A stretch of DNA of 64,000 nucleotides from Thioclava dalianensis (GTDB lineage Bacteria > Pseudomonadota > Alphaproteobacteria > Rhodobacterales > Rhodobacteraceae). The stretch spans positions 124,001 to 188,000 of the forward strand of contig NZ_JHEH01000004.1 of assembly GCF_000715505.1 (NCBI RefSeq), read 5' to 3'. Every line of letters starts with the position of its first letter. Position 1 is the stretch's first letter. Made by a program: the position numbers and the translations under genes. The notes below the pieces were generated by a model. It was given only the letters and a program-made list of their open reading frames with translations. It ran no database searches and had not been told where the DNA came from. This document shows, piece after piece, positions 1 through 64,000 of the stretch.

Positions 1-2
1 TC

Positions 3-128
3 ACCAAACGGCTGAGCTGCAAGGGCGGGCCTGTTCTGGCTTCGCTCGATATCCGCTTCCCCTCTGGCGCGGCGGATCAGATGCAGGGCTTGCTGGCCGA
101 TATCCCGGACTCGCTTGGCTGCAAGTAA
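3..128 (+). CDS. C-terminal 41 residues of an unknown protein (partial)
   Basis: An open frame runs in from the window edge and stops at TAA 126-128. The visible tail ends in DSLGCK and has two cysteines, one of them next to the C-terminus. Third-position GC matches the genes around it. I recognise no family from this fragment. It reads in the same direction as the cytochrome c peroxidase gene that starts about 60 bases later. Confidence 0.5.
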   Translation, partial: TKRLSCKGGPVLASLDIRFPSGAADQMQGLLADIPDSLGCK

Positions 129-190
129 GACCGACTGGACCTGAGTGTTTCTATCGGGTATTCACACCTCAATCAGTGAGAGGGGCGGGT

Positions 191-1309
191 ATGCGGTTCG
201 TTTTGGCGGCACTTATCGGGTTGGCGGGCTTTGGGTCGGCCAGAGCGCAGGACGCGGCCCCCTATGACAGCCTTGCCGATTGGGGGGCTGCGTTGTTTTT
301 CGACGCGGATCTGTCGGCGGCGCGCACGCAATCTTGCGCGACCTGCCACGATCCCGCGCGCGGCTTTTCCGATCCACGCCCCGGGGCCGTCAGCCTCGGC
401 GATGATGGTGAAAGCCGGGGCGCGCGCAATGCGCCCGCTTTAGGATATGCGAAGTTCGCCCCGCCCTTTCATCGCGATGAGACGGGTGCCTATATCGGTG
501 GCCAGTTCCATGACGGGCGCGCACGGGATCTGGCAGCCCAAGCGATTGGTCCGATGATGAATCCGGTCGAGATGGCCTTGAGCGGCCCGGAGCAGGTGGC
601 CCAGCGGGTGCTTGAGAAGCCGCGCTACCGGGCGAGCCTTGCCGTATTGGGCGGTGCCGATCCCTCTGATCCGGAGGCTGTGGCCGCGCTCACCGCCAAG
701 GCGATTGCCGCTTTTGAATCCGAACCGCAATTTTCCAGCTTCGATTCGAAATATGACCGGTTTTTGCGCGGCGAGGCGGAACTGAGCGATCAGGAGGAAC
801 TGGGACGGCTTTTGTTCTTCTCGCAGCAATTCACCAGCTGCAATGCCTGCCACCAATTGCGCGAAACGCCGGGGGCGGCCAACGAGACTTTCACCAATTA
901 CGCCTATCATAATATTGGCGTGCCCGCGAACCCGGATCTGCTGCGCGCGGGGCAAGCGCCCGATCGCGGGTTGTTGGACAATCCCGAGATCTCCGATCCG
1001 GCGCTCGCGGGGAAGTTCAAGGTTCCGAGCCTGCGAAATGTCGCACTCACCGGGCCTTACATGCATAACGGGGTGTTCTCGGATCTGCGCACGGTTTTGC
1101 TGTTCTATAACAGTTTTAACAGCAACCGCGCCGAGCGGCAGATCAATCCCGAGACCGGGCAGCCCTTTGGCCCGCCCGAGACGCCCGGCACCCTGTCGCG
1201 CGCGGAGTTGGAACGTGGGCCCGCGCTGAACGATCAGCGGATCGCGGCGCTTGAGGCATTTTTACGCAGCCTGACCGATCAGCGCTATGAGGGGTTGCTA
1301 AGCGAGTAA
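191..1309 (+). CDS. Di-haem cytochrome c peroxidase family protein (CcpA/MauG type), exported
   Basis: Predicted periplasmic enzyme that reduces hydrogen peroxide with electrons from cytochrome c, or a MauG-like relative. The 372-residue product has an N-terminal signal peptide ending near SARA-QD and two CxxCH haem c motifs: CATCH at residues 49-53 and CNACH at 217-221. A GPYMHNG segment near the C-terminus is typical of the family. I start at ATG 191, because GAGAGGGG lies about six bases upstream and translation from there opens directly with the signal peptide; a GTG at 176 in frame is less likely. The closest subgroup (CCP or MauG) cannot be decided by eye. It needs the cytochrome c maturation system, which is outside the window. 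Confidence 0.88.
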   Translation: MRFVLAALIGLAGFGSARAQDAAPYDSLADWGAALFFDADLSAARTQSCATCHDPARGFSDPRPGAVSLGDDGESRGARNAPALGYAKFAPPFHRDETGAYIGGQFHDGRARDLAAQAIGPMMNPVEMALSGPEQVAQRVLEKPRYRASLAVLGGADPSDPEAVAALTAKAIAAFESEPQFSSFDSKYDRFLRGEAELSDQEELGRLLFFSQQFTSCNACHQLRETPGAANETFTNYAYHNIGVPANPDLLRAGQAPDRGLLDNPEISDPALAGKFKVPSLRNVALTGPYMHNGVFSDLRTVLLFYNSFNSNRAERQINPETGQPFGPPETPGTLSRAELERGPALNDQRIAALEAFLRSLTDQRYEGLLSE

Positions 1310-1324
1310 TGGCGCTGGGAGGGT

Positions 1325-1387
1325 AGGGGCTCTGCCCCTCTGGCCCTTACGGGCCATTCACCCCGGGATATTTGGGCGAATTCGAAG
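1325..1387 (+). repeat. Rhodobacterales-type intergenic element, divergent copy 1
   Basis: Two small hairpins (AGGGGCTCTGCCCCT at 1325-1339 and TGGCCCTTACGGGCCA at 1341-1356) are followed by CCCCGGGATATTTGGGCGAA. The same plan recurs at 6408-6540, 49307-49355 and 52071-52147. This copy lacks the CAAGAGGAAG tail of the others. It lies between the peroxidase and lolC. Confidence 0.75.
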
Positions 1388-1477
1388 GCGGAAACTGGCG
1401 CAGGCGTGAGCCGGCTAGGGTGGGCGCGCCCTTGACCTTTGCCCGCGCGCAGGCCAGCTTGCGGCGAATTTTGCCGG

Positions 1478-2779
1478 ATGGAGCCCATGGCCGCACGCAC
1501 CGCCCCGTTTTCCCGTTTCGAGTTCATGATTGCCTGGCGTTACCTGCGGGCGCGGCGCGCCGAGGGGGGCGTCTCGGTCATGACATGGATCAGCCTGATC
1601 GGCATCACGCTCGGTGTGGCTGCGCTGATTGCGACCTTGGCCGTGCGCGCGGGCTTCCGGGCCGAGTTCGTCTCGACCATCGTGGGCTCAAACCCGCAGA
1701 TCACTGTCTATACCGCGCCCAGCGAGGTGGTTCCGGGCTCGGGCGTGTTTACGCGCCAGATCCGCGATTACGAGGAACGCACGAAGCGGATCAAGGCGGT
1801 GCCGGGCGTGGTGAGTGCGGCCCCTGCGGTGCGTGGACAGGCGATGGTGAGCTTTGCCGATCGTGCCAATGTGGCGGATGTCTATGGTCTTGCGCTATCG
1901 GATCTCAAGAACATCCCCCGGATCGCGCATTCGAGCGAGGCGCAGGGCAATATCGACAATTTCGACAAGGGGATCGCGATCGGTATCGGCATGGCGCGCG
2001 ATCTCGGCGTGACCGTCGGCGATAAGGTCAAGCTGCTATCGCCCAACGGGGCCAAGACGCCCTTTGGCACAAGCCCGCGGGTGAACGCCTATACGGTCGA
2101 ATATATCTTCTCGGCGGGGCGTTACGATATCGATCAGACCCGGCTCTACATGCCCTTCAAGGAGGCACAGAGCTTTTTCAACCGCGAGGGCGGCGCGGAT
2201 GAGATCGATGTCGATGTCGCCGATCCCGAACATGTCGAGCAATGGGAGACCGCGCTGAGCAATGCCAGCGGTAAGGGCACGCTGTTGTGGACGTGGAAAG
2301 ATGCCTCGGGCAGTTTCCTGCGCGCGCTTGGCATTGAGGACAATGTGATGTTCATCATCCTGTCGATCCTCGTGCTGATTGCCTCGATGAACATCACCTC
2401 GGGGCTGATCATGCTGGTCAAGAACAAGGGCCGCGATATCGGCATCTTGCGCACGATGGGGTTGGGGCAGGGCTCGATCCTGCGGGTCTTCTTCCTCTGC
2501 GGCGCCTTCATCGGCGTGATCGGAACGGCGGCGGGGCTGGCCATCGGGGTGCTGTTTGCGGTCAATATCGACCATGTGATGGAGTTCGTGAACTGGATCA
2601 ATGGCGGCGATGCGTGGGACCCTTCGATCCGGGGCATCTATCATCTGCCCGCGAAATTGCAGCCCTGGGATGTGCTAAAGGCCGTTGGGTTGTCGCTGAC
2701 TTTGTCCTTTGTCGTAACGATCTTTCCGGCGCGCCGGGCGGCCCGCATGAACCCGGTGGAGGCGCTGCGTTATGAGTGA
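1478..2779 (+). CDS. lolC: Lipoprotein-releasing ABC transporter permease LolC/LolE family
   Basis: Inner-membrane permease of the Lol system, which extracts outer-membrane lipoproteins and passes them to LolA. The 433-residue protein has the FtsX/MacB-type layout: one transmembrane segment near residues 25-50, a periplasmic domain of roughly 220 residues, then three C-terminal transmembrane segments. RDIGILRTMG, typical of LolC/E, lies just after the second segment. The start is uncertain: ATG 1478 and ATG 1487 are both possible, and neither has a well-spaced Shine-Dalgarno. It overlaps lolD by eight bases, so the two are co-transcribed. Only one permease gene is present, so the complex may be a homodimer or the partner may lie elsewhere. 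Confidence 0.9.
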   Translation: MEPMAARTAPFSRFEFMIAWRYLRARRAEGGVSVMTWISLIGITLGVAALIATLAVRAGFRAEFVSTIVGSNPQITVYTAPSEVVPGSGVFTRQIRDYEERTKRIKAVPGVVSAAPAVRGQAMVSFADRANVADVYGLALSDLKNIPRIAHSSEAQGNIDNFDKGIAIGIGMARDLGVTVGDKVKLLSPNGAKTPFGTSPRVNAYTVEYIFSAGRYDIDQTRLYMPFKEAQSFFNREGGADEIDVDVADPEHVEQWETALSNASGKGTLLWTWKDASGSFLRALGIEDNVMFIILSILVLIASMNITSGLIMLVKNKGRDIGILRTMGLGQGSILRVFFLCGAFIGVIGTAAGLAIGVLFAVNIDHVMEFVNWINGGDAWDPSIRGIYHLPAKLQPWDVLKAVGLSLTLSFVVTIFPARRAARMNPVEALRYE

Positions 2780-3452
2780 TGTCTTGGTCCTGAGCGCGCT
2801 GGAAAAGCGCTACAATCGCGGCAAGCCCAACGAGATCGTCGTGCTGCAGAACCTCTCGCTGCGCATTCCCAAGGGGCAGGTGACGGCGCTGGTCGCACCC
2901 TCGGGGGCGGGCAAATCGACGCTTTTGCATATCGCGGGGCTGCTTGATACGCCCGATAGCGGCACGGTCGAGCTTGAGGGCACGGATCTGAGCGGTGCGC
3001 GCGATGGGGTGCGCACGGCGGCGCGGCGCGAGAAGCTGGGCTTTGTCTATCAGTTTCACCACCTGCTCCCGGAGTTCTCCGCTACCGAGAATATCGTGCT
3101 GCCGCAGCTTGCCAATGGCGTGGCGCGCAAGGCGGCTGAGGCGCGTGCGGCGGATCTTTTGGGGCGTGTCGGGTTGACCTCGCGCGCCGCACACAGACCC
3201 TCGGCTCTGTCGGGGGGCGAGCAGCAGCGCGTCGCTTTCTGCCGCGCACTGGCCAATGGGCCGAGCCTGCTTTTGGCCGATGAGCCCACCGGCAATCTTG
3301 ATCCGACGACTTCGGATACGGTGTTCGACGTGTTGATGGAGCTGGTGCGCGAGACGGGCCTTTCGGCGCTGATCGCGACGCATAATCTGGCGCTGGCTGC
3401 CAAGATGGATCGGGTTTTGCGCCTTGATGCGGGCGGTTTGACGGAGGAGTAA
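2772..3452 (+). CDS. lolD: Lipoprotein-releasing system ATP-binding protein LolD
   Basis: ATPase that powers lipoprotein release with LolC. The 226-residue protein has a complete ABC nucleotide-binding domain: Walker A APSGAGKST at residues 42-50, a Q-loop in VYQFHHLLPEF, signature LSGGEQQRVA, Walker B LLLADEPTGNLD and a switch histidine in IATHN. The YQFHHLLPEF stretch and the NLDP ending are characteristic of LolD rather than of other MacB-type ATPases. It starts inside the last codons of lolC (eight-base overlap), which implies translational coupling. An ArsC-like gene follows after three bases. Confidence 0.93.
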   Translation: MSDVLVLSALEKRYNRGKPNEIVVLQNLSLRIPKGQVTALVAPSGAGKSTLLHIAGLLDTPDSGTVELEGTDLSGARDGVRTAARREKLGFVYQFHHLLPEFSATENIVLPQLANGVARKAAEARAADLLGRVGLTSRAAHRPSALSGGEQQRVAFCRALANGPSLLLADEPTGNLDPTTSDTVFDVLMELVRETGLSALIATHNLALAAKMDRVLRLDAGGLTEE

Positions 3453-3455
3453 GCG

Positions 3456-3779
3456 ATGATCGTCTATGGGATTTCGACCTGCGACACGGTGCGCAAGGCG
3501 CGCCGCGCCCTCGAAGAGGCGGGGCGCGAGGTCACGTTTCGCGACGTGCGGGCCGAGCCGCTGAGTGCGGCAGAGGTCTCGGAATTCGAGGCGGCGTTTG
3601 GCGAGAAGATCGTCAACCGCGCCTCCACGACTTGGCGCAAGCTGACAGATGAGACGCGCGCAATGCCGGTGGCCGAGCTGCTTCAAGAGCACCCGGCTTT
3701 GATGAAGCGCCCTGTGATCCGCGAGGGCGCGCAGCTGACACTGGGCTGGGGCAAGGATGTGCAGGCGCAGTGGCTGTGA
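3456..3779 (+). CDS. ArsC/Spx-family thioredoxin-fold protein (YffB type)
   Basis: Small protein of 107 residues with the ArsC/Spx fold. It has a single N-terminal cysteine in STCDTVRKARRAL (Cys9), the FRDVRAEP segment, and the conserved MKRPVI motif near residue 85 that supplies the proline next to the active site. The two-cysteine CxxC of Spx is absent, which favours the glutathione-type ArsC/YffB subgroup. True arsenate reductase activity is doubtful because no ars genes are nearby. It follows lolD by three bases and probably shares its transcript. A bidirectional hairpin lies just downstream. Confidence 0.75.
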   Translation: MIVYGISTCDTVRKARRALEEAGREVTFRDVRAEPLSAAEVSEFEAAFGEKIVNRASTTWRKLTDETRAMPVAELLQEHPALMKRPVIREGAQLTLGWGKDVQAQWL

Positions 3780-3830
3780 GCGGTCGCGCGCTTTGAGCGG
3801 CGATCCGGCCGAGGCTTTGCGCCAATGCAA

Positions 3831-3859
3831 ACGGCCTGCGCATCATCTGCGCAGGCCGT
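3831..3859. terminator. Bidirectional hairpin between convergent genes
   Basis: A perfect 12-bp stem (ACGGCCTGCGCA at 3831-3842 with its complement at 3848-3859) has a five-base loop, TCATC. It separates the ArsC-like gene from the converging cold shock gene. There is a short run of three T only on the minus side, so termination of the cold shock transcript is the better-supported direction. Confidence 0.6.
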
Positions 3860-3881
3860 CGCTGTTAGCTGATCATTGAGA

Positions 3882-4088
3882 TCAGAGCAGCTTGAGATCT
3901 GAGGCCGACTCGCGGCCATCACGGCCCGACTGAAGCTCGTATTCGATCTTTTGATTGTCATCGAGACCGCGCAGCCCTGCACGCTCGACCGCCGAAATAT
4001 GCACGAAAATATCTTTGCCGCCATCATCGGGCGCGATAAATCCGTAGCCTTTGGTGGAATTGAACCATTTCACGGTGCCAGTGGCCAT
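3882..4088 (-). CDS. Cold shock protein, CspA family
   Basis: A 68-residue single cold shock domain that binds single-stranded nucleic acid and acts as an RNA chaperone. It opens MATGTVKWFNSTKGYGFI, which contains RNP1 (KGYGFI), and RNP2 is IFVHISA. Length is typical. A strong Shine-Dalgarno, GAAGGAGA, lies about nine bases before the ATG. The 225 bases between the upstream thrS stop and this start are long enough for the structured 5' leader common in csp genes, but I could not identify a promoter by eye. Which cold shock paralogue this is cannot be told from sequence alone. Confidence 0.93.
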   Translation of the reverse strand: MATGTVKWFNSTKGYGFIAPDDGGKDIFVHISAVERAGLRGLDDNQKIEYELQSGRDGRESASDLKLL

Positions 4089-4313
4089 TCCCGTCTTCTC
4101 CTTCGTAACTACCCGACGCGAGATTGCGCCGGGGCCGTGCAGCCAGTGTCTTTCGGGTCGTCCGGCTGCCTTGTGAGAGCACGGGGTAGAAAGTCAGCGA
4201 TACACGCGTAATCAAGTCTGGCGGAGATTTGCAAAAATGCAATGACATTCCGTGAGGAGGCTAACCCCCTCACAGATCTATGAAAAATTCCGAAGCCCGA
4301 GATGTCGCGGCAA

Positions 4314-6263
4314 TTATCCGCGCAAGTCGGGGGGCGTCGATTCGGTGCGCAACTCAGCGATAATTTCGTCAATTCCCACACTCGTGGTGCGGTTCTCGCC
4401 GAGACGCCGCACCGAGACCGTGCGCTCCTCGACCTCACGCGCGCCGATCGCGAAGATATAGGGCACCTTGCCGAGGCTATGCTCGCGGACCTTGTAGTTG
4501 ATCTTCTCGTTGCGGATATCGGCTTCGGCCCGGATCCCGGCTGCGGTCAGCTTGGCCACCACTTCGCGCACATAGTCATCGGCCTCTGAGACGATGGAGG
4601 CCACTACGACCTGACGCGGTGCGATCCAAAGCGGCAGTTTGCCCGCGAAGTTTTCGATCAACATGCCGATGAAGCGCTCAAAGCTGCCAACCACGGCGCG
4701 GTGCAGCATGATGGGGCGGTGGCGGTTGCCATCCGAGCCGACATAATCCGCATCCAGTCGCTCGGGCAGGTTCGGGTCGACCTGCAGCGTGCCACATTGC
4801 CAGTCGCGACCGATGGCGTCGGTGAGGACGAATTCCAGCTTCGGACCATAGAAGGCGCCTTCGCCCTCGTTGATGGTGAAATCATAGCCCGCCGCGCGGC
4901 AAGCATTGCCAAGCGCCGCTTCGGTCCGGTCCCAGCTCTCTTCAGAGCCGATGCGCTTTTCGGGCCGGGTCGAGAGTTTCACGCGCCAGTCGTGGAAGCC
5001 CAGATCGGTATAGATCCCCGCGAGGAATTCGATGAATTTCTTCGTCTCGGATTCGATCTGGTCCTCGGTGCAGAAGATATGCGCATCGTCTTGCGTGAAG
5101 CCGCGCACCCGCATGATGCCGTGCAAAGCGCCCGAGGGCTCATAGCGCGAGCACGAGCCGAACTCGGCCATGCGCAGGGGCAGGTCGCGATAGCTTTTCA
5201 CACCTTGGTTGAAGATCTGCACGTGACACGGGCAGTTCATCGGCTTGAGCGCGTTGACGGTCTTTTCGCGGGCATGATCCTCGTCCACTTCGACGATGAA
5301 CATATGCTCTTGATAGTTCTCCCAGTGGCCCGAGGCCTCCCAGAGCTTGCGGTTCACGACTTGCGGGGTGTTCACCTCGACATAGCCGTCCGCGCGCTGC
5401 TTGCGGCGCATATAGTCCTGCAGCTCGGTATAGATCGTCCAGCCGTTGGGATGCCAGAAGACCTGACCCGGAGCCTCTTCTTGCATGTGGAAGAGATCCA
5501 TCTCGCGGCCCAGCTTGCGGTGGTCGCGCTTGGCGGCCTCCTCAAGCATGGTCATATGAGCGTTGAGATCCCTCTTCGACTTGAAGGCCACGCCATAGAT
5601 CCGCTGCAGCATCGGGCGTGTGGAATCGCCCAGCCAATAGGCGCCCGCGACATGGGTCAGCTTGAACGCATCCGCCGGAACCTGACCGGTATGCTGCAAA
5701 TGCGGGCCCCGGCAGAGATCCTGCCAATCGCCATGCCAATACATCCGCAGATCCTCGCCCGCGGGGATGCGGTTGATCAGCTCGATCTTATAGGGCTCGT
5801 TATTGGCCTCGTAATATTTGACCGCATCCTCGCGCGCCCAGACTTCGGTTTTCACCGGATCGCGGGCATTGATGATCTCGCGCATTTTCGCCTCGATAGC
5901 GCCCAGATCTTCGGGGGTGAAGGGCTCTGCGCGGTCGAAATCGTAAAACCAGCCGTGATCGCGCACCGGACCGATGGTGACCTTCACGTCGGGCCAGATC
6001 TCCTGCACGGCGCGCGCCATGATATGCGCGAGGTCGTGGCGGATCAGCTCCAGCGCGGGGGCGTCATCTTGCAGCGTGTTGATTGCGATCTTCGCATCTT
6101 GCGTGATCGGCCATTGCAGATCCCAATGCGCGCCGTCGAGCGTGGCCGAAATGGCCTTTTTTGCAAGCGAGGGGGCAATGGAGGCTGCGACCTCGGCTGC
6201 GCTCACGCCAGCCTCATAGCTGCGCGCATTGCCATCGGGAAAGGTGAGGGAGATCTGGGACAT
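4314..6263 (-). CDS. thrS: Threonyl-tRNA synthetase
   Basis: Class II synthetase that charges tRNA-Thr and edits mischarged serine. The 649-residue protein carries an N-terminal TGS domain, the editing domain, the catalytic core and the anticodon-binding domain. Visible landmarks are MNCPCH (first zinc cysteine), motif 2 in [18 protein letters not shown], and motif 3 in [14 protein letters not shown] chose ATG 6263 (MSQISLTF) because GAGGAGG precedes it at the right distance; an in-frame codon ten residues upstream has no such site and would add a peptide unlike the family. The gene is monocistronic by appearance, with a repeat-rich gap upstream. Confidence 0.97.
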
Positions 6264-6407
6264 GGTCGTCCTCCTCGTCGATTTGGCGCCCACGGAACGC
6301 CCGGTTGCGGGAAATATGTGGAGGCGTTTTGCGATGTGGGAGGGCGGCTGTCAATGGGGCGCGCTGCGGCATGCGTTGCCAGTGACTGACAATGACCGGA
6401 GAAGAGA

Positions 6408-6466
6408 GGGGCTCTGCCCCCGTCCTTTGATGAGCACTCCCCCGGGATATTTTGATCAAGAGGAAG
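6408..6466 (+). repeat. Rhodobacterales-type intergenic element, copy 2
   Basis: GGGGCTCTGCCCC (6408-6420) is followed by the core CCCCCGGGATATTTT at 6439-6453 and the tail CAAGAGGAAG at 6457-6466. It lies between the phaR stop and the thrS start and forms an inverted pair with the next copy. The whole gap 6264-6555 is filled mainly by these two copies. Confidence 0.85.
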
Positions 6467-6475
6467 CGGCGATCT

Positions 6476-6540
6476 CTTCCTCTTGCCCCTAAATATCCCG
6501 GGGGTGAACTCGGCGCGGCCGAAGAGGGGGCAGCGCCCCT
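6476..6540 (-). repeat. Rhodobacterales-type intergenic element, copy 3 (inverted)
   Basis: This is a reverse-complement copy of the same element: the tail CTTCCTCTTG at 6476-6485, core AAATATCCCGGGGG at 6491-6504, and the GC hairpin GGGGGCAGCGCCCC at 6526-6539. With the copy at 6408-6466 it forms a large inverted repeat whose GAGGAAG ends face each other across about nine bases. Confidence 0.85.
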
Positions 6541-6555
6541 TTTTGGCGCGAGACG

Positions 6556-7107
6556 TTACATCTTGTTGAGCTTGGTCTGCAATTCGGCGAGTTGCTTCTT
6601 GATCGCGTCCAGCTCGTCGCGCCCGTCGCCGCTCTCTTCCGGGGCAGGGCCGCTTGAGCCCATCGGGGCCCAGCCCTTCATCATGTTTTGCAAGAAGGCC
6701 TGTTGCTGCGCTTGCAAGGCCTCGAAGCCGGGCATCGACGACATCGGGGTGGGGATCTTGTTCATGTTGTCGAGCAAATGCGAATGCCCTTCGCGCAACA
6801 TCTCGAAGGAGGCGGCGAGAAATTGCGGCACCACCGATTGCGCGGCCCCGGTATAGGAGCGCACCAGATCAGTCAGAACATCGACCGGCAGCACGCTTTC
6901 GCCCCGGCTTTCATGTTCCGCTACGATCTGCAGCAAATATTGCCGGGTCAGATCGTCGCCGGATTTCAGATCGATGATCTGAACTTCGCGCCCTTCGCGA
7001 ATGAATTTCGCGATATCCTCGAGTGTCACGTAGTCGCTTGTCTCGGTGTTATACAGGCGGCGGCTGGCATAGCGCTTGATCAAAAGCGGCTTGGCGTCTT
7101 CTGCCAT
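6556..7107 (-). CDS. phaR: Polyhydroxyalkanoate synthesis repressor PhaR
   Basis: DNA-binding regulator that senses PHB and represses phasin and its own gene. The 183-residue protein begins with the conserved KRYASRRLYNTETSDYVTL block of the PHB/PHA accumulation regulator DNA-binding domain (residues 9-27). The accumulation regulator domain follows with LPVDVLTDLVRSY. The C-terminal 60 residues are rich in Gln, Gly and Glu and may form a coiled coil. The ATG is preceded by GGGGAGGAT. It lies downstream of phaP in the same direction with a terminator between them. A TGC-rich stretch (7131-7142) sits before the start and could be an autoregulatory site. Confidence 0.95.
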   Translation of the reverse strand: MAEDAKPLLIKRYASRRLYNTETSDYVTLEDIAKFIREGREVQIIDLKSGDDLTRQYLLQIVAEHESRGESVLPVDVLTDLVRSYTGAAQSVVPQFLAASFEMLREGHSHLLDNMNKIPTPMSSMPGFEALQAQQQAFLQNMMKGWAPMGSSGPAPEESGDGRDELDAIKKQLAELQTKLNKM

Positions 7108-7188
7108 GATATCCTCCCCAAAGTCTTTTTTGCAGTGCAGCGATTGTTAGACGCAGACCGCACAAAAGCAACCATAGAAAATATATGC

Positions 7189-7215
7189 AAAAAGGGCGGG
7201 CCCGAAGGCCCGCCC
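7189..7215 (-). terminator. Intrinsic terminator of phaP
   Basis: On the minus strand a perfect 9-bp GC stem (GGGCGGGCC, 7207-7215 with 7194-7202) with a TTCG tetraloop is followed directly by TTTTT (7189-7193). This is a textbook rho-independent terminator about 50 bases after the phaP stop. Confidence 0.92.
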
Positions 7216-7221
7216 AGATAT

Positions 7222-7258
7222 CCGTCACCCGGCAGGGAGGACGTCGCCGGGGTGACGG
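7222..7258 (-). other. Second hairpin in the phaP 3' region
   Basis: CCGTCACCCGGC at 7222-7233 pairs with GCCGGGGTGACGG ending at 7258, with one bulged G. It lies between the phaP stop and the terminator and could stabilise the abundant phasin mRNA. No T-run follows it, so it is not itself a convincing terminator. Confidence 0.6.
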
Positions 7259-7264
7259 GAGGAA

Positions 7265-7714
7265 TTACTTCGCAGCAGCGGTCGCTTTTTTGGCCGCAGC
7301 GCCCATCTCGTTGGTCGCTTTGGACATCGTGGCGGTCGCTTCATCCGACATGTCTTTGCCAGCAGCCATCATCAGCTCGACCGTGTCCATTTGGACTTTT
7401 TTCGCGATTTCAGCGAAAGCGGCGATGTTTTCAGCAGCCATTTCAGCCGAAGCCGAGGCGAAGTCGCTCATCGCTTTGGCGTAGTCAGCGGGCTCTTCTT
7501 TCGTCGTGGTCAGCGTCGAGACTTTCGAGAGGGTCTCTTTGGTCCACTTGGTCGAGAGCTCGGTCGACTGCTCGGCTGCGGTCAGCGCGACTTTCGACAT
7601 CTTCTCGCCCAGAGCCGCTTGCGATTTGAAAGCGTCTTGGAATTTCGAGCTGTCGATCGGGAAGGACGACATCATATCTTGCATGATTTTGCTGTAGTCT
7701 TGGGTCTTAGCCAT
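7265..7714 (-). CDS. phaP: Phasin PhaP (PHB granule-associated protein)
   Basis: Small amphipathic protein that coats polyhydroxybutyrate granules. The 149-residue product is predicted to be mostly alpha-helical, without cysteine, and rich in Ala, Lys, Met and Glu. It opens MAKTQDYSKIMQDMM and ends in an Ala/Lys-rich tail (AAKKATAAAK), as expected for the phasin_2 family of alphaproteobacteria. It is flanked by phaC upstream and phaR downstream, which confirms the assignment. Expression is probably strong and regulated: a near-consensus promoter with PhaR-like sites lies about 70-120 bases upstream, and a strong terminator follows. Confidence 0.93.
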   Translation of the reverse strand: MAKTQDYSKIMQDMMSSFPIDSSKFQDAFKSQAALGEKMSKVALTAAEQSTELSTKWTKETLSKVSTLTTTKEEPADYAKAMSDFASASAEMAAENIAAFAEIAKKVQMDTVELMMAAGKDMSDEATATMSKATNEMGAAAKKATAAAK

Positions 7715-7782
7715 GGGTCTTGCTCCATCGGTTGGGGCCCGTTGAGTTGGAACATTGGCGGGGCCCGTTTCGTTACGTCATC

Positions 7783-7811
7783 TATATACATGCTGCGGTG
7801 CGGCATTTCAA
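7783..7811 (-). promoter_or_regulatory. phaP promoter with a PhaR-like site in its spacer
   Basis: Read on the minus strand, TTGAAA (7806-7811) and TATATA (7783-7788) are separated by exactly 17 bases, a good sigma-70 type promoter about 70 bases before the phaP start. The spacer holds CTGC-N3-GCGG (7793-7803 in plus orientation), one mismatch from the reported PhaR motif CTGC-N3/4-GCAG. Occupancy by PhaR would block polymerase. Confidence 0.72.
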
Positions 7812-7822
7812 GGGGGTATTCG

Positions 7823-7833
7823 CTGCAACGCAG
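7823..7833. promoter_or_regulatory. Candidate PhaR operator CTGCAACGCAG
   Basis: CTGC at 7823-7826 and GCAG at 7830-7833, three bases apart, match exactly the TGC-rich motif reported for PhaR in Paracoccus. The site lies 12 bases upstream of the phaP -35 box and about 26 bases downstream of the phaC stop. Confidence 0.65.
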
Positions 7834-7858
7834 AGATTTGCACGCATGACGCGAGTGC

Positions 7859-9652
7859 TCAGAGCTTGACCACCTCTCTTACATAGGAACCCGGGGCCGG
7901 TTCGATAACCGTGTGGCTGCCAGAGCCGGGCACGCGTGCGGGCACCATCTTGCCCGACCGTCCGGCCAGCCATTCGCCCCAATGCGGCCACCAGGATCCG
8001 GCGCTGAATTCGGCCTCGTCTTTCCACTCATCGGCATTCGAGACCGGGGCCTGCGATCTGTAATGGCCGTATTTCTTCTTGGAAGGCGGGTTCACGATGC
8101 CCGCGATATGGCCCGATTCCGACAAGATGAACTGTTTGTCCTTCGCCCCCATCTGGGCGATCCCGGCGAAGGAGGCGCGCCACGGTGCGATGTGGTCGGT
8201 CTCGCAGGCGATGGCCATCAGCGGGACTTTCACATCGCGCACGCTGACCGTCTCGCCCAAGATCTCAAAGCCCTTGCCCGCAAGCCGGTCCTGTTGGCAC
8301 AGCCCGCGCAGGTAATCGATCGCCATCTTGCCGGGCAGGTTGGTCGAATCGCCGTTCCAGTAGAGCAGATCGAAGGCGGGCGGGGCCTCGCCCATCATGT
8401 AGCTGCGGATTGCGGGCTGATAGATCAGATCGCGCGAGCGCAGGAAGGAGAAGGTGCGCGACATGAAATAGGACGACAGGATGCCGTCCGCCTTGCATTG
8501 GCGCTCGATCCCGTCCACGAAATCGTCCTGCAGAAAGACGGTGAATTCGCCCTGATCGGAGAAATCGGTCAGCGTCGTGAAGAAGGTGGCCGAATTGATC
8601 GACTTGTCCTTGCGCTTTTCGAGCAGTCCCAGTGCGAGGGTAAGCGTGGTGCCCGCGATGCAATAGCCCACCGCGTTAATTTTCTTTTCACCGGTGATGT
8701 CTTTGACCTGCTTGATCGCTTCGAGATAGCCGTCTTGCACGTAATCCTCGAGTCCGACTTCGGCATAGCTCGGATCGGGATTTTTCCAGCTCACGACAAA
8801 AAGCGTGAATCCCTGATCGACGATCCAGCGGATCAGCGAGTTCTGCGGCTTGAGATCCATGATATAGAAGCGATTGATCCAAGGCGGGAAGATGATCAAC
8901 GGGATCTTGTGCACGGTCTCGGTGGTGGGCGCGTATTGGATCAGCTCGAACATCTTGTTGCGGTAGACGACCGAACCTTCCGCCGTGCCAATATTCTCGC
9001 CCAGCTTGAAGGCTTCGGTGTCAGACAGGGTGACCAACAGGTCGCCGCGATTCGCTTCGAGGTCGCGCACGAGGTTCTCGAGCCCTTTCACGAGGCTCTC
9101 GCCCTCGGTCGCCACCGCTTTTTCCAGCGCATCGGGGTTGGTCGCGAGGAAATTCGTGGGCGCCATCAGATCGACGATCTGGCGTGAAAAATAGGCAAGG
9201 CGCTTGCGATCCACCTCATCTAGATCTTCCAGCTCGTCGACCGATTTCTGCACGCTTTCGGAGGCAATCAGATATTGTTGCTTGATGAAGTTGAAATAGG
9301 GGTGGCTGTCCCAAAGCGGATTTTTGAAGCGCGGATCGGCAGGGCCGGGGTCTTCGGGGGGGCGAAAGCCGCCATGGGTCAAGGCTTCTGTCGCCTCGAC
9401 ATAGTGCTGCATGGCCTGCGACCAGTAAGAGACCTGAGTCTCGAAGATCTTCGAGGGTTTCTCGACCCATTCCTTCATCAGCGCGGCGCTGGAATTCACG
9501 ATCAGATCGCTGCCGGGACCTTCGAGCGCGGGATTGGGAGCGCGCTTGCGTGCAAGCGCCTCGACCATGCGCTCGGTGAGGGCCTCGATCCGCGCGAGAT
9601 TTTCCTGCATCTTCTGCGATGCAGCATTTTTGATCTCGTCGTTAGTTGTCAT
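7859..9652 (-). CDS. phaC: Class I poly(3-hydroxyalkanoate) polymerase PhaC
   Basis: Polymerises (R)-3-hydroxybutyryl-CoA into PHB on the granule surface. The 597-residue length is typical of class I synthases. The N-terminal PhaC domain is followed by an alpha/beta hydrolase core with the catalytic triad visible: Cys331 in the modified lipase box GYCIAG, Asp486 in CETDHIAPW and His515 in SESGHIAGIVNPP. WxxF-like and YWNGD segments are also conserved. GGGAGGA precedes the ATG by about nine bases. It is divergent from phaZ across 116 bases, so synthesis and mobilisation share a control region, and it lies upstream of phaP in the same direction. Confidence 0.97.
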   Translation of the reverse strand: MTTNDEIKNAASQKMQENLARIEALTERMVEALARKRAPNPALEGPGSDLIVNSSAALMKEWVEKPSKIFETQVSYWSQAMQHYVEATEALTHGGFRPPEDPGPADPRFKNPLWDSHPYFNFIKQQYLIASESVQKSVDELEDLDEVDRKRLAYFSRQIVDLMAPTNFLATNPDALEKAVATEGESLVKGLENLVRDLEANRGDLLVTLSDTEAFKLGENIGTAEGSVVYRNKMFELIQYAPTTETVHKIPLIIFPPWINRFYIMDLKPQNSLIRWIVDQGFTLFVVSWKNPDPSYAEVGLEDYVQDGYLEAIKQVKDITGEKKINAVGYCIAGTTLTLALGLLEKRKDKSINSATFFTTLTDFSDQGEFTVFLQDDFVDGIERQCKADGILSSYFMSRTFSFLRSRDLIYQPAIRSYMMGEAPPAFDLLYWNGDSTNLPGKMAIDYLRGLCQQDRLAGKGFEILGETVSVRDVKVPLMAIACETDHIAPWRASFAGIAQMGAKDKQFILSESGHIAGIVNPPSKKKYGHYRSQAPVSNADEWKDEAEFSAGSWWPHWGEWLAGRSGKMVPARVPGSGSHTVIEPAPGSYVREVVKL

Positions 9653-9768
9653 AGGCCAATTTCCTCCCTATCCTCGATCTCAGCATAATCTTGCCGCAGT
9701 CTTGGGGTAAAGAAGCGTTTGGTCACAATCGGCCTTGGTTGCTGAACTGCCCCACGCAAGGAGTCGCC

Positions 9769-11079
9769 ATGAAGACCATGATGAGCTACGACCTGATGGA
9801 GACCGTCAGGAACACCAATGAATGGATGGGAGCATCGGCCCGGGCTATGGCCTCATATCCGGTCTGGGGCCTCGCACCGCATCCGATGTTCAAGATCATG
9901 TCGGCTTGGGGCCGCGTGACGGAGCGTTCCTTCTCTCGCATGGTGATCAAGCCCGACTGGGGAATCACCTCGATTGCCAGCGAAGACGGGCGCGATCATC
10001 TGGTCGAGATTGAGACGGTCGTGAAACGGCCTTTCGGCTCCTTGCTGCATTTCAACGTACAGGGCCGCGCGCCGATGCAGCGCCGTGTCTTGCTGGTGGC
10101 GCCGATGTCGGGCCATTACGCAACGCTGCTGCGCTCGACCGTGGCCTCGCTGCTGCCCGACGCCGATGTCTGGGTGACCGATTGGCACAATGCACGCGAC
10201 ATTCCGGTCAGCGAAGGCAAGTTCGATATTGAGGATTACACCCTCTATCTCGTCGATTTCATGAAACATATGGGGCCTGACACCAACGTAATCGCGGTCT
10301 GTCAGCCCGCGCCCCTAGCGCTTGCCGCCACGGCCTATCTCGCCGAAGAGCAACCCGAGGCGCAACCGCGCACGCTCACGCTGATCGGCGGGCCGATCGA
10401 TCCTGATGCGAAGGCGACGGATGTGACCGATTTCGGCCGCCGGGTCACGATGGGTCAGTTGGAGCAGATGGTGATCCAGCGGGTCGGCTTCAAATACAAA
10501 GGTGCGGGCCGGATGGTCTATCCGGGCCTGATGCAGCTTGCCTCCTTCATTTCGATGAATATGGAGCAGCATACCAAGGCGTTTCAGGACAAGATCTGGC
10601 ACGAATCGACCGATCAGGGCTCGGAGAATGACCGGCATTACCGCTTCTATGATGAGTATCTCGCGGTGATGGATATGACGGCGGAGTTCTATCTCTCGAC
10701 CGTTGAGAGAATCTTCAAAGGGCTGGAGATTGCTCAGAACAGGTTCACGATCAACGGCAAGGCTGTCGATATCGGCAAGATCACCACCGTGGCCATCAAC
10801 ACTGTCGAGGGCGAGAAGGACGATATCTCTGCGCCCGGTCAATGTGTGGCGGCGCTGGATCTCTGCTCGGGCGTGCCCGCATCGATGAAGACCCAGCATC
10901 TGGAGCCCGGCGCCGGGCATTACGGGATTTTCGCGGGCTCGAGCTGGCGCAACAATATCCGTCCGCTGGTGCTCGATTTCATCGATGATAACGCAGAGCC
11001 CGTCACCAGCGACAAGCGTAAGCCCGCGACCGTGACGCCGATCCGCAAGAAAGCCGTCAAGCAGCCCGAAGCAAGCTGA
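9769..11079 (+). CDS. phaZ: Intracellular polyhydroxyalkanoate depolymerase PhaZ
   Basis: Mobilises stored PHB inside the cell. The 436-residue protein belongs to the PHB_depo_C family. The nucleophile is a cysteine in the atypical box VCQPAP (Cys178), the position used by Ralstonia PhaZ1 (Cys183). GAGHYGIFAGSSWRN near the C-terminus supplies the catalytic histidine. I start at ATG 9769, preceded by AAGGAG; an in-frame extension upstream has no ribosome site and no family match. The C-terminal tail is Lys/Pro-rich. Divergent from phaC. Confidence 0.93.
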   Translation: MKTMMSYDLMETVRNTNEWMGASARAMASYPVWGLAPHPMFKIMSAWGRVTERSFSRMVIKPDWGITSIASEDGRDHLVEIETVVKRPFGSLLHFNVQGRAPMQRRVLLVAPMSGHYATLLRSTVASLLPDADVWVTDWHNARDIPVSEGKFDIEDYTLYLVDFMKHMGPDTNVIAVCQPAPLALAATAYLAEEQPEAQPRTLTLIGGPIDPDAKATDVTDFGRRVTMGQLEQMVIQRVGFKYKGAGRMVYPGLMQLASFISMNMEQHTKAFQDKIWHESTDQGSENDRHYRFYDEYLAVMDMTAEFYLSTVERIFKGLEIAQNRFTINGKAVDIGKITTVAINTVEGEKDDISAPGQCVAALDLCSGVPASMKTQHLEPGAGHYGIFAGSSWRNNIRPLVLDFIDDNAEPVTSDKRKPATVTPIRKKAVKQPEAS

Positions 11080-11085
11080 CACACC

Positions 11086-11115
11086 CGCCCGGTCGCGCGG
11101 AGCTTGGGCCGGGCG
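11086..11115. terminator. Weak hairpin between phaZ and a converging hydrolase gene
   Basis: CGCCCGG (11086-11092) pairs with CCGGGCG (11109-11115) over a 16-base loop, directly after the phaZ stop. A short TTT follows on the plus side at 11120-11122. Termination is plausible but weakly supported. Confidence 0.35.
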
Positions 11116-11145
11116 ATCCTTTGCAAATTCGGCGAAACGGCTGGT

Positions 11146-11856
11146 TCAGGTCAGCAAAAGCGGCGCATCGAGCCAGTCGCGCAGATTTTGCGTGACCTTT
11201 TCGGGCTGCTCAAGCGGGCTCAGATGGCCCGCGCCAAGGACCAGCCGATAATCGGCATGTGGCATCAGCTCGGCCAGAAACTCGTGCCGACGCGGGGGGC
11301 AGATCTGGTCATATTCGCCACATATCAGCAGCGCGCGCGTGTGAGTCGCGCGCAAGGTGCGCTGAAAATCCGGGCGGCGCATCAGGGCGCGCGATTGTTC
11401 AACGAAGGTCTCGGCCCCAAGACCTGCAGCCATATCCAGAACCTGCGCCTGTATCTGCGTGCGCGCCGGGCCGGGCGCGAGGGTCTCGGCGGGGATCTCC
11501 TCCAGCATCACCTCGTCCAGCCGTCCCGTCCGTGCCCGCACGATCCGGGGCTCGCGCAGCCCCGCCATCTGCGGCGTCTCGGGCAGCGGCGAGATGTCGA
11601 TCAGGGCGATCTGGCTGACCCGCTCGGGGGCTTTGCGCAGGATCTCCATCGCCACGATCCCGCCCAGCCAATGCCCGACCATCGCAAAGCGCGGTGGGGC
11701 CTGCGCCAGAACCTGCTGCGCCATCTCTTCGATCGTCGCCCCGCGCAGACGTGCCACGAAGACAGAGCGGTCGGTCGAGAGTTCCTGCACCTGATGCCAG
11801 AACAGGCGGGCATCACACATGAACCCGGGCAGGAAGATCAGGGGATCGTCTTGCAT
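11146..11856 (-). CDS. Alpha/beta hydrolase-fold protein with Trp in place of the nucleophile Ser
   Basis: A 236-residue alpha/beta hydrolase of the AB_hydrolase_1/6 type. The oxyanion-loop region (LPGFMCDARLF), the acid (Asp183 in GEYDQICPP) and the histidine (His211 in GAGHLSPLEQP) are all present. The nucleophile elbow, however, reads GHWLGG, with Trp63 where GHSMGG would carry serine. The codon is TGG; a single C-to-G change from TCG would produce it. Either the protein is a non-catalytic homologue or this strain carries a recent inactivating change. It stands alone on the minus strand between phaZ and another hydrolase gene, and its substrate is unknown. Confidence 0.82.
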   Translation of the reverse strand: MQDDPLIFLPGFMCDARLFWHQVQELSTDRSVFVARLRGATIEEMAQQVLAQAPPRFAMVGHWLGGIVAMEILRKAPERVSQIALIDISPLPETPQMAGLREPRIVRARTGRLDEVMLEEIPAETLAPGPARTQIQAQVLDMAAGLGAETFVEQSRALMRRPDFQRTLRATHTRALLICGEYDQICPPRRHEFLAELMPHADYRLVLGAGHLSPLEQPEKVTQNLRDWLDAPLLLT

Positions 11857-11952
11857 CGCTCGAACCTCGTTTCGCGGCGCTTTCTCGCGCTCTTGCGAGA
11901 TTGAGTGTGCCGCAAGCCTGTCCGTGAGGCAAATTGAAACGGTGTGATGGCG

Positions 11953-12699
11953 TCAGCCGAGCGCGCCCAGCACCTCTTCGAGCGCGGTTTCGATCAGCGC
12001 AAGGCAGTCCGGCTCCGAGAAGCGGTGATCTGCGCCCTTCACAAGCGTGAGCCGCATATCATCACCCTGCGCGTGCCCGATCAGCCGTACTGCTGTCTCC
12101 ACCGAGACGGCCTCATCAGCGGTGCCTTGCAAGAACCGCGTGGGGAAAGGGAGGGTGAGATCGGAACGCAGTACAAGCCGGGTGCGCCCCTCATTGATCA
12201 GGCGTCGCGTGATCACATAGGGATCGCCGTAATCCGAGGGGATCTGGACCGATCCTTCGGCCTCAAGCTGATGGCGCGTCTCTTTGTCGAAGCCGGCCCA
12301 GTAGCCGTCCTCGGTGAAGTCGGGGGCAGCGGCGATGGTGACAAGGCCGGCTACGTGCTCGGGATGCTCGCGCGCCAGCAGAAGCGAAATCCAGCCGCCC
12401 ATGGAGGAGCCGACCAAGATCTGCGGCCCTTCGGTCAGCGCTCGGATCGCGTCGCGCGCATCCTCGAACCAATCGCCGATGGCACCCTCGTCGAACTGCC
12501 CGCCAGATACACCATGGCCCGAATAGTCAAACCGCAGAAACGCCCGGCCCTGCGCGCGCGCCCAAGCTTCGAGGGCGAGCGCCTTGGTGCCCTCCATATC
12601 CGAGCGGAAGCCGCCCAGAAACACCACGCCCGGACCTTTGCCCGGTGTGTAATTATAGGCGATGCGGCGAGCTTCGGGCGTGTCGAGATAGTCGGTCAT
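11953..12699 (-). CDS. Alpha/beta hydrolase (serine esterase/thioesterase-like)
   Basis: A 248-residue alpha/beta hydrolase. The nucleophile elbow is intact (GSSMGG, Ser99), and FDYSGHGVSGG near residues 57-67 and GADHRFSE near the C-terminus supply the usual neighbouring motif and the catalytic histidine. The overall pattern resembles the ABHD10-like/BEM46-like group, for which thioesterase and esterase activities are known, but the substrate cannot be read from sequence. I chose ATG 12699 (MTDYLDTPEARR), preceded by AGAGGA; an upstream in-frame start would add a non-conserved 24 residues. Confidence 0.82.
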   Translation of the reverse strand: MTDYLDTPEARRIAYNYTPGKGPGVVFLGGFRSDMEGTKALALEAWARAQGRAFLRFDYSGHGVSGGQFDEGAIGDWFEDARDAIRALTEGPQILVGSSMGGWISLLLAREHPEHVAGLVTIAAAPDFTEDGYWAGFDKETRHQLEAEGSVQIPSDYGDPYVITRRLINEGRTRLVLRSDLTLPFPTRFLQGTADEAVSVETAVRLIGHAQGDDMRLTLVKGADHRFSEPDCLALIETALEEVLGALG

Positions 12700-12758
12700 G
12701 AGATGTCCTCTGGCGTCCTTTTGCGCAAACCTATCCGGGCCTTGCTGTAGGCTCAACC

Positions 12759-12784
12759 GCTTGCCCCCCATGCGGGAGGCAAGC
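12759..12784 (-). terminator. Hairpin after the XdhC-like gene
   Basis: GCTTGCC (12759-12765) pairs with GGCAAGC (12778-12784), with an inner CCC/GGG helix. It follows the last gene of the molybdenum enzyme operon on the minus strand. No T-run is present, so it may be a processing or rho-assisted end. Confidence 0.4.
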
Positions 12785-12794
12785 GCGCGCGGGA

Positions 12795-13721
12795 TCAGGC
12801 GGCGGAGAGCGCTTCGGCCAGCACCGACACGGCAAGCACGCGCGGATTGCGAGCCCGCTCGATCAGGCCGACCGGGCCGCGGATCCGGGCGATGTCGCGC
12901 GGCGCGCAGCCCAAGGCTTCCAGCTGGACCTGACGGTTGCGCGCGGTACGCTGGCTGCCTTGCGCGCCGATGAAGAAGGCCTTGCTGCGGATCGCGTCGC
13001 GCAGGATCGGGATCTCGCGGTCATGATCGTGAAAGAAGGTCACGATGGCGGTGCGGGCATCGATATCCATGCCCGCCAGCGGATCAGAGGACGAGAGCGC
13101 AACCGTATCGACCGCCACGAACGCGGCAGGTTCGGGGCTGGCAAGCCGGACCTTATAGCCCGATGCGGCGGCGAGGCGGGCAAAGGCTTCGGCCTCGGGG
13201 CCTGCGCCGAAGACCGCAAAGCGCGGGTCGGGCTGCAAGGTGAGCGCCAGCAGGTTCTCTGCGCTCGCCTCAACACGCAAATCCGCGGGAGTGGCGTGCA
13301 GCGTGACCGTCTTGCGGGTGCGGATCGCCGTGCAGAGTGCATCTTGCACCTTATGCTCGGGGGCGGGGTAGACCGTGACCTCAAGCGCGCCGCCGCAGGG
13401 CAGGACGAGATCGTGGAAGGGCGAACCCGTGCCATAGCGCAAGGTCCGGGCCTGTGTGCTTTTCACGGCATTGCGCAGGTGGATCTCGATATCGGCATCG
13501 ATGCAGCCGCCCGAAAGCTGGCCGCGCAGATTACCCGCGATATCGAGCGTCATCGCCGCGCCTAACGGACGGTAGCTTGCGCCTTCGCGATGGGTGATCA
13601 TCGCAATGGCCGCAAGCTGCCCCGGCTGGGGCAGCGGCACCTCGAAGGCGTCCAGAGTGATCGCCACCCCACCTTGCGATGGGGACACGGGCAGATCCGT
13701 CAGATCGAGTTTATCGGCCAT
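12795..13721 (-). CDS. XdhC/CoxI-family molybdenum cofactor chaperone (PaoD-like)
   Basis: Maturation factor that binds molybdenum cofactor, protects its sulfuration and inserts it into the partner oxidoreductase. The 308-residue protein has the N-terminal XdhC_CoxI segment (ITHREGASYRPLGAAM, and the QLSGGCIDAD cysteine motif near residue 85) and the C-terminal Rossmann-type XdhC_C domain (FAVFGAGPEAEAFARLA, FFHDHDREIPIL, IGAQGSQRT). ATG 13721 overlaps the end of the molybdopterin subunit gene by 11 bases, so the two are translationally coupled. This is the place of paoD in the E. coli paoABCD operon. Confidence 0.9.
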   Translation of the reverse strand: MADKLDLTDLPVSPSQGGVAITLDAFEVPLPQPGQLAAIAMITHREGASYRPLGAAMTLDIAGNLRGQLSGGCIDADIEIHLRNAVKSTQARTLRYGTGSPFHDLVLPCGGALEVTVYPAPEHKVQDALCTAIRTRKTVTLHATPADLRVEASAENLLALTLQPDPRFAVFGAGPEAEAFARLAAASGYKVRLASPEPAAFVAVDTVALSSSDPLAGMDIDARTAIVTFFHDHDREIPILRDAIRSKAFFIGAQGSQRTARNRQVQLEALGCAPRDIARIRGPVGLIERARNPRVLAVSVLAEALSAA

Positions 13722-15906
13722 GTTCCATGAACCCTTGTACGATTTTATCCGGCGTGGCCGGGAAGTCATAGACCCGAAGACCGGTGGCATTGTGGATCGC
13801 GTTGATCACCGCAGCCCCGGCACCCGAGATGCCCAGCTCGCCAATTCCCTTGGACTGGATAGGGTTGGCATGATCGTCGCGCTCCTCCAAGAAACGCACC
13901 TCCATCTTGGCCGGAATATCGGCATGGGAGGGGACGTGGTAATTGGCGAGATCCCGACCCACTATATGGCCTGTGCGCGGATCATGCGAGAGTTCTTCGT
14001 GCAAAGCCGAACCCACGCCCCAGATCATGCCGCCCACGGCCTGAGAGCGCGCGGTCTTCTCATTGAGCACGCGACCCACGCCAAAGACCCCAAGTATCCG
14101 GCGCACGCGCACCTCGCCGGTGATCTCGCTGACCGCCACTTCGGCAAAATGCGCGCCGAAGCCGGAAGAGAAATGCGTCTTCGCGGTCTCTCCGGACTCA
14201 ATGCTGGCCTCCATCGCGATCGGCTCGACCAATAGGTCGGCCAGAGCAGCCTTCTTGTTGTCGCCGGTGACCTGACCACGGTCCACGCGGACGTCTTCAG
14301 GCGCACAGCCCAGTCGCTTGGCCAACTCGTCGCGGATCTTGCGTGCGGCGAGAAAGACCGCGGAGCCCGCGGAGGAGGCCCCGAAAGAGCCGCCCGAGCC
14401 CGACGCGCCGGGCAGGTCGCTATCGGCAAGATGGACCGAGACCTTGTCGATGGGCAGGCCCAGCATCTCACCTGCGATCTGGCCTAGGATCGCGTAAGAT
14501 CCGGTCCCGATATCGGTCATGTCGGTCTCGACCAAAGCGCCGTCACGGGTCAGCGTGACCCGCGCAGATGAGGCGATCAGCATGTTGGTGCGCGCCGCAG
14601 AGGCCACGCCCATCCCGATCAGCCATTCGCCCTCGCGCCGCGTGCCGGGCTCTGTGCGCTTGTCCCAGCCGAATGCCTGTGCCCCTTCGCGCAGCGCTTG
14701 GGCCAGCGCATGCGCGGTGAAGGTCTGGCCGGTCTCAGGGTGCTTTTCGGGGATGTTGCGTAGGCGCAGCTCTACCGGGCAGATCCCCAGGGTCTCGGCC
14801 AGCTCGTCCATCCCGCATTCCAGTGCGAACATGCCCACGGCCTCACCCGGTGCGCGCACCGAGCCCGAGGGGGTGCGGTGATTGCGCGAGATCGTCTTGC
14901 GGACCAGCCGGTTTGGGGCTGCGTAGAGAAACTGCGTGGCCGCCGCCGTGGGTTCGGCAAAGCCTTCCCCTTCGAGGTTGGAAATCCGGTCCTCATGGCC
15001 GATCGCGGTGAGCTTGCCATCGGTTTCTGCCGCCAGACGCAGGCGCTGCGCGGTCTCAGTGCGGCGCAGGATCGCGTCGAAGACGGTCTGGCGGGCCATC
15101 ACCACCCGCACCGGGCGCTTGAGCGCGCGTGCGGCCAGTGCGGCCGAGATATGCTCGGCCGAGATCCCCAGTTTGGAGCCAAAGCCGCCGCCGATATAGG
15201 GGGCAAGCACGCGCACCTGTTCGGGCTTGACCCCGATGGCATCGGCAAGCTCGGCCTTGTTATAGCGGATCATCTGCAGCGCGCCGTGCAGGGTGAGGTG
15301 ATCGCCCTCCCATTCCGCAAGGGCCGCATGGGGCTCCATCGCGGCTGCCGCATGGCCCGGGGTCGTGTAGGCGCGATCCAGCGTGGCCGCGCCTTTGCGC
15401 ATCGCCGCGTCGAGATCGCCCTGAACGGTGCGATCATCGGGCTCCTCGCTGGGGGCGGTTTCGGGATCGACCGGCGCGCCGGGCTGTTCGTCATAGTGCA
15501 CGACGATACGTGCGGCGGCGTCGCGCGCGGTCTCAAAGCTCTCGGCCACCACAAGCGCAATCGGCTGGCCGTGATAGGCCACCCGATCGCCGGGCTGGGT
15601 CGGGGCCTTGCCCGCCATCCCTTGGGCTGGGTTGCGCAGGAATTCGGGGCCGTGAAAGAGCCCCAGATAGCCGGGCAGGGCGGCGGCGGCGGTCTCGTCG
15701 AAGCCGGTCACCGTGCCGCGCGTAATCGTCGCGCGCACCAACACGCCATGGCACATCCCCTCAGGGTGATACTCGGCGGTATAGGTCGCCTGACCGCTGA
15801 CTTTCAACGCCCCTTCGGGACGGTCGAGCGGGGCCCCGATCAGTCCTTGATCTGTGGTGTCGAGCAGGCGCGGCTGCGCCTCGTTCATCGTGAAGCTGTC
15901 GCTCAT
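13711..15906 (-). CDS. paoC: Molybdopterin-binding large subunit of a PaoABC-like aldehyde oxidoreductase
   Basis: Catalytic subunit of a xanthine oxidase family hydroxylase. At 731 residues it matches the short form found in separate-subunit enzymes. Landmarks are the glycine-rich [11 protein letters not shown] loop for the cofactor, [17 protein letters not shown], a second glycine-rich stretch ([16 protein letters not shown]) and [13 protein letters not shown] near the C-terminus, which carries the catalytic glutamate. No signal peptide or twin arginine is visible. It starts within the stop of the FAD subunit gene (four-base overlap). Substrate is inferred to be an aldehyde from the whole operon; a purine or N-heterocycle cannot be excluded. 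Confidence 0.9.
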
Positions 15907-16925
15907 GCCGGCTCTCCTACAAGGTCGGTTCCGGTGCTGGCGGGGGCGAGGCCCGTGGCCTCACGTAGCACGGCGATCATCGCGCGGTGCGCGAGGTGGC
16001 GTTTGAACTCATTGCCCGCATCGCTGACGGCCTCGGCCAGCAACGTATCGGCGGCTTTGGAAAAGAGCGCCTCGGACGGGGCCTGTCCGGCCAGCATCGC
16101 ATCGACCTGCGCGTCCTTCCACGGGCGCGGCGCAAGCCCGCCAAAGGCCAGCGACGCCTTGCCGATCCGGTCATCCTGCATCGTCACGACAGCGGCCACC
16201 GAGACCAGCGCGAAGGCGTAAGAGGCGCGGTCGCGGATCTTGCGATAGCTTTGCGACGACCCAAGCGCGGGGGCAGGCAGCAGCACGGCGGTGATGATGT
16301 CGCCCTCGTCTAGTTCCGTCTCAAGATCGGGACGGTCGCCGGGCAGGCGATAGAGCTGATCCATCTCGAGGATGCGCTCGGTGCCATTCGGGGCGCGGAT
16401 CGCCACGCGGGCCTCAAGCGCGCGCAGCGCCACGGCCATATCAGACGGGTGTGCGGCGCGGCAGTCCTTGGAGGTGCCCAAGATCGCGAGCATCCGAGAC
16501 GCGCCGCCTTCGGCGGCACATCCCGATCCCGGCGCGCGTTTGTTGCACGCCATCGCGGTGTCGTAGAAATAGGGGCAGCGGGTGCGTTGCAGCAGGTTGC
16601 CACCCGTGCTGGCCTTGTTGCGGATCTGACCCGACGCGCCCGCCAGAAGGGCGCGCGCGAGCACCGGATAATCGGCGCGAATGCGAGGATCGGCGGCCAG
16701 ATCGGCATTGCGTACCATCGCGCCGATCCGCAGGCCGGGGCCGTCGGCCTCAATCGTGTCGAGACCGTCCAACCGCGAGATGTCGATCACCCGTTCAGGC
16801 ACCATCACTTGCAGCTTCATCAGGTCCAAGAGGTTGGTCCCGCCCGCAATCAGCGCGGCATGCGGCCCGGCTTGCGCTGCCGCGTGATCGAGACTGTCGG
16901 CGCGCACGTAGTCGAACTCTCTCAT
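15903..16925 (-). CDS. paoB: FAD subunit with a four-cysteine [4Fe-4S] insertion, PaoB-like
   Basis: Electron-transfer subunit of the molybdenum hydroxylase. The 340-residue protein has the FAD-binding motif [13 protein letters not shown] and [13 protein letters not shown]. It also carries a cysteine-rich insertion ([20 protein letters not shown], then Cys-Ala-Ala, and Cys in [12 protein letters not shown]). That insertion, which binds an extra [4Fe-4S] cluster, is diagnostic of the PaoB/YagS and 4-hydroxybenzoyl-CoA reductase-like branch and is absent from ordinary xanthine dehydrogenase. ATG 16925 overlaps the upstream stop by four bases. Confidence 0.9.
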
Positions 16926-17428
16926 TGCGACTGCTCCGTGTTGCGCGCGATGGCCTCGCGGATGAAGGGATAGGCCGAGCAGCGGCACAGGTTGCCACTC
17001 ATCCGCTCGGCAATCTCGGCATCACTCAGATTGGCTTTGCCGATCAGGCTTTCAGAGACATGGCTGGGCATCCCGTCGCGCGCCTCGGCGAGCATCCCGG
17101 TCGCCGACATGATCTGGCCCGGCGTGCAATAGCCGCATTGATAGCCGTCGCAGCTGACGAAATCGCGCTGCATCGGAGAAAGGTCCTCAGGGCCGCCCAA
17201 GCCTTCGATCGTGGTGATCTCGTCGCCCTCATGCATGACGGCAAGCGTCAGGCAGGAATTGATGCGACGGCCATTGACCAGAATGGTGCAGGCGCCGCAT
17301 TGGCCGTGATCGCAGCCCTTCTTGGTGCCGGGCAGGTCGAGATGATCGCGCAACGCGTCAAGCAGGCTCACGCGCGTGTCGCACTCCAGCGTGCGTTCGA
17401 CGCCGTTTACCTTGAGAGAGATAGGCAT
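16922..17428 (-). CDS. paoA: [2Fe-2S] small subunit of a PaoABC-like aldehyde oxidoreductase
   Basis: Small iron-sulfur subunit that passes electrons from the molybdenum site. The 168-residue protein has the plant-type ferredoxin cysteines ([17 protein letters not shown], then a later Cys in INSC) and the C-terminal helical-bundle cluster (CGYCTPGQ and CRCSAYP). E. coli PaoA carries a twin-arginine signal; here the start MPISLKVNG (ATG 17428, with AAAGGA upstream) has none, so the enzyme is predicted to be cytoplasmic. First gene of a four-gene operon with three overlaps. No promoter was recognised in the 168 bases upstream. Confidence 0.92.
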
Positions 17429-17596
17429 GGGGATCCTTTCGGAGATGTCTTCGAAGGCTGCAAGCGGCACCAGACGCTAAAATCAGGTGCGCCGCATTCT
17501 CAGCCTCAACCACGTTCCACCCCATCAGGTTCCGCGTGGCGGGTCACTTTTCGCCCGCCATCGCGGCTGCCTTTGCGTCGGCTGACGCGGCGATGC

Positions 17597-18166
17597 CTAG
17601 CCGCGTCCCAGCGTGTAGAACTCCGGGTTGGGCGGGATCGCGGCCATATTCACCAACCGGTTGGAGAGCGCGAAGAACGAGGCGATGGCGCCGATATCCC
17701 AGATGTCGTCATCCGCGAACCCGTGGGCGCGCAGGGTCTCGTAATCGGCGGCCTCGATTTCTTCCGCACGGCGCGAGACCTTCATCGCGAAATCCAGCAT
17801 CGCGCGCTGGCGCGGGCTCAGCGGTGCCTTGCGGTAATTGACGGCCACCTGATCGGCGATCAGAGGATCCTTGGCCCGGATTCGCAAAATCGCGCCATGG
17901 GCGATCACGCAATACTGGCATTCATTGGCCGCCGAAGTCGTTACAACGATCATTTCACGATCGGCCACGCTAAGCGCGCCCGGGCGCTCCATCAGCGCGT
18001 CGTGATAGGCGAAAAAGGCACGAAACTCGTCGGGCCTATGGGCCAGCGCAAGAAAGATATTGGGCACGAAGCCCGCCTTTTCCTGCACTGCCTCGATCCG
18101 GGTGCGGATATCGTCGGGCATTTCGGCAAGGCGTGGCACCGGGTGGCGGCTGATCTGTTCTGACAT
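17597..18166 (-). CDS. Peroxidase-related AhpD/CMD-family protein
   Basis: A 189-residue helical protein of the carboxymuconolactone decarboxylase/AhpD superfamily, of the group annotated as uncharacterised peroxidase-related enzyme. The redox pair is in ECQYCVIAHG, giving CxxC plus the downstream histidine. RPDEFRAFFAYHDALM and SPRQRAMLDFAMK are characteristic. ATG 18166 is preceded by GAGGAGG, but that ribosome site lies within a perfect 13-bp stem (18173-18204), so translation may be conditional. xthA lies 64 bases upstream on the same strand, which would fit an oxidative-stress pairing. Confidence 0.85.
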   Translation of the reverse strand: MSEQISRHPVPRLAEMPDDIRTRIEAVQEKAGFVPNIFLALAHRPDEFRAFFAYHDALMERPGALSVADREMIVVTTSAANECQYCVIAHGAILRIRAKDPLIADQVAVNYRKAPLSPRQRAMLDFAMKVSRRAEEIEAADYETLRAHGFADDDIWDIGAIASFFALSNRLVNMAAIPPNPEFYTLGRG

Positions 18167-18172
18167 GATGGT

Positions 18173-18204
18173 CCTCCTCGCGCCGATCCTGCGGCGCGAG
18201 GAGG
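18173..18204 (-). promoter_or_regulatory. Stem-loop that sequesters the ribosome binding site of the AhpD-like gene
   Basis: On the minus strand CCTCCTCGCGCCG (18192-18204) pairs perfectly with CGGCGCGAGGAGG (18173-18185) over the loop CAGGAT. The 3' arm contains the Shine-Dalgarno GAGGAGG of the gene starting at 18166. No T-run follows, so a translational gate is more likely than a terminator for xthA. Confidence 0.65.
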
Positions 18205-18230
18205 CTATGTGCAAGGCAGCGTGTGCGCTC

Positions 18231-19037
18231 TCAGGCGGCGAGATCGACCCAGACCGGCACATGGTCGGAGGGCTTGTCGCGCCCGCGCACATCCTTATCG
18301 ATGCCCACTTCGCGCATCAGGTCCGCGGCCTGCGGCGAGAGCAGCAGGTGGTCGATCCGAATGCCATTATTGCGCGACCACGCGCCCGCCTGATAATCCC
18401 AGAAGGAATATTGGCCGGGGGCGGCATCGCGGGCCCGAAACGCCTCGGTGAAGCCCATGTTCAAAAGCGCGCGGAACGCGGCGCGGCTTTGCGGCAGCGC
18501 AAGCGCATCGCGCGCCCAAACCTCGGGTTTGGCGGCGTCTTCGTCTTGCGGGATGATGTTGTAATCGCCCGCCATCACGAAGGGCTCTTCGAGCGCCAGC
18601 AACTCTGCCGCGCGGGCCTGCATCCGCGCCATCCAGCCCAGCTTGTAGCCGTATTTGCCCTCGAGGATCGGCGCATCCTCGGCGTCGAATTCCACCGGGT
18701 TGCCATTGGGCAGGTAGAGGCCGCAGAGCCGCACCGCGCGCTCGCCCACCACCGTGGCCTCGATCCAGCGCGCCTGTTCGTCCGTGTCGTCGCCGGGCAG
18801 GCCGCGCGTGATATCTTCCAGCGGCAGCTTCGAGAGGATCGCCACGCCGTTGAAGCTTTTCTGGCCATGGGTTTCGACTTGATAGCCCATGTCCTCGAAC
18901 AGCTCGCGCGGGAAGCCCTCATCGACCGATTTGATCTCCTGAAGCAACACCACATCCGGCTCTGCTTCCTTGAGCCAGTCGATCAGGGCGGGGTGGCGCG
19001 CCTTGATCCCGTTGATGTTGAAGGTGGCAATTTTCAT
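18231..19037 (-). CDS. xthA: Exodeoxyribonuclease III (AP endonuclease)
   Basis: Base-excision repair enzyme that cuts at abasic sites and removes 3' blocking groups. The 268-residue protein follows the ExoIII/endonuclease-exonuclease-phosphatase family: MKIATFNINGIKARHP at the start, LLQEIKSVDEGFP (metal-binding Glu), GDYNIIPQDEDAA (catalytic Asp/Asn), and SDHVPVWVDL at the end with the catalytic Asp-His pair. ATG 19037 is preceded by GGAGGCCCGAC. It is followed on the same strand by the AhpD-like gene. Confidence 0.95.
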   Translation of the reverse strand: MKIATFNINGIKARHPALIDWLKEAEPDVVLLQEIKSVDEGFPRELFEDMGYQVETHGQKSFNGVAILSKLPLEDITRGLPGDDTDEQARWIEATVVGERAVRLCGLYLPNGNPVEFDAEDAPILEGKYGYKLGWMARMQARAAELLALEEPFVMAGDYNIIPQDEDAAKPEVWARDALALPQSRAAFRALLNMGFTEAFRARDAAPGQYSFWDYQAGAWSRNNGIRIDHLLLSPQAADLMREVGIDKDVRGRDKPSDHVPVWVDLAA

Positions 19038-19188
19038 GTCGGGCCTCCGCGTGGCGTTTCGCCGATGGGTGTATCCTTTCGGGCCGCGAAAGGACAAGGC
19101 GATTGCGCGTGATCATCGCAGCCCGGCGCGGGCTTGCCCATGCGCGGGCCTTGAAGGGCAGGCTGCAGAGGGAGTGCAACCCGCATTG

Positions 19189-19215
19189 AAAAAGGCGCCC
19201 CGATGCGGGGGCGCC
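19189..19215 (-). terminator. Intrinsic terminator of the OsmC gene
   Basis: On the minus strand GGCGCCCC (19208-19215) pairs with GGGGCGCC (19194-19201) and is followed by TTTTT (19189-19193). It begins 26 bases after the OsmC stop. Confidence 0.9.
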
Positions 19216-19241
19216 CTGTCTCAAGTGGTCGTGTTTCGCGA

Positions 19242-19664
19242 TCAGTTGACCGTGAGATCCAGCGTAATCTCGCAATCGAGCACTTTCGAAATCGGGCATC
19301 CGGCTTTCGCACCCTCGGCCACTTCGCGGATCTTATCCGCATCGCCTTTGCCTTTGACGGTGGTGGTAAGCGCCGAGGATTTGATTGCGAATCCGTCGCC
19401 CTCCTTGTCCATCGATACAACGGCTTTGGTGTCGATTTCGACATCGGTGATGCCTGCCTCGCCCAGACCCAGCGAGAACGCCATCGAGAAACAGGCCGCA
19501 TGGGCCGCCGCGATCAGCTCTTCCGGATTCGAGCCGGGCTTGTCCTCGAAGCGCGTGTTGAAGCCATAGGGCTGGGCGTCCAGCGCGCCGCTCTGGGTCG
19601 AGATTGTGCCTTTGCCCTCTTTGATCGGGCCTTCCCAATGGGCGGATGCGTGTTTGCGGATCAT
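19242..19664 (-). CDS. OsmC-family peroxiredoxin
   Basis: Thiol-dependent peroxidase of the OsmC/Ohr superfamily. The 140-residue protein has the two redox cysteines in HAACFSMAFS and GCPISKVL, plus NPEELIAAAHAA, all typical of the OsmC subfamily (Ohr would carry a different first-cysteine context). ATG 19664 (MIRKHASAHWEG) is preceded by AAGGAG; a longer in-frame start 14 codons upstream is less likely. It has its own terminator. Confidence 0.9.
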   Translation of the reverse strand: MIRKHASAHWEGPIKEGKGTISTQSGALDAQPYGFNTRFEDKPGSNPEELIAAAHAACFSMAFSLGLGEAGITDVEIDTKAVVSMDKEGDGFAIKSSALTTTVKGKGDADKIREVAEGAKAGCPISKVLDCEITLDLTVN

Positions 19665-19735
19665 ATGCGTCGCTCCTTCATGTTCGTGTTGAACCTGCCT
19701 CTCCAACGGGGAGGCAGGCCAAGCGGTTCCAAATA

Positions 19736-20947
19736 TTAGCCGTCGCGTCCGATCAGCCGCTCATATTCCTGGATGGCGAAACGGTCGGTCATGCCCGCGA
19801 CGTAGTCCAGAACGACACGAGCGAGTGCCTCGCGGGCCTCGGGCCGGGTGCGGTCGCCGCCGATGACGCGAGCCTGTGCGACCTCGTCCTGCCATTCCGC
19901 AGGCAGCAATTCGGGCTGATCCATAAACAGCGGGAACAGCGCGTTGACCATCGCGGTCACCCGCTTGCGCTCGACGACGACGCTGGGGGCACGGTACATG
20001 TGCTGAAACAAGAAGCCCTTGATCGCCTTGAGGTTTTGATAGAGCGGCTTGGAAAAGCGAATGATCGGCCCGTCCATTTGGCGGATGTCATCGGCGGTTT
20101 CCGGCCCCAGCGAGGTCAGCCGGTTCTGCGCCACTGCGATCACGTCCTCGACCATGACGCCGAAGACACGCCGCAGCGCCTCATGCTGGCGGCGAGACCG
20201 ATCCAGACCGGGATAAAGCTCGTCCACGGCCGCGAAACACTCGCCCAGCACCGGGAGCTCGCACAGGTCATCCTCGTCAAACAGCCCCGCGCGTAGGCCG
20301 TCATGCAGGTCGTGATGGTTATAGGCGACATCATCGGCGACGGCGGCCACTTGTGCCTCGGCAGAGGCATTGGTTTCCAGCTCCAGATCCCATTGGGCAT
20401 CCACTTCGGCCAGCGCATAGGGCAGCTCCGCCCGTGTCGGGAAGGAATGCGACCCGCCGTGATCCGAGATCGCCGGGCCGTTATGCTTGGCGATGCCTTC
20501 GAGAGTTTCCCATGTCAGGTTCAGCCCGTCGAAATCGGCGTAATGTTTTTCCAGCTTGGTCACGATCCGCAGCGCCTGCGCGTTGTGATCGAACCCGCCG
20601 AACGGCGCCATCAGCCCGGCCAACGCATCCTCGCCGGTATGACCGAAGGGCGGGTGGCCGAGATCATGGGCCAGCGCCACAGCCTCGGCCAGATCGGTGT
20701 TGAGACCGAGCACGCCCGCGATGGTGCGCGCAACCTGCGCCACCTCGATCGTATGGGTCAGCCGGGTGCGGTAGTAATCGCCCTCATGCTCCACAAAGAC
20801 CTGCGTCTTGTGCTTGAGCCTGCGGAAGGCCGAGGAATGGATGATCCGGTCGCGGTCGCGCTGAAAGGGCGAGCGAAAGGTGGACATGCGTTCGTCATGC
20901 AGACGGCCGCGTGTGTCTTCTGGTTGGCAGGCATAGGGTTTGAGCAA
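19736..20947 (-). CDS. dgt: Deoxyguanosinetriphosphate triphosphohydrolase-like protein (HD domain)
   Basis: Hydrolyses dNTPs to the nucleoside and tripolyphosphate, as far as the family is known. The 403-residue protein has the FQRDRDRIIHSSAFRRLKHK block, TRLTHTIEVAQVAR (first metal histidine) and ALAHDLGHPPFGHTGED (HD pair), then YNHHDLHDG. This is the short Dgt-like class 2 form common in alphaproteobacteria. Translation appears to start at TTG 20947 (LLKPYACQPEDTRGRL), since the family begins with a PYA-x-RGRL block and GAGG lies about ten bases upstream; the next ATG at 20887 would remove it. Divergent from the Fe-S carrier gene with promoter overlap. Confidence 0.9.
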   Translation of the reverse strand: MLKPYACQPEDTRGRLHDERMSTFRSPFQRDRDRIIHSSAFRRLKHKTQVFVEHEGDYYRTRLTHTIEVAQVARTIAGVLGLNTDLAEAVALAHDLGHPPFGHTGEDALAGLMAPFGGFDHNAQALRIVTKLEKHYADFDGLNLTWETLEGIAKHNGPAISDHGGSHSFPTRAELPYALAEVDAQWDLELETNASAEAQVAAVADDVAYNHHDLHDGLRAGLFDEDDLCELPVLGECFAAVDELYPGLDRSRRQHEALRRVFGVMVEDVIAVAQNRLTSLGPETADDIRQMDGPIIRFSKPLYQNLKAIKGFLFQHMYRAPSVVVERKRVTAMVNALFPLFMDQPELLPAEWQDEVAQARVIGGDRTRPEAREALARVVLDYVAGMTDRFAIQEYERLIGRDG

Positions 20948-20960
20948 ACCGATCCTCGTC

Positions 20961-20989
20961 TTGTCGCGTGACCTTTCTCCTCCTATATC
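20961..20989 (+). promoter_or_regulatory. Promoter candidate for the A-type Fe-S carrier gene
   Basis: TTGTCG (20961-20966) and TATATC (20984-20989) are 17 bases apart, 50 bases before the start codon at 21039. The -35 box lies only 13 bases upstream of the divergent dGTPase-like start, so the two genes share a compact control region. Confidence 0.5.
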
Positions 20990-21038
20990 TGGAAAGATAC
21001 GGAATTACAGGCCCTTTGGGCCAAGCGGAGGTTATCCG

Positions 21039-21368
21039 ATGCAACTGCCCCCCAAAGTGACCGAACGTGCCTTCGCCCGACTGGCCGAAATCAACGGTCA
21101 AACTGCAGCGCCCCAGGCTCTGCGTGTCGCGGTCGAGGGCGGAGGATGTTCGGGATTTCAATATGATATCAAGCTTGAGGCTGATGTGGCCGAAGACGAT
21201 ATCGTGTTGGAAGGTGCCGGACAGAAAGTCTTGATCGACCCGGTGTCGCTGCCGTTTCTGGAAAACGCGACGATCGATTTCACCGAAGAACTGATTGGCG
21301 CGCGCTTCGTGATCGACAATCCCAATGCCAGCAGCTCCTGCGGCTGCGGCGTTTCTTTCTCGATGTGA
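21039..21368 (+). CDS. erpA: A-type iron-sulfur carrier (HesB/IscA family, ErpA-like)
   Basis: Delivers Fe-S clusters to apoproteins. The 109-residue protein has the three conserved cysteines: one in VEGGGCSGFQYD and two in SSSCGCGVSF at the C-terminus. It opens MQLPPKVTERAFARLAEI from ATG 21039, preceded by GCGGAGG. The ErpA label is the best guess; IscA or SufA paralogues share the same motifs and no isc or suf operon is adjacent. A strong terminator follows. Confidence 0.85.
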   Translation: MQLPPKVTERAFARLAEINGQTAAPQALRVAVEGGGCSGFQYDIKLEADVAEDDIVLEGAGQKVLIDPVSLPFLENATIDFTEELIGARFVIDNPNASSSCGCGVSFSM

Positions 21369-21410
21369 GGGCGCGCCGCGTCGCGTGGCCTTGCCCGATC
21401 ATTTACTTTC

Positions 21411-21443
21411 AGCCCGCCCGCAATTTTGCGCGGCGGGCTTTTT
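21411..21443 (+). terminator. Intrinsic terminator of the Fe-S carrier gene
   Basis: AGCCCGCC (21411-21418) pairs with GGCGGGCT (21432-21439), with an inner CGC/GCG helix, and a TTTTT run (21439-21443) follows. It ends just before the stop of the converging flavoprotein gene. Confidence 0.88.
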
Positions 21444-21451
21444 GCTGCGGC

Positions 21452-22870
21452 TCAGTCCAAAGCGGGATGCCCGGTCTTGGGGCAATCGGCCAGATCGGAT
21501 TGCCGGGGGCCGGGAAGCTGGCGGGCAATTTCGCGCAGCGCCGAGCGTAGCCCCTCTTCCAGCACCGGGTGATAGAACGGCATGCGCAGCATCGCGCGCA
21601 CGTCCATTTCCTGATGCATAGCCAGCGCAAGCAGATGCGCCAGATGCTCGCCCTCGGGGGCGGCGAGCTCTGCGCCGAGCAGACGTCCGGTCTCGGGCGC
21701 GGCATATATCCGGATGAGCCCCTGTGCGGTTTCTGCCATCCGCGCGCGGCCCTGATCGCTGAAATCGCGCGCGCCGATAAGGTAGTCCTGCCCCTCAAGC
21801 GCGCTGAAGCCCTTGCCGATCCGCGCGGCATTGGGGCTGCAAAAGGTGATCGCAAGCGGTACCCGGCGTTTCATTCCATGCGGGGATGTCGAGAGAGCAT
21901 TGCGCGCGGCGATATAGCCCTCATCCGAGGCTTCATGCAGCAGGCTGCGCGCGCCATTCGCATCGCCCACCAGAAAGACCGAGGTCTCACCGATGCGCAG
22001 CGTGTTGGTGTCGACCTCCGGCAGGCCTTTGTCGTCGAGCGGAACACCCAGCGTCTCAAGACCAAGCCCGTCGATATTGGGTTTGCGCCCGAGCGCTGCC
22101 AGCACGGCATCGGCTTCAAACGCGCCTTGCTCTGAGCTGACGCGCAGATGGGCCCCAGCCTCTTCGATCTGCGCTTGCCCGCCCAGATAGAGGCGCATGT
22201 CTTTCGCAATCCCGGCATGAAGTGCTGCGGCCACTTCTGGATCACTCAGCCCCCCCATCTGGTCGCGCTGGTCGAAGCCTGCGACCTCGATCCCGAGCCG
22301 CGCCATCGCTTGGGCAAGCTCCACGCCGATCGCTCCCATACCGATCACCGCGATGCGGCGGGGCAGGTCGGGCAGCTCGAACAGGGTGTCGGTGGTCAGG
22401 ATGCGGTTGCCAAAGGCGCGCCACGGGTCTGGGACCACAGGGGTGGAGCCGGTCGCCAAGATGATCGCATCGGCGCTATGCGTGCCATGGCCTTCGATCT
22501 CGACCCGATCCGGTCCCGTCAGACGCGCCCAACCCGAAATCGCGCGGGGGCCGAGTTCTTCGGGCACAGCGCGCGGGGAGGAGGTGAAATCGTCGCGCAG
22601 CCTGCGCACGCGTTGCAGAACGGTTGGGATATCGACGTCCAGATCTTGTGCTCCGTTTATGCCGAACTGCGCGAAATCCCGGCGGCGCGCAAAGGCGTTG
22701 GCCGCCTCGATCAACGCTTTGGAGGGCATGCAGCCACGCGCCGCACAGGTCGTGCCCCAATCCGCGTGATTGATTAGTAGGAAATCATCCGTCTCGCGGC
22801 GGACCTCGTGAAGGGCTGAAAGGCCCGCCGAGCCCGAACCGATGATGATGACGCGATGATGTTGGGTCAT
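21452..22870 (-). CDS. Dihydrolipoamide dehydrogenase-like flavoprotein disulfide reductase
   Basis: FAD- and NAD(P)-dependent disulfide oxidoreductase of 472 residues. FAD motif IIIGSGSAGLSAL lies at residues 8-20. The redox pair is present but atypical in context, TTCAARGCMPSKAL, instead of the GTCLNVGCIPSKAL of Lpd. The NAD motif is VIGMGAIGVELA, and VFLVGDANG closes the FAD domain. The C-terminal FYHPVLEEGLRSAL holds the catalytic His-Pro and Glu. It is not linked to a 2-oxoacid dehydrogenase operon, so it may act on another disulfide (mycothiol/glutathione-like or a stand-alone lipoyl protein). Confidence 0.85.
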   Translation of the reverse strand: MTQHHRVIIIGSGSAGLSALHEVRRETDDFLLINHADWGTTCAARGCMPSKALIEAANAFARRRDFAQFGINGAQDLDVDIPTVLQRVRRLRDDFTSSPRAVPEELGPRAISGWARLTGPDRVEIEGHGTHSADAIILATGSTPVVPDPWRAFGNRILTTDTLFELPDLPRRIAVIGMGAIGVELAQAMARLGIEVAGFDQRDQMGGLSDPEVAAALHAGIAKDMRLYLGGQAQIEEAGAHLRVSSEQGAFEADAVLAALGRKPNIDGLGLETLGVPLDDKGLPEVDTNTLRIGETSVFLVGDANGARSLLHEASDEGYIAARNALSTSPHGMKRRVPLAITFCSPNAARIGKGFSALEGQDYLIGARDFSDQGRARMAETAQGLIRIYAAPETGRLLGAELAAPEGEHLAHLLALAMHQEMDVRAMLRMPFYHPVLEEGLRSALREIARQLPGPRQSDLADCPKTGHPALD

Positions 22871-22894
22871 GAGACCTCCCGTTATAACTTTAAC

Positions 22895-23635
22895 TCAACG
22901 GGTGGGCGCGGCTTTCGTTCCCGGCAGAGCGCCGACATCATGTCGCACACGCAACCCGCGCATGTGGCGGATTTGGCGCAGCGCCTGCACCGGGCCGATG
23001 GTGCGGAAAATATCGCCCATCATCCGCGCATCGGCGCGCAGACCCGCGCGCCATGTGCCCAGCTTGTCATGCTTCATCGGGCTGTCGACTTCGGGCCAAG
23101 GCACGACCGCGATCCGGGCCTGCTCGGCGATCCAGATCCGGTTCATGAAGACCTCAAGGCCGAATTGGGGCAGGCGATGCAGCTCTTCGAGCCGGTCGGC
23201 CAGCATTGCACGGGGCAAAACACGCTCGCCCGAGATGTAATCCAGCCCGATTGCGTGCCACAGCCGGGGTGCATTGCGGCGCAGGCTGAGGCTCACATCC
23301 GCGCGCCCGGCAGCCACGGGGGCCAGCAGCGCGCCCAGAGCCTCGGGCGTCAGCCCCAGCAGATCGCTGTCGAGAAAGACCAGATGTGCGCCCTGCGCCT
23401 CGGCGATCCCGCGCGCAACGGCGGCGGTCTTTCCGGCATTCACAGACTGGCGCAGAACGCGCAACTGGGGATGGGCTGAACGGTAGCTTTCAGCGATGGC
23501 GGCGGTATCATCGCGCGAGCCGTCATCGACCACGATCACCTCGGAGAGCTCCTCCTGACGCAGCACGCATTCGAGAACGGCGGCGATCCGCGGTCCCTCG
23601 TTATAGGCGGGAATGATGCAGCTGAAGGCAGTCAT
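22895..23635 (-). CDS. Family 2 glycosyltransferase
   Basis: GT-A fold transferase of 246 residues. FSCIIPAYNEGPRI opens the nucleotide-sugar domain, EVIVVDDGSRDDT gives the first Asp pair, and LVFLDSDLLGLTPEAL gives the second (DSD). No transmembrane segment is obvious, so it is probably membrane-associated through partners. ATG 23635 overlaps the DedA stop by four bases, making it the last gene of a coupled four-gene set (phosphoesterase, GT21, DedA, GT2). The likely acceptor is a lipid, inferred from context only. Confidence 0.85.
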   Translation of the reverse strand: MTAFSCIIPAYNEGPRIAAVLECVLRQEELSEVIVVDDGSRDDTAAIAESYRSAHPQLRVLRQSVNAGKTAAVARGIAEAQGAHLVFLDSDLLGLTPEALGALLAPVAAGRADVSLSLRRNAPRLWHAIGLDYISGERVLPRAMLADRLEELHRLPQFGLEVFMNRIWIAEQARIAVVPWPEVDSPMKHDKLGTWRAGLRADARMMGDIFRTIGPVQALRQIRHMRGLRVRHDVGALPGTKAAPTR

Positions 23636-24207
23636 GCATGCCGCCGCTTGCGCCGATAATACCAGATTGCTCCCCCGATCACGATCAGAACCAGAAGGAT
23701 CAGCGAGGCGCGGCTGAGCCAACCGTCGATACGCCCGTAATATGATCCCAGCTCATAGCCAAGCCACACGAAGAGCAGGGATTTCGGGATGGAGGCGATC
23801 AGGTTGGTGAGCGCGAAGACCATGAAATTCATCTTCGCCACGCCTGCGGCGACAAGCACGGGGGCGCCTGCCGAATGGGTCCATTTGCCAAAAAGCAGCG
23901 TGCGCACGCCCTTGTCGCGGAAATGCTTGCCGTTGCGCAAAAGCCGCGCCCGGCTGAGGCCAAGCTTGGTACGCCAGCGCGATGGCAGGCGATGCAGCCC
24001 CCAGCGTCCGAGCGCGTAGAGCCCGAGATCGCCTACGACATCGGCGAGGATCACGACAACGGCGACGGCCCAGACGTTGAACATGTTCTGACTGGCGAGC
24101 CACGCGGCGATGACGGTCACGATCGGACCTTCGAGCACCGCAATCGGGGCCACGACGATCAGTCCGTTCTTGGCCATCAAGGCCGTGAGCGTCTCAAGGC
24201 CGATCAT
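23632..24207 (-). CDS. DedA/VTT-family membrane protein
   Basis: Integral membrane protein of 191 residues with the SNARE-associated/VTT domain. VLEGPIVTVIAAWLA and GDLGLYALGRWG are the usual DedA signatures, and FGKWTHSAGAPVLVAAG replaces the more common RFxPGxR motif. The C-terminus is a long hydrophobic helix followed by the basic tail YYRRKRRHA. DedA proteins are linked to lipid scrambling and carrier recycling (undecaprenyl phosphate, phosphatidylethanolamine). It overlaps both neighbours by four bases, suggesting it flips the lipid made or used by the flanking glycosyltransferases. Confidence 0.85.
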   Translation of the reverse strand: MIGLETLTALMAKNGLIVVAPIAVLEGPIVTVIAAWLASQNMFNVWAVAVVVILADVVGDLGLYALGRWGLHRLPSRWRTKLGLSRARLLRNGKHFRDKGVRTLLFGKWTHSAGAPVLVAAGVAKMNFMVFALTNLIASIPKSLLFVWLGYELGSYYGRIDGWLSRASLILLVLIVIGGAIWYYRRKRRHA

Positions 24208-25337
24208 TGTTTGGCGCTGCCCGCCCGGACCTCGCTATGCGACATCTGGTTGCCGCGCCACGAAAATTCGCGGTTTCTCCAAGTCGCGCACCAGATCAGC
24301 GGCAGCATGGCGTCGCGCAAGAGAAAGGCTACCAGATCGCGCGGGCCTGCGGGCCAACCGGCGATCCGGGCCAGTGCCCATTCCGCTGCGTACCACAAGA
24401 TTGCCAGCACCGGCAGCGCGAGCGCGGGCAGCAGGCCTGCGGCGCTGAGCGCGAGGGTCGCGAGGAACGGGACAAGCGGGCCTTGCGCGATCTCGATGGC
24501 GAAGATCGCGGCGAACCCGTCGCGGCGCACCTTGGACCAGCGCAATTGCCGGTCCCAGACCGCGCGGGCAGAGCGTTGGCCAATCGGCTGAGCAAAGAGC
24601 CTTTGCGTGATGCGCACTTTGAGCCCCTGATCGCGGACAAGTTTGGTGGAGGCGACGTCCTCTGCCATGTTGCGCCCGAGCGCTGGAAAGCCGCCACCGG
24701 CCTCAAGAATGTCGCGGCGCCAGAACAGCGATTTGCCCTGCGCAAACCCTACCCCGAGCACGTCGGCGCTGAGCTGCCAGCGGGCCTGATTGGTGTTGAG
24801 AAACGCGGCTTCGACCGCGCCCCACAGATTGGCCGGTTGCGCGCCGATGGCAGGGGCCGAGACGAGCCCGGTGCCGGGCCGCCATTCCGCCAGAAGCTGC
24901 TGAAAGTAGTCGCGCGGCAGATCGAGATTGCTGTCGACCATTGCAAGCCAGTCGGCGTCGGTCGCCGCGAGAGCCTTGTGCAGGTTGTTCAGCTTGGGAT
25001 TGGCCGAAACCGGATCAAGCCCGGTGAGCAGGCGCGCGCGCACCTGCGGATTGCGCGCGATCAGCTCTCGCACCAGCGCACAGGCCGGGTCGTTCTCGGA
25101 GGGGGCGCAGAAAATTACCTCGTAATCGGGATAATCGAGGTGAAACGAGGATTCCAGCGTCTGCGTGTCAAAGGGATCTACGCCACAAACGGGGCGCAAA
25201 AGCGCGATGGGGGGAAGCATGCGGGGCGCGGGCCGGACGGGGCGCAGATAGCGCGCGGCGCTCAGCGCGGTCGTCAGGAAATGCGCGATCACTGTGATCC
25301 CGAGGATCGTACCAACAAAACCATATACCAAACTCAT
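24204..25337 (-). CDS. GT21-type lipid glycosyltransferase (ceramide glucosyltransferase-like)
   Basis: Processive or single-step lipid glycosyltransferase of 377 residues. An N-terminal transmembrane helix is followed by the GT21 domain, with LLRPVCGVDPFD, MVDSNLDLPRDYF (D2), MAEDVASTKLV (D3) and DRQLRWSKVRR (the Q/RxxRW motif), then two or three C-terminal transmembrane segments. In alphaproteobacteria relatives glycosylate diacylglycerol under phosphate limitation; others glucosylate ceramide. ATG 25337 (MSLVYGFVG) overlaps the phosphoesterase stop by four bases. Confidence 0.87.
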   Translation of the reverse strand: MSLVYGFVGTILGITVIAHFLTTALSAARYLRPVRPAPRMLPPIALLRPVCGVDPFDTQTLESSFHLDYPDYEVIFCAPSENDPACALVRELIARNPQVRARLLTGLDPVSANPKLNNLHKALAATDADWLAMVDSNLDLPRDYFQQLLAEWRPGTGLVSAPAIGAQPANLWGAVEAAFLNTNQARWQLSADVLGVGFAQGKSLFWRRDILEAGGGFPALGRNMAEDVASTKLVRDQGLKVRITQRLFAQPIGQRSARAVWDRQLRWSKVRRDGFAAIFAIEIAQGPLVPFLATLALSAAGLLPALALPVLAILWYAAEWALARIAGWPAGPRDLVAFLLRDAMLPLIWCATWRNREFSWRGNQMSHSEVRAGSAKQ

Positions 25338-26158
25338 GCCCGTACCTTCGCCAAGACCGGTTCTTCGGGCTGTGCCGCAGGACGTACGCGGCGTTCGACA
25401 CGCCATTCCAACAGCTGCAGTGAACCCGAGTAATCCTCAGTCAGGGCGGTCAAGCTGTCAACCCAATCGCCACAATTGGCATAGGTCAGCCCGTCCAGAT
25501 CGCGCAATGCGGCCTTGTGGGAATGGCCGCAGATGATGCCGTCGGCCTTTGCATCGCGGGCAAGCCGCACGAGTCTGCGCTCATAGCCATCGCCGCGCGA
25601 GATCAGCTGGTTCACCCAGTCGATGGCCTGCTCGATCGCGCTATGCTCGGCGTCGCCGCGCGAAGAGTGGCGGCGGAGCCACGCATCGATGCCTCTGAAC
25701 AGCGCATCCATCCGGCTGCCAAAGCGCGTCATCGCATGCCAGCGCAGGATCCGCAGATCGCATTGATCGCCATGGATCACCAGATAGCGCTGACCATCGG
25801 CGCCAATATGGACGGCCTGCTCGGCGAGATCGAAGTTGAGATAGCTCATGCCGGGTGCGCGCATCGCGGCGTCATGATTGCCCGGCAGATAGACCACGCG
25901 GGTGCCCGCTTTGGCGCGCCGCTCCAATTCGCACAGGATTTCGGTCTGTTCGTCGCACCACTGAACCGTGCCGCCATGCCAGAGATCGAGAATATCGCCG
26001 ACGAGATAGATTGTTTCGGCATCACTGGTGCGAAGAAATTCAAGGATCGGGCCGGGGCGGCACCCGCGCGAGCCAAGATGAAAGTCCGACAGGAAAAGCG
26101 CGCGATATTGCTTGCGGCGAGTTGCGGGTTTGAGGGGAACGGCTGGCAACGCTGTCAT
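25334..26158 (-). CDS. Calcineurin-like metallophosphoesterase, PlcP/LpxH-like
   Basis: Binuclear metal phosphoesterase of 274 residues. All metal-binding blocks are visible: LFLSDFHLGSRG (DxH), YLVGDILDLW (GDxxD), LPGNHD, VIHGDQCD and CGHSH. Databases often call such proteins UDP-2,3-diacylglucosamine diphosphatase. The coupling to a GT21 glycosyltransferase instead favours PlcP, a phospholipase C known in Sinorhizobium and marine heterotrophs, which releases diacylglycerol from phospholipid. ATG 26158 is preceded by CGGAG; more upstream in-frame starts add residues unlike the family. First gene of the coupled cassette. Confidence 0.85.
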   Translation of the reverse strand: MTALPAVPLKPATRRKQYRALFLSDFHLGSRGCRPGPILEFLRTSDAETIYLVGDILDLWHGGTVQWCDEQTEILCELERRAKAGTRVVYLPGNHDAAMRAPGMSYLNFDLAEQAVHIGADGQRYLVIHGDQCDLRILRWHAMTRFGSRMDALFRGIDAWLRRHSSRGDAEHSAIEQAIDWVNQLISRGDGYERRLVRLARDAKADGIICGHSHKAALRDLDGLTYANCGDWVDSLTALTEDYSGSLQLLEWRVERRVRPAAQPEEPVLAKVRA

Positions 26159-26482
26159 GAGGCGGCTCCGATCAGGGGGAGAGGCAAAATGATCGAACCG
26201 GACCGTCCAGCTCGGAGAGCAGAGGGTGCGACGCTTGGGCGGGAGGCGGTCAGCTTGATCATGATGCTCGCGACGACGGTTCTTGACGCCCCATGACGGC
26301 GCGATGTGACGCCGGGGTGACGGTTGGATGAAGATAAGGTAGCAACTAGGGGATGGGGCGAGAGGATCAAGTGCTTCTCTCATTCGTGCGAGCGCAAATT
26401 CCGGTGAGTATTCTGTAACTTGTCATTTGCAGGCCGTGTGTTTCATAGTCGTAACGTGAAACAAACGAAGGGCAAAACGCGG
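26159..26482. other. Divergent intergenic region, plcP-like gene / uraH
   Basis: This 324-base gap should hold promoters for both flanking operons. On the plus strand TTGTCA (26420-26425) and CATAGT (26444-26449) are 18 bases apart and could serve uraH. I see no convincing Pho box: CTGTAAC and TTGTCAT at 26413-26426 abut, instead of showing the 11-base period. I see no gene in it. Confidence 0.4.
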
Positions 26483-26839
26483 ATGGCTGGTTACTTGACG
26501 ACCCATGTTCTCGACACGGCCTGCGGTGCTCCGGCATCGGGGCTGCGCGTTGCGCTTTATCGCCTGTCGGGCGAAAGCCGTGTGCTTCTGGCCGAGCTGG
26601 AGACCAATGCCGATGGTCGCACGGACCGGCCGATCCTGCCCGAGGCGGAATTTGCGACCGGGCAGTATGAGCTGGTGTTTTACGCAGGCGAGTATCTGCG
26701 CCGGGTCGGGCAGGCGCAGGACGAACCGCTCTTTCTCGATATCGTGCCGATCCGCTTCGGGATCTCAGATCCGCAGGCCCATTACCATGTGCCGCTGTTG
26801 CTGTCGCCCTTCGGATATTCGACCTATCGCGGCAGCTGA
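26483..26839 (+). CDS. uraH: 5-hydroxyisourate hydrolase (transthyretin-like)
   Basis: Hydrolyses 5-hydroxyisourate, the product of urate oxidation, to OHCU. The 118-residue protein has the family landmarks: [16 protein letters not shown] at the start with the first active-site histidine, DGRTDRP with the catalytic arginine, [19 protein letters not shown] at the end, where YRGS is diagnostic. ATG 26483 has a modest AAGGGC upstream; the longer in-frame start at 26420 is not needed. It lies upstream of the urate oxidase gene puuD, so the two catalyse consecutive steps. Confidence 0.95.
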
Positions 26840-26894
26840 CAGCGCTGGAAATTTAATCAAACGTAGAAAATTTTCGCGCCGGCCGTCCCGGGCC

Positions 26895-26918
26895 GCTTGC
26901 GCTTGCGAAAGGCTTGCG
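26895..26918 (+). repeat. Three copies of GCTTGCG upstream of puuD
   Basis: GCTTGCG occurs at 26895-26901, 26901-26907 and 26912-26918, within the 108-base gap between uraH and puuD. The last two extend to GCTTGCGAAA. They end 30 bases before the puuD start. They may be a regulator site or chance; no matching known operator comes to mind. Confidence 0.4.
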
Positions 26919-26947
26919 AAACTCTGTCCAAAACCGAGGGACGGAAG

Positions 26948-28219
26948 ATGGATTATACCTTTTGGCTGGAATGGGCGCAGTTTGCCGTGCGCTGGCTGCA
27001 TGTGGTCGCCGCGATTGCGTGGATCGGATCGTCCTTTTATTTCATCGCGCTCGATCTGGGACTGGCACCCGAGCCGGGCGCGCCCAAAGGTGTGAGCGGG
27101 GCGGCCTGGCAGGTGCATGGCGGCGGCTTTTATCACATCCAGAAATACACGATTGCACCCGAGCAGATGCCCGCGCGGCTCACATGGTTCAAATGGGAGA
27201 GTTACGGAACCTGGCTGTCGGGCTTTGCGATGCTGGTGTTGCTCTATTGGAGCCAGGCGCAGTTTTATATGATCGATCCGCGGGTGATGGATCTGGCCGT
27301 CTGGCAGGCGATTGCGATCTCGCTCGGTTCTCTGGCGATCGGCTGGATTGTCTATGATTTGATCTGCAAGACGCGCTTTGGCGACAATAACACGCGGCTC
27401 ATGCTTGGGCTCTATGTGTTGCTGGTGGTGATGGCTTGGGGCTACACTCAGGTGTTTTCGGGGCGCGCGGCTCTTTTGCACCTCGGGGCTTTTACCGCCA
27501 CGATCATGACCGCGAATGTGTTTCTGGTCATCATTCCGAACCAGAAAATCGTGGTGGCCGATCTGATCGCTGGCCGGACGCCAGACCCGAAATATGGGCG
27601 CATCGCCAAGCAACGCTCCACCCATAACAATTATCTCACCTTGCCGGTGATCTTTCTGATGCTGTCAAATCACTACCCGCTGGCCTTTGCGAGCCAGTAT
27701 AATTGGGTCATCGCCTCGCTGGTGTTCCTGTTGGGGGTGACGATCCGGCATTTCTTCAATTCCCACCATGCCCATAAGCCAAAGCCTTGGTGGACCTGGG
27801 GGGCGAGTGCCGTGATCTTCTTGCTGATCATTTGGCTGTCGATGATCCCGAAGGCGGATCTGGGCGCGCAGGATGACGACGACACCGCCATGTGGTCCCC
27901 GGCGGAGGCGCGTTTCGCGGCGGCTCCGGGCTTCGAGGATGTGAGCAATGTCGTGCTAGGGCGCTGTTCGATGTGTCATTCCTCCGAGCCTGGATATGAC
28001 GGGATCGGGCAGGCGCCGAAAGGGATCGTTCTGGAGACACCGCGCGAGATCGCGGCAGCCGCGCGTCAGATCTATCTGCAAGCCGGGCTGACAGATGCGA
28101 TGCCGCCGGCCAATCTGAGTTTTGTAGAGCCCGGTGAGCGCGCGATGATCCGCAAATGGTACCGCGCCGGAGAGGCGGGCGTCCACGCGACAGCGGCGGA
28201 TCGGTCGGAGTCTGGCTGA
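26948..28219 (+). CDS. puuD: Urate hydroxylase PuuD (membrane-bound, cytochrome c domain)
   Basis: Oxidises urate to 5-hydroxyisourate without making hydrogen peroxide, passing electrons to the respiratory chain. The 423-residue protein has an N-terminal membrane domain of about eight helices (first helix after FAVRWLHVVAAIAWIGSSFY) with conserved residues HGGGFYHIQKY and WESYGTWLSG, and a C-terminal cytochrome c domain with CSMCH near residue 340. This fits the Agrobacterium enzyme described as PuuD. ATG 26948 is preceded by GAGGGACGGAAG. uraH lies upstream; the later steps (OHCU decarboxylase, allantoinase) are not in the window. Confidence 0.95.
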   Translation: MDYTFWLEWAQFAVRWLHVVAAIAWIGSSFYFIALDLGLAPEPGAPKGVSGAAWQVHGGGFYHIQKYTIAPEQMPARLTWFKWESYGTWLSGFAMLVLLYWSQAQFYMIDPRVMDLAVWQAIAISLGSLAIGWIVYDLICKTRFGDNNTRLMLGLYVLLVVMAWGYTQVFSGRAALLHLGAFTATIMTANVFLVIIPNQKIVVADLIAGRTPDPKYGRIAKQRSTHNNYLTLPVIFLMLSNHYPLAFASQYNWVIASLVFLLGVTIRHFFNSHHAHKPKPWWTWGASAVIFLLIIWLSMIPKADLGAQDDDDTAMWSPAEARFAAAPGFEDVSNVVLGRCSMCHSSEPGYDGIGQAPKGIVLETPREIAAAARQIYLQAGLTDAMPPANLSFVEPGERAMIRKWYRAGEAGVHATAADRSESG

Positions 28220-28237
28220 AACTTGGCTTTGAGCTTG

Positions 28238-28269
28238 AAGGCCCGCCCCGAGATCCCGGGGCGGGCCTT
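28238..28269. terminator. Bidirectional hairpin between puuD and the chemoreceptor gene
   Basis: AAGGCCCGCCCCG (28238-28250) pairs perfectly with CGGGGCGGGCCTT (28257-28269) over the loop AGATCC. The genes converge here. The stem is strong but the T-run is poor on both sides, so efficiency is uncertain. Confidence 0.7.
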
Positions 28270-28323
28270 GTGTTGAGATGGGGGCATCGTGACAAAGCGT
28301 GCGAGGCCCACTGTCCAACCGGC

Positions 28324-30930
28324 TTAGAAATCTTCCCAATCGTCGGCTGCAGGCGCGGGCAAGGGGGCGGATTTCACCGCCTGCGCCGTTTTGCCCGCTG
28401 CGCGCGCCGAGCTGAAGCTTGGAGCGGGAGTGGTGGCTTTGGCAGGCGCGCTTTGTTTTGGAGCAGCGCCTTTTTGCTCTAACCGTGCGGTGCTTTCGGG
28501 GGCAATCCGTGCAGGTTGGCCGAGATCGAAACGTGCCATTGTCTGGGTCAACATGTCCGCCTCGCGATCTAGAGAGTGGCTCGCGGCCAAAGCCTCTTCG
28601 AACATCGCGGCGTTTTGTTGGGTGACTTGATCGAGCTGCGTTACCGCCGAATTGACCTCCGAGAGGCCTGCGCTTTGCTCCTGCGTCGCATTGGCGCTGT
28701 CGGCCACATAGGTCAGAATGTCCCCAACCGAGGTCTGGATGCCGCCCAAGGCCTCACCCGCCTGCCCAACCAGCCCGACACCACGCTTGACTTGCAGCGA
28801 GGAGGATTCGATCAGATCGGCGATTTCGCGCGCCGCGTCTGACGACCGTTGGGCCAAGGCGCGGACTTCGGAGGCGACGACGGCAAAGCCGCGACCAGCT
28901 TCTCCGGCACGTGCGGCTTCCACCCCGGCATTGAGCGCGAGCAGATTGGTCTGGAACGCGATCTCGTCGATGACAGAAGTGATGCTCGAAATCTTGTCGG
29001 AGCTTTGTTCGATTTCCGACATCGCCTGAACCGCCTCATTGACGACCTCGCCGCTTTGTTCGGCGTGGCGTTTTGCGGCCTCCACCAGTTGGTTGGCATG
29101 GCTGGCGCTTTTCGCCGCAGCCTCTACGGAACTGGTGATCTGATTGAGCGCGGCGGCGGTTTGTTCAAGTGTTGCAGCCTGTTGCTCGGTGCGGCGCGCC
29201 ATATCCTCTGAAGAGGAGTTGATCTGAGAGGTTTCCGCGCGGATCGAATCCGCGTTTTCCAACACCTGCACCATGGCTTTGCAAAGATCGCCGAGCGCAC
29301 GGTTGAAATCGTGGCGCAGGCTTTCGTATTCGCTTGGAAAGTCCTCGTCGATCGACTGGCTCAGTTTGCCTTCCGAGAGCCGGGTGAGCCCCGCGCGCAG
29401 GGCGTCGACGACATGTCTTTGGTCTGCGGCTGTGGTGGCGGCCGCGGCGGCGCGCGCCTCGCGTTCCCGGGTGATTGCGGTCTGATCGCTGGCCAGCAGG
29501 CTGAACATGACCATCTCGCCTTTTGCATCGAAGATCGGATTGGCAGATCCCTCAAGGATGGCTTCGTCGCCCGATTCGCAGGTGAGGATGAACTGGCCGC
29601 TCAACGCCGTTTTGTTTTTGCGCATATGGGCGCAAACCGGCTGTCCCTCATAGAGAATCCGCTTGGACAGGGAGTGGCCCGGCAGGGTCGAGAGAGGTTT
29701 GCCAAGGATCGTTGCAAAGCCCTCATTCGCTCGGTCAATCGTCGCATCAAGGCGCAGGTCGACGCGCAGAAGATTGGTGTCGATTGCAGCGATAAGCGAG
29801 GCGTTGCGCATGTCCTCTGTGACGTCGCGCCATTCCCAGACATATCCGATCGTGCCGCCGGACTCGTCCAGAACGGGGCTGACGATTGCGCGGAGCGTGC
29901 CCTCTGGCAAGCGGCCCTCATGCGTCTGAACCTCATGTGAGGTGCTGTCCATCGGTGCGCCAGAGCCATCATCGGGCAGAATCTGGTCGGCGCGCGCCCC
30001 GATCAGAGCCTTGGTGTCAAACTCGGGATTATGCAGTCGAACCCCGGCCTCGAACACTGCAAGCAGCGTGGTGGCCGCGTCATTGGCGTAGGTGATAACC
30101 TGATCCTTATCGGTCAAGATGACGGCAACAGTCGAGCAGTCGAGTGCTGTTGAATGCATATGGGCCTCGCGATGACCCTGTTCGGCCTGCGCGAGTGAGG
30201 CGCGAAACGAGTCGAGCGCCCGTGCAATTGCGCCGATTTCGTCCCGACGCGTCTGGTCCGAGATGACATCGCTCAAAGCGCCGGCTGCGACGTTGGAGAC
30301 CGCGCGATGCACCCGTGTGAGCGGGCGCGTGATCAAAACGATTGCGAGCCCAGCGACAATGCCAAGGCAAGCCAGTGCAATCAGCCCGGTGAGCTTGATC
30401 ACGCGCAGCGCATCCGCATGTGCTGTGGCGATGTTGAATTTCGGTGTCCATTGCATCGCCAGCGCGCCGATCGGGGCATCGCTTTTGCCGGAAAAGATCG
30501 GCACGGCATAGGAAAATCCATCGGTTGATTGCGTCGGCGTCCCGGTTTCAAGGGCCGACCGGGCGATCCGAGTCAGTTCGGGAACATCCGCGCTCCCCGG
30601 ATCTTGCGCGAAGGACGCACCTTTACCGTCAAGCGCCACGGCGCCTTCCGCTTGCCCGTTCGTTGCAGCCAGTGCCTCTTCGATCAAGGTCTGGGCGGGG
30701 GCCGATTTGCCAAAGCGCAACGCGCCGACGATCTGGTCGGACACCATCGGCGTGACGAAGCGCGCGGTTTCCTGTGTGAGCGTTTTGGCGCGTTCGGTCG
30801 CGGCATTGTTCGAGAGCCACGACATCAGCGTTGCGAAGATCAGGGCGCTCACCCCGGAAATCAGGGTGATCTTGGCGAAAACCGAGAAAATACCCGGGCT
30901 TCGCATGGTTTTCTTCGGTGCGGCAGGCAT
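28324..30930 (-). CDS. Methyl-accepting chemotaxis protein with HAMP, PAS and CheR/B-tether
   Basis: Transmembrane chemoreceptor of 868 residues. Two transmembrane segments (about residues 20-39 and 180-201) enclose a 140-residue periplasmic domain. A HAMP domain follows, then one or two PAS domains ([36 protein letters not shown]), a second HAMP-like segment and the signalling domain with [19 protein letters not shown] at its tip. The C-terminus ends DDWEDF, a WxxF pentapeptide like the NWETF tether of Tsr for CheR/CheB. The ATG 30930 has AGGAG nine bases upstream. A secreted sensor gene precedes it by 15 bases. Confidence 0.92.
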
Positions 30931-30945
30931 CAATGTCGCTCCTGA

Positions 30946-31527
30946 TTATTCGAAGGCTTCGGCGTCGAGGCCGACGGTCATGGCGCCAATCGGAGCGTGC
31001 GATGTGGGGTCGGTGATCGTGAAAGAGACCTGCACCTGATAGCTTTGCGTCGATTCGTCGAACTCCACCTCGTCGATGAAGACCGCATCCGCGCCCTCGG
31101 GATAGGTTTTGGTGAACTTGGCCTCATCGCCCTGCCAATAATCCGACGTGACGCTTGACGCGGCCACGTTGAGGCCGGTCTGGTCGACCACGAAAGCTTC
31201 GGTGACGAACCCGTCGCTCCCTGTCACATGTTCGCGCAGCGCCTGTGAGGCGGGTGTATCGAGGACGGCTTGAATCGTGGGGCGATCCGTTTGTGCGGTC
31301 TCTGCGCGCCAGGTTTGATCGAGCGCTTCGATCGCCTCAGGCGTCAGGTCGGAATGTGCGGCATTTCCGGCCTGAATCGCGGCGACAATTGCGGGATCCT
31401 CTGCCCAGCCGCGCAGATCCGAGGCGACGAAGGCGCGCACTTTGTCATTCACGTCTTGCGCCGCGGCGCGCAGCGGTACGGCCATCACACAGGCGCAGAG
31501 GAGAAAAGTCGGGGCAGTCAGTCGCAT
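30946..31527 (-). CDS. Secreted PDC/dCache-like sensor protein, partner of the chemoreceptor
   Basis: A 193-residue protein with a clear signal peptide (cleavage near RAAA-QD). The mature part resembles a free-standing PDC/Cache ligand-binding domain: AFVVDQTGLNVAASSVTSDY, WQGDEAKFTKTYPEGADAVF, and TDPTSHAPIGAMTVGLD, where the GLNVA and IGAMTVG elements match the Cache strand pattern. It has no membrane anchor after the signal peptide. It lies 15 bases upstream of the chemoreceptor in the same direction, so it probably binds a ligand in the periplasm and presents it to the receptor. The ligand is unknown. Confidence 0.8.
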   Translation of the reverse strand: MRLTAPTFLLCACVMAVPLRAAAQDVNDKVRAFVASDLRGWAEDPAIVAAIQAGNAAHSDLTPEAIEALDQTWRAETAQTDRPTIQAVLDTPASQALREHVTGSDGFVTEAFVVDQTGLNVAASSVTSDYWQGDEAKFTKTYPEGADAVFIDEVEFDESTQSYQVQVSFTITDPTSHAPIGAMTVGLDAEAFE

Positions 31528-31723
31528 GGGTCACACTCCAGATCGAAGCCGTATGGCACGGCGGTCGAGGAGCACATTATCGCCCAACACTTTACAGCCA
31601 ATTAATCGCAGCCCGGTGAGGAGTTTCGCCTGCCTGCCCTTGCAGCGCTTTGCCCGCGTCACTAAGACTTCAGTAAAGACCTGAGGCTATGATTTTCGAA
31701 TGACACGCAGGAAGGGCATCGAG

Positions 31724-32353
31724 ATGAAAGACCCCCACGACCTTTACATGAATACGCTGGTGCCGATGGTGGTCGAGCAGACGTCACGTGGCGAGCGCGC
31801 CTATGACATCTTCTCGCGCCTTCTCAAAGAGCGCATTATCTTCCTCTCCGGCCCGGTGCATGACGGCATGTCGACGCTGATCTGTGCCCAGCTTCTGTTC
31901 CTTGAGGCGGAAAACCCGAACAAGGAAATCGCGATGTATATCAACAGCCCCGGCGGTGTCGTCACCTCCGGTCTGTCGATCTACGACACGATGCAATACA
32001 TCAAACCCAAAATCTCCACGCTGGTGATCGGGCAGGCGGCCTCGATGGGGTCGCTGCTGCTGACCGCAGGTGAGAAAGACATGCGCTTCTCGCTGCCCAA
32101 TTCGCGGGTGATGGTGCACCAGCCTTCGGGCGGCTATCAGGGCCAAGCGACGGATATCATGATCCATGCGCGTGAGACCGAAAAGCTCAAGCGGCGGCTC
32201 AACGAGATCTATGTCAAGCATACCGGCAATGATTACGAGACCGTCGAGGCAGCACTCGAGCGGGATAATTTCATGTCGGCCGAGGACGCCAAGGCATGGG
32301 GTTTGATCGACGATATTCTCGAAAGCCGCGTGGCGGGCGAGGGCGAAAAGTGA
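31724..32353 (+). CDS. clpP: ATP-dependent Clp protease proteolytic subunit
   Basis: Serine protease that forms the 14-subunit ClpP barrel. The 209-residue product has the catalytic serine in [11 protein letters not shown] and histidine in [15 protein letters not shown], with [16 protein letters not shown] ahead of them. The N-terminus [20 protein letters not shown] is typical. I use ATG 31724, preceded by AGGAAGGG; ATG 31700 is also in frame. clpX follows after 116 bases that include a stem-loop. Confidence 0.97.
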
Positions 32354-32399
32354 TCTTGGCTCTTAACTGAGCCATGAATTTGACATTGAGGTGACGGGT

Positions 32400-32428
32400 G
32401 GCCTGTCCTAGTCTGAGTGGGACAGGCC
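32400..32428 (+). other. Stem-loop in the clpP-clpX gap
   Basis: GGCCTGTCC (32400-32408) pairs perfectly with GGACAGGCC (32420-32428) over an 11-base loop. No T-run follows. It could stabilise clpP mRNA or act as a partial attenuator before clpX. Confidence 0.5.
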
Positions 32429-32469
32429 CCCGAAATAGTCCGGAAGGCCCGGCAGCGCAGAGGTTTTAG

Positions 32470-33735
<1,266 letters not shown>

Positions 33736-33760
33736 TCTTCGGCTTCGTAAGTCTTTAGCG

Positions 33761-33789
33761 AACGGGGCGTGCAGTTGCGCGCCCCGTTT
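33761..33789 (+). terminator. Intrinsic terminator of clpX
   Basis: AACGGGGCG (33761-33769) pairs with CGCCCCGTT (33780-33788), followed by a short T-rich stretch. It begins 26 bases after the clpX stop. Confidence 0.75.
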
Positions 33790-33869
33790 CGTTTGGGGTG
33801 CCCTGTTCCGTTTGCGACAAAAAGCGTCTAAACTTTGATAAAACCGACATAAAGCGCGGGACACAGGGC

Positions 33870-35099
33870 ATGGGCGTAAGTTTGGAGCCGCTGGCGGCGG
33901 GGCGGGACAATAATCTCAATTTGATCAGGCTGATCGCTGCGCTCTGCGTGCTGGTCTCCCATGCGTGGCCGATCGCTTTGGGACCGGGTACGACCGAGCC
34001 GCTGGAGCGCGCCACCGGTTACAGTCTCGGGACCTTCGCCGTGCTGGTGTTTTTCGCGATCTCGGGCTTTTTGATCAGTGCGAGCTATGAGCGCTCGGCG
34101 GGGGTGTGGCCCTACCTGCACGCACGCGTCGCGCGGATCTATCCCGCGCTCATTGTCTCAATCGCGCTGGTGACGCTTGGCCTCGGGCCAGTGTTCACGG
34201 AACTCTCGATCCAGGACTATCTGCAGGACGCGCGGACTTGGGACGCCCTGCTGGGCAATGCCAGCCTGCTTCATCTTGAATACACGCTGCCTGCGGTGTT
34301 TACCCAAAATCCCTATCCCACGGTGCAAGGCTCGATCTGGTCACTGCCGATCGAGATGGCGCTGTATCTCGCGACCGCCGCTGTTGGCTTTGCGGGGTTG
34401 CTGCGCGGGCGTCTGGTGCTCAGCCTGCTTGGGGCAGGGCTTTTGGTCGCGCTATTTGCAGGCTCAGATTTGGGGGGGATGGTGCAGGCCGATTTCTGGA
34501 TGCCGTCCCTGGCCTTTGGGACAGGCATGCTGCTCTACCTGTGGCGGTCTGTAATTCCAGCCTCGCCATGGATCGCGCTGGCACTGATCGGTGCTGCGGC
34601 CCTGTCGGGGCAGGGCGGGCTGCATGGGCCGCTGATCTGTCTTGCGACGGGCTATGGCGCGATCTGGCTGGCCTTGCTGCCCTCCGGTGTCGCGCGGCGC
34701 TGGAACGCGCTCGGCGACTATTCCTATGGCGTCTATATCTATGCCTTTCCGGTTCAGGGCGCGATGATGGCTTGGCTCGGGCCAATGGCGCCGATGTCAA
34801 ATGTGGCCCTCTCTCTGCCGGTCACGCTCGCCTTGGCGATCCTGTCATGGCACTGGATCGAACGCCCCGCGTTGCGCACACTGCGCCGTCCGCGAGTTGC
34901 AGCGCAAGTTTCCGGGCCTGAATGCGATCAATCCACGCAGAGCACTGGACCTCGGCGTCCCACAAGATATAACAGGCAGGATAGATCGCGGAGGGTATCG
35001 CATGAATTTCCTGCTTCGGACTCTGACCTGGTGGAACGGCCAAACGCTCGGCACACAGCTTTTTACGGCCCGCAAAGGCACGAAAGTGGGCGAGGATGA
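33870..35099 (+). CDS. Acyltransferase 3 family membrane protein (OafA/YrhL type)
   Basis: Multi-pass membrane O-acyltransferase of 409 residues. Conserved features are [20 protein letters not shown] (histidine near the start), [24 protein letters not shown], and about ten hydrophobic segments ending in [13 protein letters not shown]. The acceptor sugar or lipid is unknown. The reading frame continues about 65 residues past the last conserved block and overlaps the NDUFA12 gene by 98 bases. That tail is Arg/Ser/Pro-rich and looks like out-of-frame sequence, suggesting that the original stop was lost by a small frameshift. ATG 33870 has a poor ribosome site. Confidence 0.82.
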
Positions 35100-35376
35100 G
35101 CAGGGCAATATCTACTACCGTTCGCGGGACGACAAGAAACGCTGGGTGATCTATAACGGCGTCATCGAGGCGAGCCGGATTCCGCCCGATTGGCATGGCT
35201 GGATGCATTTCACCTATGACGAGCCGCCGACCGATCAGCCGTTCGTGCATAAGCCTTGGGAAAAGCCCCATCAGGAAAACCACACCGGGACCTCGGCCGC
35301 CTATGTGCCTCCGGGCTCCATCCGCCTTGCACAACCCGTTGAGCGGCGTGACTACGAGGCCTGGCAACCCGAGTAA
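35002..35376 (+). CDS. NDUFA12-family NADH:ubiquinone oxidoreductase accessory subunit
   Basis: Alphaproteobacterial homologue of the mitochondrial complex I subunit NDUFA12/B17.2. The 124-residue protein opens [20 protein letters not shown], and carries [22 protein letters not shown] and [13 protein letters not shown], all diagnostic of the family, with a Pro-rich C-terminus ([15 protein letters not shown]). GGAGGG lies before the ATG. It is conserved in this position near mlaD, DUF2155 and aat. Confidence 0.95.
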
Positions 35377-35390
35377 CGAGGGGCGGGCAA

Positions 35391-35846
35391 ATGGCTGAAA
35401 ACCGTACCGAGATTGTGACCGGCGCTGTCGTGCTGGTCGTAGCCTTAGGCTTTCTGGTCTGGGCCGGGCGCGGTATTGGCTTGGGCGGCGAGAGTGCAAG
35501 CTACCCTCTGCATGCCTCATTTCGCTCGATCGGCGGGGTGATCCCGGGTACGGATGTGCGCTTGGCGGGGGTCAAGGTTGGCTCTGTCAGCGCGGTGCAG
35601 CTGAACCCCAAGACGTTTTTCGCAGACACGACGATCTCCGTGAAGGAGGGCATCCGGTTGCCCGAGGATACCGTGATTGCAGTGGCCCAGGACGGTTTGT
35701 TGGGGGGCAATTATATCGAACTGATTCCCGGCGGCGCGCTCGACGACTTGCAGCCCGGCGACGAGATCCTTGATACGCAAAGCGCCGTCTCGGTGCTGAA
35801 TCTCATGATGAAATTCGCCGGTGGTGGCGATGGGGAGGCGCAATGA
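35391..35846 (+). CDS. mlaD: MlaD-family MCE domain lipid transport protein
   Basis: Periplasmic ring component of the outer-membrane lipid asymmetry (Mla) system. One N-terminal transmembrane helix anchors the 151-residue protein, and a single MCE domain follows (SFRSIGGVIPGTDVRLAGVK, VGSVSAVQL, LGGNYIELIPGG). It ends soon after the MCE core, a short form. The other mla genes are not here; mlaD is in the alphaproteobacterial NDUFA12-mlaD-DUF2155-aat neighbourhood. It overlaps the next gene by four bases. Confidence 0.93.
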   Translation: MAENRTEIVTGAVVLVVALGFLVWAGRGIGLGGESASYPLHASFRSIGGVIPGTDVRLAGVKVGSVSAVQLNPKTFFADTTISVKEGIRLPEDTVIAVAQDGLLGGNYIELIPGGALDDLQPGDEILDTQSAVSVLNLMMKFAGGGDGEAQ

Positions 35847-36256
35847 TCCGCGCGTTGATGCTGGCGGCGATGCTTTGGCCTTGTGTCGCAGTGGCCCAAG
35901 AGGCAAGCCCGCAGCAAATCCCCGACGATCAGATCCCGCAGGCCGGACCAACCGAGGGGCTGGCCGAGGGCTCGGGCGCGATGTTGCGCGGACTCGACAA
36001 GGTGGCCGGTCGCACCTCCAATATCGAAATGAAAGTCGGGCAGACGGTTCAGTTCGGCTTTATTTCCGTCACCTTGAAGGAATGTCGCTACCCGGTCGAT
36101 GATCCGGCGTCGGATGCCTATGCCTTCCTCACGATTACTGAGGGCGACAAGCCCAAGCCCGATTTTTCGGGCTGGATGATCGCATCGTCTCCGGCGCTCT
36201 CGGCGCTCGATCACCCGCGCTATGACGTCTGGGTCATTCGCTGCAACAATAGCTGA
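35843..36256 (+). CDS. DUF2155 domain-containing secreted protein
   Basis: A 137-residue protein with a signal peptide (MIRALMLAAMLWPCVAVAQE). The mature part holds the DUF2155 block: LDKVAGRTSNIEMKVGQTV, FGFISVTLKECRYP and FSGWMIASSPALSALDHPRY. Two cysteines in the mature protein (one in LKECRYP, one in WVIRCNNS) could form a disulfide. Function is unknown; the gene is a constant neighbour of mlaD and aat. Its 3' end overlaps the converging aat gene by 37 bases. Confidence 0.9.
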   Translation: MIRALMLAAMLWPCVAVAQEASPQQIPDDQIPQAGPTEGLAEGSGAMLRGLDKVAGRTSNIEMKVGQTVQFGFISVTLKECRYPVDDPASDAYAFLTITEGDKPKPDFSGWMIASSPALSALDHPRYDVWVIRCNNS

Positions 36257-36858
36257 GCCGTCGGGATCTGCGGCGCGGTAAACTCCGCGTCGAGATAGAG
36301 CGCCGCGGCCAGGCGCGTGCGGTACTCCATCCGTGTCACCTCGATCCCGCCCAGCGTCGCGAGATGCGGCGTGATATATTGCGTGTCAAACAGCACAAAC
36401 CCCGCCTGACGCAGCCGGTCCACGGTATAGGCAATTGCGATTTTTGACCCGCTGCGACGCGCGGAGAACATGCTTTCTCCACAGAAAGCCCCGCCCATTG
36501 TGATCCCGAACAGGCCGCCCGTAAGTCGCGGCCCGTCCCAGACCTCGACCGATTGCGCAAAACCCGCCGCGTGCAGCTCATCATAGAGGTCGAAAAGCGC
36601 GCCGTTGATCCAGGTTTCTTCTCGGTTCGCGCAGCACTCGACAACGCCCCGAAATGCCCGGTTGATCGTGATTGTGAAGTCTTCGCGCCGGATCTCCTTC
36701 GCGAGAGAGCGGGAAATGTGGAATTTGTCCAAGGGGACGATGCCGCGATGGGGCGGGTCGAACCAGTGAAGCTCGAGGGTCTCCCGGCTTTCCGCCATCG
36801 GGAAAATGCCTTGGGCATATCCCGCTAATAAGAGTTGCGCGCTTAACCTGTCCGTCAT
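36220..36858 (-). CDS. aat: Leucyl/phenylalanyl-tRNA-protein transferase
   Basis: Transfers Leu or Phe from tRNA to N-terminal Arg/Lys, marking proteins for ClpAP by the N-end rule. The 212-residue protein has GYAQGIFPMAES, HWFDPPHRGIVPLD, ETWINGALFDLYDELHAAGF, GGLFGITMGGAFCGESMFS and FVLFDTQYITPHLATLGG, all family signatures. ATG 36858 (MTDRLSAQLLLAGYAQG) is favoured over an upstream in-frame start. In many relatives aat directly follows accC; here a methyltransferase gene lies between them. Confidence 0.95.
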   Translation of the reverse strand: MTDRLSAQLLLAGYAQGIFPMAESRETLELHWFDPPHRGIVPLDKFHISRSLAKEIRREDFTITINRAFRGVVECCANREETWINGALFDLYDELHAAGFAQSVEVWDGPRLTGGLFGITMGGAFCGESMFSARRSGSKIAIAYTVDRLRQAGFVLFDTQYITPHLATLGGIEVTRMEYRTRLAAALYLDAEFTAPQIPTAQLLLQRMTQTS

Positions 36859-36929
36859 TTTCTTGCCCGGTTTTCCCGTTACGCATAGGCTCGCCTGCAA
36901 GATGAACCAGAGTGGGGTCGAGCGCAAAC

Positions 36930-37640
36930 ATGGGTTTTTATGATTTCCTGCCCGAAATCGGGCGCTATGCCGATGATCCGGGGACGGTGGAGCGGATGAA
37001 TCATCGCCACAAGATGATCATCAAGCCGCTGGAGGACCAGATCGCGGGCAAGCGCGTGCTGGATCTGGCAGCCCATGATGGCCGCTGGGCCTATGCCTTT
37101 GCCGCCGCAGGCGCGCGCGAGGTGGTGGGGATCGAGGGCCGACAGGAGCTGATCGACCGCTTTGCGGAATTTCCCCGCGCCCATCTGCGCGAGAAGGTCT
37201 CGCTGATCTGCGACGATATTTACGACGGGATGCAAAAGCTTATCGACGCGGGCGAACGCTTTGATGTCGTGGGAGTTTTGGGGATTCTCTATCACGTGAT
37301 GGATCATTTCCGTCTGTTCCAGCTTGTGCGGAAACTGGGCCCGGAACTGGTGATTGTGGACAGTGAATTTGCGCAGCGCCCGGGGCAGGTGATCATGCTG
37401 GTGCGCGAGCGCACGGATAATGAGCTGAACTCGATCCCGCAGTTCGAAGGCCAGACGAAGGCGCTGATCGGCATTCCCTCTTTCCCGGCGATGGACGCGA
37501 TGGCCGATGTGCTCGATTACGATTGCCATTGGCTGAACTGGGAGGAGCTGGGCCCGGGGCAGCGCAAATTTGTGGGCGACTATTACCGTCCTGCCGATCA
37601 GGCGAAGCGGCGTGGTACCTGTCTTCTGATCCCGAAATAA
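36930..37640 (+). CDS. Class I SAM-dependent methyltransferase, unknown substrate
   Basis: A 236-residue protein with the Rossmann SAM-binding motif VLDLAAHDGRWAYAFAAAGA near residues 50-69. EVVGIEGRQELIDRF follows, and FDVVGVLGILYHVMDHFRLF gives the DxxxxxxxLYH pattern seen in DUF1698-like/CmoB-like and lipid methyltransferases. Substrate is not deducible. It is divergent from aat (71 bases between starts) and shares a bidirectional terminator with accC. It separates aat from accC, which are usually adjacent, so it was probably inserted into this locus. Confidence 0.8.
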   Translation: MGFYDFLPEIGRYADDPGTVERMNHRHKMIIKPLEDQIAGKRVLDLAAHDGRWAYAFAAAGAREVVGIEGRQELIDRFAEFPRAHLREKVSLICDDIYDGMQKLIDAGERFDVVGVLGILYHVMDHFRLFQLVRKLGPELVIVDSEFAQRPGQVIMLVRERTDNELNSIPQFEGQTKALIGIPSFPAMDAMADVLDYDCHWLNWEELGPGQRKFVGDYYRPADQAKRRGTCLLIPK

Positions 37641-37653
37641 CGCTGTCGGATGT

Positions 37654-37685
37654 AAAAAAGCGCCTCCCCAGAAGGGAGGCGCTTT
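37654..37685. terminator. Bidirectional intrinsic terminator (methyltransferase / accC)
   Basis: AAAGCGCCTCCC (37657-37668) pairs perfectly with GGGAGGCGCTTT (37674-37685) over CAGAA. On the minus strand six T follow the stem, giving a strong terminator for the accBC operon; it also ends the methyltransferase transcript. Confidence 0.92.
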
Positions 37686-37704
37686 GCATGCGTTCGATGG
37701 CGCG

Positions 37705-39048
37705 TCAGAGGTTCTTTTCGAGCCACTTCTCGAGCCAGTGGATCGAGTAATCGCCAGACTGAATATCAGGCTCGGCCAGAAGCGCGTTGAACAGCGGCAC
37801 CGTGGTGTCGATGCCGTCCACAATCAGCTCGCCCAAGGCGCGATTGAGCCGCTGCAGCGCCTCATGCCGGTCGCGCCCATGCACGATCAGCTTGCCGATC
37901 AGGCTGTCGTAATAGGGCGGGATCGAGTAGCCGTCATACAGCGCGCTGTCCATCCGCACGCCAAGACCGCCCGGTGCATGGAAATGCGTGATCTTGCCGG
38001 GGCAGGGCGCGAAATTCGGCAGCTTTTCGGCATTGATACGCACTTCAATCGCATGGCCGCGGATCGAGAGCTTGTCCTGCTCGAACTCCATCTCTTCTCC
38101 GGCGGCAACCTTGATCTGCTGGCGCACGAGGTCGACGCCGAAGATCGCCTCGGTCACCGGATGCTCGACTTGCAGACGGGTGTTCATCTCGATGAAATAG
38201 AACTCGCCATCCTCATAGAGAAACTCGATCGTGCCTGCGCCGGCATAGCCCAGCTCGCCGATTGCCTTGGCGCAGATGCCGCCGATGCGGGCGCGCTCTT
38301 CTTCCGTGATCGAGGGGCCGGGGGCCTCTTCGAACACTTTCTGATGGCGGCGCTGAAGCGAGCAGTCTCGCTCGCCCAGATGGACGCCGCGACCCTTGCC
38401 GTCGCCAAAGACCTGCACCTCGATATGGCGCGGACGCTGGAGATATTTCTCCATATAGACTTCGTCATTGCCGAAGGCCGATTTCGCCTCGGCGCGGGCC
38501 GTGCGGAAAGCGCTCTCAAGCGAGGCCTCGTCCTTGGCCACCTTCATCCCACGCCCGCCGCCACCGGCGGTTGCCTTGATGATGACGGGATAGCCCATCG
38601 CAGCGGCTTCTCTCTTGGCCGTCTCGACATCAGGCACGCCGCCTTCGGAGCCCGGAACCACGGGAATCCCCAGCGATTTCGCGGTTTCCTTGGCGGTGAT
38701 CTTGTCGCCCATGATGCGGATATGGGCCGCCGACGGACCGATGAAAGTGATGCCGTGATCTTCGAGCACCTGCACGAAGGCCGCATTTTCGGACAAAAAG
38801 CCGTAGCCCGGATGGATCGCCTGAGCGCCGGTGATCTCACAGGCGGCGACGATCGCGGGCACCGAGAGATAGCTATGCGTCGAAGAGGGTGGGCCGATAC
38901 AAACGGATTCATCGGCCATCCGGACATGCATCGCGTCCGAATCGGCAGTGGAGTGGACCGCGACGGACGCGATCCCCATCTCGCGGCAGGCGCGGATGAC
39001 GCGCAGCGCGATCTCGCCGCGATTGGCGATCAGGATCTTGTCGAACAT
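37705..39048 (-). CDS. accC: Acetyl-CoA carboxylase, biotin carboxylase subunit
   Basis: ATP-dependent carboxylation of biotin on AccB, the first step of fatty acid synthesis. The 447-residue protein starts MFDKILIANRGEIALRVI and has the glycine-rich ATP loop KATAGGGGRGMKVA, RHIEVQVFGD, LGERDCSLQRRHQKV, EFLYEDGEFYFIEMNTRLQV and HAIEVRINAE. ATG 39048 is preceded by GAGGGGG. It follows accB on the same strand with 11 bases between. Confidence 0.98.
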   Translation of the reverse strand: MFDKILIANRGEIALRVIRACREMGIASVAVHSTADSDAMHVRMADESVCIGPPSSTHSYLSVPAIVAACEITGAQAIHPGYGFLSENAAFVQVLEDHGITFIGPSAAHIRIMGDKITAKETAKSLGIPVVPGSEGGVPDVETAKREAAAMGYPVIIKATAGGGGRGMKVAKDEASLESAFRTARAEAKSAFGNDEVYMEKYLQRPRHIEVQVFGDGKGRGVHLGERDCSLQRRHQKVFEEAPGPSITEEERARIGGICAKAIGELGYAGAGTIEFLYEDGEFYFIEMNTRLQVEHPVTEAIFGVDLVRQQIKVAAGEEMEFEQDKLSIRGHAIEVRINAEKLPNFAPCPGKITHFHAPGGLGVRMDSALYDGYSIPPYYDSLIGKLIVHGRDRHEALQRLNRALGELIVDGIDTTVPLFNALLAEPDIQSGDYSIHWLEKWLEKNL

Positions 39049-39059
39049 CTTTGGCCCCC

Positions 39060-39554
39060 TCACTCGACGATCATCAGGGTCGTGCCAAACTCCACCGGCT
39101 GGCCGTCATCCACGAGGATGCGCTTGACCGTGCCCGATTTCGGCGCCGGGATGTGGTTCATGGTTTTCATCGCCTCGACGATCATCAGCGTCTGGCCTTC
39201 CTTGACCTGATCGCCGGGTTTCACGAAGGCAGCCGTGCCCGGTTCGGGCGACATATAGGCCGTGCCAACCATGGGCGAGGCCACGGCGCCCGGGTGATCG
39301 GCCGGGTCTTCGGCAGCCGGAGCGGCCGCGGGAGCTGCAGCGGCTTGCGGCGCGGGCGCGGCTGCGACAGGCGCGGGCGCCGGAGCGGAGGCTGCGGCTT
39401 GCACGATGTTGGTCTGTTTCGAGACCCGCACCTTCAGGCTGTCATCGGGCGCGTAGTCGCGCGTTACCGCGATCTCGGTCAGTTCATTTGAATTGAGCAG
39501 CTCGGCCAGAGCCTGAATGAAAGCGACGTCATTATCTCGGGTGGTGTTGGTCAT
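39060..39554 (-). CDS. accB: Acetyl-CoA carboxylase biotin carboxyl carrier protein
   Basis: Carries biotin for acetyl-CoA carboxylase. The 164-residue protein has a short N-terminal helical domain, a long Ala/Pro linker (residues about 55-85) and the C-terminal biotinyl domain with MVGTAYMSPEPG and the biotin site EAMKTMNH. Ends MIVE. AGAGGACC precedes the ATG. Upstream lies a 305-base gap divergent to the pyrimidine genes. Confidence 0.97.
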   Translation of the reverse strand: MTNTTRDNDVAFIQALAELLNSNELTEIAVTRDYAPDDSLKVRVSKQTNIVQAAASAPAPAPVAAAPAPQAAAAPAAAPAAEDPADHPGAVASPMVGTAYMSPEPGTAAFVKPGDQVKEGQTLMIVEAMKTMNHIPAPKSGTVKRILVDDGQPVEFGTTLMIVE

Positions 39555-39859
39555 GCGGTCCTCTGAGGGTGCTTGTCACGAATGCCCCGTTCTTTCGGAG
39601 CCTTGCCTTTGTTTCGAGGCGTTATACGCGAGGTCAGCCGCGGTGAAAAGCCGCAACGGGAGTCGTGCCCTGCCGCGTGGCGAATTCGTGACCGCCCGGA
39701 AAGCGCGCAAGCGACGGGCGGGGTGCTTATTTTTCGCGCAGGGTGCCCCGGTGCGGGCCAACTTCCTCGCGCAGAGTAAAATTTTACCACTTGATAAAAT
39801 TAAAACCTGTGGCACCGTGTTGGCACCAAAAACACAAAAATCAGACAGGGAGCCCGCAA
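39555..39859. other. Divergent intergenic region accB / preT with an AT-rich island
   Basis: No gene is seen here. Between 39777 and 39812 the sequence becomes strikingly AT-rich: TAAAATTTTA (39777-39786) is a perfect palindrome, and TTTTA/TAAAA arms (39782-39786, 39795-39799) flank CCACTTGA. TGGCACC occurs twice, at 39809-39815 and 39820-39826. This is the likely promoter/operator zone of preT; none of the TGACC-N4-GGTCA sites seen elsewhere in the locus occurs here. Confidence 0.5.
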
Positions 39860-41200
39860 GTGTCCGACAGCCAGCTCACTCAAGGGATCGTGCCAGGGCG
39901 GCTCGACCCGGAACGCTATTGTACGAATTTCGCCGATCACACCCCGCCGCTGGGCGCGCAAGAGGCCCGGATCGCGGCGGATCGCTGCTATTTCTGCCAT
40001 GATGCGCCATGTATGGAGGCCTGCCCCACCTCGATCGATGTGCCGCTTTTCATTCGGCAAATCTCGACGGGCACACCCGAGGCCGCCGCGAAAACCATTT
40101 TCGCGCAGAACATCCTTGGCGGCATGTGCGCAAGGGTCTGTCCGACCGAGACGTTGTGCGAAGGCGCTTGCGTACGGATGGAATCCGAAGGCGAACCGGT
40201 TGAGATCGGTGCGCTGCAACGCTTCGCGACCGATACGCTGATGGCACGGCAGAGCCATCCCTTCACCCGCGCGGCGAAGACCGGAAAGTCGGTTGCCGTG
40301 GTGGGGGCGGGACCTGCGGGGCTTGCCTGCGCACATGGGCTTGCGATGCGCGGCCATGACGTGACGATCTTTGACGCGCGCCCCAAGCCCGGCGGGCTCA
40401 ACGAATACGGGATCGCGAGCTATAAGGCGCCGGGCGGGTTCGCTCAGGCAGAGGTCGATTGGCTGATGCAGATCGGCGGGATCTCGGTGGTCGCGAATTG
40501 GGAGCTGGGCCGTAAGGGCGATGGTGATCTTGGCGACCTGCTGGCCGATCATGAGGCGGTTTTCCTCGGCATGGGGCTGTCAGGTGTCAACGCGCTTCGG
40601 ATGGAGGGTGAAGACAAGGACGGTATCGTTCCTGCGACCGAATTTATCGCCGAGCTGCGGCAGGCCGACGATCTGGCCAAGCTGCCGATCGGACGGGATG
40701 TCGTGGTGATCGGCGGCGGGATGACGGCAGTGGATGCGGCTGTGCAATCCAAGCTGCTGGGCGCGCTCAACGTCACGCTCGTCTATCGCCGCAGCCGCGC
40801 GCAAATGCCTGCGAGCCTGCATGAGCAGGAGCATGCGCTGACCCATGGCGTGCGGATCATCGAGAATGCGGCCCCTGTGGCGATCCATGGAAATGGCGCG
40901 GTGCGCGAGATCGAGTTCGCCTATACGCAAGAGGGGGCGTCCGGTCTTGAGCGGACCGATGTCACGTTCCGGCTGCCAGCGGATCAGGTCTTCAAGGCGA
41001 TTGGTCAGACGCTGGGCGATATGCCCGAAAAGATCGAAGTGAAGGGCGGCAAGATCGTCGTTGACGGGGCCGGGCGCGCCGCGCCGCGTGTCTGGGCAGG
41101 CGGCGATTGCACCCATGCGGGCGAAGACCTGACGGTCACTGCCGTGGCGCAGGGGCGTGACGCGGCCGTTGAAATCCACCAATTCCTGATGGAGGGCTAA
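39860..41200 (+). CDS. preT: NAD-dependent dihydropyrimidine dehydrogenase, PreT subunit
   Basis: Flavin and Fe-S subunit that links NAD(H) to the PreA catalytic subunit, reducing uracil and thymine. The 446-residue protein has N-terminal cluster cysteines (CYFCHDAPCMEACPTSIDV; GGMCARVCPTETLCEGAC), an FAD motif VAVVGAGPAGLACAHGL, an NAD motif VVIGGGMTAVDAAVQ and VWAGGDCTHAGED near the end. I start at GTG 39860 (VSDSQLTQGIV), preceded by GGGAG at the right distance; an ATG-type start further upstream adds residues unlike the family. First gene of the preTA operon; preA follows after three bases. Confidence 0.94.
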   Translation: MSDSQLTQGIVPGRLDPERYCTNFADHTPPLGAQEARIAADRCYFCHDAPCMEACPTSIDVPLFIRQISTGTPEAAAKTIFAQNILGGMCARVCPTETLCEGACVRMESEGEPVEIGALQRFATDTLMARQSHPFTRAAKTGKSVAVVGAGPAGLACAHGLAMRGHDVTIFDARPKPGGLNEYGIASYKAPGGFAQAEVDWLMQIGGISVVANWELGRKGDGDLGDLLADHEAVFLGMGLSGVNALRMEGEDKDGIVPATEFIAELRQADDLAKLPIGRDVVVIGGGMTAVDAAVQSKLLGALNVTLVYRRSRAQMPASLHEQEHALTHGVRIIENAAPVAIHGNGAVREIEFAYTQEGASGLERTDVTFRLPADQVFKAIGQTLGDMPEKIEVKGGKIVVDGAGRAAPRVWAGGDCTHAGEDLTVTAVAQGRDAAVEIHQFLMEG

Positions 41201-41203
41201 GAC

Positions 41204-42502
41204 ATGGCCGATCTGCGTTCTGAATTCATCGGGATCAAATCCCCCAATCCGTTCTGGCTGGCCTCCGCGCCGCCCACCGACAAGGAATATAACGTCCGTC
41301 GCGCTTTTGAGGCGGGCTGGGGCGGCGTCGTTTGGAAAACGCTCGGCGCCGAGGGGCCGCCCGTGGTCAATGTGAACGGCCCGCGCTATGGCGCGATCTA
41401 TGGGGCCGACCGGCGGCTGCTGGGGCTCAACAATATCGAGCTGATCACCGACCGCCCGCTCGAGGTGAATCTGCGCGAGATGACGATGGTCAAGCGTGAC
41501 TATCCGGATCGTGCGCTCATCGCCTCGATCATGGTGCCCTGCGAGGAGGAGGCGTGGAAAGCGATCCTGCCCCGTGTCGAGGAGACCGGCGCCGATGGGA
41601 TCGAGCTGAATTTCGGCTGCCCGCATGGGATGGCCGAACGCGGGATGGGCTCGGCCGTGGGGCAGGTGCCCGAATATATCGAGATGGTGACCCGCTGGTG
41701 TAAGCAATATTCCAATATGCCGGTGATCGTGAAGCTCACGCCCAATATCACCGATATTCGCAAACCCGCGCGTGCGGCCAAGGCCGGGGGCGCAGATGCG
41801 GTCAGCCTGATCAACACGATCAACTCGATCACTTCGGTGGATCTGGATGATTTTGCACCCGAACCCACGATTGACGGCAAAGGCACGCATGGCGGCTATT
41901 GCGGGCCTGCAGTGAAGCCCATCGCGCTCAATATGGTGGCCGAGATCGCGCGCGACCCGGAGACAGCTGGCTTGCCGATCTCTGGTATCGGTGGGGTGAC
42001 GACCTGGCGCGACGCGGCGGAATTCCTAGCGCTTGGCGCGGGGAACGTGCAGGTCTGCACGGCGGCCATGACCTATGGGTTCAAGGTCGTGCAGGAAATG
42101 ATCTCGGGCCTGTCGGATTACATGGATCGCAAAGGGTTTGTTTCGACCTCCGAGCTGGTGGGGCGTGCCGTGCCCAATGTCACGGACTGGCAATATCTCA
42201 ATCTGGGATATGTGACCAAGGCCGAGATCAAGCAGGACGACTGTATCAAATGCGGGCGCTGCTATGCGGTATGCGAGGATACCTCACATCAGGCCATCGA
42301 CATGAGTGCGGATCGGGTATTCACCGTGAAGGACGAGGAATGCGTCGCGTGCAACTTGTGTGTCGATGTCTGTCCGGTCGAATGCATCACGATGCGCAAG
42401 CTTGAACCGGGTGAAACCGATCTGCGCACTGGTGAGACGGTTGGCGGCTACAACAACTGGACCCAACACCCGAACAACCCGAGTGCAACGGCTGCAGAGT
42501 AA
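41204..42502 (+). CDS. preA: NAD-dependent dihydropyrimidine dehydrogenase, PreA subunit
   Basis: Catalytic subunit for the reduction of uracil/thymine to the 5,6-dihydro form. The 432-residue protein is an FMN-binding dihydroorotate dehydrogenase-like barrel (residues about 1-310) with ELNFGCPHGMAERGMG, whose Cys-Pro-His region fits the family active site, and INSITSVDLDDF. Two C-terminal [4Fe-4S] ferredoxin motifs follow (CIKCGRCYAVCEDTSH; CVACNLCVDVCPVECI). It follows preT by three bases and begins the reductive pyrimidine pathway completed by hydA, hyuC and the aminotransferase downstream. Confidence 0.96.
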   Translation: MADLRSEFIGIKSPNPFWLASAPPTDKEYNVRRAFEAGWGGVVWKTLGAEGPPVVNVNGPRYGAIYGADRRLLGLNNIELITDRPLEVNLREMTMVKRDYPDRALIASIMVPCEEEAWKAILPRVEETGADGIELNFGCPHGMAERGMGSAVGQVPEYIEMVTRWCKQYSNMPVIVKLTPNITDIRKPARAAKAGGADAVSLINTINSITSVDLDDFAPEPTIDGKGTHGGYCGPAVKPIALNMVAEIARDPETAGLPISGIGGVTTWRDAAEFLALGAGNVQVCTAAMTYGFKVVQEMISGLSDYMDRKGFVSTSELVGRAVPNVTDWQYLNLGYVTKAEIKQDDCIKCGRCYAVCEDTSHQAIDMSADRVFTVKDEECVACNLCVDVCPVECITMRKLEPGETDLRTGETVGGYNNWTQHPNNPSATAAE

Positions 42503-42537
42503 GGTCTAGCGCGCAGAGTGATGCGTGACATTTGGCG

Positions 42538-42565
42538 CGCGCCCCGGGGGGCACTTCGGGGCGCG
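42538..42565. terminator. Hairpin between preA and a converging hypothetical gene
   Basis: CGCGCCCCG (42538-42546) pairs perfectly with CGGGGCGCG (42557-42565) over ten bases. It begins 36 bases after the preA stop and touches the stop of the gene on the other strand. There is no T-run. Confidence 0.5.
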
Positions 42566-43135
42566 TCAGCGTGTTACGTCCAGCTGTGCCGTGCCGGAAT
42601 CGCTGAGCTGTCGCCAGGCGCGTTCGGCCATCGCCGGTGTTTCATCAGCGGTGACTTGCGGACGCTCTGGTGCATCATCTTGCAGGTTTTCCGTCTCTTT
42701 CGGCGCCGCTGGGGCGGAGGCTTCAACCGGGGCTTGGTCTATCTCATTTGATTGGGGGAGAGGCGCAGGCGGATCCAGCGCCCGGGCGGCGGCGGCCTCA
42801 AGCGGGCTGACTTCGAATGTTGGCTTCGGGCCGACCAGCGCATCCGGGTCTGGCCGTGACTTCGGCGTCGGGCGGGGTGATGCCTCGGGAACTGCGCCAC
42901 CATACCCTGGCGGATCAGTGCGATTGTGCCGGGCGGCCGAGAGCGCGCCGATTAACCGGGCTGTTTGAGCGCGATCTCCGCTCTCAGGAGTGTCGACATC
43001 GGCCCGCAAGCCGCTGCCCATTTGGGATCCCGCGCCTGCCGCTTCGACACGGCTGGCCGGGGAGACCTTTGTCGTCGGCGGCGCCATCAGGGGCGACCAA
43101 CCGATCTGTGGCCAAAGCGCCGAAATCCGATCCAT
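42566..43135 (-). CDS. Hypothetical Pro/Ala-rich protein
   Basis: A 189-residue open frame I cannot assign to a family. It starts MDRISALWPQIGWSPLMAPP with AGAGG and GGAG upstream. The first 25 residues look ordered, and the rest is rich in Pro, Ala, Glu and Ser with several PAP/PQ/APxxP stretches, suggesting disorder. No signal peptide or membrane helix is visible. It converges on preA and precedes the rutR-like gene on the same strand. Codon use is like its neighbours, so it is probably real. Confidence 0.5.
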   Translation of the reverse strand: MDRISALWPQIGWSPLMAPPTTKVSPASRVEAAGAGSQMGSGLRADVDTPESGDRAQTARLIGALSAARHNRTDPPGYGGAVPEASPRPTPKSRPDPDALVGPKPTFEVSPLEAAAARALDPPAPLPQSNEIDQAPVEASAPAAPKETENLQDDAPERPQVTADETPAMAERAWRQLSDSGTAQLDVTR

Positions 43136-43291
43136 CTCCAATCCTCTTATAGATCCACTATCAGACGAGTCTGCGCCCCGAATCTTACTCAAAGGTGAAC
43201 AATTGAAAATTTTTCTGGAGCCGGGGGAGGGCATGCGGGGCGCGACGTGTCGGCCCGCGATCTTTGGTCTATGGCGGCAGTCGTCGTGGCC

Positions 43292-43942
43292 TCAGGGGGC
43301 CAGAAGGCGCTCGAACAGCATGTCGAGAAACTGGCCCGCCCCTTCGAACGGATCGGCTTTAGGTCCAAGCACGGCGCGGACCTGAACGTCGAAATCGGCA
43401 TAGTGCTGGGTCAGCGCCCAGATCGAGAAGATCAGGTGATGCGGATCGACCGGCGCGATCTTTCCCGCGGCACTCCAGTCGCGGATCACCTCTGCCTTGG
43501 CATCGACCAGCTCTTTCAACTCGTCGCCAAGCGTGTCGCTGAGCCGCGGCGCGCCTTGCAGCATCTCATTGGCAAAGAGCCGACTTTCGCGCGGCATATC
43601 CCGGCTCATTTGCAGCTTGCGGCGCACATAACCCATCAACTCGCTGCGCGGATCGCCCTGCGGGTTCAGCGCGCGCAGAGGGGCAAGCCAAATTTCGAGC
43701 AACCCGCCCATTAAAGCGACATGTATCGCTTCTTTGGAGGGGAAGTAATAGAGAAGGTTCGGCTTGCTGAGCCCGGCCTCCACAGCGATTTGATCGAGCG
43801 TGGCGCCGCGAAACCCATGCGCGGAGAACACTTCAAGCGCTGCCTCAAGGATCTTGCGGCGGTTCAGCTTTTGTATGCGTGTCAACGGCTTATCCTGCTC
43901 GTTTGCCGCGCCGGCCTGTGCTGGATGTCCCGTGTCTTTCAC
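43292..43942 (-). CDS. rutR: RutR-like TetR-family regulator of pyrimidine catabolism
   Basis: DNA-binding repressor expected to sense uracil or thymine. The 216-residue protein has an N-terminal TetR helix-turn-helix (GATLDQIAVEAGLSKPNLLY, then YFPSKEAIH) and a C-terminal domain close to E. coli RutR: EIWLAPLRAL, ANEMLQGAPRLSD and DPHHLIFSIWALTQHYADF. It is divergent from the aminotransferase gene, and the gap holds a perfect TGACC-N4-GGTCA palindrome (44071-44086), the form of the known RutR operator. A second RutR-type regulator is encoded at 47258-47926. Confidence 0.88.
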   Translation of the reverse strand: MKDTGHPAQAGAANEQDKPLTRIQKLNRRKILEAALEVFSAHGFRGATLDQIAVEAGLSKPNLLYYFPSKEAIHVALMGGLLEIWLAPLRALNPQGDPRSELMGYVRRKLQMSRDMPRESRLFANEMLQGAPRLSDTLGDELKELVDAKAEVIRDWSAAGKIAPVDPHHLIFSIWALTQHYADFDVQVRAVLGPKADPFEGAGQFLDMLFERLLAP

Positions 43943-44070
43943 ATTTTTTCTCCCAATCTAGAGGGATTAAATCCGAAACCGTTGTGCGGATCAATCACAA
44001 CGGGGCGCGTGGGGGTGAAAAGCGCGCAGAGGACGTGCTTGACTGGCTTTTTGGCTGTGCTAGCGTGACC

Positions 44071-44086
44071 CTGACCAATTGGTCAG
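44071..44086. promoter_or_regulatory. RutR-type operator CTGACCAATTGGTCAG
   Basis: A perfect 16-bp palindrome in the rutR-like/aminotransferase gap. It matches the reported E. coli RutR consensus TTGACCA-N2-TGGTCAA in its 14 central bases. It lies 53 bases before the aminotransferase start and 129 bases from the regulator start, so it can control both genes. Confidence 0.8.
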
Positions 44087-44138
44087 ATCGCTTATGCCGA
44101 TCCCGTCATGACCGGGGTCGCCCGACCGGAGACATCCC

Positions 44139-45464
44139 ATGGCCCTCGACCGCAAGACCCCCAACGACCTCAATGCATTCTGGATGCCGTTCACCGCGAA
44201 CCGCCAGTTCAAGAAGAACCCGCGTATGTTCGTGGCTGCCAAGGATATGCATTACACGACCTCGGACGGGCGGCAGGTGCTGGACGGGACGGCAGGTCTG
44301 TGGTGCTGCAATGCCGGGCATTGCCGCCCCAAGATCACCGAGGCGATCCAGAAGCAGGCGGGCGAGATGGATTACGCGCCCGCGTTCCAGATGGGCCACC
44401 CGATTGCGTTCGAGCTGGCCAACCGTCTGATCGATGTGGCGCCCGACGGGATGGAGCATGTCTTCTACACCAATTCCGGCTCGGAATCGGTCGAGACCGC
44501 GCTGAAACTCGCCATCGCTTATCACCGTGCGCGGGGTGACGGGGCGCGGACCCGTCTGATTGGTCGCGAGCGCGGCTATCACGGCGTGAACTTCGGCGGT
44601 ATCTCGGTGGGCGGCATTGTCACAAACCGCAAGGTCTTTGGACCGCTGGTGCCGGGCGTCGATCACATGCCGCACACCCACCTTCCCGATCAAAACCGGT
44701 ATTCCAAGGGGCAGCCCGAGCATGGTGCGCATCTGGCAGATGAGCTGGAGCGGATTGTGGCGCTGCACGGGGCCGAGACGATTGCAGCCGTGATCGTGGA
44801 GCCGATGGCGGGTTCGACCGGCGTGCTGCTGCCGCCCAAGGGCTATCTGCAAAAGCTGCGCGAGATCACGCGCAAGCACGGCATCTTGCTGATCTTCGAC
44901 GAGGTGATCACGGGCTTCGGTCGTCTGGGCGCGGCCTTTGCCGCTCAGCATTACGGCGTAGTGCCCGATCTGATGACCACGGCCAAGGGCCTGACCAATG
45001 GCGTGATCCCGATGGGGGCTGTGATGTGCACGGCAGAGGTGCATGATGCCTTCATGAACGGCCCCGAGCATATGATCGAGCTGTTCCACGGCTATACCTA
45101 TTCGGGTAACCCGATTGCCTCGGCCGCCGCCATCGCCACGCTCGACACCTATAAGGAAGAGGGGCTGTTCGAGCGCGCAGCCGAGCTTGCGCCCTATTGG
45201 CAGGATGCGCTGCATTCGCTCAAAGGCACGCGCCACGTGATCGACATCCGCAACGAGGGTCTCATCGGCGCGATCGAGTTGGAGCCGATTGCCGGTGAGC
45301 CGACCAAGCGCGCCTTTTCGGCCTTCCTCAAGGCCTATGAGAAGGGCATCCTGATCCGCACCACGGGCGATATCATCGCGATGAGCCCGCCGCTGATCAT
45401 CTCGAAGGAGCAGATCGACGAACTGATCGGGACGCTCAAGGACGTGCTCGAAACATTGGATTAA
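44139..45464 (+). CDS. Class III beta-alanine (omega-amino acid):pyruvate aminotransferase
   Basis: PLP enzyme that moves the amino group of beta-alanine to pyruvate, giving malonate semialdehyde. The 441-residue protein has the class III landmarks: LDGTAGLWCCNAGHCRP, FYTNSGSESVETALKLA, IFDEVITGFGRLGAAF and TTAKGLTNGVIPMGAVM, where the Lys of AKG binds PLP. The opening FWMPFTANRQFKKNPRMFV is typical of beta-alanine:pyruvate and omega-amino acid transaminases. Assignment to beta-alanine rests on the pathway around it: beta-alanine is the product of HyuC on uracil-derived substrate. CGGAG precedes the ATG. A RutR-type operator lies upstream. Confidence 0.9.
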   Translation: MALDRKTPNDLNAFWMPFTANRQFKKNPRMFVAAKDMHYTTSDGRQVLDGTAGLWCCNAGHCRPKITEAIQKQAGEMDYAPAFQMGHPIAFELANRLIDVAPDGMEHVFYTNSGSESVETALKLAIAYHRARGDGARTRLIGRERGYHGVNFGGISVGGIVTNRKVFGPLVPGVDHMPHTHLPDQNRYSKGQPEHGAHLADELERIVALHGAETIAAVIVEPMAGSTGVLLPPKGYLQKLREITRKHGILLIFDEVITGFGRLGAAFAAQHYGVVPDLMTTAKGLTNGVIPMGAVMCTAEVHDAFMNGPEHMIELFHGYTYSGNPIASAAAIATLDTYKEEGLFERAAELAPYWQDALHSLKGTRHVIDIRNEGLIGAIELEPIAGEPTKRAFSAFLKAYEKGILIRTTGDIIAMSPPLIISKEQIDELIGTLKDVLETLD

Positions 45465-45511
45465 AACGCACCCTGCGGTGGGTCACAGACCTGCCGCGCA
45501 TCTGTGAAATC

Positions 45512-45541
45512 AACGCCCGGGCGGATCGCTCGGGCGTTTTT
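45512..45541 (+). terminator. Intrinsic terminator of the aminotransferase gene
   Basis: AACGCCCG (45512-45519) pairs with CGGGCGTT (45531-45538), with an inner GCG/CGC helix, followed by a T-run at 45537-45541. It begins 48 bases after the stop and just before the converging VOC gene. Confidence 0.88.
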
Positions 45542-45546
45542 CGGTC

Positions 45547-46128
45547 TCAATAGGGGTCTTTGGCGGAGCGATCCGTGGAGAGCGATTGCTGCGAGCGCGC
45601 GACGATCCGCTCGATGGCATCGGCCAGATGGACCTCGCCAATGGACTCGTCGCCCGCAGCCACGCGGATCCGGTGGGCTTCGATCATCACCTCCGCATGA
45701 GACGATCCACGCGGTGGCTCGAATTTATAGGCCGCAAGCTCAATCAGAAAGCCGAGCGGGTCCTTGAAATAGATCGAATCCATGAAGCCGCGATCCTTCA
45801 CGCCCGAATGTTTGATCCCGCGCGCATCGAGCCGGGTGACCACTTGGCGATGGCTGGCAAGGCTGACGGAAAAGGCGATGTGATGCACGCAGCCCGGATC
45901 GGTGGGCGTGCGGTCATGCACCGGCTTGCGGGTCTCGTCGGTGAAAATGGTGATCAACCGCCCGTCACCGGGATCAAAATAGAGATGCCCCTCATCGGGA
46001 TTGTCGAGATTGGGCTGATCGAAGATGAAGGGCATCCCGAGCACCCCTTCCCAGAAATCGATCGTGCTCTGCCGGTCCGCGCCGGTCAGCGTGATGTGAT
46101 GAACGCCTTGGGACTGGATCTTGCGCAT
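45547..46128 (-). CDS. VOC-superfamily (glyoxalase/dioxygenase-like) protein
   Basis: A 193-residue protein with paired VOC domain elements: GVHHITLTGADRQSTIDFW, then CVHHIAFSVS, and a Glu in LGFLIELAAYKF complete the 2-His-1-Glu metal site of this superfamily. Ring-cleaving dioxygenases and lyases share the fold. Substrate is unknown. ATG 46128 follows GGAGG. It lies on the opposite strand to the pyrimidine genes and may not belong to that pathway. Confidence 0.8.
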   Translation of the reverse strand: MRKIQSQGVHHITLTGADRQSTIDFWEGVLGMPFIFDQPNLDNPDEGHLYFDPGDGRLITIFTDETRKPVHDRTPTDPGCVHHIAFSVSLASHRQVVTRLDARGIKHSGVKDRGFMDSIYFKDPLGFLIELAAYKFEPPRGSSHAEVMIEAHRIRVAAGDESIGEVHLADAIERIVARSQQSLSTDRSAKDPY

Positions 46129-46306
46129 TTGAGGCCTCCCTATCATGTCTGCCCACAACAATAGCCGCTCTCGCTGTTGGGTCGAGGCGCAAGACCTGTG
46201 CAGTCTTGCGCGAAACCCCGCCCGAGCCTGTCCATCTGGGCATTCTGGGGGCTTGTTGCGCGCTGGGCCTTCGCTATCGTGCGGCTCGAAACGAAAGGGG
46301 TTTCCA

Positions 46307-47254
46307 ATGCTGCGTTACCTGGTTTTGATCGCGGTCCTCATGCCGGTCCCCGCGCTGGCCGAGCTGGTTTCTTGCGAGACGTCGATTCGTGGCACGCAAT
46401 ATGCCTTTCGCTACGACCCGGACAATGCCGCGCTCAAGGAAAGCCGGTCGCTGCGCGAGAAGATGTTTGGCGGCAAGGGCGATGTGACCTGTCCGGCGCT
46501 GGTGACGCTGCGCGCGCTCACGCCCGAGCTGGACGATGCCGGGCGGGCGCCGTTCTGTCTGCAATGGGATACGAAGGACAAGACCTATCTGGGCTATGAT
46601 CAGGGTCCGCGCGATGCGCTGGGTCTTTGCAAGGAACCCTCGAAGAGTTTCTGTCAGCGCATCGAGGGCACGGCAGAGGCCGCCAAGGGGTTGGGCGACA
46701 AGGCGGGCGATCTTGCATCGGGGGCGGCGGGGGCCGTCATCGGCGACAAGCTGGGCAACAAGATCGTGCATGACACGTCAAGCAACCTGCGCGACAAGCT
46801 TCTCAAGGCAGGCTTTGGGATGTTGACGGCGGCCTCACCGCCCGCCTTGATGGCCACGGCGGTGATCGTGGGCGGCACGGTTTATGTCTGTTCGGACGCA
46901 GGCGCGGAGGGCGCGGCGGCGGAAGCCGCCCCTGAGCCCAAGCTGGAGCATGGCGCCGAGATCAGCGACGGGGCCGAGCTGTTGGGCTCGAAACTGCCCA
47001 AGAACCATTTGCCTTCCGGGGTGAGCGGTGCGCCGGTCGGGTCGGTCGTCGAGACGCCTTTGAAACCAGAGGCCGGGGATCAGAAAGCAGCGGATCCGGA
47101 GGGCACGGTGCCTGCCGATCCTCAAAGCCCCGCCAAGGCGCAAGATCCGCCCGTCGGGCCCTCAAGTGCGCAACCCGATCAGAGCGCTGCGCCTGCCCAA
47201 GGCTCTGATCCCGCCCCGAGTGCTGCGCCTGACCCGACCACGCCCGCGCAGTAG
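46307..47254 (+). CDS. Hypothetical secreted protein with glycine-rich segment and Pro-rich tail
   Basis: A 315-residue protein with a signal peptide (MLRYLVLIAVLMPVPALA). The mature part has six cysteines, a glycine-rich amphipathic segment (LGDKAGDLASGAAGAVIGDK), and a hydrophobic stretch near TAVIVGGTVYVC. The last 100 residues are a Pro/Ala/Ser/Asp-rich low-complexity tail that should be disordered. I recognise no family. AAAGGGG lies about six bases before the ATG. It sits between the VOC gene and the second rutR-like gene, convergent to the latter with three bases between stops. Confidence 0.7.
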   Translation: MLRYLVLIAVLMPVPALAELVSCETSIRGTQYAFRYDPDNAALKESRSLREKMFGGKGDVTCPALVTLRALTPELDDAGRAPFCLQWDTKDKTYLGYDQGPRDALGLCKEPSKSFCQRIEGTAEAAKGLGDKAGDLASGAAGAVIGDKLGNKIVHDTSSNLRDKLLKAGFGMLTAASPPALMATAVIVGGTVYVCSDAGAEGAAAEAAPEPKLEHGAEISDGAELLGSKLPKNHLPSGVSGAPVGSVVETPLKPEAGDQKAADPEGTVPADPQSPAKAQDPPVGPSSAQPDQSAAPAQGSDPAPSAAPDPTTPAQ

Positions 47255-47257
47255 CGC

Positions 47258-47926
47258 CTAGAGCACGCCGATCCCGCGCAGTACGATGGTCTTGACGCTC
47301 GTCTTGGCCGCTTCCCATTGCGCGTCGGACAAGGGGTCCCCGCCGTTGAGCGTGTCAATCTGGTGGCTGAAATCGGCGTAATGCTGGGTCGTGGCCCAGA
47401 GCATATACATCAGGTGATGCGGGTCGGTTTGCGCCATCTTGCCTTCGGAAATCCAGCGCCGGATCACCGCGCAGCGCCCCTCGGTCCAGTCGCGCAATGT
47501 GGTCTCGAGGTAATCTTGGATGACCGGCGCGCCATGCATCACCTCGCTGGCCCAGACCTTGGAGCCGTTGGGATGATGGCGCGAGATTTCCATCTTGGCA
47601 TCGATATAGGCCCCGATCCCTTCGGTGGGGCCGGCTGCGCCATCAAAGACATCGGCAGCCTCGAGCCAGATGTTGAAAATCCGCTCGACGACGCGGCGAT
47701 AGAGCGCCTCTTTGGTATCGAAATAATAGTGCAGGTTGGCTTTTGGCAGACCCGCCAGATCGGCAATGAGCTGCATCGTCGCGCCACCGAAGCCTGCCTC
47801 GGCAAAGACCGTTTCTGCCGCAGTCAGGATCGTCTCTTCGGTTTCGCGGCGCGCCTTCGCGCGGCTCCCGCCGTTCGGTCGCCTATTTTTTAGGCTATTG
47901 CTGTTCTTCTCGTCTTGCACGCGCAT
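47258..47926 (-). CDS. Second RutR-like TetR-family regulator
   Basis: A 222-residue TetR repressor. Residues 1-27 form a basic, Asn-rich tail, followed by the helix-turn-helix (GATMQLIADLAGLPKANLHY, YFDTKEALYR). The C-terminal half resembles RutR: EVMHGAPVIQDYLE, DPHHLMYMLWATTQHYADF. It differs from the rutR-like protein at 43292 in the recognition-helix region (PKANLHYYF versus SKPNLLYYF), so the two are paralogues. ATG 47926 is the first in-frame codon with a sensible product; the longer open frame upstream is a shadow of hyuC. It is divergent from hyuC; two TGACC-N4-GGTCA sites lie between. Confidence 0.88.
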   Translation of the reverse strand: MRVQDEKNSNSLKNRRPNGGSRAKARRETEETILTAAETVFAEAGFGGATMQLIADLAGLPKANLHYYFDTKEALYRRVVERIFNIWLEAADVFDGAAGPTEGIGAYIDAKMEISRHHPNGSKVWASEVMHGAPVIQDYLETTLRDWTEGRCAVIRRWISEGKMAQTDPHHLMYMLWATTQHYADFSHQIDTLNGGDPLSDAQWEAAKTSVKTIVLRGIGVL

Positions 47927-47943
47927 TCCGCCGGATTTTTTGT

Positions 47944-47957
47944 TGACCGAATGGTCA
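47944..47957. promoter_or_regulatory. RutR-type operator 1 in the rutR-like 2/hyuC gap
   Basis: TGACC-GAAT-GGTCA with flanking T and G. Arms match the operator at 44071-44086 and the third site at 47978-47991. It lies 18 bases from the divergent regulator start. Confidence 0.75.
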
Positions 47958-47977
47958 GGACATGGCCCACTCCAACC

Positions 47978-47991
47978 TGACCATACGGTCA
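47978..47991. promoter_or_regulatory. RutR-type operator 2 in the rutR-like 2/hyuC gap
   Basis: TGACC-ATAC-GGTCA, extending to a perfect CTGACC/GGTCAG pair. Its centre is 34 bases from the first site, roughly three helical turns, so two dimers could bind on the same face. It lies 55 bases before the hyuC start. Confidence 0.78.
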
Positions 47992-48046
47992 GATCAAGAT
48001 TCGTCGCAAGAGGGCAAAGCCCCACCAGCCGACAGGGAGTTCTACA

Positions 48047-49297
48047 ATGCCAGCACCCGGAGAAAACCTCCGTATCAACCCCGACCGTCTTTGGGACAGC
48101 CTGATGGAGATGGCCAAGATCGGCCCGGGCGTCGCGGGGGGGAACAATCGCCAGACCTTGACCGATGCCGATGCCGAAGGCCGCGCGCTGTTTCAATCTT
48201 GGTGCGAGGCCGCTGGCATGACGATGGGCGTTGACACGATGGGCAATATGTTCGCGACGCGGGCGGGCGAGGACCCGGACGCGCTGCCGGTCTATATGGG
48301 CAGCCATCTCGACACGCAGCCCACGGGCGGGAAATATGACGGTGTGCTGGGTGTGCTGGGCGCGCTGGAGGCCGTGCGCTCGATGAATGATCTCGGGATC
48401 AAGACCAAACATCCGATCGTGGTGACCAACTGGACCAATGAGGAAGGCACACGGTTTGCGCCTGCCATGCTGGCCTCGGGCGTCTTTGCGGGCGTGCACA
48501 CGCAGGATTGGGCCTATGGCAAGACCGATGCCGAGGGGAACACCTTTGGCGATGAGTTGAAGCGCATCGGCTGGGTCGGCGATGAAACGGTCGGCGCGCG
48601 CAAGATGCATGCGATGTTCGAGCTGCATATCGAGCAAGGCCCGATCCTTGAGGCTGAAGGTAAGGATATTGGCGTGGTCACCCATGGCCAAGGCCTGAGC
48701 TGGACGCAGGTCACGATCACCGGCAAGGACAGCCATACCGGATCGACCCCGATGCCGATGCGCAAGAATGCGGGCCTCGGCATGGCGCGGGTGCTCGAAC
48801 TTGTGGATGAGATCGCCTGGTCGCATAAACCGGATGCCGTGGGCGCTGCCGGTCACATCGATGTCTATCCCAATTCGCGCAATGTGATCCCGGGCAAGGT
48901 CGTGTTTACCGTCGATTTCCGCTCGCCCGATCTGGCGGTGATCGAGGATATGGAGGCGCGTCTCAAGACCGGCGCGCGCGAGATCTGCGACGAGATGGGG
49001 CTGAGCGTCGAATTTGAGAAAAGCGGGGGATTTGATCCCGTGACCTTCGATCCGGCCTGTGTGAGCGCTGTGCGCAATGCCGCCGAGCGGCTGGGCTATA
49101 GCCATCGTGATATCATTTCAGGCGCGGGCCACGATGCCTGCTGGATCAATCAGGTCGCACCGACCGCGATGATCATGTGCCCCTGCGTGGACGGGCTGAG
49201 CCATAATGAGGCCGAAGAGATCTCAAAGGATTGGGCTGCAGCGGGCACGGATGTGCTGTTCCACGCAGCGCTTGAGACGGCCGAAATCGTGAGCTGA
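48047..49297 (+). CDS. hyuC: Zn-dependent N-carbamoyl-beta-amino acid hydrolase (HyuC/beta-ureidopropionase type)
   Basis: M20-family amidohydrolase that splits N-carbamoyl-beta-alanine to beta-alanine, CO2 and ammonia. The 416-residue protein has metal-binding signatures SHLDTQPTGGKYDGVLGVL (His, Asp), TNEEGTRFAPAML (Glu), and HIEQGPILE; SGAGHDACWINQVAP supplies the last histidine. ATG 48047 is preceded by AGGGAG. hydA follows in the same direction, separated by 83 bases holding a copy of the intergenic element. Two RutR-type operators are upstream. The position in a preTA-hydA locus favours beta-ureidopropionase over hydantoin-type carbamoylase. Confidence 0.93.
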   Translation: MPAPGENLRINPDRLWDSLMEMAKIGPGVAGGNNRQTLTDADAEGRALFQSWCEAAGMTMGVDTMGNMFATRAGEDPDALPVYMGSHLDTQPTGGKYDGVLGVLGALEAVRSMNDLGIKTKHPIVVTNWTNEEGTRFAPAMLASGVFAGVHTQDWAYGKTDAEGNTFGDELKRIGWVGDETVGARKMHAMFELHIEQGPILEAEGKDIGVVTHGQGLSWTQVTITGKDSHTGSTPMPMRKNAGLGMARVLELVDEIAWSHKPDAVGAAGHIDVYPNSRNVIPGKVVFTVDFRSPDLAVIEDMEARLKTGAREICDEMGLSVEFEKSGGFDPVTFDPACVSAVRNAAERLGYSHRDIISGAGHDACWINQVAPTAMIMCPCVDGLSHNEAEEISKDWAAAGTDVLFHAALETAEIVS

Positions 49298-49306
49298 ACG
49301 GCGCGG

Positions 49307-49355
49307 CCGGGGGCTCTGCCCCCGGACCCCCGGGATATTTCTATCAAGAGGAAGG
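49307..49355 (+). repeat. Rhodobacterales-type intergenic element, copy 4 (hyuC-hydA gap)
   Basis: CCGGGGGC-TCT-GCCCCCGG (49307-49325) is a perfect 8-bp hairpin, followed by ACCCCCGGGATATTTCTATC at 49326-49345 and the tail CAAGAGGAAG to 49354. It lies within an apparent operon, just ahead of the hydA ribosome site GGGAG. Confidence 0.85.
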
Positions 49356-49380
49356 CCAGGCCTTTCGAAGGGAGAACAGC

Positions 49381-50832
49381 ATGACCACAGTCATCAAGAA
49401 CGGAACCATCGTCACCGCGGATCTGACCTATAAGGCGGATGTCTTGATCGAGGGCGGGCAGATCATTGAGATCGGTCGGGATCTGAAGGGCGATGAGACG
49501 CTCGATGCGACCGATTGTTTTGTGATGCCGGGCGGGATCGATCCGCATACCCATCTCGAGATGCCGTTCATGGGCACCTATTCGGCGGATGATTTCGAGA
49601 GCGGCACCCGTGCAGCCTTGGCGGGCGGTACCACGATGGTGGTGGATTTCGCATTGCCCGCGCCCGGTGAGGGGCTGCTCGATGCGCTCAAGAAATGGGA
49701 CAACAAATCGACCCGCGCGCATTGCGATTATTCCTTTCACATGGCGATCACATGGTGGGACAAGCAGGTCTTTGACGAGATGAAGGCCGTGACCGAGCGC
49801 GGCATCAACACCTTCAAGCATTTCCTCGCCTATAAGGGCGCCTTGATGGTCAATGATGACGAGCTTTATTCCAGCTTCAAGCGCTGTGCCGAGCTGGGGG
49901 CGATCCCGCTTGTCCATGCCGAGAATGGCGATGTGGTGGCCGAACTGTCAGCCAAGCTGCTGGCCGATGGTAATAACGGGCCGGAGGGGCACGCCTATTC
50001 GCGCCCACCCCAGGTCGAGGGGGAGGCCACCAACCGCGCGATCATGATCGCCGATATGGCGGGCGTGCCGCTTTATGTCGTGCATACGTCTTGCGAGGAG
50101 AGCCACGAGGCGATCCGGCGCGCGAAACTCGCGGGCAAGCGGGTCTGGGGTGAGCCGCTGATCCAGCATCTGACGCTCGATGAAAGCGAATATTTCGACA
50201 AGGATTGGGACCATGCCGCGCGCCGCGTCATGAGCCCGCCTTTCCGCAACAAGCAGCATCAGGACAGCCTGTGGAACGGGTTGTCTTCGGGCACGCTGTC
50301 TTGCGTGGCGACCGATCACTGCGCCTTCACCACCGATCAGAAACGCTATGGCGTGGGCGATTTCACCAAGATCCCGAATGGGACAGGGGGGCTTGAGGAC
50401 CGCCTGCCGATGCTCTGGACTTACGGGGTTGGCACGGGGCGGCTGACGCCCAACGAATTCGTGGCTGTGACCTCGACCAATATCGCCAAGATCCTCAATA
50501 TCTATCCCAAGAAGGGCGCGGTGCTTGTGGGCGCGGATGCCGATCTGGTGGTTTGGGATCCCAAAGCGTCCAAAGTGATCAGCGCGAAGGATCAGCAATC
50601 GGCGATTGATTACAACGTCTTCGAGGGCAAAGAGGTGACGGGTCTGCCGCGCTACACGCTCTCGCGTGGCGTCGTGGCTTGGGCCGATGGCAAGATCCAG
50701 ACGAAAGAGGGCCATGGCCAGTTCGTGCCGCGCGAGGCAGGAACGCCCGTCACCAAGGCGCTCTCGACCTGGAAAGAGCTGACCGCGCCCCGTCCGATCC
50801 AGCGCAGCGGCATTCCGGCGAGCGGGGTCTGA
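49381..50832 (+). CDS. hydA: Dihydropyrimidinase (D-hydantoinase family)
   Basis: Opens dihydrouracil/dihydrothymine to the N-carbamoyl-beta-amino acid. The 483-residue amidohydrolase has the binuclear zinc ligands: GGIDPHTHLEMPF (two His), a carboxylated Lys in FKHFLAYKGALM, His in LVHAENGD, His in YVVHTSCEESHE and Asp in VATDHCAFTTDQK. The C-terminal NGTGGLEDRLPM segment supports the dihydropyrimidinase/hydantoinase branch. GGGAG precedes the ATG by seven bases. It lies between hyuC and the VOC-ABC gene set. Confidence 0.96.
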   Translation: MTTVIKNGTIVTADLTYKADVLIEGGQIIEIGRDLKGDETLDATDCFVMPGGIDPHTHLEMPFMGTYSADDFESGTRAALAGGTTMVVDFALPAPGEGLLDALKKWDNKSTRAHCDYSFHMAITWWDKQVFDEMKAVTERGINTFKHFLAYKGALMVNDDELYSSFKRCAELGAIPLVHAENGDVVAELSAKLLADGNNGPEGHAYSRPPQVEGEATNRAIMIADMAGVPLYVVHTSCEESHEAIRRAKLAGKRVWGEPLIQHLTLDESEYFDKDWDHAARRVMSPPFRNKQHQDSLWNGLSSGTLSCVATDHCAFTTDQKRYGVGDFTKIPNGTGGLEDRLPMLWTYGVGTGRLTPNEFVAVTSTNIAKILNIYPKKGAVLVGADADLVVWDPKASKVISAKDQQSAIDYNVFEGKEVTGLPRYTLSRGVVAWADGKIQTKEGHGQFVPREAGTPVTKALSTWKELTAPRPIQRSGIPASGV

Positions 50833-50833
50833 G

Positions 50834-51262
50834 ATGGTCTCGTCCCCGCCCAAGAGCCCGGGCGTTCTCGAAGCCGCCGTCTATGTCACTGATCTCGACG
50901 CTACGGAGGCGTTCTATAGCGGGCTGCTCGGGCTCGAAGTGATCACGAGGGTCGAGGGGCGGCATGTGTTCTTTCGTTGCGGCGAGAGCGTGATCCTCAC
51001 CTTTATCGCCAGCGCGACACAAATACCGCCCGCGCCCGATGCGCGTCTGCCCGTGCCGCCCCATGGGGCGACCGGGCCGGGCCATGTCTGTATCGCAAGC
51101 GATGCACAGACGCTTGAAGACTGGGAAACTTACTTGAAAGACAATGATGTAGAGATCGAAGCCGATTTCACCTGGCCGGTCGGGGCACGCTCGATCTATC
51201 TGCGCGATCCGGCGGGCAACAGCGTTGAGATCGCCGATCGTGGCTTGTGGAGGCGCGGATGA
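50834..51262 (+). CDS. Small VOC-family protein in the pyrimidine operon
   Basis: A 142-residue single-chain VOC (glyoxalase/bleomycin resistance fold) protein: LEAAVYVTDLDATEAFYSGL, GHVCIASDAQTLEDWE and RDPAGNSVEIADRG with the final Glu. The start ATG 50834 is one base after the hydA stop, and its end overlaps the ABC ATPase by four bases, so it is translated as part of the operon. Its role is unknown; the tight coupling suggests it acts on a pathway intermediate or byproduct, but that is inference. Confidence 0.8.
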   Translation: MVSSPPKSPGVLEAAVYVTDLDATEAFYSGLLGLEVITRVEGRHVFFRCGESVILTFIASATQIPPAPDARLPVPPHGATGPGHVCIASDAQTLEDWETYLKDNDVEIEADFTWPVGARSIYLRDPAGNSVEIADRGLWRRG

Positions 51263-52047
51263 CTGCGACACCGATCATTCAGGCCAAGGGGCTTGAGCTG
51301 ACCTTTCAGACCAATGACGGGCCGGTCCACGCGCTCAAGGATATCGATCTGGATATCGAGGCGGGCGAGTTCGTCAGTTTCATCGGCCCCTCGGGCTGCG
51401 GCAAGACGACCTTCCTGCGCTGTATCGCAGCGCTTGAGACGCCGACGGGTGGCGCGCTGAGCGTGAAGGGCATGAGTGCCGAGGCCGCGCGGCAAAAGCG
51501 TTCCTACGGCTATGTCTTTCAGGCCGCCGGGCTTTATCCGTGGCGCACGATTGCCGCCAATGTGCGCTTGCCGCTCGAGATCATGGGCTATAGCCGCGCC
51601 GAGCAGGTCAAGCGCGTGGAAGACGTGCTGTCGCTGGTGGACCTTGAGGGCTTTGGCAAGAAATTCCCCTGGCAACTGTCGGGCGGGATGCAGCAACGGG
51701 CGAGCATTGCCCGGGCGCTGGCCTTCGATGCCGATATCTTGCTGATGGACGAGCCGTTCGGCGCGCTCGACGAGATCGTGCGCGACAAGCTCAATGAAGA
51801 GCTGCTCAAACTGTGGGAGCGCACGGGCAAGACCATCGGCTTTGTCACCCATTCGATCCCGGAGGCGGTCTATCTGAGCACCAAGATCGTGGTGATGTCG
51901 CCCCGTCCGGGGCGGATCTACGAGGTGATCGACAGCCCGTTGCCGCGCGGCGCGCGCCCCTTGGACATTCGCGACAGCGAGGCGTTCTTGCAGGTGGCTC
52001 ATCGTGTTCGCGAGGGCCTGAGGGCGGGGCATGCCTATGAAGATTGA
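51259..52047 (+). CDS. ABC transporter ATP-binding protein (nitrate/sulfonate/taurine/HMP type)
   Basis: ATPase of the TauB/SsuB/ThiZ-like group, 262 residues. It has Walker A GPSGCGKTT, the Q-loop in YVFQAAGLYPWRTIAANVRL, signature LSGGMQQRASIARAL, Walker B ILLMDEPFGALDE and switch histidine FVTHSIPEAVYLS. The VFQ...LYPWR and DEPFGALDE segments are typical of this importer subfamily. It starts inside the VOC stop (ATGA overlap). Two permeases and a binding protein follow, making a complete importer. Confidence 0.92.
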   Translation: MTATPIIQAKGLELTFQTNDGPVHALKDIDLDIEAGEFVSFIGPSGCGKTTFLRCIAALETPTGGALSVKGMSAEAARQKRSYGYVFQAAGLYPWRTIAANVRLPLEIMGYSRAEQVKRVEDVLSLVDLEGFGKKFPWQLSGGMQQRASIARALAFDADILLMDEPFGALDEIVRDKLNEELLKLWERTGKTIGFVTHSIPEAVYLSTKIVVMSPRPGRIYEVIDSPLPRGARPLDIRDSEAFLQVAHRVREGLRAGHAYED

Positions 52048-52070
52048 GCGCATCATTCGCACCGGGGCGG

Positions 52071-52147
52071 GGGGGCTGTCTGCCCCCAGCGGGCCAGGCT
52101 TTGGCCTTGCCCGCTCCCCCCGAGGATATTTCGGTCAAGAGGAAGGG
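52071..52147 (+). repeat. Rhodobacterales-type intergenic element, copy 5 (inside the ABC operon)
   Basis: GGGGGC/GCCCCC hairpin at 52071-52087, a second GCGGGC/GCCCGC hairpin at 52089-52114, then CCCCCCGAGGATATTTCGG with the tail CAAGAGGAAGG (52136-52146). The core differs by one base (GAGG for GGG). The tail lies 9-10 bases before the permease ATG at 52156 and can serve as its Shine-Dalgarno. Confidence 0.8.
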
Positions 52148-52155
52148 GGCGCGCG

Positions 52156-53016
52156 ATGAAGTCGATAGCCCCCGTTCTGAGCGTACTCGCGGCGATTCTC
52201 GTGATCTGGTACGGCGCTACGGTCTTGCTCAACAGCAAATGGACCTATGATCAGGCGGCGAGGGCGGGCGAGAGTGTCAGCATCAGCCATCTTCTCACCG
52301 ACACGATGAGCCAGAAGCGCCCCGTTCTGCCCGCGCCGCATCAGGTGGCGCAGGGCTTGTGGGATGGTTTGTTCGGGCAGCGCTTCACCTCCAAGCGCAG
52401 TCTTGTCTTCCACGCATGGATCACGCTGTCGGCCACGATGGTGGGCTTTGCGCTGGGCACCGGGCTGGGGATCCTGCTCGCGGTGGGGATCACCCATAGC
52501 CGGGCCATGGATCTGTCGGTGATGCCTTGGGCGATTGCGAGCCAGACCGTGCCGATCCTCGCGATTGCGCCGATGGTGATCGTGGTGCTGGCAAGCCTTG
52601 GCGTCACGGGGCTTTTGCCCAAGGCGCTGATCGCGGCCTATCTGAATTTCTTTCCCGTCCTCGTGGGGATGGTGAAGGGATTGCGTGCGCCCGATGCGAT
52701 GCAGCTTGATCTTCTCAAGACCTATAATGCGAGCCGGTCGGGGACGCTTTGGAAGCTGCGCCTGCCATCGTCGATGCCCTATCTGTTCGCCTCGCTGAAA
52801 GTTGGCGTGGCGGCCAGTCTGGTGGGCACGATCGTGGCCGAGCTGCCCGCAGGGGCCACGCAAGGGCTCGGCGCACGGCTGCTGTCGGGAAGCTATTACG
52901 GGCAAACTGTGCAGATCTGGGCTGCGCTGTTTACCGCAGCTGGGCTTGCGGCGATCCTCGTGATCGCGGTGGGCGTGATCGAGCGGGTGGTGCTGCGTCG
53001 AATGGGGATGGCATGA
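52156..53016 (+). CDS. ABC transporter permease 1
   Basis: A 286-residue inner-membrane permease with one N-terminal helix and a five- to six-helix BPD_transp_1 core. ASQTVPILAIAPMVIVVLAS and the EAA-loop region (DLLKTYNASRSGTLWKLRLP) mark the ThiX/TauC/SsuC-like family. The ribosome site is provided by the 3' end of the intergenic element upstream. It overlaps permease 2 by four bases. Confidence 0.9.
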   Translation: MKSIAPVLSVLAAILVIWYGATVLLNSKWTYDQAARAGESVSISHLLTDTMSQKRPVLPAPHQVAQGLWDGLFGQRFTSKRSLVFHAWITLSATMVGFALGTGLGILLAVGITHSRAMDLSVMPWAIASQTVPILAIAPMVIVVLASLGVTGLLPKALIAAYLNFFPVLVGMVKGLRAPDAMQLDLLKTYNASRSGTLWKLRLPSSMPYLFASLKVGVAASLVGTIVAELPAGATQGLGARLLSGSYYGQTVQIWAALFTAAGLAAILVIAVGVIERVVLRRMGMA

Positions 53017-53864
53017 TGGGTTGGTTGATCTTCGCAGTGGTGTTCTGGATTGCGGCATGGGGGGCCAACGCGTGGCTCGCACAGCGGCACGGGCATCAGA
53101 AATGGGCGCAATTCACGATCCCCGCGCTGTTTGGCATCTCGATCCTCTTGCTCTGGGAGGGGCTCGTTCTCGGGCTTGAGATCAGCCCGGTGATCCTGCC
53201 CGCACCCAGCCAGATCGCGCAGAGCTTCGCCGCGTCGGGGCCGATCCTGCGGGAGGATTTCGTCCAGACCATTCTGAAAGGCGCGCTGTCGGGCTATCTG
53301 ATGGGCTGTGCGGCCGCCGTGGTCGTGGCGGTGCTGATCGATCGCTCGCCGTTCTTGCAGCGCGGACTGTTGCCGGTGGGCAATTTCGTGGCCGCGTTGC
53401 CGATCGTCGGGATCGCGCCGATCCTTGTGATGTGGTTTGGCTTTGACTGGCAATCCAAGGCGGCGGTCGTCGTGGTGATGGTGTTCTTCCCGGTTCTCGT
53501 GAACATGGTGGCGGGGTTGGCTGCGACCGATCAATTGCAGCGTGATCTGATGGCGACCTATTCGGCGAGCTATTGGCAGGGTCTGTTCAAGATGCGTCTG
53601 CCCGCCGCGATGCCGTTTTTGTTCAACGGGCTCAAGATCGCCACGACGCTGGCGCTGATCGGGGCCATCGTTGCTGAATTTTTCGGCAGCCCGACACGCG
53701 GGATGGGCTTTCGGATATCGACCGCCGTGGGGCAGCTTGATTTGCCGCTCGTCTGGTCGGAGATTACCGTTGCGGCCCTCGCGGGCTCGGGCTTCTACGG
53801 GGCGGTCGCGCTCATCGAGAAGCTGGTGACATTCTGGCACCCGTCGCAACGCGCACGAGCCTGA
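53013..53864 (+). CDS. ABC transporter permease 2
   Basis: A 283-residue permease, paralogous to the preceding one, with VGNFVAALPIVGIAPILVMW and the EAA-loop DLMATYSASYWQGLFKMRLP. ATG 53013 (or 53016, the sequence is ATGATG) overlaps the first permease stop. Two different permease genes are usual in one group of NMT1/THI5-type importers. The binding protein gene follows after about 50 bases. Confidence 0.9.
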   Translation: MMGWLIFAVVFWIAAWGANAWLAQRHGHQKWAQFTIPALFGISILLLWEGLVLGLEISPVILPAPSQIAQSFAASGPILREDFVQTILKGALSGYLMGCAAAVVVAVLIDRSPFLQRGLLPVGNFVAALPIVGIAPILVMWFGFDWQSKAAVVVVMVFFPVLVNMVAGLAATDQLQRDLMATYSASYWQGLFKMRLPAAMPFLFNGLKIATTLALIGAIVAEFFGSPTRGMGFRISTAVGQLDLPLVWSEITVAALAGSGFYGAVALIEKLVTFWHPSQRARA

Positions 53865-53916
53865 CGAATAGCGAAAATCCCGGGCGCAAGATCCGGGGCC
53901 AACAGTGGAGAGAGAA

Positions 53917-54906
53917 ATGAAAAAACTGATCGCGGGGCTGAGTGTCAGCCTGGGTCTCATGGCGGGCGCAGCCCAGGCCAACGAAGATGTGACGCTACAG
54001 CTCAAATGGGTGACGCAGGCGCAATTCGCGGGCTATTATGTCGCGCTCGACAAGGGCTATTACAAGGATGCGGGGCTCAATGTCACGATCAAGCCGGGCG
54101 GTCCCGATATCGGGCCTGAGCAGGTGATCGCAGGCGGTGGCGCGGATGTCATCGTCGACTGGATGCCCGCCGCACTGGCTGCGCGCGAAAAAGGCCTGCC
54201 GCTCGTCAATATTGCGCAGCCTTACAAGAAATCGGGCATGATGCTGACCTGTCTGAAGGAAAGCGGCATCAAGACCCCCAAGGACTTCCCCGGTCATACG
54301 CTGGGCGTGTGGTTCTTTGGCAATGAGTATCCTTTCCTGAGCTGGATGGCCCATCTGGGCATCCCGACCGATGGCGGCCCCAATGGCGTGACGGTGCTCA
54401 AGCAGGGCTTCAACGTCGATCCGCTGCTGCAAAAGCAGGCGGCCTGTATCTCAACGATGACCTATAATGAGTATCTTCAGGTGCTCGAGGCCGGGATCAA
54501 GCCCGATCAACTCATCACCTTCAAATATGAGGACGAGGGTGTGGCGACGCTCGAAGACGGTCTTTACGTGATGGAGGATAAGCTCAAGGATCCGGCCTTT
54601 GTCGACACGATGGCGAAATTCGTGAAGGCGTCGATGGAAGGCTGGAAATATGCCGATGCCCATCCCGAGGAGGCCGCTCAAATCGTGCTCGACAATGACG
54701 AGACCGGTGCGCAGACGATGGAGCATCAGGTCGGCATGATGAAGGAAGTCGCCAAGCTGACCGAGGGCACCGATGGCGTGCTTGATCCGGCTGATTACGA
54801 GCGCACAGTCAAGGTGCTGCTGGAAGGTGGTTCGGATCCGGTGATCACCAAGAAGCCCGAAGGCGCATGGACCCATGCCGTCACCGATAAGGCCGGTCTG
54901 AAGTAA
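53917..54906 (+). CDS. NMT1/THI5-family periplasmic substrate-binding protein
   Basis: Periplasmic solute receptor of 329 residues with a signal peptide (KKLIAGLSVSLGLMAGAAQA). LQLKWVTQAQFAGYYVALDK is the hallmark of the NMT1/THI5-like (ThiY/RibY) fold, and GGGADVIVDWMPAAL forms part of the pyrimidine-type pocket region. Relatives bind formylaminopyrimidine, riboflavin or other ring compounds. Located at the end of the uracil catabolic operon, it most likely binds uracil, thymine, dihydrouracil or a related pyrimidine. ATG 53917 is preceded by GGAGAGAG; GTG 53905 is an alternative. Confidence 0.88.
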   Translation: MKKLIAGLSVSLGLMAGAAQANEDVTLQLKWVTQAQFAGYYVALDKGYYKDAGLNVTIKPGGPDIGPEQVIAGGGADVIVDWMPAALAAREKGLPLVNIAQPYKKSGMMLTCLKESGIKTPKDFPGHTLGVWFFGNEYPFLSWMAHLGIPTDGGPNGVTVLKQGFNVDPLLQKQAACISTMTYNEYLQVLEAGIKPDQLITFKYEDEGVATLEDGLYVMEDKLKDPAFVDTMAKFVKASMEGWKYADAHPEEAAQIVLDNDETGAQTMEHQVGMMKEVAKLTEGTDGVLDPADYERTVKVLLEGGSDPVITKKPEGAWTHAVTDKAGLK

Positions 54907-54932
54907 AGTCCGCGCCGCGCGCAAAACACTTG

Positions 54933-54961
54933 GCCCCCCGGAGCGATCCGGGGGGCTTTTT
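54933..54961 (+). terminator. Intrinsic terminator of the pyrimidine/ABC operon
   Basis: GCCCCCCGGA (54933-54942) pairs perfectly with TCCGGGGGGC (54947-54956) over GCGA and is followed by TTTTT. It lies 27 bases after the binding-protein stop. Confidence 0.93.
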
Positions 54962-55032
54962 GCTGCGCGTTGACGGAGTTTTAAGCCTGAGCGTGCTAGG
55001 CTTTGGAGCGGGTCCACGAACCGGGGGATGAT

Positions 55033-55464
55033 ATGGCGGCCAAGGCGAGCACGCGAGCGGGCGCCGGGATCGGCCTGCGGGTCTATGTGCTCGGTGCTCT
55101 GGGGTTGTCTGGCTTGGCTGTGTTGTTCTGGATGACGTGGAAAAGCCAGTTCGCGGCACCGGCGGGGTATCTGTTTGAGACCCCGACTCAGCCCGTGGAG
55201 GCGGGCTATTGTCTGGCCGTCGCGCGGCAGGTTGTGCCGGGTGCCAGCTATGGCGGCTATATCACCGAGGCCAAGGAGTTTTGGCTGCAGCGCCTGCTCG
55301 ACTTCAGCGGCCCGCTGGCCAGCAATATCATGCGCGGAGAGATCGCGCTGAACCGCCATTTGCAGGCCTTCGAGGGGCCTGATCGGGCATGGCTGATGAA
55401 TGCGATGGACAGTTGCTCGCATCGCGCGCTGACCTATGGCGCGCGCTTCAAGAGTTTCGAGTGA
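55033..55464 (+). CDS. Hypothetical single-pass membrane protein
   Basis: A 143-residue protein of unknown function. One transmembrane helix lies near residues 15-35 (YVLGALGLSGLAVLFWM), followed by a soluble domain with GYCLAVARQVVPGASYGGYI, NIMRGEIALNRHLQAF and MDSCSHRALTYGARF. GGGGGATGAT gives a ribosome site before ATG 55033. It converges on the mscS gene. No family is recognised. Confidence 0.65.
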   Translation: MAAKASTRAGAGIGLRVYVLGALGLSGLAVLFWMTWKSQFAAPAGYLFETPTQPVEAGYCLAVARQVVPGASYGGYITEAKEFWLQRLLDFSGPLASNIMRGEIALNRHLQAFEGPDRAWLMNAMDSCSHRALTYGARFKSFE

Positions 55465-55487
55465 GGCACCTTAGGCGGGCGGCGTTC

Positions 55488-56639
55488 TCAGCGAGGGGCT
55501 GGGTCGTGCGGCGGGGGCGATTGGTCGGGCGTTCTAGCCTGCGCGTGGGGCTCCAGCCCGTCGATCTCGGCGCGAGTCCGGGGCAGGGCATGGGGCATCT
55601 CGCGCTTGATCCAGTCGATCAGCGCCTCGCGCATGTCGCAGCGCAGATCGAAGGTGCGCGGCCCGTTGCGCGCAGAGACAAGGATGCGGACCTCGATTAC
55701 TCGCTCGCGAAAATCGGTCACCTGAACAGCGAAAACATCGCGATCCCAAAGCGGTGAGGCCTCGGCGATCTCGCGGGCCTTGGCGCGAATCGCGGGGATA
55801 TCGGCGCTGTGGTCGAGATAGATCATGACCGTGCCGATCAGAGCCGCGCTCTCGCGCGTCCAGTTCTGGAAGGGCTGCTCGATGAAATAGCTCAGCGGCA
55901 CCACAAGACGCCGCCAGTCCCAGATGCGGATCACAACATAGGTGGCGGTGATTTCCTCGACATTGCCCCATTCCCCCTCGACGATCAGCGCATCATCAAT
56001 GCGGATGGGCTGGGTCAGCGCAAGCTGGATGCCCGCAAACAGGTTTTTCAGCACCGGTTGCAAGGCAAGCCCCACCACGATGCCCGCCGCCCCACCGGCG
56101 GCCAGCAGCGAGACGCCATATTGCCGCACCGCCGGGAAGGTCATCAGGGCGGCGGCCACGGCCAGGATCACCACCATCACCTTGGCCACGCGCATCAGGA
56201 TACGGGTTTGGGTGACATGTTTGCGCGCGAGCAAATTGTCCTCGGCATCAAGTTTGAAGCGCCGTAGATGGATCGTGGTCCAAATGTAGAGGGCGGTATA
56301 GGCGATCCAGGCGAGGCACAGGATCAGCGCCATCAGCAGGATCTGCGTGACGCCCCGGCTCACATGCGGCGGCATGGGCACGATCTGGTTCACGAAGGCC
56401 AGCGCTACGATCAGCAGCACGAGGCGCAGCGGCTGGGCGGCGCGCGCCACCAGCGAGCGCCAGAACAGCTCGCGCTCCGCAACCATCCGGGTGAGCAGTG
56501 TAAAGACGAAGCGGAACAGCCCCAGCGCCAGCAGCGCCGCGATCGCAAAGCCTGAAAGCGCGACCGCCCAGTCGGGGGCGATGCGGTTTACGGCTGTGAC
56601 CATGTCTTTCAGGCCGGATTCAATCTGGTCTGGCTGCAT
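55488..56639 (-). CDS. MscS-family small-conductance mechanosensitive channel
   Basis: Membrane channel opened by tension, protecting against osmotic downshift. The 383-residue protein has about four N-terminal transmembrane segments, then the pore-lining helix (LLAAGGAAGIVVGLALQPVL) and the beta domain (QPIRIDDALIVEGEWGNVEE, WDWRRLVVPLSYFIEQPFQN), which are the MscS core. The C-terminal 50 residues are Pro/Arg-rich. It is longer than E. coli MscS (286). AGAGG lies before the ATG. Confidence 0.9.
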   Translation of the reverse strand: MQPDQIESGLKDMVTAVNRIAPDWAVALSGFAIAALLALGLFRFVFTLLTRMVAERELFWRSLVARAAQPLRLVLLIVALAFVNQIVPMPPHVSRGVTQILLMALILCLAWIAYTALYIWTTIHLRRFKLDAEDNLLARKHVTQTRILMRVAKVMVVILAVAAALMTFPAVRQYGVSLLAAGGAAGIVVGLALQPVLKNLFAGIQLALTQPIRIDDALIVEGEWGNVEEITATYVVIRIWDWRRLVVPLSYFIEQPFQNWTRESAALIGTVMIYLDHSADIPAIRAKAREIAEASPLWDRDVFAVQVTDFRERVIEVRILVSARNGPRTFDLRCDMREALIDWIKREMPHALPRTRAEIDGLEPHAQARTPDQSPPPHDPAPR

Positions 56640-56742
56640 CGGGGCCTCTTTTGGGCTGCGGCGGGGGAAATCTCAGGATGGGCGATTCTGTCGCGCGGTC
56701 AAATCACCGAGCCGTTTGTCCCGGCAATGGTAGGGGCAATGC

Positions 56743-56779
56743 TGTAAATTTCATTGTAAAGGGCAGGGTTGATTGTAAA
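56743..56779 (+). promoter_or_regulatory. Three TGTAAA repeats before the XRE/DUF2083 regulator
   Basis: TGTAAA occurs at 56743-56748, 56755-56760 (12 bases apart) and 56774-56779, the last two as TTGTAAA. They lie 21-57 bases before the start codon, where an autoregulatory site would be expected. The related PccR regulators bind TTTGCAAA pairs, so the pattern here may be a variant. Confidence 0.45.
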
Positions 56780-56799
56780 CTGGGCAAAGGAGAAACCCG

Positions 56800-58119
56800 A
56801 TGCCTCGTTCCCCCCTCACTGGCACACGCATTCGCGAACGCCGCACCTTGCTGACGATGAAGCAGGCGGATCTGGCCCGCGCGGCGGGGATTTCGGCGGC
56901 CTATCTCAATCTGATCGAGCATAATCGCCGCCGTGTATCAGACGCTTTGGTTGAGCGGATCGCCCGTGCAATGGGCGTCGAGACGGTGATGCTGTCCGAG
57001 GGCGCCGATAGCGCGCTTTTCGATGGGCTGCGCGAGGCGGTTGCCGCAGGCGAAAGCGAGGTGGCGGGCGGCGGTCCGACGCCCGATCTGGAGCGGATCG
57101 AGGAGTTCGTCGGGCGTTTCCCCGGCTGGGCCGGGCTTTTGGCGCGCAGGCAGGCGCGCCTGTCGCGGCTTGAGCGGGTGCTTGAGGATTACGCCGACCG
57201 CATGGCGCAAGACCCCTTCCTTGCAACCTCGCTGCATGAGGTGCTCTCGGCGGTGACGAGCCTGCGCTCCACCGCGGCGATCCTCGTTGAGGCGGAAGAC
57301 ATTGAGCCGGAATGGCGCACGCGGTTTCTCTCGACGATTCAGGAGGAAAGCCTGCGGCTGTCGGCCACGGCAGAGGCGCTTGTGGGATATCTCGACGGGA
57401 TGAATGAGGCCGAGACGGGTCTGTCTTCGCCGCAAGAAGAGCTTGAGGCTTGGCTGGAGGCGCGGGCGTGGCATTTCCCAGAGATCGAGGCCGGCCCCTG
57501 CGCTCTGTCAGAGCTGATCGAGGGCGTGCCGGAGCTGGCCTCTGCAGCGGCACGCAGCCTCGCGCGCGCCCATCTGGAACGGATCGCCACGGATGCGCGG
57601 GCCCTGCCGCTTGACGTAATCGCGCCTGCCCTGAGTGAGATCGGCACCGATCCCGGCCAGCTTGCGCAGGCGCTTGGCGCGCCGATCAGCACCGTGATGC
57701 GCCGGTTGGCCGCTCTCCCGCCCGGTCTTGCCGGGATGAGCGAGCTAGGCCTCGTGATCTGCGATGGCTCGGGGACGATGACCTTTCGCCGCGCCGTGCC
57801 AGGTTTTGCGCTGCCGCGCTTTGGGGCTGGCTGCCCGCTCTGGCCGCTCTACGAGGCGCTGGCCCAGCCGATGCAGCCGATCCGCGCCCATGTCGATATC
57901 GCGGGGCGGATGCCGATGCGGTTTCTGACCTATGCGCTCTGCGAGACCCGCGTGACCGGGTTTGACGGGCCGGTTCTGCGTGAGGCGATGATGCTGATCC
58001 TGCCCGAAGAGACCGCGCCCCCCTCCGGCTCGCTGCGCCGCGTCGGCACGTCCTGCCGGATCTGCCCGCGCGCGGACTGCGCGGGGCGGCGTGAACCCGC
58101 GATCGTGGCCGAGGGCTAA
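56800..58119 (+). CDS. XRE-family short-chain acyl-type regulator (ScfR/PccR-like, DUF2083)
   Basis: DNA-binding regulator of 439 residues. The N-terminal helix-turn-helix (MKQADLARAAGISAAYLNLI; EHNRRRVSD) is followed by a long helical region and a C-terminal DUF2083-type domain ending in GTSCRICPRADCAGRREPA, the cysteine motif shared by the MccR/PccR/RamB group. Those proteins regulate propionate, methylmalonyl or glyoxylate-type pathways and respond to acyl-CoA. The target in this organism is not adjacent. AAGGAG lies before the ATG, and three TGTAAA repeats lie upstream. Confidence 0.87.
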   Translation: MPRSPLTGTRIRERRTLLTMKQADLARAAGISAAYLNLIEHNRRRVSDALVERIARAMGVETVMLSEGADSALFDGLREAVAAGESEVAGGGPTPDLERIEEFVGRFPGWAGLLARRQARLSRLERVLEDYADRMAQDPFLATSLHEVLSAVTSLRSTAAILVEAEDIEPEWRTRFLSTIQEESLRLSATAEALVGYLDGMNEAETGLSSPQEELEAWLEARAWHFPEIEAGPCALSELIEGVPELASAAARSLARAHLERIATDARALPLDVIAPALSEIGTDPGQLAQALGAPISTVMRRLAALPPGLAGMSELGLVICDGSGTMTFRRAVPGFALPRFGAGCPLWPLYEALAQPMQPIRAHVDIAGRMPMRFLTYALCETRVTGFDGPVLREAMMLILPEETAPPSGSLRRVGTSCRICPRADCAGRREPAIVAEG

Positions 58120-58181
58120 AGGCTTGTGGCCATCGCTGTTGCGCGGCACTGTGCGCGCGGAGCCAGCAAAGGAGCCTGCCG

Positions 58182-59129
58182 ATGCCCCCTCAGCCCCCCC
58201 GCGTAAGCCTCTGGGCCGTCGAGGTGTTCACCGCGACTGCGGAAGAGGGCGCGATCACGGCCGCAGCCCGGCGGCTTGGGGTCTCGGCACCGACCGTGAG
58301 CCAGCAGCTCGCCGCGTTGGAAACAGCATTGGGCGCTGAACTGGTGGATCGCAGCGCCCGGCCGTTTGCGCTGACCGTGGCGGGGCAAGGGTTCTTGCCC
58401 CATGCCGAGGCGATGCTTGAGGCGCTGGCGCAGGGGCGCGCTGGCGTGGCGTTGGCCGACCCGTCGGGTCTGACCAGTTTCCGGCTTGGCATGATCGAGG
58501 ATTTCGAGGCCGAGGTGACGCCCGAATTGCTGGCCGGGATGGCCTCGGAGCTGACGCAATGCCGCTTTGAGCTGGAGACCGGGCCGAGCCACCGCCTGTT
58601 GAGCCTGCTTGAGACGCGCGGCTTGGATGTCGCGGTGGCGGCGCTGCCTGAAAACGGGCTGCCTGATGGCACCGAGCTGCACCCGTTGTTGCAAGAGCCC
58701 TTTCTGGTGGTGCGCCCGGAAAACGCGCCGCGCGACCTGCCGTTCATTCATTATTCCGAGCGCACGCTTATGGGCCGTCAGATTGCAGCTCATCTGGCGC
58801 GCGAGGGGCATGCGCCGGGGCATCGGCTCGCGCTGGACAGCTATCCGGCCATTCTTGCGCTGGTGGCGGCGGGGCAGGGCTGGACGATCCTGACACCCTC
58901 GGGGGTGCGCCACGCGCCCCGCGCGGGGCTGGTGCTCGAGCCCTTGCCGGGCGCGCCGCTCTCGCGCCGGATCGTGCTTGCGGCACGGGCGGGCGGCATG
59001 GGGGGCTTGCCCGGTCAGGTCGCCGAACGGCTGCGCGGATTGCTGGCTGCGCGGGTCGTGACCCCGGCGCTGCGCGATGCGCCTTGGCTGGGCGATACGT
59101 TGCGCATCGAGGGCGCCGATCAGGTCTGA
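58182..59129 (+). CDS. LysR-family transcriptional regulator
   Basis: A 315-residue regulator with the N-terminal helix-turn-helix (FTATAEEGAITAAARRLGVS, then APTVSQQLAALE) and a C-terminal effector-binding domain (residues about 95-300). Effector and target are unknown. AAGGAG precedes ATG 58182. The gene follows the XRE regulator on the same strand after 62 bases, and its 3' end overlaps the converging thiN by ten bases. Confidence 0.9.
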   Translation: MPPQPPRVSLWAVEVFTATAEEGAITAAARRLGVSAPTVSQQLAALETALGAELVDRSARPFALTVAGQGFLPHAEAMLEALAQGRAGVALADPSGLTSFRLGMIEDFEAEVTPELLAGMASELTQCRFELETGPSHRLLSLLETRGLDVAVAALPENGLPDGTELHPLLQEPFLVVRPENAPRDLPFIHYSERTLMGRQIAAHLAREGHAPGHRLALDSYPAILALVAAGQGWTILTPSGVRHAPRAGLVLEPLPGAPLSRRIVLAARAGGMGGLPGQVAERLRGLLAARVVTPALRDAPWLGDTLRIEGADQV

Positions 59130-59779
59130 GGCAGTCCGAGCGCCTGAAGCATCGCGCCCAGGCCCTCGCGCGGCACCATCAACAGGGCCGAGCCGTTGAG
59201 CGTGATCTCCACCCGACCCAGCGCCGCATTCGATGTGCCGACCCGCGTGTCGGGGGAAAACTCCAGCCCGTCGAGCGGCCAGCGCAGCCCGGAAGAGTGC
59301 GCGGTGACCGGGCCGAAGGGAAAGATCGACACCCGCGTCTCGGGCTCCAGATCCAGCGTGATATGCGCAGGGCAGCGCGTGATCACCTCTTCCTCGGACA
59401 GCATCACCACGGTTTTGGATGTGCGAAATAGATCGCTCATCGCGGCCAGCGTGTGATCAAGCCGCTGCCCGGTAAAGCCGAGCGCGAGGATGAAGGGGGC
59501 CTCGATCAGAGCGAGGCATTTGCCAAAATCCGTGCTGTCTTGCTCGGCCACGTGATGAACGCGGCTCCCCAGATGCGCGCGGGCCTGTGCGCTCAGGCTG
59601 TCGAGATCGCCGATGACGGCCTGCGGCTCATGACCCAGATCCAGAGCCCGATCACCTCCACCATCCGCGGCCACGAGACAGGGCGCGATTGTCAACGCAT
59701 CGTCAACATCTATTTGGTTCACTGCCCCGGCGCCGAGCAATGTGACACCGTGCGTTGAGTTTACAATCGGCTGGAACAT
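59120..59779 (-). CDS. thiN: Thiamine pyrophosphokinase
   Basis: Converts thiamine to thiamine diphosphate with ATP. The 219-residue protein has the family motifs: VAADGGGDRAL, AVIGDLDSLS, DSTDFGKCLALIE and GFTGQRLDHTLAAMSDL. ATG 59779 (MFQPIVNSTHGVTLLGAG) gives the N-terminus usual in this order; longer in-frame starts are not conserved. It stands alone and no TPP riboswitch was recognised near it. Confidence 0.92.
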   Translation of the reverse strand: MFQPIVNSTHGVTLLGAGAVNQIDVDDALTIAPCLVAADGGGDRALDLGHEPQAVIGDLDSLSAQARAHLGSRVHHVAEQDSTDFGKCLALIEAPFILALGFTGQRLDHTLAAMSDLFRTSKTVVMLSEEEVITRCPAHITLDLEPETRVSIFPFGPVTAHSSGLRWPLDGLEFSPDTRVGTSNAALGRVEITLNGSALLMVPREGLGAMLQALGLPQT

Positions 59780-59919
59780 GGCATGATTGATGACGAATAT
59801 GGCAGGGGAACACAATCAAGACCTATAAAATTCCTTTTAAATGCCTTCTTTCGTCCACGGGAAAGAACCAGTTCAGTTGGATGTTGACGCTATGAGGTCC
59901 AATAGAAAGCGAGTGGTCC

Positions 59920-62367
59920 ATGATTGGTGCAAGCAAGATCCTTACCGTCTCTTACGGCACTTTTTCGTGCACGCTCGAAGGGTTTGACGAGCCGTTCAAT
60001 ACGATGAAGGCGATTGCGGAGTATTTCCGGGATCTCGCATCTGAGGACCGGTATTTCGGCGCAGAGCCACCGCAACCCGATGCCGAGATGCTTCACAAGA
60101 TCGCGGAGCGTGAGATCAAGCGCCGTGTTGATGCCAAGATCCAAGAGAACGGGGTGATCCTGCGCCAGCATGACAGCCTGATCGGCGCGCAATCCGAGTC
60201 GGAGCCCGAGGTGGCGCAGTCCCCTGAACCGGCGCAGGATCTGGTCGCTGATGAGATGACGACGGCTGCGATTGCCGCCGAGGCTGCACCTGCGGCTGCC
60301 GAGGCTGTTGCCCCGGAGGCCAGCGCCGCTCAGCCTGAAGCAGCTGAAGCTCCGGTTGGTACCGCGCCTGAGTCGGTGGCGATGAAATTGCAGCGTATTC
60401 GTGCCGCCGTGGCTCGCGCCCGCGCCGAACAGCCCATGACCTATGAAGAGGATGAGCAGACCGATATCGTGTCGCAGCCCTCCGTTGGCTATACCGACGC
60501 AGCCGCACCCGATGACGATGCGGATTTCGGCTTTGATCTCGATATTTCCGGCCCGCTGGATGCCGAAGATCTGGATGCGGATGCGCCGCAGTCCGCCTCT
60601 GAGGAACCTTCCGCAGCTGAGGCCGCCGCTGAAGAGCCCGCCGACCGTGAGGCCGCGCCCGAGCCGGCAACCGACCCGGCTGATGACACGCTGATCGCGG
60701 GGCTCGCCGAGGCCCTTCAGCCCGAGCAATCGCAGGACTTGGTCGATGCCGTGGAGGATGACACGGCTGACGAGGTGGCGCTTGAGCATGCGGAGGATGC
60801 CCCCGAGGCTGCCGCAGAGGACGCGCCCGAAACCGCCGAAGCAGAGCCGGAAGCGGTCGCGGAACTGATTGAAGAGGCCGCTGCTGAAGCCGAGCAATCG
60901 CCGGTCGAGGAGACCCCCGCCGAGCCCGAGGCGGCTGCGCGCGAAGAGGTGCAGGCCGATGCACCCGCACCCGCTCGGGTTCGGGCGCGCGTGATCAAGG
61001 TGCGTCGCCCGACGCCCGCACCGGTCGCACTCAAGACCGAAGCGCCCCAAGAGACCAATGCCGTCGCCGAGGCCGAAGCCGCTCTCAAAGCCGCCCAGTC
61101 GCAAGACGAAATGGCCGAGAAAGAAGACGTGGCTCAGAAAGACGAGGCTCAACAGGACAGTGGGGCCGCAGAGGACGCAATCGGTGACGATCTCGCCGCG
61201 CGCCTAGCCGCAGAGTTGGGCACCACGACCCCGGAGAAACCCGCAGCCGCCGCGCCGCGCTCCTCGCTCTCGGAAGAGGATGAGGCCGACCTGATGCGCG
61301 AACTGGCGATGCTGTCCGACGACGCAGAAATGGCCGAGATCGAAGATAGCTCTGATTTCGACGCAGATGATGCCGACGACGCAGACGATGCCGATCCGGA
61401 CGCGTTGGATCTGGAAGATGCCGCTCTGGCCGAGGCGCTGGGTCTTGAGACGCCCGAGGAAGCCGACAGCAAAGCGCATGCCGACGCTGACGCGCTCGAC
61501 GAAAATGACGAGGATGATCTGGCGCTTGAGCCGGACGACGAAGAAGATGCGGATGTCGCGCCGCAGGAGCCCGTGGCGGCACAGACGCGCAACCCGGCTC
61601 CGGCTGCCGATGCGCCCGAGGCCGAGATGTCGCGCCTGATGCAAGAGGCCGACAAGCAATCGGCGGGCAAGGAAACCCGTCGCCGCTTTTCCGCTATCGC
61701 TCATCTCAAAGCGGCTGTGGCCGCGACCGTGGCAGATCGCATCACCAAGGGTCAGGACACCGCCGGACCGCTGCCGGAGGACGAGCGCGCGACCGAAGCC
61801 TATCGCGCGGATCTTTCGCAAGCCGTGCAACCGCGCCGCCCCGTCGCCAGCGGAGGCGAGCGCGTGTCGCGTCGCCCCGAGACCGCGCTGCGCCCCGCGC
61901 CGCTGGTTCTGGTGTCTGAACAGCGCGTGGATGTGGATGCCGATCAGCAGGTCGCCAAGCCCGCCGCTCAGGCGCAACCGACGACCCATGTGATCCGTCC
62001 GCGCCGTGTCTCGAGCGCGCAGCTGGCCGAAGCCTATGACGCGGAAACCGCAGCCATGGCGTCCGGCGATGCCACGAGCTTTGAGGAATTTGCCGAAACG
62101 CTGGGCACGCAGGGCCTGTCGGATCTGCTTGAGGCAGCAGCGGCCTATACATCGGCAGTCGAAGGGCGTCCCTATTTCTCGCCGCCCCAGATCATGCGCA
62201 AGCTGACCACGATGAACGCCACCGCAGATGTGCCCCGCGAAGAGCGGATGCGCGTCTTTGGCCGTTTGCTCCGTCAGGGCAAGATCACCAAGGTGAAACG
62301 CGGCCAATACGCGATTACCCAAGCCTCGCGCTATTACGACGAGGCCAAGGTGGCCGCCGGGCAGTAA
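59920..62367 (+). CDS. Large acidic protein with conserved ends and a low-complexity middle
   Basis: An 815-residue protein of unknown function. Residues 1-85 are ordered (MIGASKILTVSYGTFSCTLE, GFDEPFNTMKAIAEYFRDLA) and look conserved. From about 90 to 560 it is dominated by Ala, Glu, Asp and Pro, with runs such as DDADDADDADPDA; pI must be very low and the region disordered. The last 100 residues (EEFAETLGTQGLSDLLEAAA, REERMRVFGRLLRQGKITKV) are ordered and basic. No signal peptide or membrane helix. The DNA- or RNA-like basic end plus the long acidic region resembles scaffolding or nucleoid-associated proteins, but this is a guess. Terminator at 62393. Confidence 0.8.
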   Translation: MIGASKILTVSYGTFSCTLEGFDEPFNTMKAIAEYFRDLASEDRYFGAEPPQPDAEMLHKIAEREIKRRVDAKIQENGVILRQHDSLIGAQSESEPEVAQSPEPAQDLVADEMTTAAIAAEAAPAAAEAVAPEASAAQPEAAEAPVGTAPESVAMKLQRIRAAVARARAEQPMTYEEDEQTDIVSQPSVGYTDAAAPDDDADFGFDLDISGPLDAEDLDADAPQSASEEPSAAEAAAEEPADREAAPEPATDPADDTLIAGLAEALQPEQSQDLVDAVEDDTADEVALEHAEDAPEAAAEDAPETAEAEPEAVAELIEEAAAEAEQSPVEETPAEPEAAAREEVQADAPAPARVRARVIKVRRPTPAPVALKTEAPQETNAVAEAEAALKAAQSQDEMAEKEDVAQKDEAQQDSGAAEDAIGDDLAARLAAELGTTTPEKPAAAAPRSSLSEEDEADLMRELAMLSDDAEMAEIEDSSDFDADDADDADDADPDALDLEDAALAEALGLETPEEADSKAHADADALDENDEDDLALEPDDEEDADVAPQEPVAAQTRNPAPAADAPEAEMSRLMQEADKQSAGKETRRRFSAIAHLKAAVAATVADRITKGQDTAGPLPEDERATEAYRADLSQAVQPRRPVASGGERVSRRPETALRPAPLVLVSEQRVDVDADQQVAKPAAQAQPTTHVIRPRRVSSAQLAEAYDAETAAMASGDATSFEEFAETLGTQGLSDLLEAAAAYTSAVEGRPYFSPPQIMRKLTTMNATADVPREERMRVFGRLLRQGKITKVKRGQYAITQASRYYDEAKVAAGQ

Positions 62368-62392
62368 GTCTGGAGAGTGGTGCGGAGTAACG

Positions 62393-62418
62393 GGGCGGTC
62401 CTGCGGGGCCGCCCTTTT
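62393..62418 (+). terminator. Intrinsic terminator after the acidic protein gene
   Basis: GGGCGG (62393-62398) pairs with CCGCCC (62409-62414), with a partial inner helix, followed by TTTT. It begins 26 bases after the stop. Confidence 0.7.
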
Positions 62419-62458
62419 GCGTCAGTCGTATCGGAGAAAGACGATCCGCCGAGGCGGA

Positions 62459-62698
62459 TCAGTCTTGCGAGGGCGCGTCCGGGTCGTCCTTGCCGATGCC
62501 GGTGAAGACCGGTTTCAGCGGGACGATCCAAAGCATACCGAGGACGACATAGACGACGAGCGAGAACCACCAAGGCATCGTTCCCCAGCGGCCCTCTGCC
62601 CAGTTCACCACACTCACCGCGACCACCACGTAAAGCGGCAGCCCGATGACGAGGGCCAGAAGGGCCCCGCGTCTGCGTGCTTTGTAACTCAGCGCCAT
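62459..62698 (-). CDS. DUF2842 family small membrane protein
   Basis: A 79-residue protein with two transmembrane helices (LLALVIGLPLYVVVAVSVV and WFSLVVYVVLGMLWIVPL) and a short acidic tail DDPDAPSQD, matching DUF2842 of alphaproteobacteria. ATG 62698 (MALSYKARRRG) follows the purA stop by five bases; TTG 62707 upstream is in frame but unlikely. Function unknown. Confidence 0.82.
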   Translation of the reverse strand: MALSYKARRRGALLALVIGLPLYVVVAVSVVNWAEGRWGTMPWWFSLVVYVVLGMLWIVPLKPVFTGIGKDDPDAPSQD

Positions 62699-62703
62699 CG
62701 GCC

Positions 62704-63999
62704 TCAATCCGCGAAAGGATCGGTGACGAGGATCGTGTCTTCACGCTCGGGGCTGGTCGAGAGCATCGCCACCGGGCAGTCGATCAGCTCTTCGATGCGA
62801 CGGACATATTTGATCGCCGCTGCCGGAAGATCGGCCCAGCTGCGGGCGCCTTCGGTGGATTCGTTCCACCCTTCGATCTCTTCATAGACCGGGGTGCAGC
62901 GGGCCTGCTCATCTGCCGCGGTGGGCAGATAGTCGAGCCGCTTGCCATCCAGATCGTAGCCGACGCAGATTTTCAGCACGTCGAACCCGTCGAGCACGTC
63001 AAGCTTGGTCAGCGCGATCCCCGAGACGCCCGAGACGGCGCAGGTCTGGCGCACCAGCGCGGCGTCGAACCAGCCGCAGCGACGCTTGCGCCCGGTGACG
63101 GTGCCGAATTCCCGGCCACGCTCGCCCAGCCGCTGGCCGTCGGCATCGTCAAGCTCGGTCGGGAAGGGGCCTTCGCCGACGCGGGTGGTGTAGGCTTTGA
63201 CGATGCCCAGGACGAAATCAATCGCGCCCGGTCCCATGCCCGTGCCGGCCGCCGCTTGGCCTGCGACCACGTTGGAAGAGGTCACGAACGGATAGGTGCC
63301 AAAGTCGATATCGAGAAGCGAACCTTGCGCGCCTTCAAACAAGATCCGTTTGCCCTGTTTGCGGTTCTCGGCGAGCACTTTCCAGACGGGCGCTGCGTAT
63401 TTCAGGATCTCGGGGGCAATCTCCTTGAGCTGCGCGATCAGCCCGTCGCGGTCGATAGGCTCGATTCCAAGCCCCTTGCGCAGCGGGTCATGGTGCTGAA
63501 GCGCGCGATCCACACGGGCCGTCAGCGTGGCCTCATCGGCGAGATCGGCCACGCGGACCGAGCGGCGCCCGACCTTGTCTTCATAGGCCGGGCCGATGCC
63601 GCGCCCGGTCGTCCCGATCTTGGTGCCCTTGGAGGAGGCTTCTTCGCGGGCGCGGTCCAGCTCGCCATGGATCGGCAGGATCAGGGGGGTGTTTTCAGCG
63701 ATCATCAGCGTCTCGGGGCTGATCTCGACGCCCTGTTCGCGGATCTTTTCGATCTCGGTCACAAGATGCCACGGATCGAGCACGACGCCATTGCCGATCA
63801 CGCTGAGCTTGCCGCCGCGCACCACGCCCGAGGGCAATGCGTTCAGCTTGTAGACCTTGCCATCAATGACCAGCGTATGGCCCGCGTTATGGCCACCCTG
63901 AAAGCGCGCAATAATATCGGCACGCTCGGACAACCAGTCCACGATCTTGCCTTTCCCCTCGTCACCCCATTGGGCACCGACGACGACGACATTGGCCAT
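62704..63999 (-). CDS. purA: Adenylosuccinate synthetase
   Basis: GTP-dependent first step of AMP synthesis from IMP. The 431-residue protein is complete in the window, starting at ATG 63999. It has [20 protein letters not shown] (residues 4-23, the GDEGKGK loop), [25 protein letters not shown] and [17 protein letters not shown]. Downstream is the DUF2842 gene. Its own upstream region lies outside the window. Confidence 0.97.
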
Positions 64000-64000
64000 T

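Follow-up and report, generated by a model that had tools for sequence, protein, structure and literature searches.

Candidate operators of two RutR-like regulators at a reductive pyrimidine degradation locus of Thioclava dalianensis

RutR of E. coli controls the oxidative RutABCDEFG route. The alternative reductive route yields nitrogen and beta-alanine from uracil. In R. etli, the last enzyme of this reductive route is described as supplying beta-alanine for pantothenate (PMC7142369). PydR of P. putida was described in 2012 as a RutR-like protein that represses the reductive breakdown of pyrimidines. RegPrecise lists RutR regulons predicted by computation for this catabolism in 68 genomes from 13 taxonomic groups, with taxon-specific changes of the motif, and our locus resembles these in concerning pyrimidine catabolism in Proteobacteria (PMC5343134). 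The main-text passages of that report mention no second paralogue, double operator or preT element (PMC5343134). Among the papers listed in searches on RutR, PydR and the reductive pyrimidine route, none describes in its title or abstract two such paralogues, a double operator or the preT element. A sequence-only reading of the window, the whole stretch of 64,000 nucleotides analyzed here, had singled out the regulon layout as the point deserving attention. This idea is less new than implied because PydR was published in 2012, and RutR-like control of the reductive route was thus already known. What is new here is a paralogue pair with two predicted operator types, together with a predicted divergent operator before preT.

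The host bacterium is a relative of marine roseobacters. Its reductive pyrimidine locus had been called complete, which holds down to malonate semialdehyde. The genes are as follows, in window positions.

39860-41200, plus strand: preT, NAD-dependent dihydropyrimidine dehydrogenase small subunit, with a GTG start, Fer4_20 (dihydropyrimidine dehydrogenase domain II) and Pyr_redox_2; adjoins preA
41204-42502, plus strand: preA, dihydropyrimidine dehydrogenase catalytic subunit (NF006183, 726 bits, cut-off 335)
43292-43942, minus strand: TetR1, RutR-like repressor 1, with a predicted PydR-type function (TIGR03613, 232 bits; PF08362; 3LOC)
44139-45464, plus strand: AptA-like omega (beta-alanine) aminotransferase, AT (AptA NF052567, 772 bits, cut-off 500)
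47258-47926, minus strand: TetR2, RutR-like repressor 2, of a separate clade (TIGR03613, 201 bits; PF08362; 3LOC)
48047-49297, plus strand: hyuC, M20-family amidohydrolase with N-carbamoyl-beta-alanine as predicted substrate (TIGR01879, 391 bits, cut-off 204; NF006769 above cut-off)
49381-50832, plus strand: hydA, dihydropyrimidinase (TIGR02033, 586 bits, cut-off 393)
50834-51262, plus strand: small VOC/glyoxalase-fold protein within the operon (PF00903; match in 11 of 80 relatives)
51247-52047, plus strand: ABC transporter ATPase (profile match), adjoining hydA in relatives
52156-53016, plus strand: ABC permease 1, kept together with the operon in relatives
53016-53864 (start approximate), plus strand: ABC permease 2
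53905-54906, plus strand: NMT1/THI5-like substrate-binding protein (PF09084, 134 bits)

The solved relatives of the protein at 53905-54906 are 4NMY, the formylaminopyrimidine-binding protein 3IX1 and THI5 enzymes. It is probably a component of an importer whose cargo would be pyrimidines.

Both regulators resemble E. coli RutR in belonging to the TetR family, in their PF08362 ligand domain and in five identical uracil-contact residues. E. coli RutR (3LOC) is the best solved structure for TetR1 (E 9e-57) and for TetR2 (E 2e-44). They fall within the RutR-like class (PF08362, 166 bits for TetR1 and 171 for TetR2, cut-off 25; TetR_N, 55 and 49 bits, cut-off 24) and outside the RutR equivalog, whose TIGR03613 cut-off is 368 bits; NF011584 (216 and 174 bits) is also below its cut-off of 230. 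The uracil-contact residues of RutR are given as W77, Y97, W167, Q171 and Q179' (PMC10891134). All five were identical in 115/115 TetR1 and 59/59 TetR2 sequences, that is, in 174/174 aligned, the window's two included. In a tree of 175 sequences, labeled TetR1 or TetR2 by best tblastn hit, the two clades were well separated (supports 0.996 and 1.0), and the TetR2 clade of 59 members had a support of 1.0; the tree was rooted on E. coli RutR alone and does not date the duplication. Fixed differences between the two clades in the DNA-reading region are 51 S/P, 53 P/A and 56 L/H (E. coli numbering). Plasmid searches with both regulators returned scattered RutR-like relatives, none named PydR among the matches listed.

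As at E. coli rut, a palindromic site separates the regulator gene from its catabolic neighbours; the best TGACC-N4-GGTCA match between rutA and rutR has 2 mismatches. Unlike in E. coli, reductive-route genes adjoin the regulators here, and there are two paralogues rather than one, both scoring below the TIGR03613 cut-off. In the genome of our bacterium, no RutA scored above the cut-off (53 bits at best versus 498), and no control of rutA-G was found.

Exact TGACC-N4-GGTCA palindromes are present at the three places claimed from sequence and nowhere else in the window. Both gaps that contain them separate a RutR-like TetR gene from a divergently transcribed catabolic gene (TetR1/AT, 196 bp; TetR2/hyuC, 120 bp), and base composition predicts 0.00022 and 0.00013 sites in them by chance. 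Each regulator gene adjoins such a candidate RutR-type site. Both also sit beside reductive-route genes, and the predicted sites at hyuC and AT, with the divergent element at preT, fit a PydR-type role. The palindrome does not occur at many unrelated places: the whole genome (4.18 Mb) has it at 7, 4 of them outside the locus, and the reversed control pattern at 0. These four extra copies are about the number expected by chance (approximately 4.8 genome-wide, computed from the window G+C of 62.5%). Three lie near a Hint-domain-like ORF, at a contig end and inside trpB, as judged by eye from ORFs, and the fourth is inside a DUF6079 gene. All three locus sites have R-N-N-Y as their central N4, and none of the four other genomic sites does. 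The candidate sites and promoter elements of the two gaps are given below.

44039-44066, plus strand: putative core promoter of the AT gene, TTGACT-N16-TAGCGT (consensus across relatives)
44072-44085, unstranded: candidate operator TGACCAATTGGTCA, 3' of the -10 and over the presumed start of the AT transcript
47944-47957, unstranded: candidate operator 1 of hyuC, TGACCGAATGGTCA, which with 47943 forms TTGACC, a putative -35
47966-47971, plus strand: putative -10 of hyuC, CCCACT
47978-47991, unstranded: candidate operator 2 of hyuC, TGACCATACGGTCA, over the presumed start of the hyuC transcript

Across relatives, the palindromes keep constant promoter positions. An exact copy was found in 53/77 regulator/catabolic-gene gaps and a copy with at most one mismatch in 69/77; the 8/77 gaps without a site at that level count against our explanation. 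The single-site promoters (13 distinct AT and 36 single-site hyuC promoters) gave the consensus CTTGACTG ... TGnTAGCGT, followed by the operator. Several hyuC operators in relatives have a TTACC half-site. The double site goes with TetR2. Two sites, each with at most one mismatch, were found in 8/11 TetR2 gaps versus 0/66 TetR1 gaps. Double-site genomes numbered 51/390 (control, 1/390), and in 49 of these 51 the double site lies between the TetR2 gene and hyuC. A T precedes operator 1 in 49/49 double-site loci, and the N4 of operator 2 is ATAC or ATAT in 48/49. Named records and genomes overlap in our sets of relatives (L050 and L133, for example, share one promoter), so the 57 hyuC-promoter rows and the 92 preT loci are not all independent.

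The sequence-only reading had counted three operators and proposed a regulon built on TGACC sites. Those three stood, and TGACC-type candidates do mark AT and hyuC, but a fourth site before preT was overlooked, and preTA has a divergent element instead. A strict search of the window for TGACC-N4-GGTCA gave no match upstream of preT; the element surfaced only on scanning with a weight matrix derived from related genomes. Its parts are as follows.

39782-39799, plus strand: candidate divergent operator of preTA with a predicted reader, TTTTACCACTTGATAAAA, 60 bp before preT
39791-39796, plus strand: putative -35, TTGATA, inside the preT element
about 39813-39818, plus strand: putative weak -10 of preTA

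A match at 39689-39702 (TGACCGCCCGGAAA) was dropped, relatives conserving 39782-39799 instead. In its own genome, 39782-39799 is the sole place with at most one mismatch to the preT element. Among relatives, TTACCNNTTGATAA lies upstream of preT in 80/92 loci, with variants in the remaining loci, and a relaxed form was found in 92/92 loci versus 62/920 control windows. The exact form occurs in 76/149 genomes, one copy each (control, 0), and in 0/14 genomes without preA; all 30 exact copies listed with their loci lie 50-89 bp before preT. Among the 134 genomes with both preA and RutR, 125 have the element with at most 2 mismatches, 4 more have it with at most 4, and 5 have TGACC-type sites in its place. 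Among random windows of the same stretches, a set that includes those overlapping the element, 35/1000 matched at up to 2 mismatches. In some genomes the element's position is taken by a TGACC-type or mixed site (TGACCGTGCGGTCA, TTTTACCATCTGGTCAG). Across the class, the exact element was found in 4/289 genomes, two from the window's family and two others, and these two have no preT within 1.5 kb on either side of it. No such element was present in the 330 bases surrounding the start of E. coli preT (6 mismatches at best). Being AT-rich, with a -35-like hexamer inside it, the preT element may owe some of its conservation to promoter function.

Relatives in which no RutR-like gene was found make a small natural experiment that helps to tell operator from promoter. 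In most of these few, the operators are eroded and the promoter elements are retained. Six genomes have preA and no RutR-like gene that we found; the preT element is lost in 4, damaged in 1 and kept in 1. At up to 2 mismatches, 2 of the six have it versus 125/134 with RutR (Fisher P 0.0006, relatedness ignored). G231 has an intact preT element with no RutR-like gene found. Before hyuC in G174 and AT in G367 and G357, the -35 and -10 are kept and the stretch examined has no exact TGACC-N4-GGTCA; remnants with 2 mismatches lie near hyuC of G174 and the AT gene of G367. The RutR search scored at most 8 first-look candidates per genome, out of 14 in G174 and 12 in G367, which makes the absence of RutR less firm in these two. 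In G271, where neither preA nor a RutR-like gene was found, the 16-base form occurs in two exact, inverted copies that precede a GlcD-like ORF (GlcD by eye). The G231 and G271 copies, the remnants in G174 and G367, the matches in random windows and the sub-cut-off RutR scores of both regulators also count against our explanation.

Taken together, we believe that the locus is likely a regulon for reductive uracil/thymine degradation, repressed by two RutR-family proteins at these operators, preTA included. RutR-like control of the reductive route, as proposed from the sequence, is supported by the profiles, the structure match, the pocket residues, operator conservation and operator erosion where no RutR-like gene was found. 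By analogy with E. coli RutR, a repressor dimer would bind TGACC-N4-GGTCA and would be released once its pocket is occupied by uracil or a closely related compound. TetR1 would act on one operator over the AT transcription start, beside its own gene. The hyuC-hydA-ABC promoter would be sandwiched by two operators of TetR2, which cover its -35 and its start, respectively. The first enzyme would join the regulon through a weaker, divergent operator covering the preTA -35 and probably read by TetR1. We can only tentatively suggest that control is split. After an old duplication, TetR1 would have kept the entry step (preTA, via the AT-rich divergent operator) and the exit step (AT), and TetR2 would have taken over the middle steps and import (hyuC-hydA-ABC) via the double operator, whose second site (TGACCATAC/TGGTCA) is almost fixed, with the repressors answering different pathway ligands or concentrations. 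Such a difference would mean that uracil entry, then ring-opening or import, is switched in sequence.

It is very improbable that the palindromes are kept solely as core-promoter parts (-35 TTGACC) and not as operators. A -35-like hexamer does lie within both hyuC operator 1 and the preT element, but in promoters with one operator the -35 and -10 are conserved as distinct elements upstream of it, and the three genomes above lack the exact palindrome while keeping both elements. Breakdown of hydantoins in place of pyrimidines is similarly hard to credit. The dihydropyrimidinase and hyuC models also span hydantoinase and carbamoylase, yet preTA and RutR-like regulators are co-located here and in most relatives listed, and the beta-alanine-type aminotransferase is co-located here and in some of them.

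A RutR-type regulon of AT and hyuC alone, with the preT element read by another, unlinked regulator or acting as a special promoter, is rather unlikely. The preT half-sites TTTACC/TTTATC are unlike TGACC, the RutR-less G231 keeps the element, and the exact element is single-copy in 76/76 genomes having it, so that no autoregulated gene marks its reader. Against this stand the TGACC-type or mixed sites in the same place in some genomes, the TTACC half-site of several hyuC operators, and the loss (4/6) or damage (1/6) of the element where no RutR-like gene was found. As for the pair, TetR1 and TetR2 might be redundant, sharing both sites and ligand, in which case the double operator would serve only to tighten repression. 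We consider this possible but doubtful: the core half-site and the five pocket residues are common to both, whereas the well-separated clades, the fixed differences in the DNA-reading region and the restriction of paired sites to TetR2 gaps speak for a distinction.

Read as a regulon of two RutR-family repressors, the locus offers exact, testable candidate operators for two RutR paralogues. One of these, the predicted preT operator, would have diverged from the RutR consensus to the point that simple palindrome searching, as in the sequence-only reading, overlooks it.

All three exact copies of the palindrome TGACC-N4-GGTCA in the window lie where the sequence-only reading had put them, in gaps where a RutR-like regulator gene diverges from a catabolic gene. 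Two such gaps (196 and 120 bp; 0.0002 and 0.0001 sites expected by chance) hold all three, and we found no further exact palindrome elsewhere in the 64 kb. The reading's count of three operators stands for exact sites, but it missed an operator-like element before preT. The features were as follows:

39782-39799: preT element, the only place in its own genome with at most one mismatch
39860-41200 and 41204-42502, plus strand: preT and preA
43292-43942, minus strand: TetR1, putative RutR-like repressor
44039-44044 (TTGACT), 44061-44066 (TAGCGT) and 44072-44085 (operator): putative aminotransferase promoter, fitting the TetR1-type consensus
44139-45464, plus strand: aminotransferase
47258-47926, minus strand: TetR2, putative RutR-like repressor
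47944-47957 and 47978-47991: putative operators between TetR2 and hyuC
48047-49297 and 49381-50832, plus strand: hyuC and hydA
51247-54906, plus strand: ABC importer

The exact palindrome does not recur at many unrelated places, the outcome that the reading had named as a refutation: the 98 contigs (4.18 Mb) of the genome hold seven copies, where base composition predicts about 4.8. Four of these fall outside the locus, within or next to genes without apparent relation, and lack the purine-N-N-pyrimidine center common to the three locus sites. Exact copies thus do not mark out a wider regulon in this Thioclava dalianensis genome.

The catabolic gene identities proposed from sequence were upheld by curated NCBIfam and Pfam cut-offs for preA, an AptA-type aminotransferase, dihydropyrimidinase (hydA), and a hydantoinase/carbamoylase-family amidase (hyuC), and preT agrees in its domains and its place next to preA. 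The ABC importer has an NMT1/THI5-like binding protein, whose five solved relatives include a formylaminopyrimidine-binding protein and THI5 enzymes; we infer uracil or thymine as the cargo. A profile search of this genome found no RutA above cut-off. Two open reading frames had no Pfam match: one of 222 amino acids between preA and tetR1 (42566-43234, minus strand), 36 to 42% alike in six relatives (L008, L009, L143, L144, L163, and L168), and a possibly secreted protein between the aminotransferase block and tetR2 (46280-47254, plus strand, start set by eye), matched in L008, L009, L143, and L144 only. Of two glyoxalase/VOC-fold genes (45547-46161, minus strand; 50834-51262, plus strand), the latter sits within the hyuC operon, and 11 of the 80 relatives have a match to it. 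Biotin carboxylase and biotin carrier genes (37705-39554, minus strand) lie directly upstream of the preT element and are transcribed away from it.

TetR1 and TetR2 are both RutR-like, yet they fall under the equivalog cut-offs. In a RutR profile search of their own genome they scored 232 and 201 bits (next best, 49), and for both, structures of E. coli RutR are the best solved relatives. According to PMC10891134, that protein contacts uracil through five residues, all of which were identical in 115/115 TetR1 and 59/59 TetR2 sequences. The two form separate clades (supports, 0.996 and 1.0) with fixed residue differences in the DNA-reading region; of the two, TetR1 has the higher mean identity to E. 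coli RutR (45% versus 37%).

A HydA search supplied the relatives, the 80 top-ranking of at least 591 related loci, from Rhodobacterales and some Rhizobiales. Where a RutR-like gene diverged from hyuC or the aminotransferase gene (77 gaps), 53 gaps held the exact palindrome and 69 held it with at most one mismatch. With TetR1 facing either gene across an exact site, the promoter consensus ran from CTTGACTG through TGnTAGCGT to the operator, which covers the presumed start. Two sites, each with at most one mismatch, occurred in 8/11 TetR2 gaps versus 0/66 TetR1 gaps.

Across the order, two palindromes 10 to 40 bp apart were found in 51/390 genomes (24/139 genera; control pattern in 1), in 49 of them between TetR2 and hyuC. 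Of these 49 loci, 45 had a spacer of 19 or 20 bp and 48 had ATAC or ATAT as the second operator center; a T always preceded the first operator, giving TTGACC, a −35 hexamer. The hyuC promoter is likely sandwiched by two putative operators. TetR1 followed TetR2 in tandem in 37 of the loci, was separated from it by the aminotransferase gene in 6, including the window, and was not seen within the fetched stretch in 6. When six places of separately lying TetR1 were fetched, five faced the aminotransferase gene with a single operator, one of these (L297) being a place met earlier as L133. The remaining two of the 51, L157 and L167 (genomes G375 and G239), carry the double site and a distant TetR-family hit each, with no uracil-degradation genes within the 20 kb fetched around it.

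A weight matrix built from the operators scored a median of 6.8 upstream of preT versus −7.2 in random windows, which we traced to an element with the consensus TTTTACC-R-N-TT-GATAAAA. TTACCNNTTGATAA was upstream of preT in 80/92 loci, and a relaxed form covering TGACC variants in 92/92 versus 62/920 control windows. The exact 17-base element occurred as a single copy in 76/149 genomes of the order (control, 0) and in 0/14 genomes without preA. All 30 exact copies fetched as loci lie 50 to 89 bp before preT on the same strand; among the other 46, position was checked for those within loci collected earlier. Versions of the element also occur in all 58 remaining genomes that have preA and a RutR-like gene: 53 were scanned, with at most two mismatches in 49 and at most four in all (at most two in 35/1,000 random windows of these stretches, windows over the element included), and the remaining five, from one genus, have TGACC-type sites at its position. 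Mixed forms such as TTTTACCATCTGGTCAG, together with TTACC half-sites in some hyuC operators, tie the element to the RutR motif.

No RutR-like match (E threshold, 1e-25; up to eight first-look candidates scored per genome) was found in 20/380 genomes, of which six, from five genera, have preA. The preT element was lost in four of the six (best match, four to six mismatches), was changed from ACC to AGC in G174 (two mismatches), and was intact in G231, the exception. At most two mismatches were thus seen in 125/134 genomes with preA and a RutR-like gene versus 2/6 without the latter (Fisher P = 0.0006, relatedness ignored). The three stretches with hyuC (G174, G357, and G367; 12 to 19 kb fetched) held no exact palindrome. 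CTTGACTG and a −10-like TAGC element remain at hyuC of G174 and at the aminotransferase gene of G367, and CTTGACTG remains at the latter gene in G357; palindrome remnants with two mismatches lie between −35 and −10 in G174 and at the operator position in G367. Without a RutR-like gene, operators decay while promoter elements persist, as expected if RutR-like proteins explain the palindromes. In G271, which yielded no match for preA or for a RutR-like gene, the 16-base form TTTACCAATTGATAAA occurs as two exact copies in inverted orientation, their starts 21 bp apart, before a GlcD-like open reading frame (L264; G271:C4:87937-87973). These copies, the exception G231, the sample of six genomes, and the candidate limit all bound the comparison.

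For the reductive route, a RutR-like repressor has reportedly been described before, PydR of P. putida. Computed RutR regulons span 68 proteobacterial genomes (PMC5343134). As far as we have seen, three features are new: the association of the second paralogue with a putative double operator that sandwiches a promoter, the conserved unit of promoter and operator that goes with TetR1, and the putative divergent preT operator; our searches of open-license papers showed none of them. In the arrangement we propose, the repressors would come off the DNA once uracil or a related pyrimidine builds up, and import would be switched together with the reduction and opening of the ring and with transamination.
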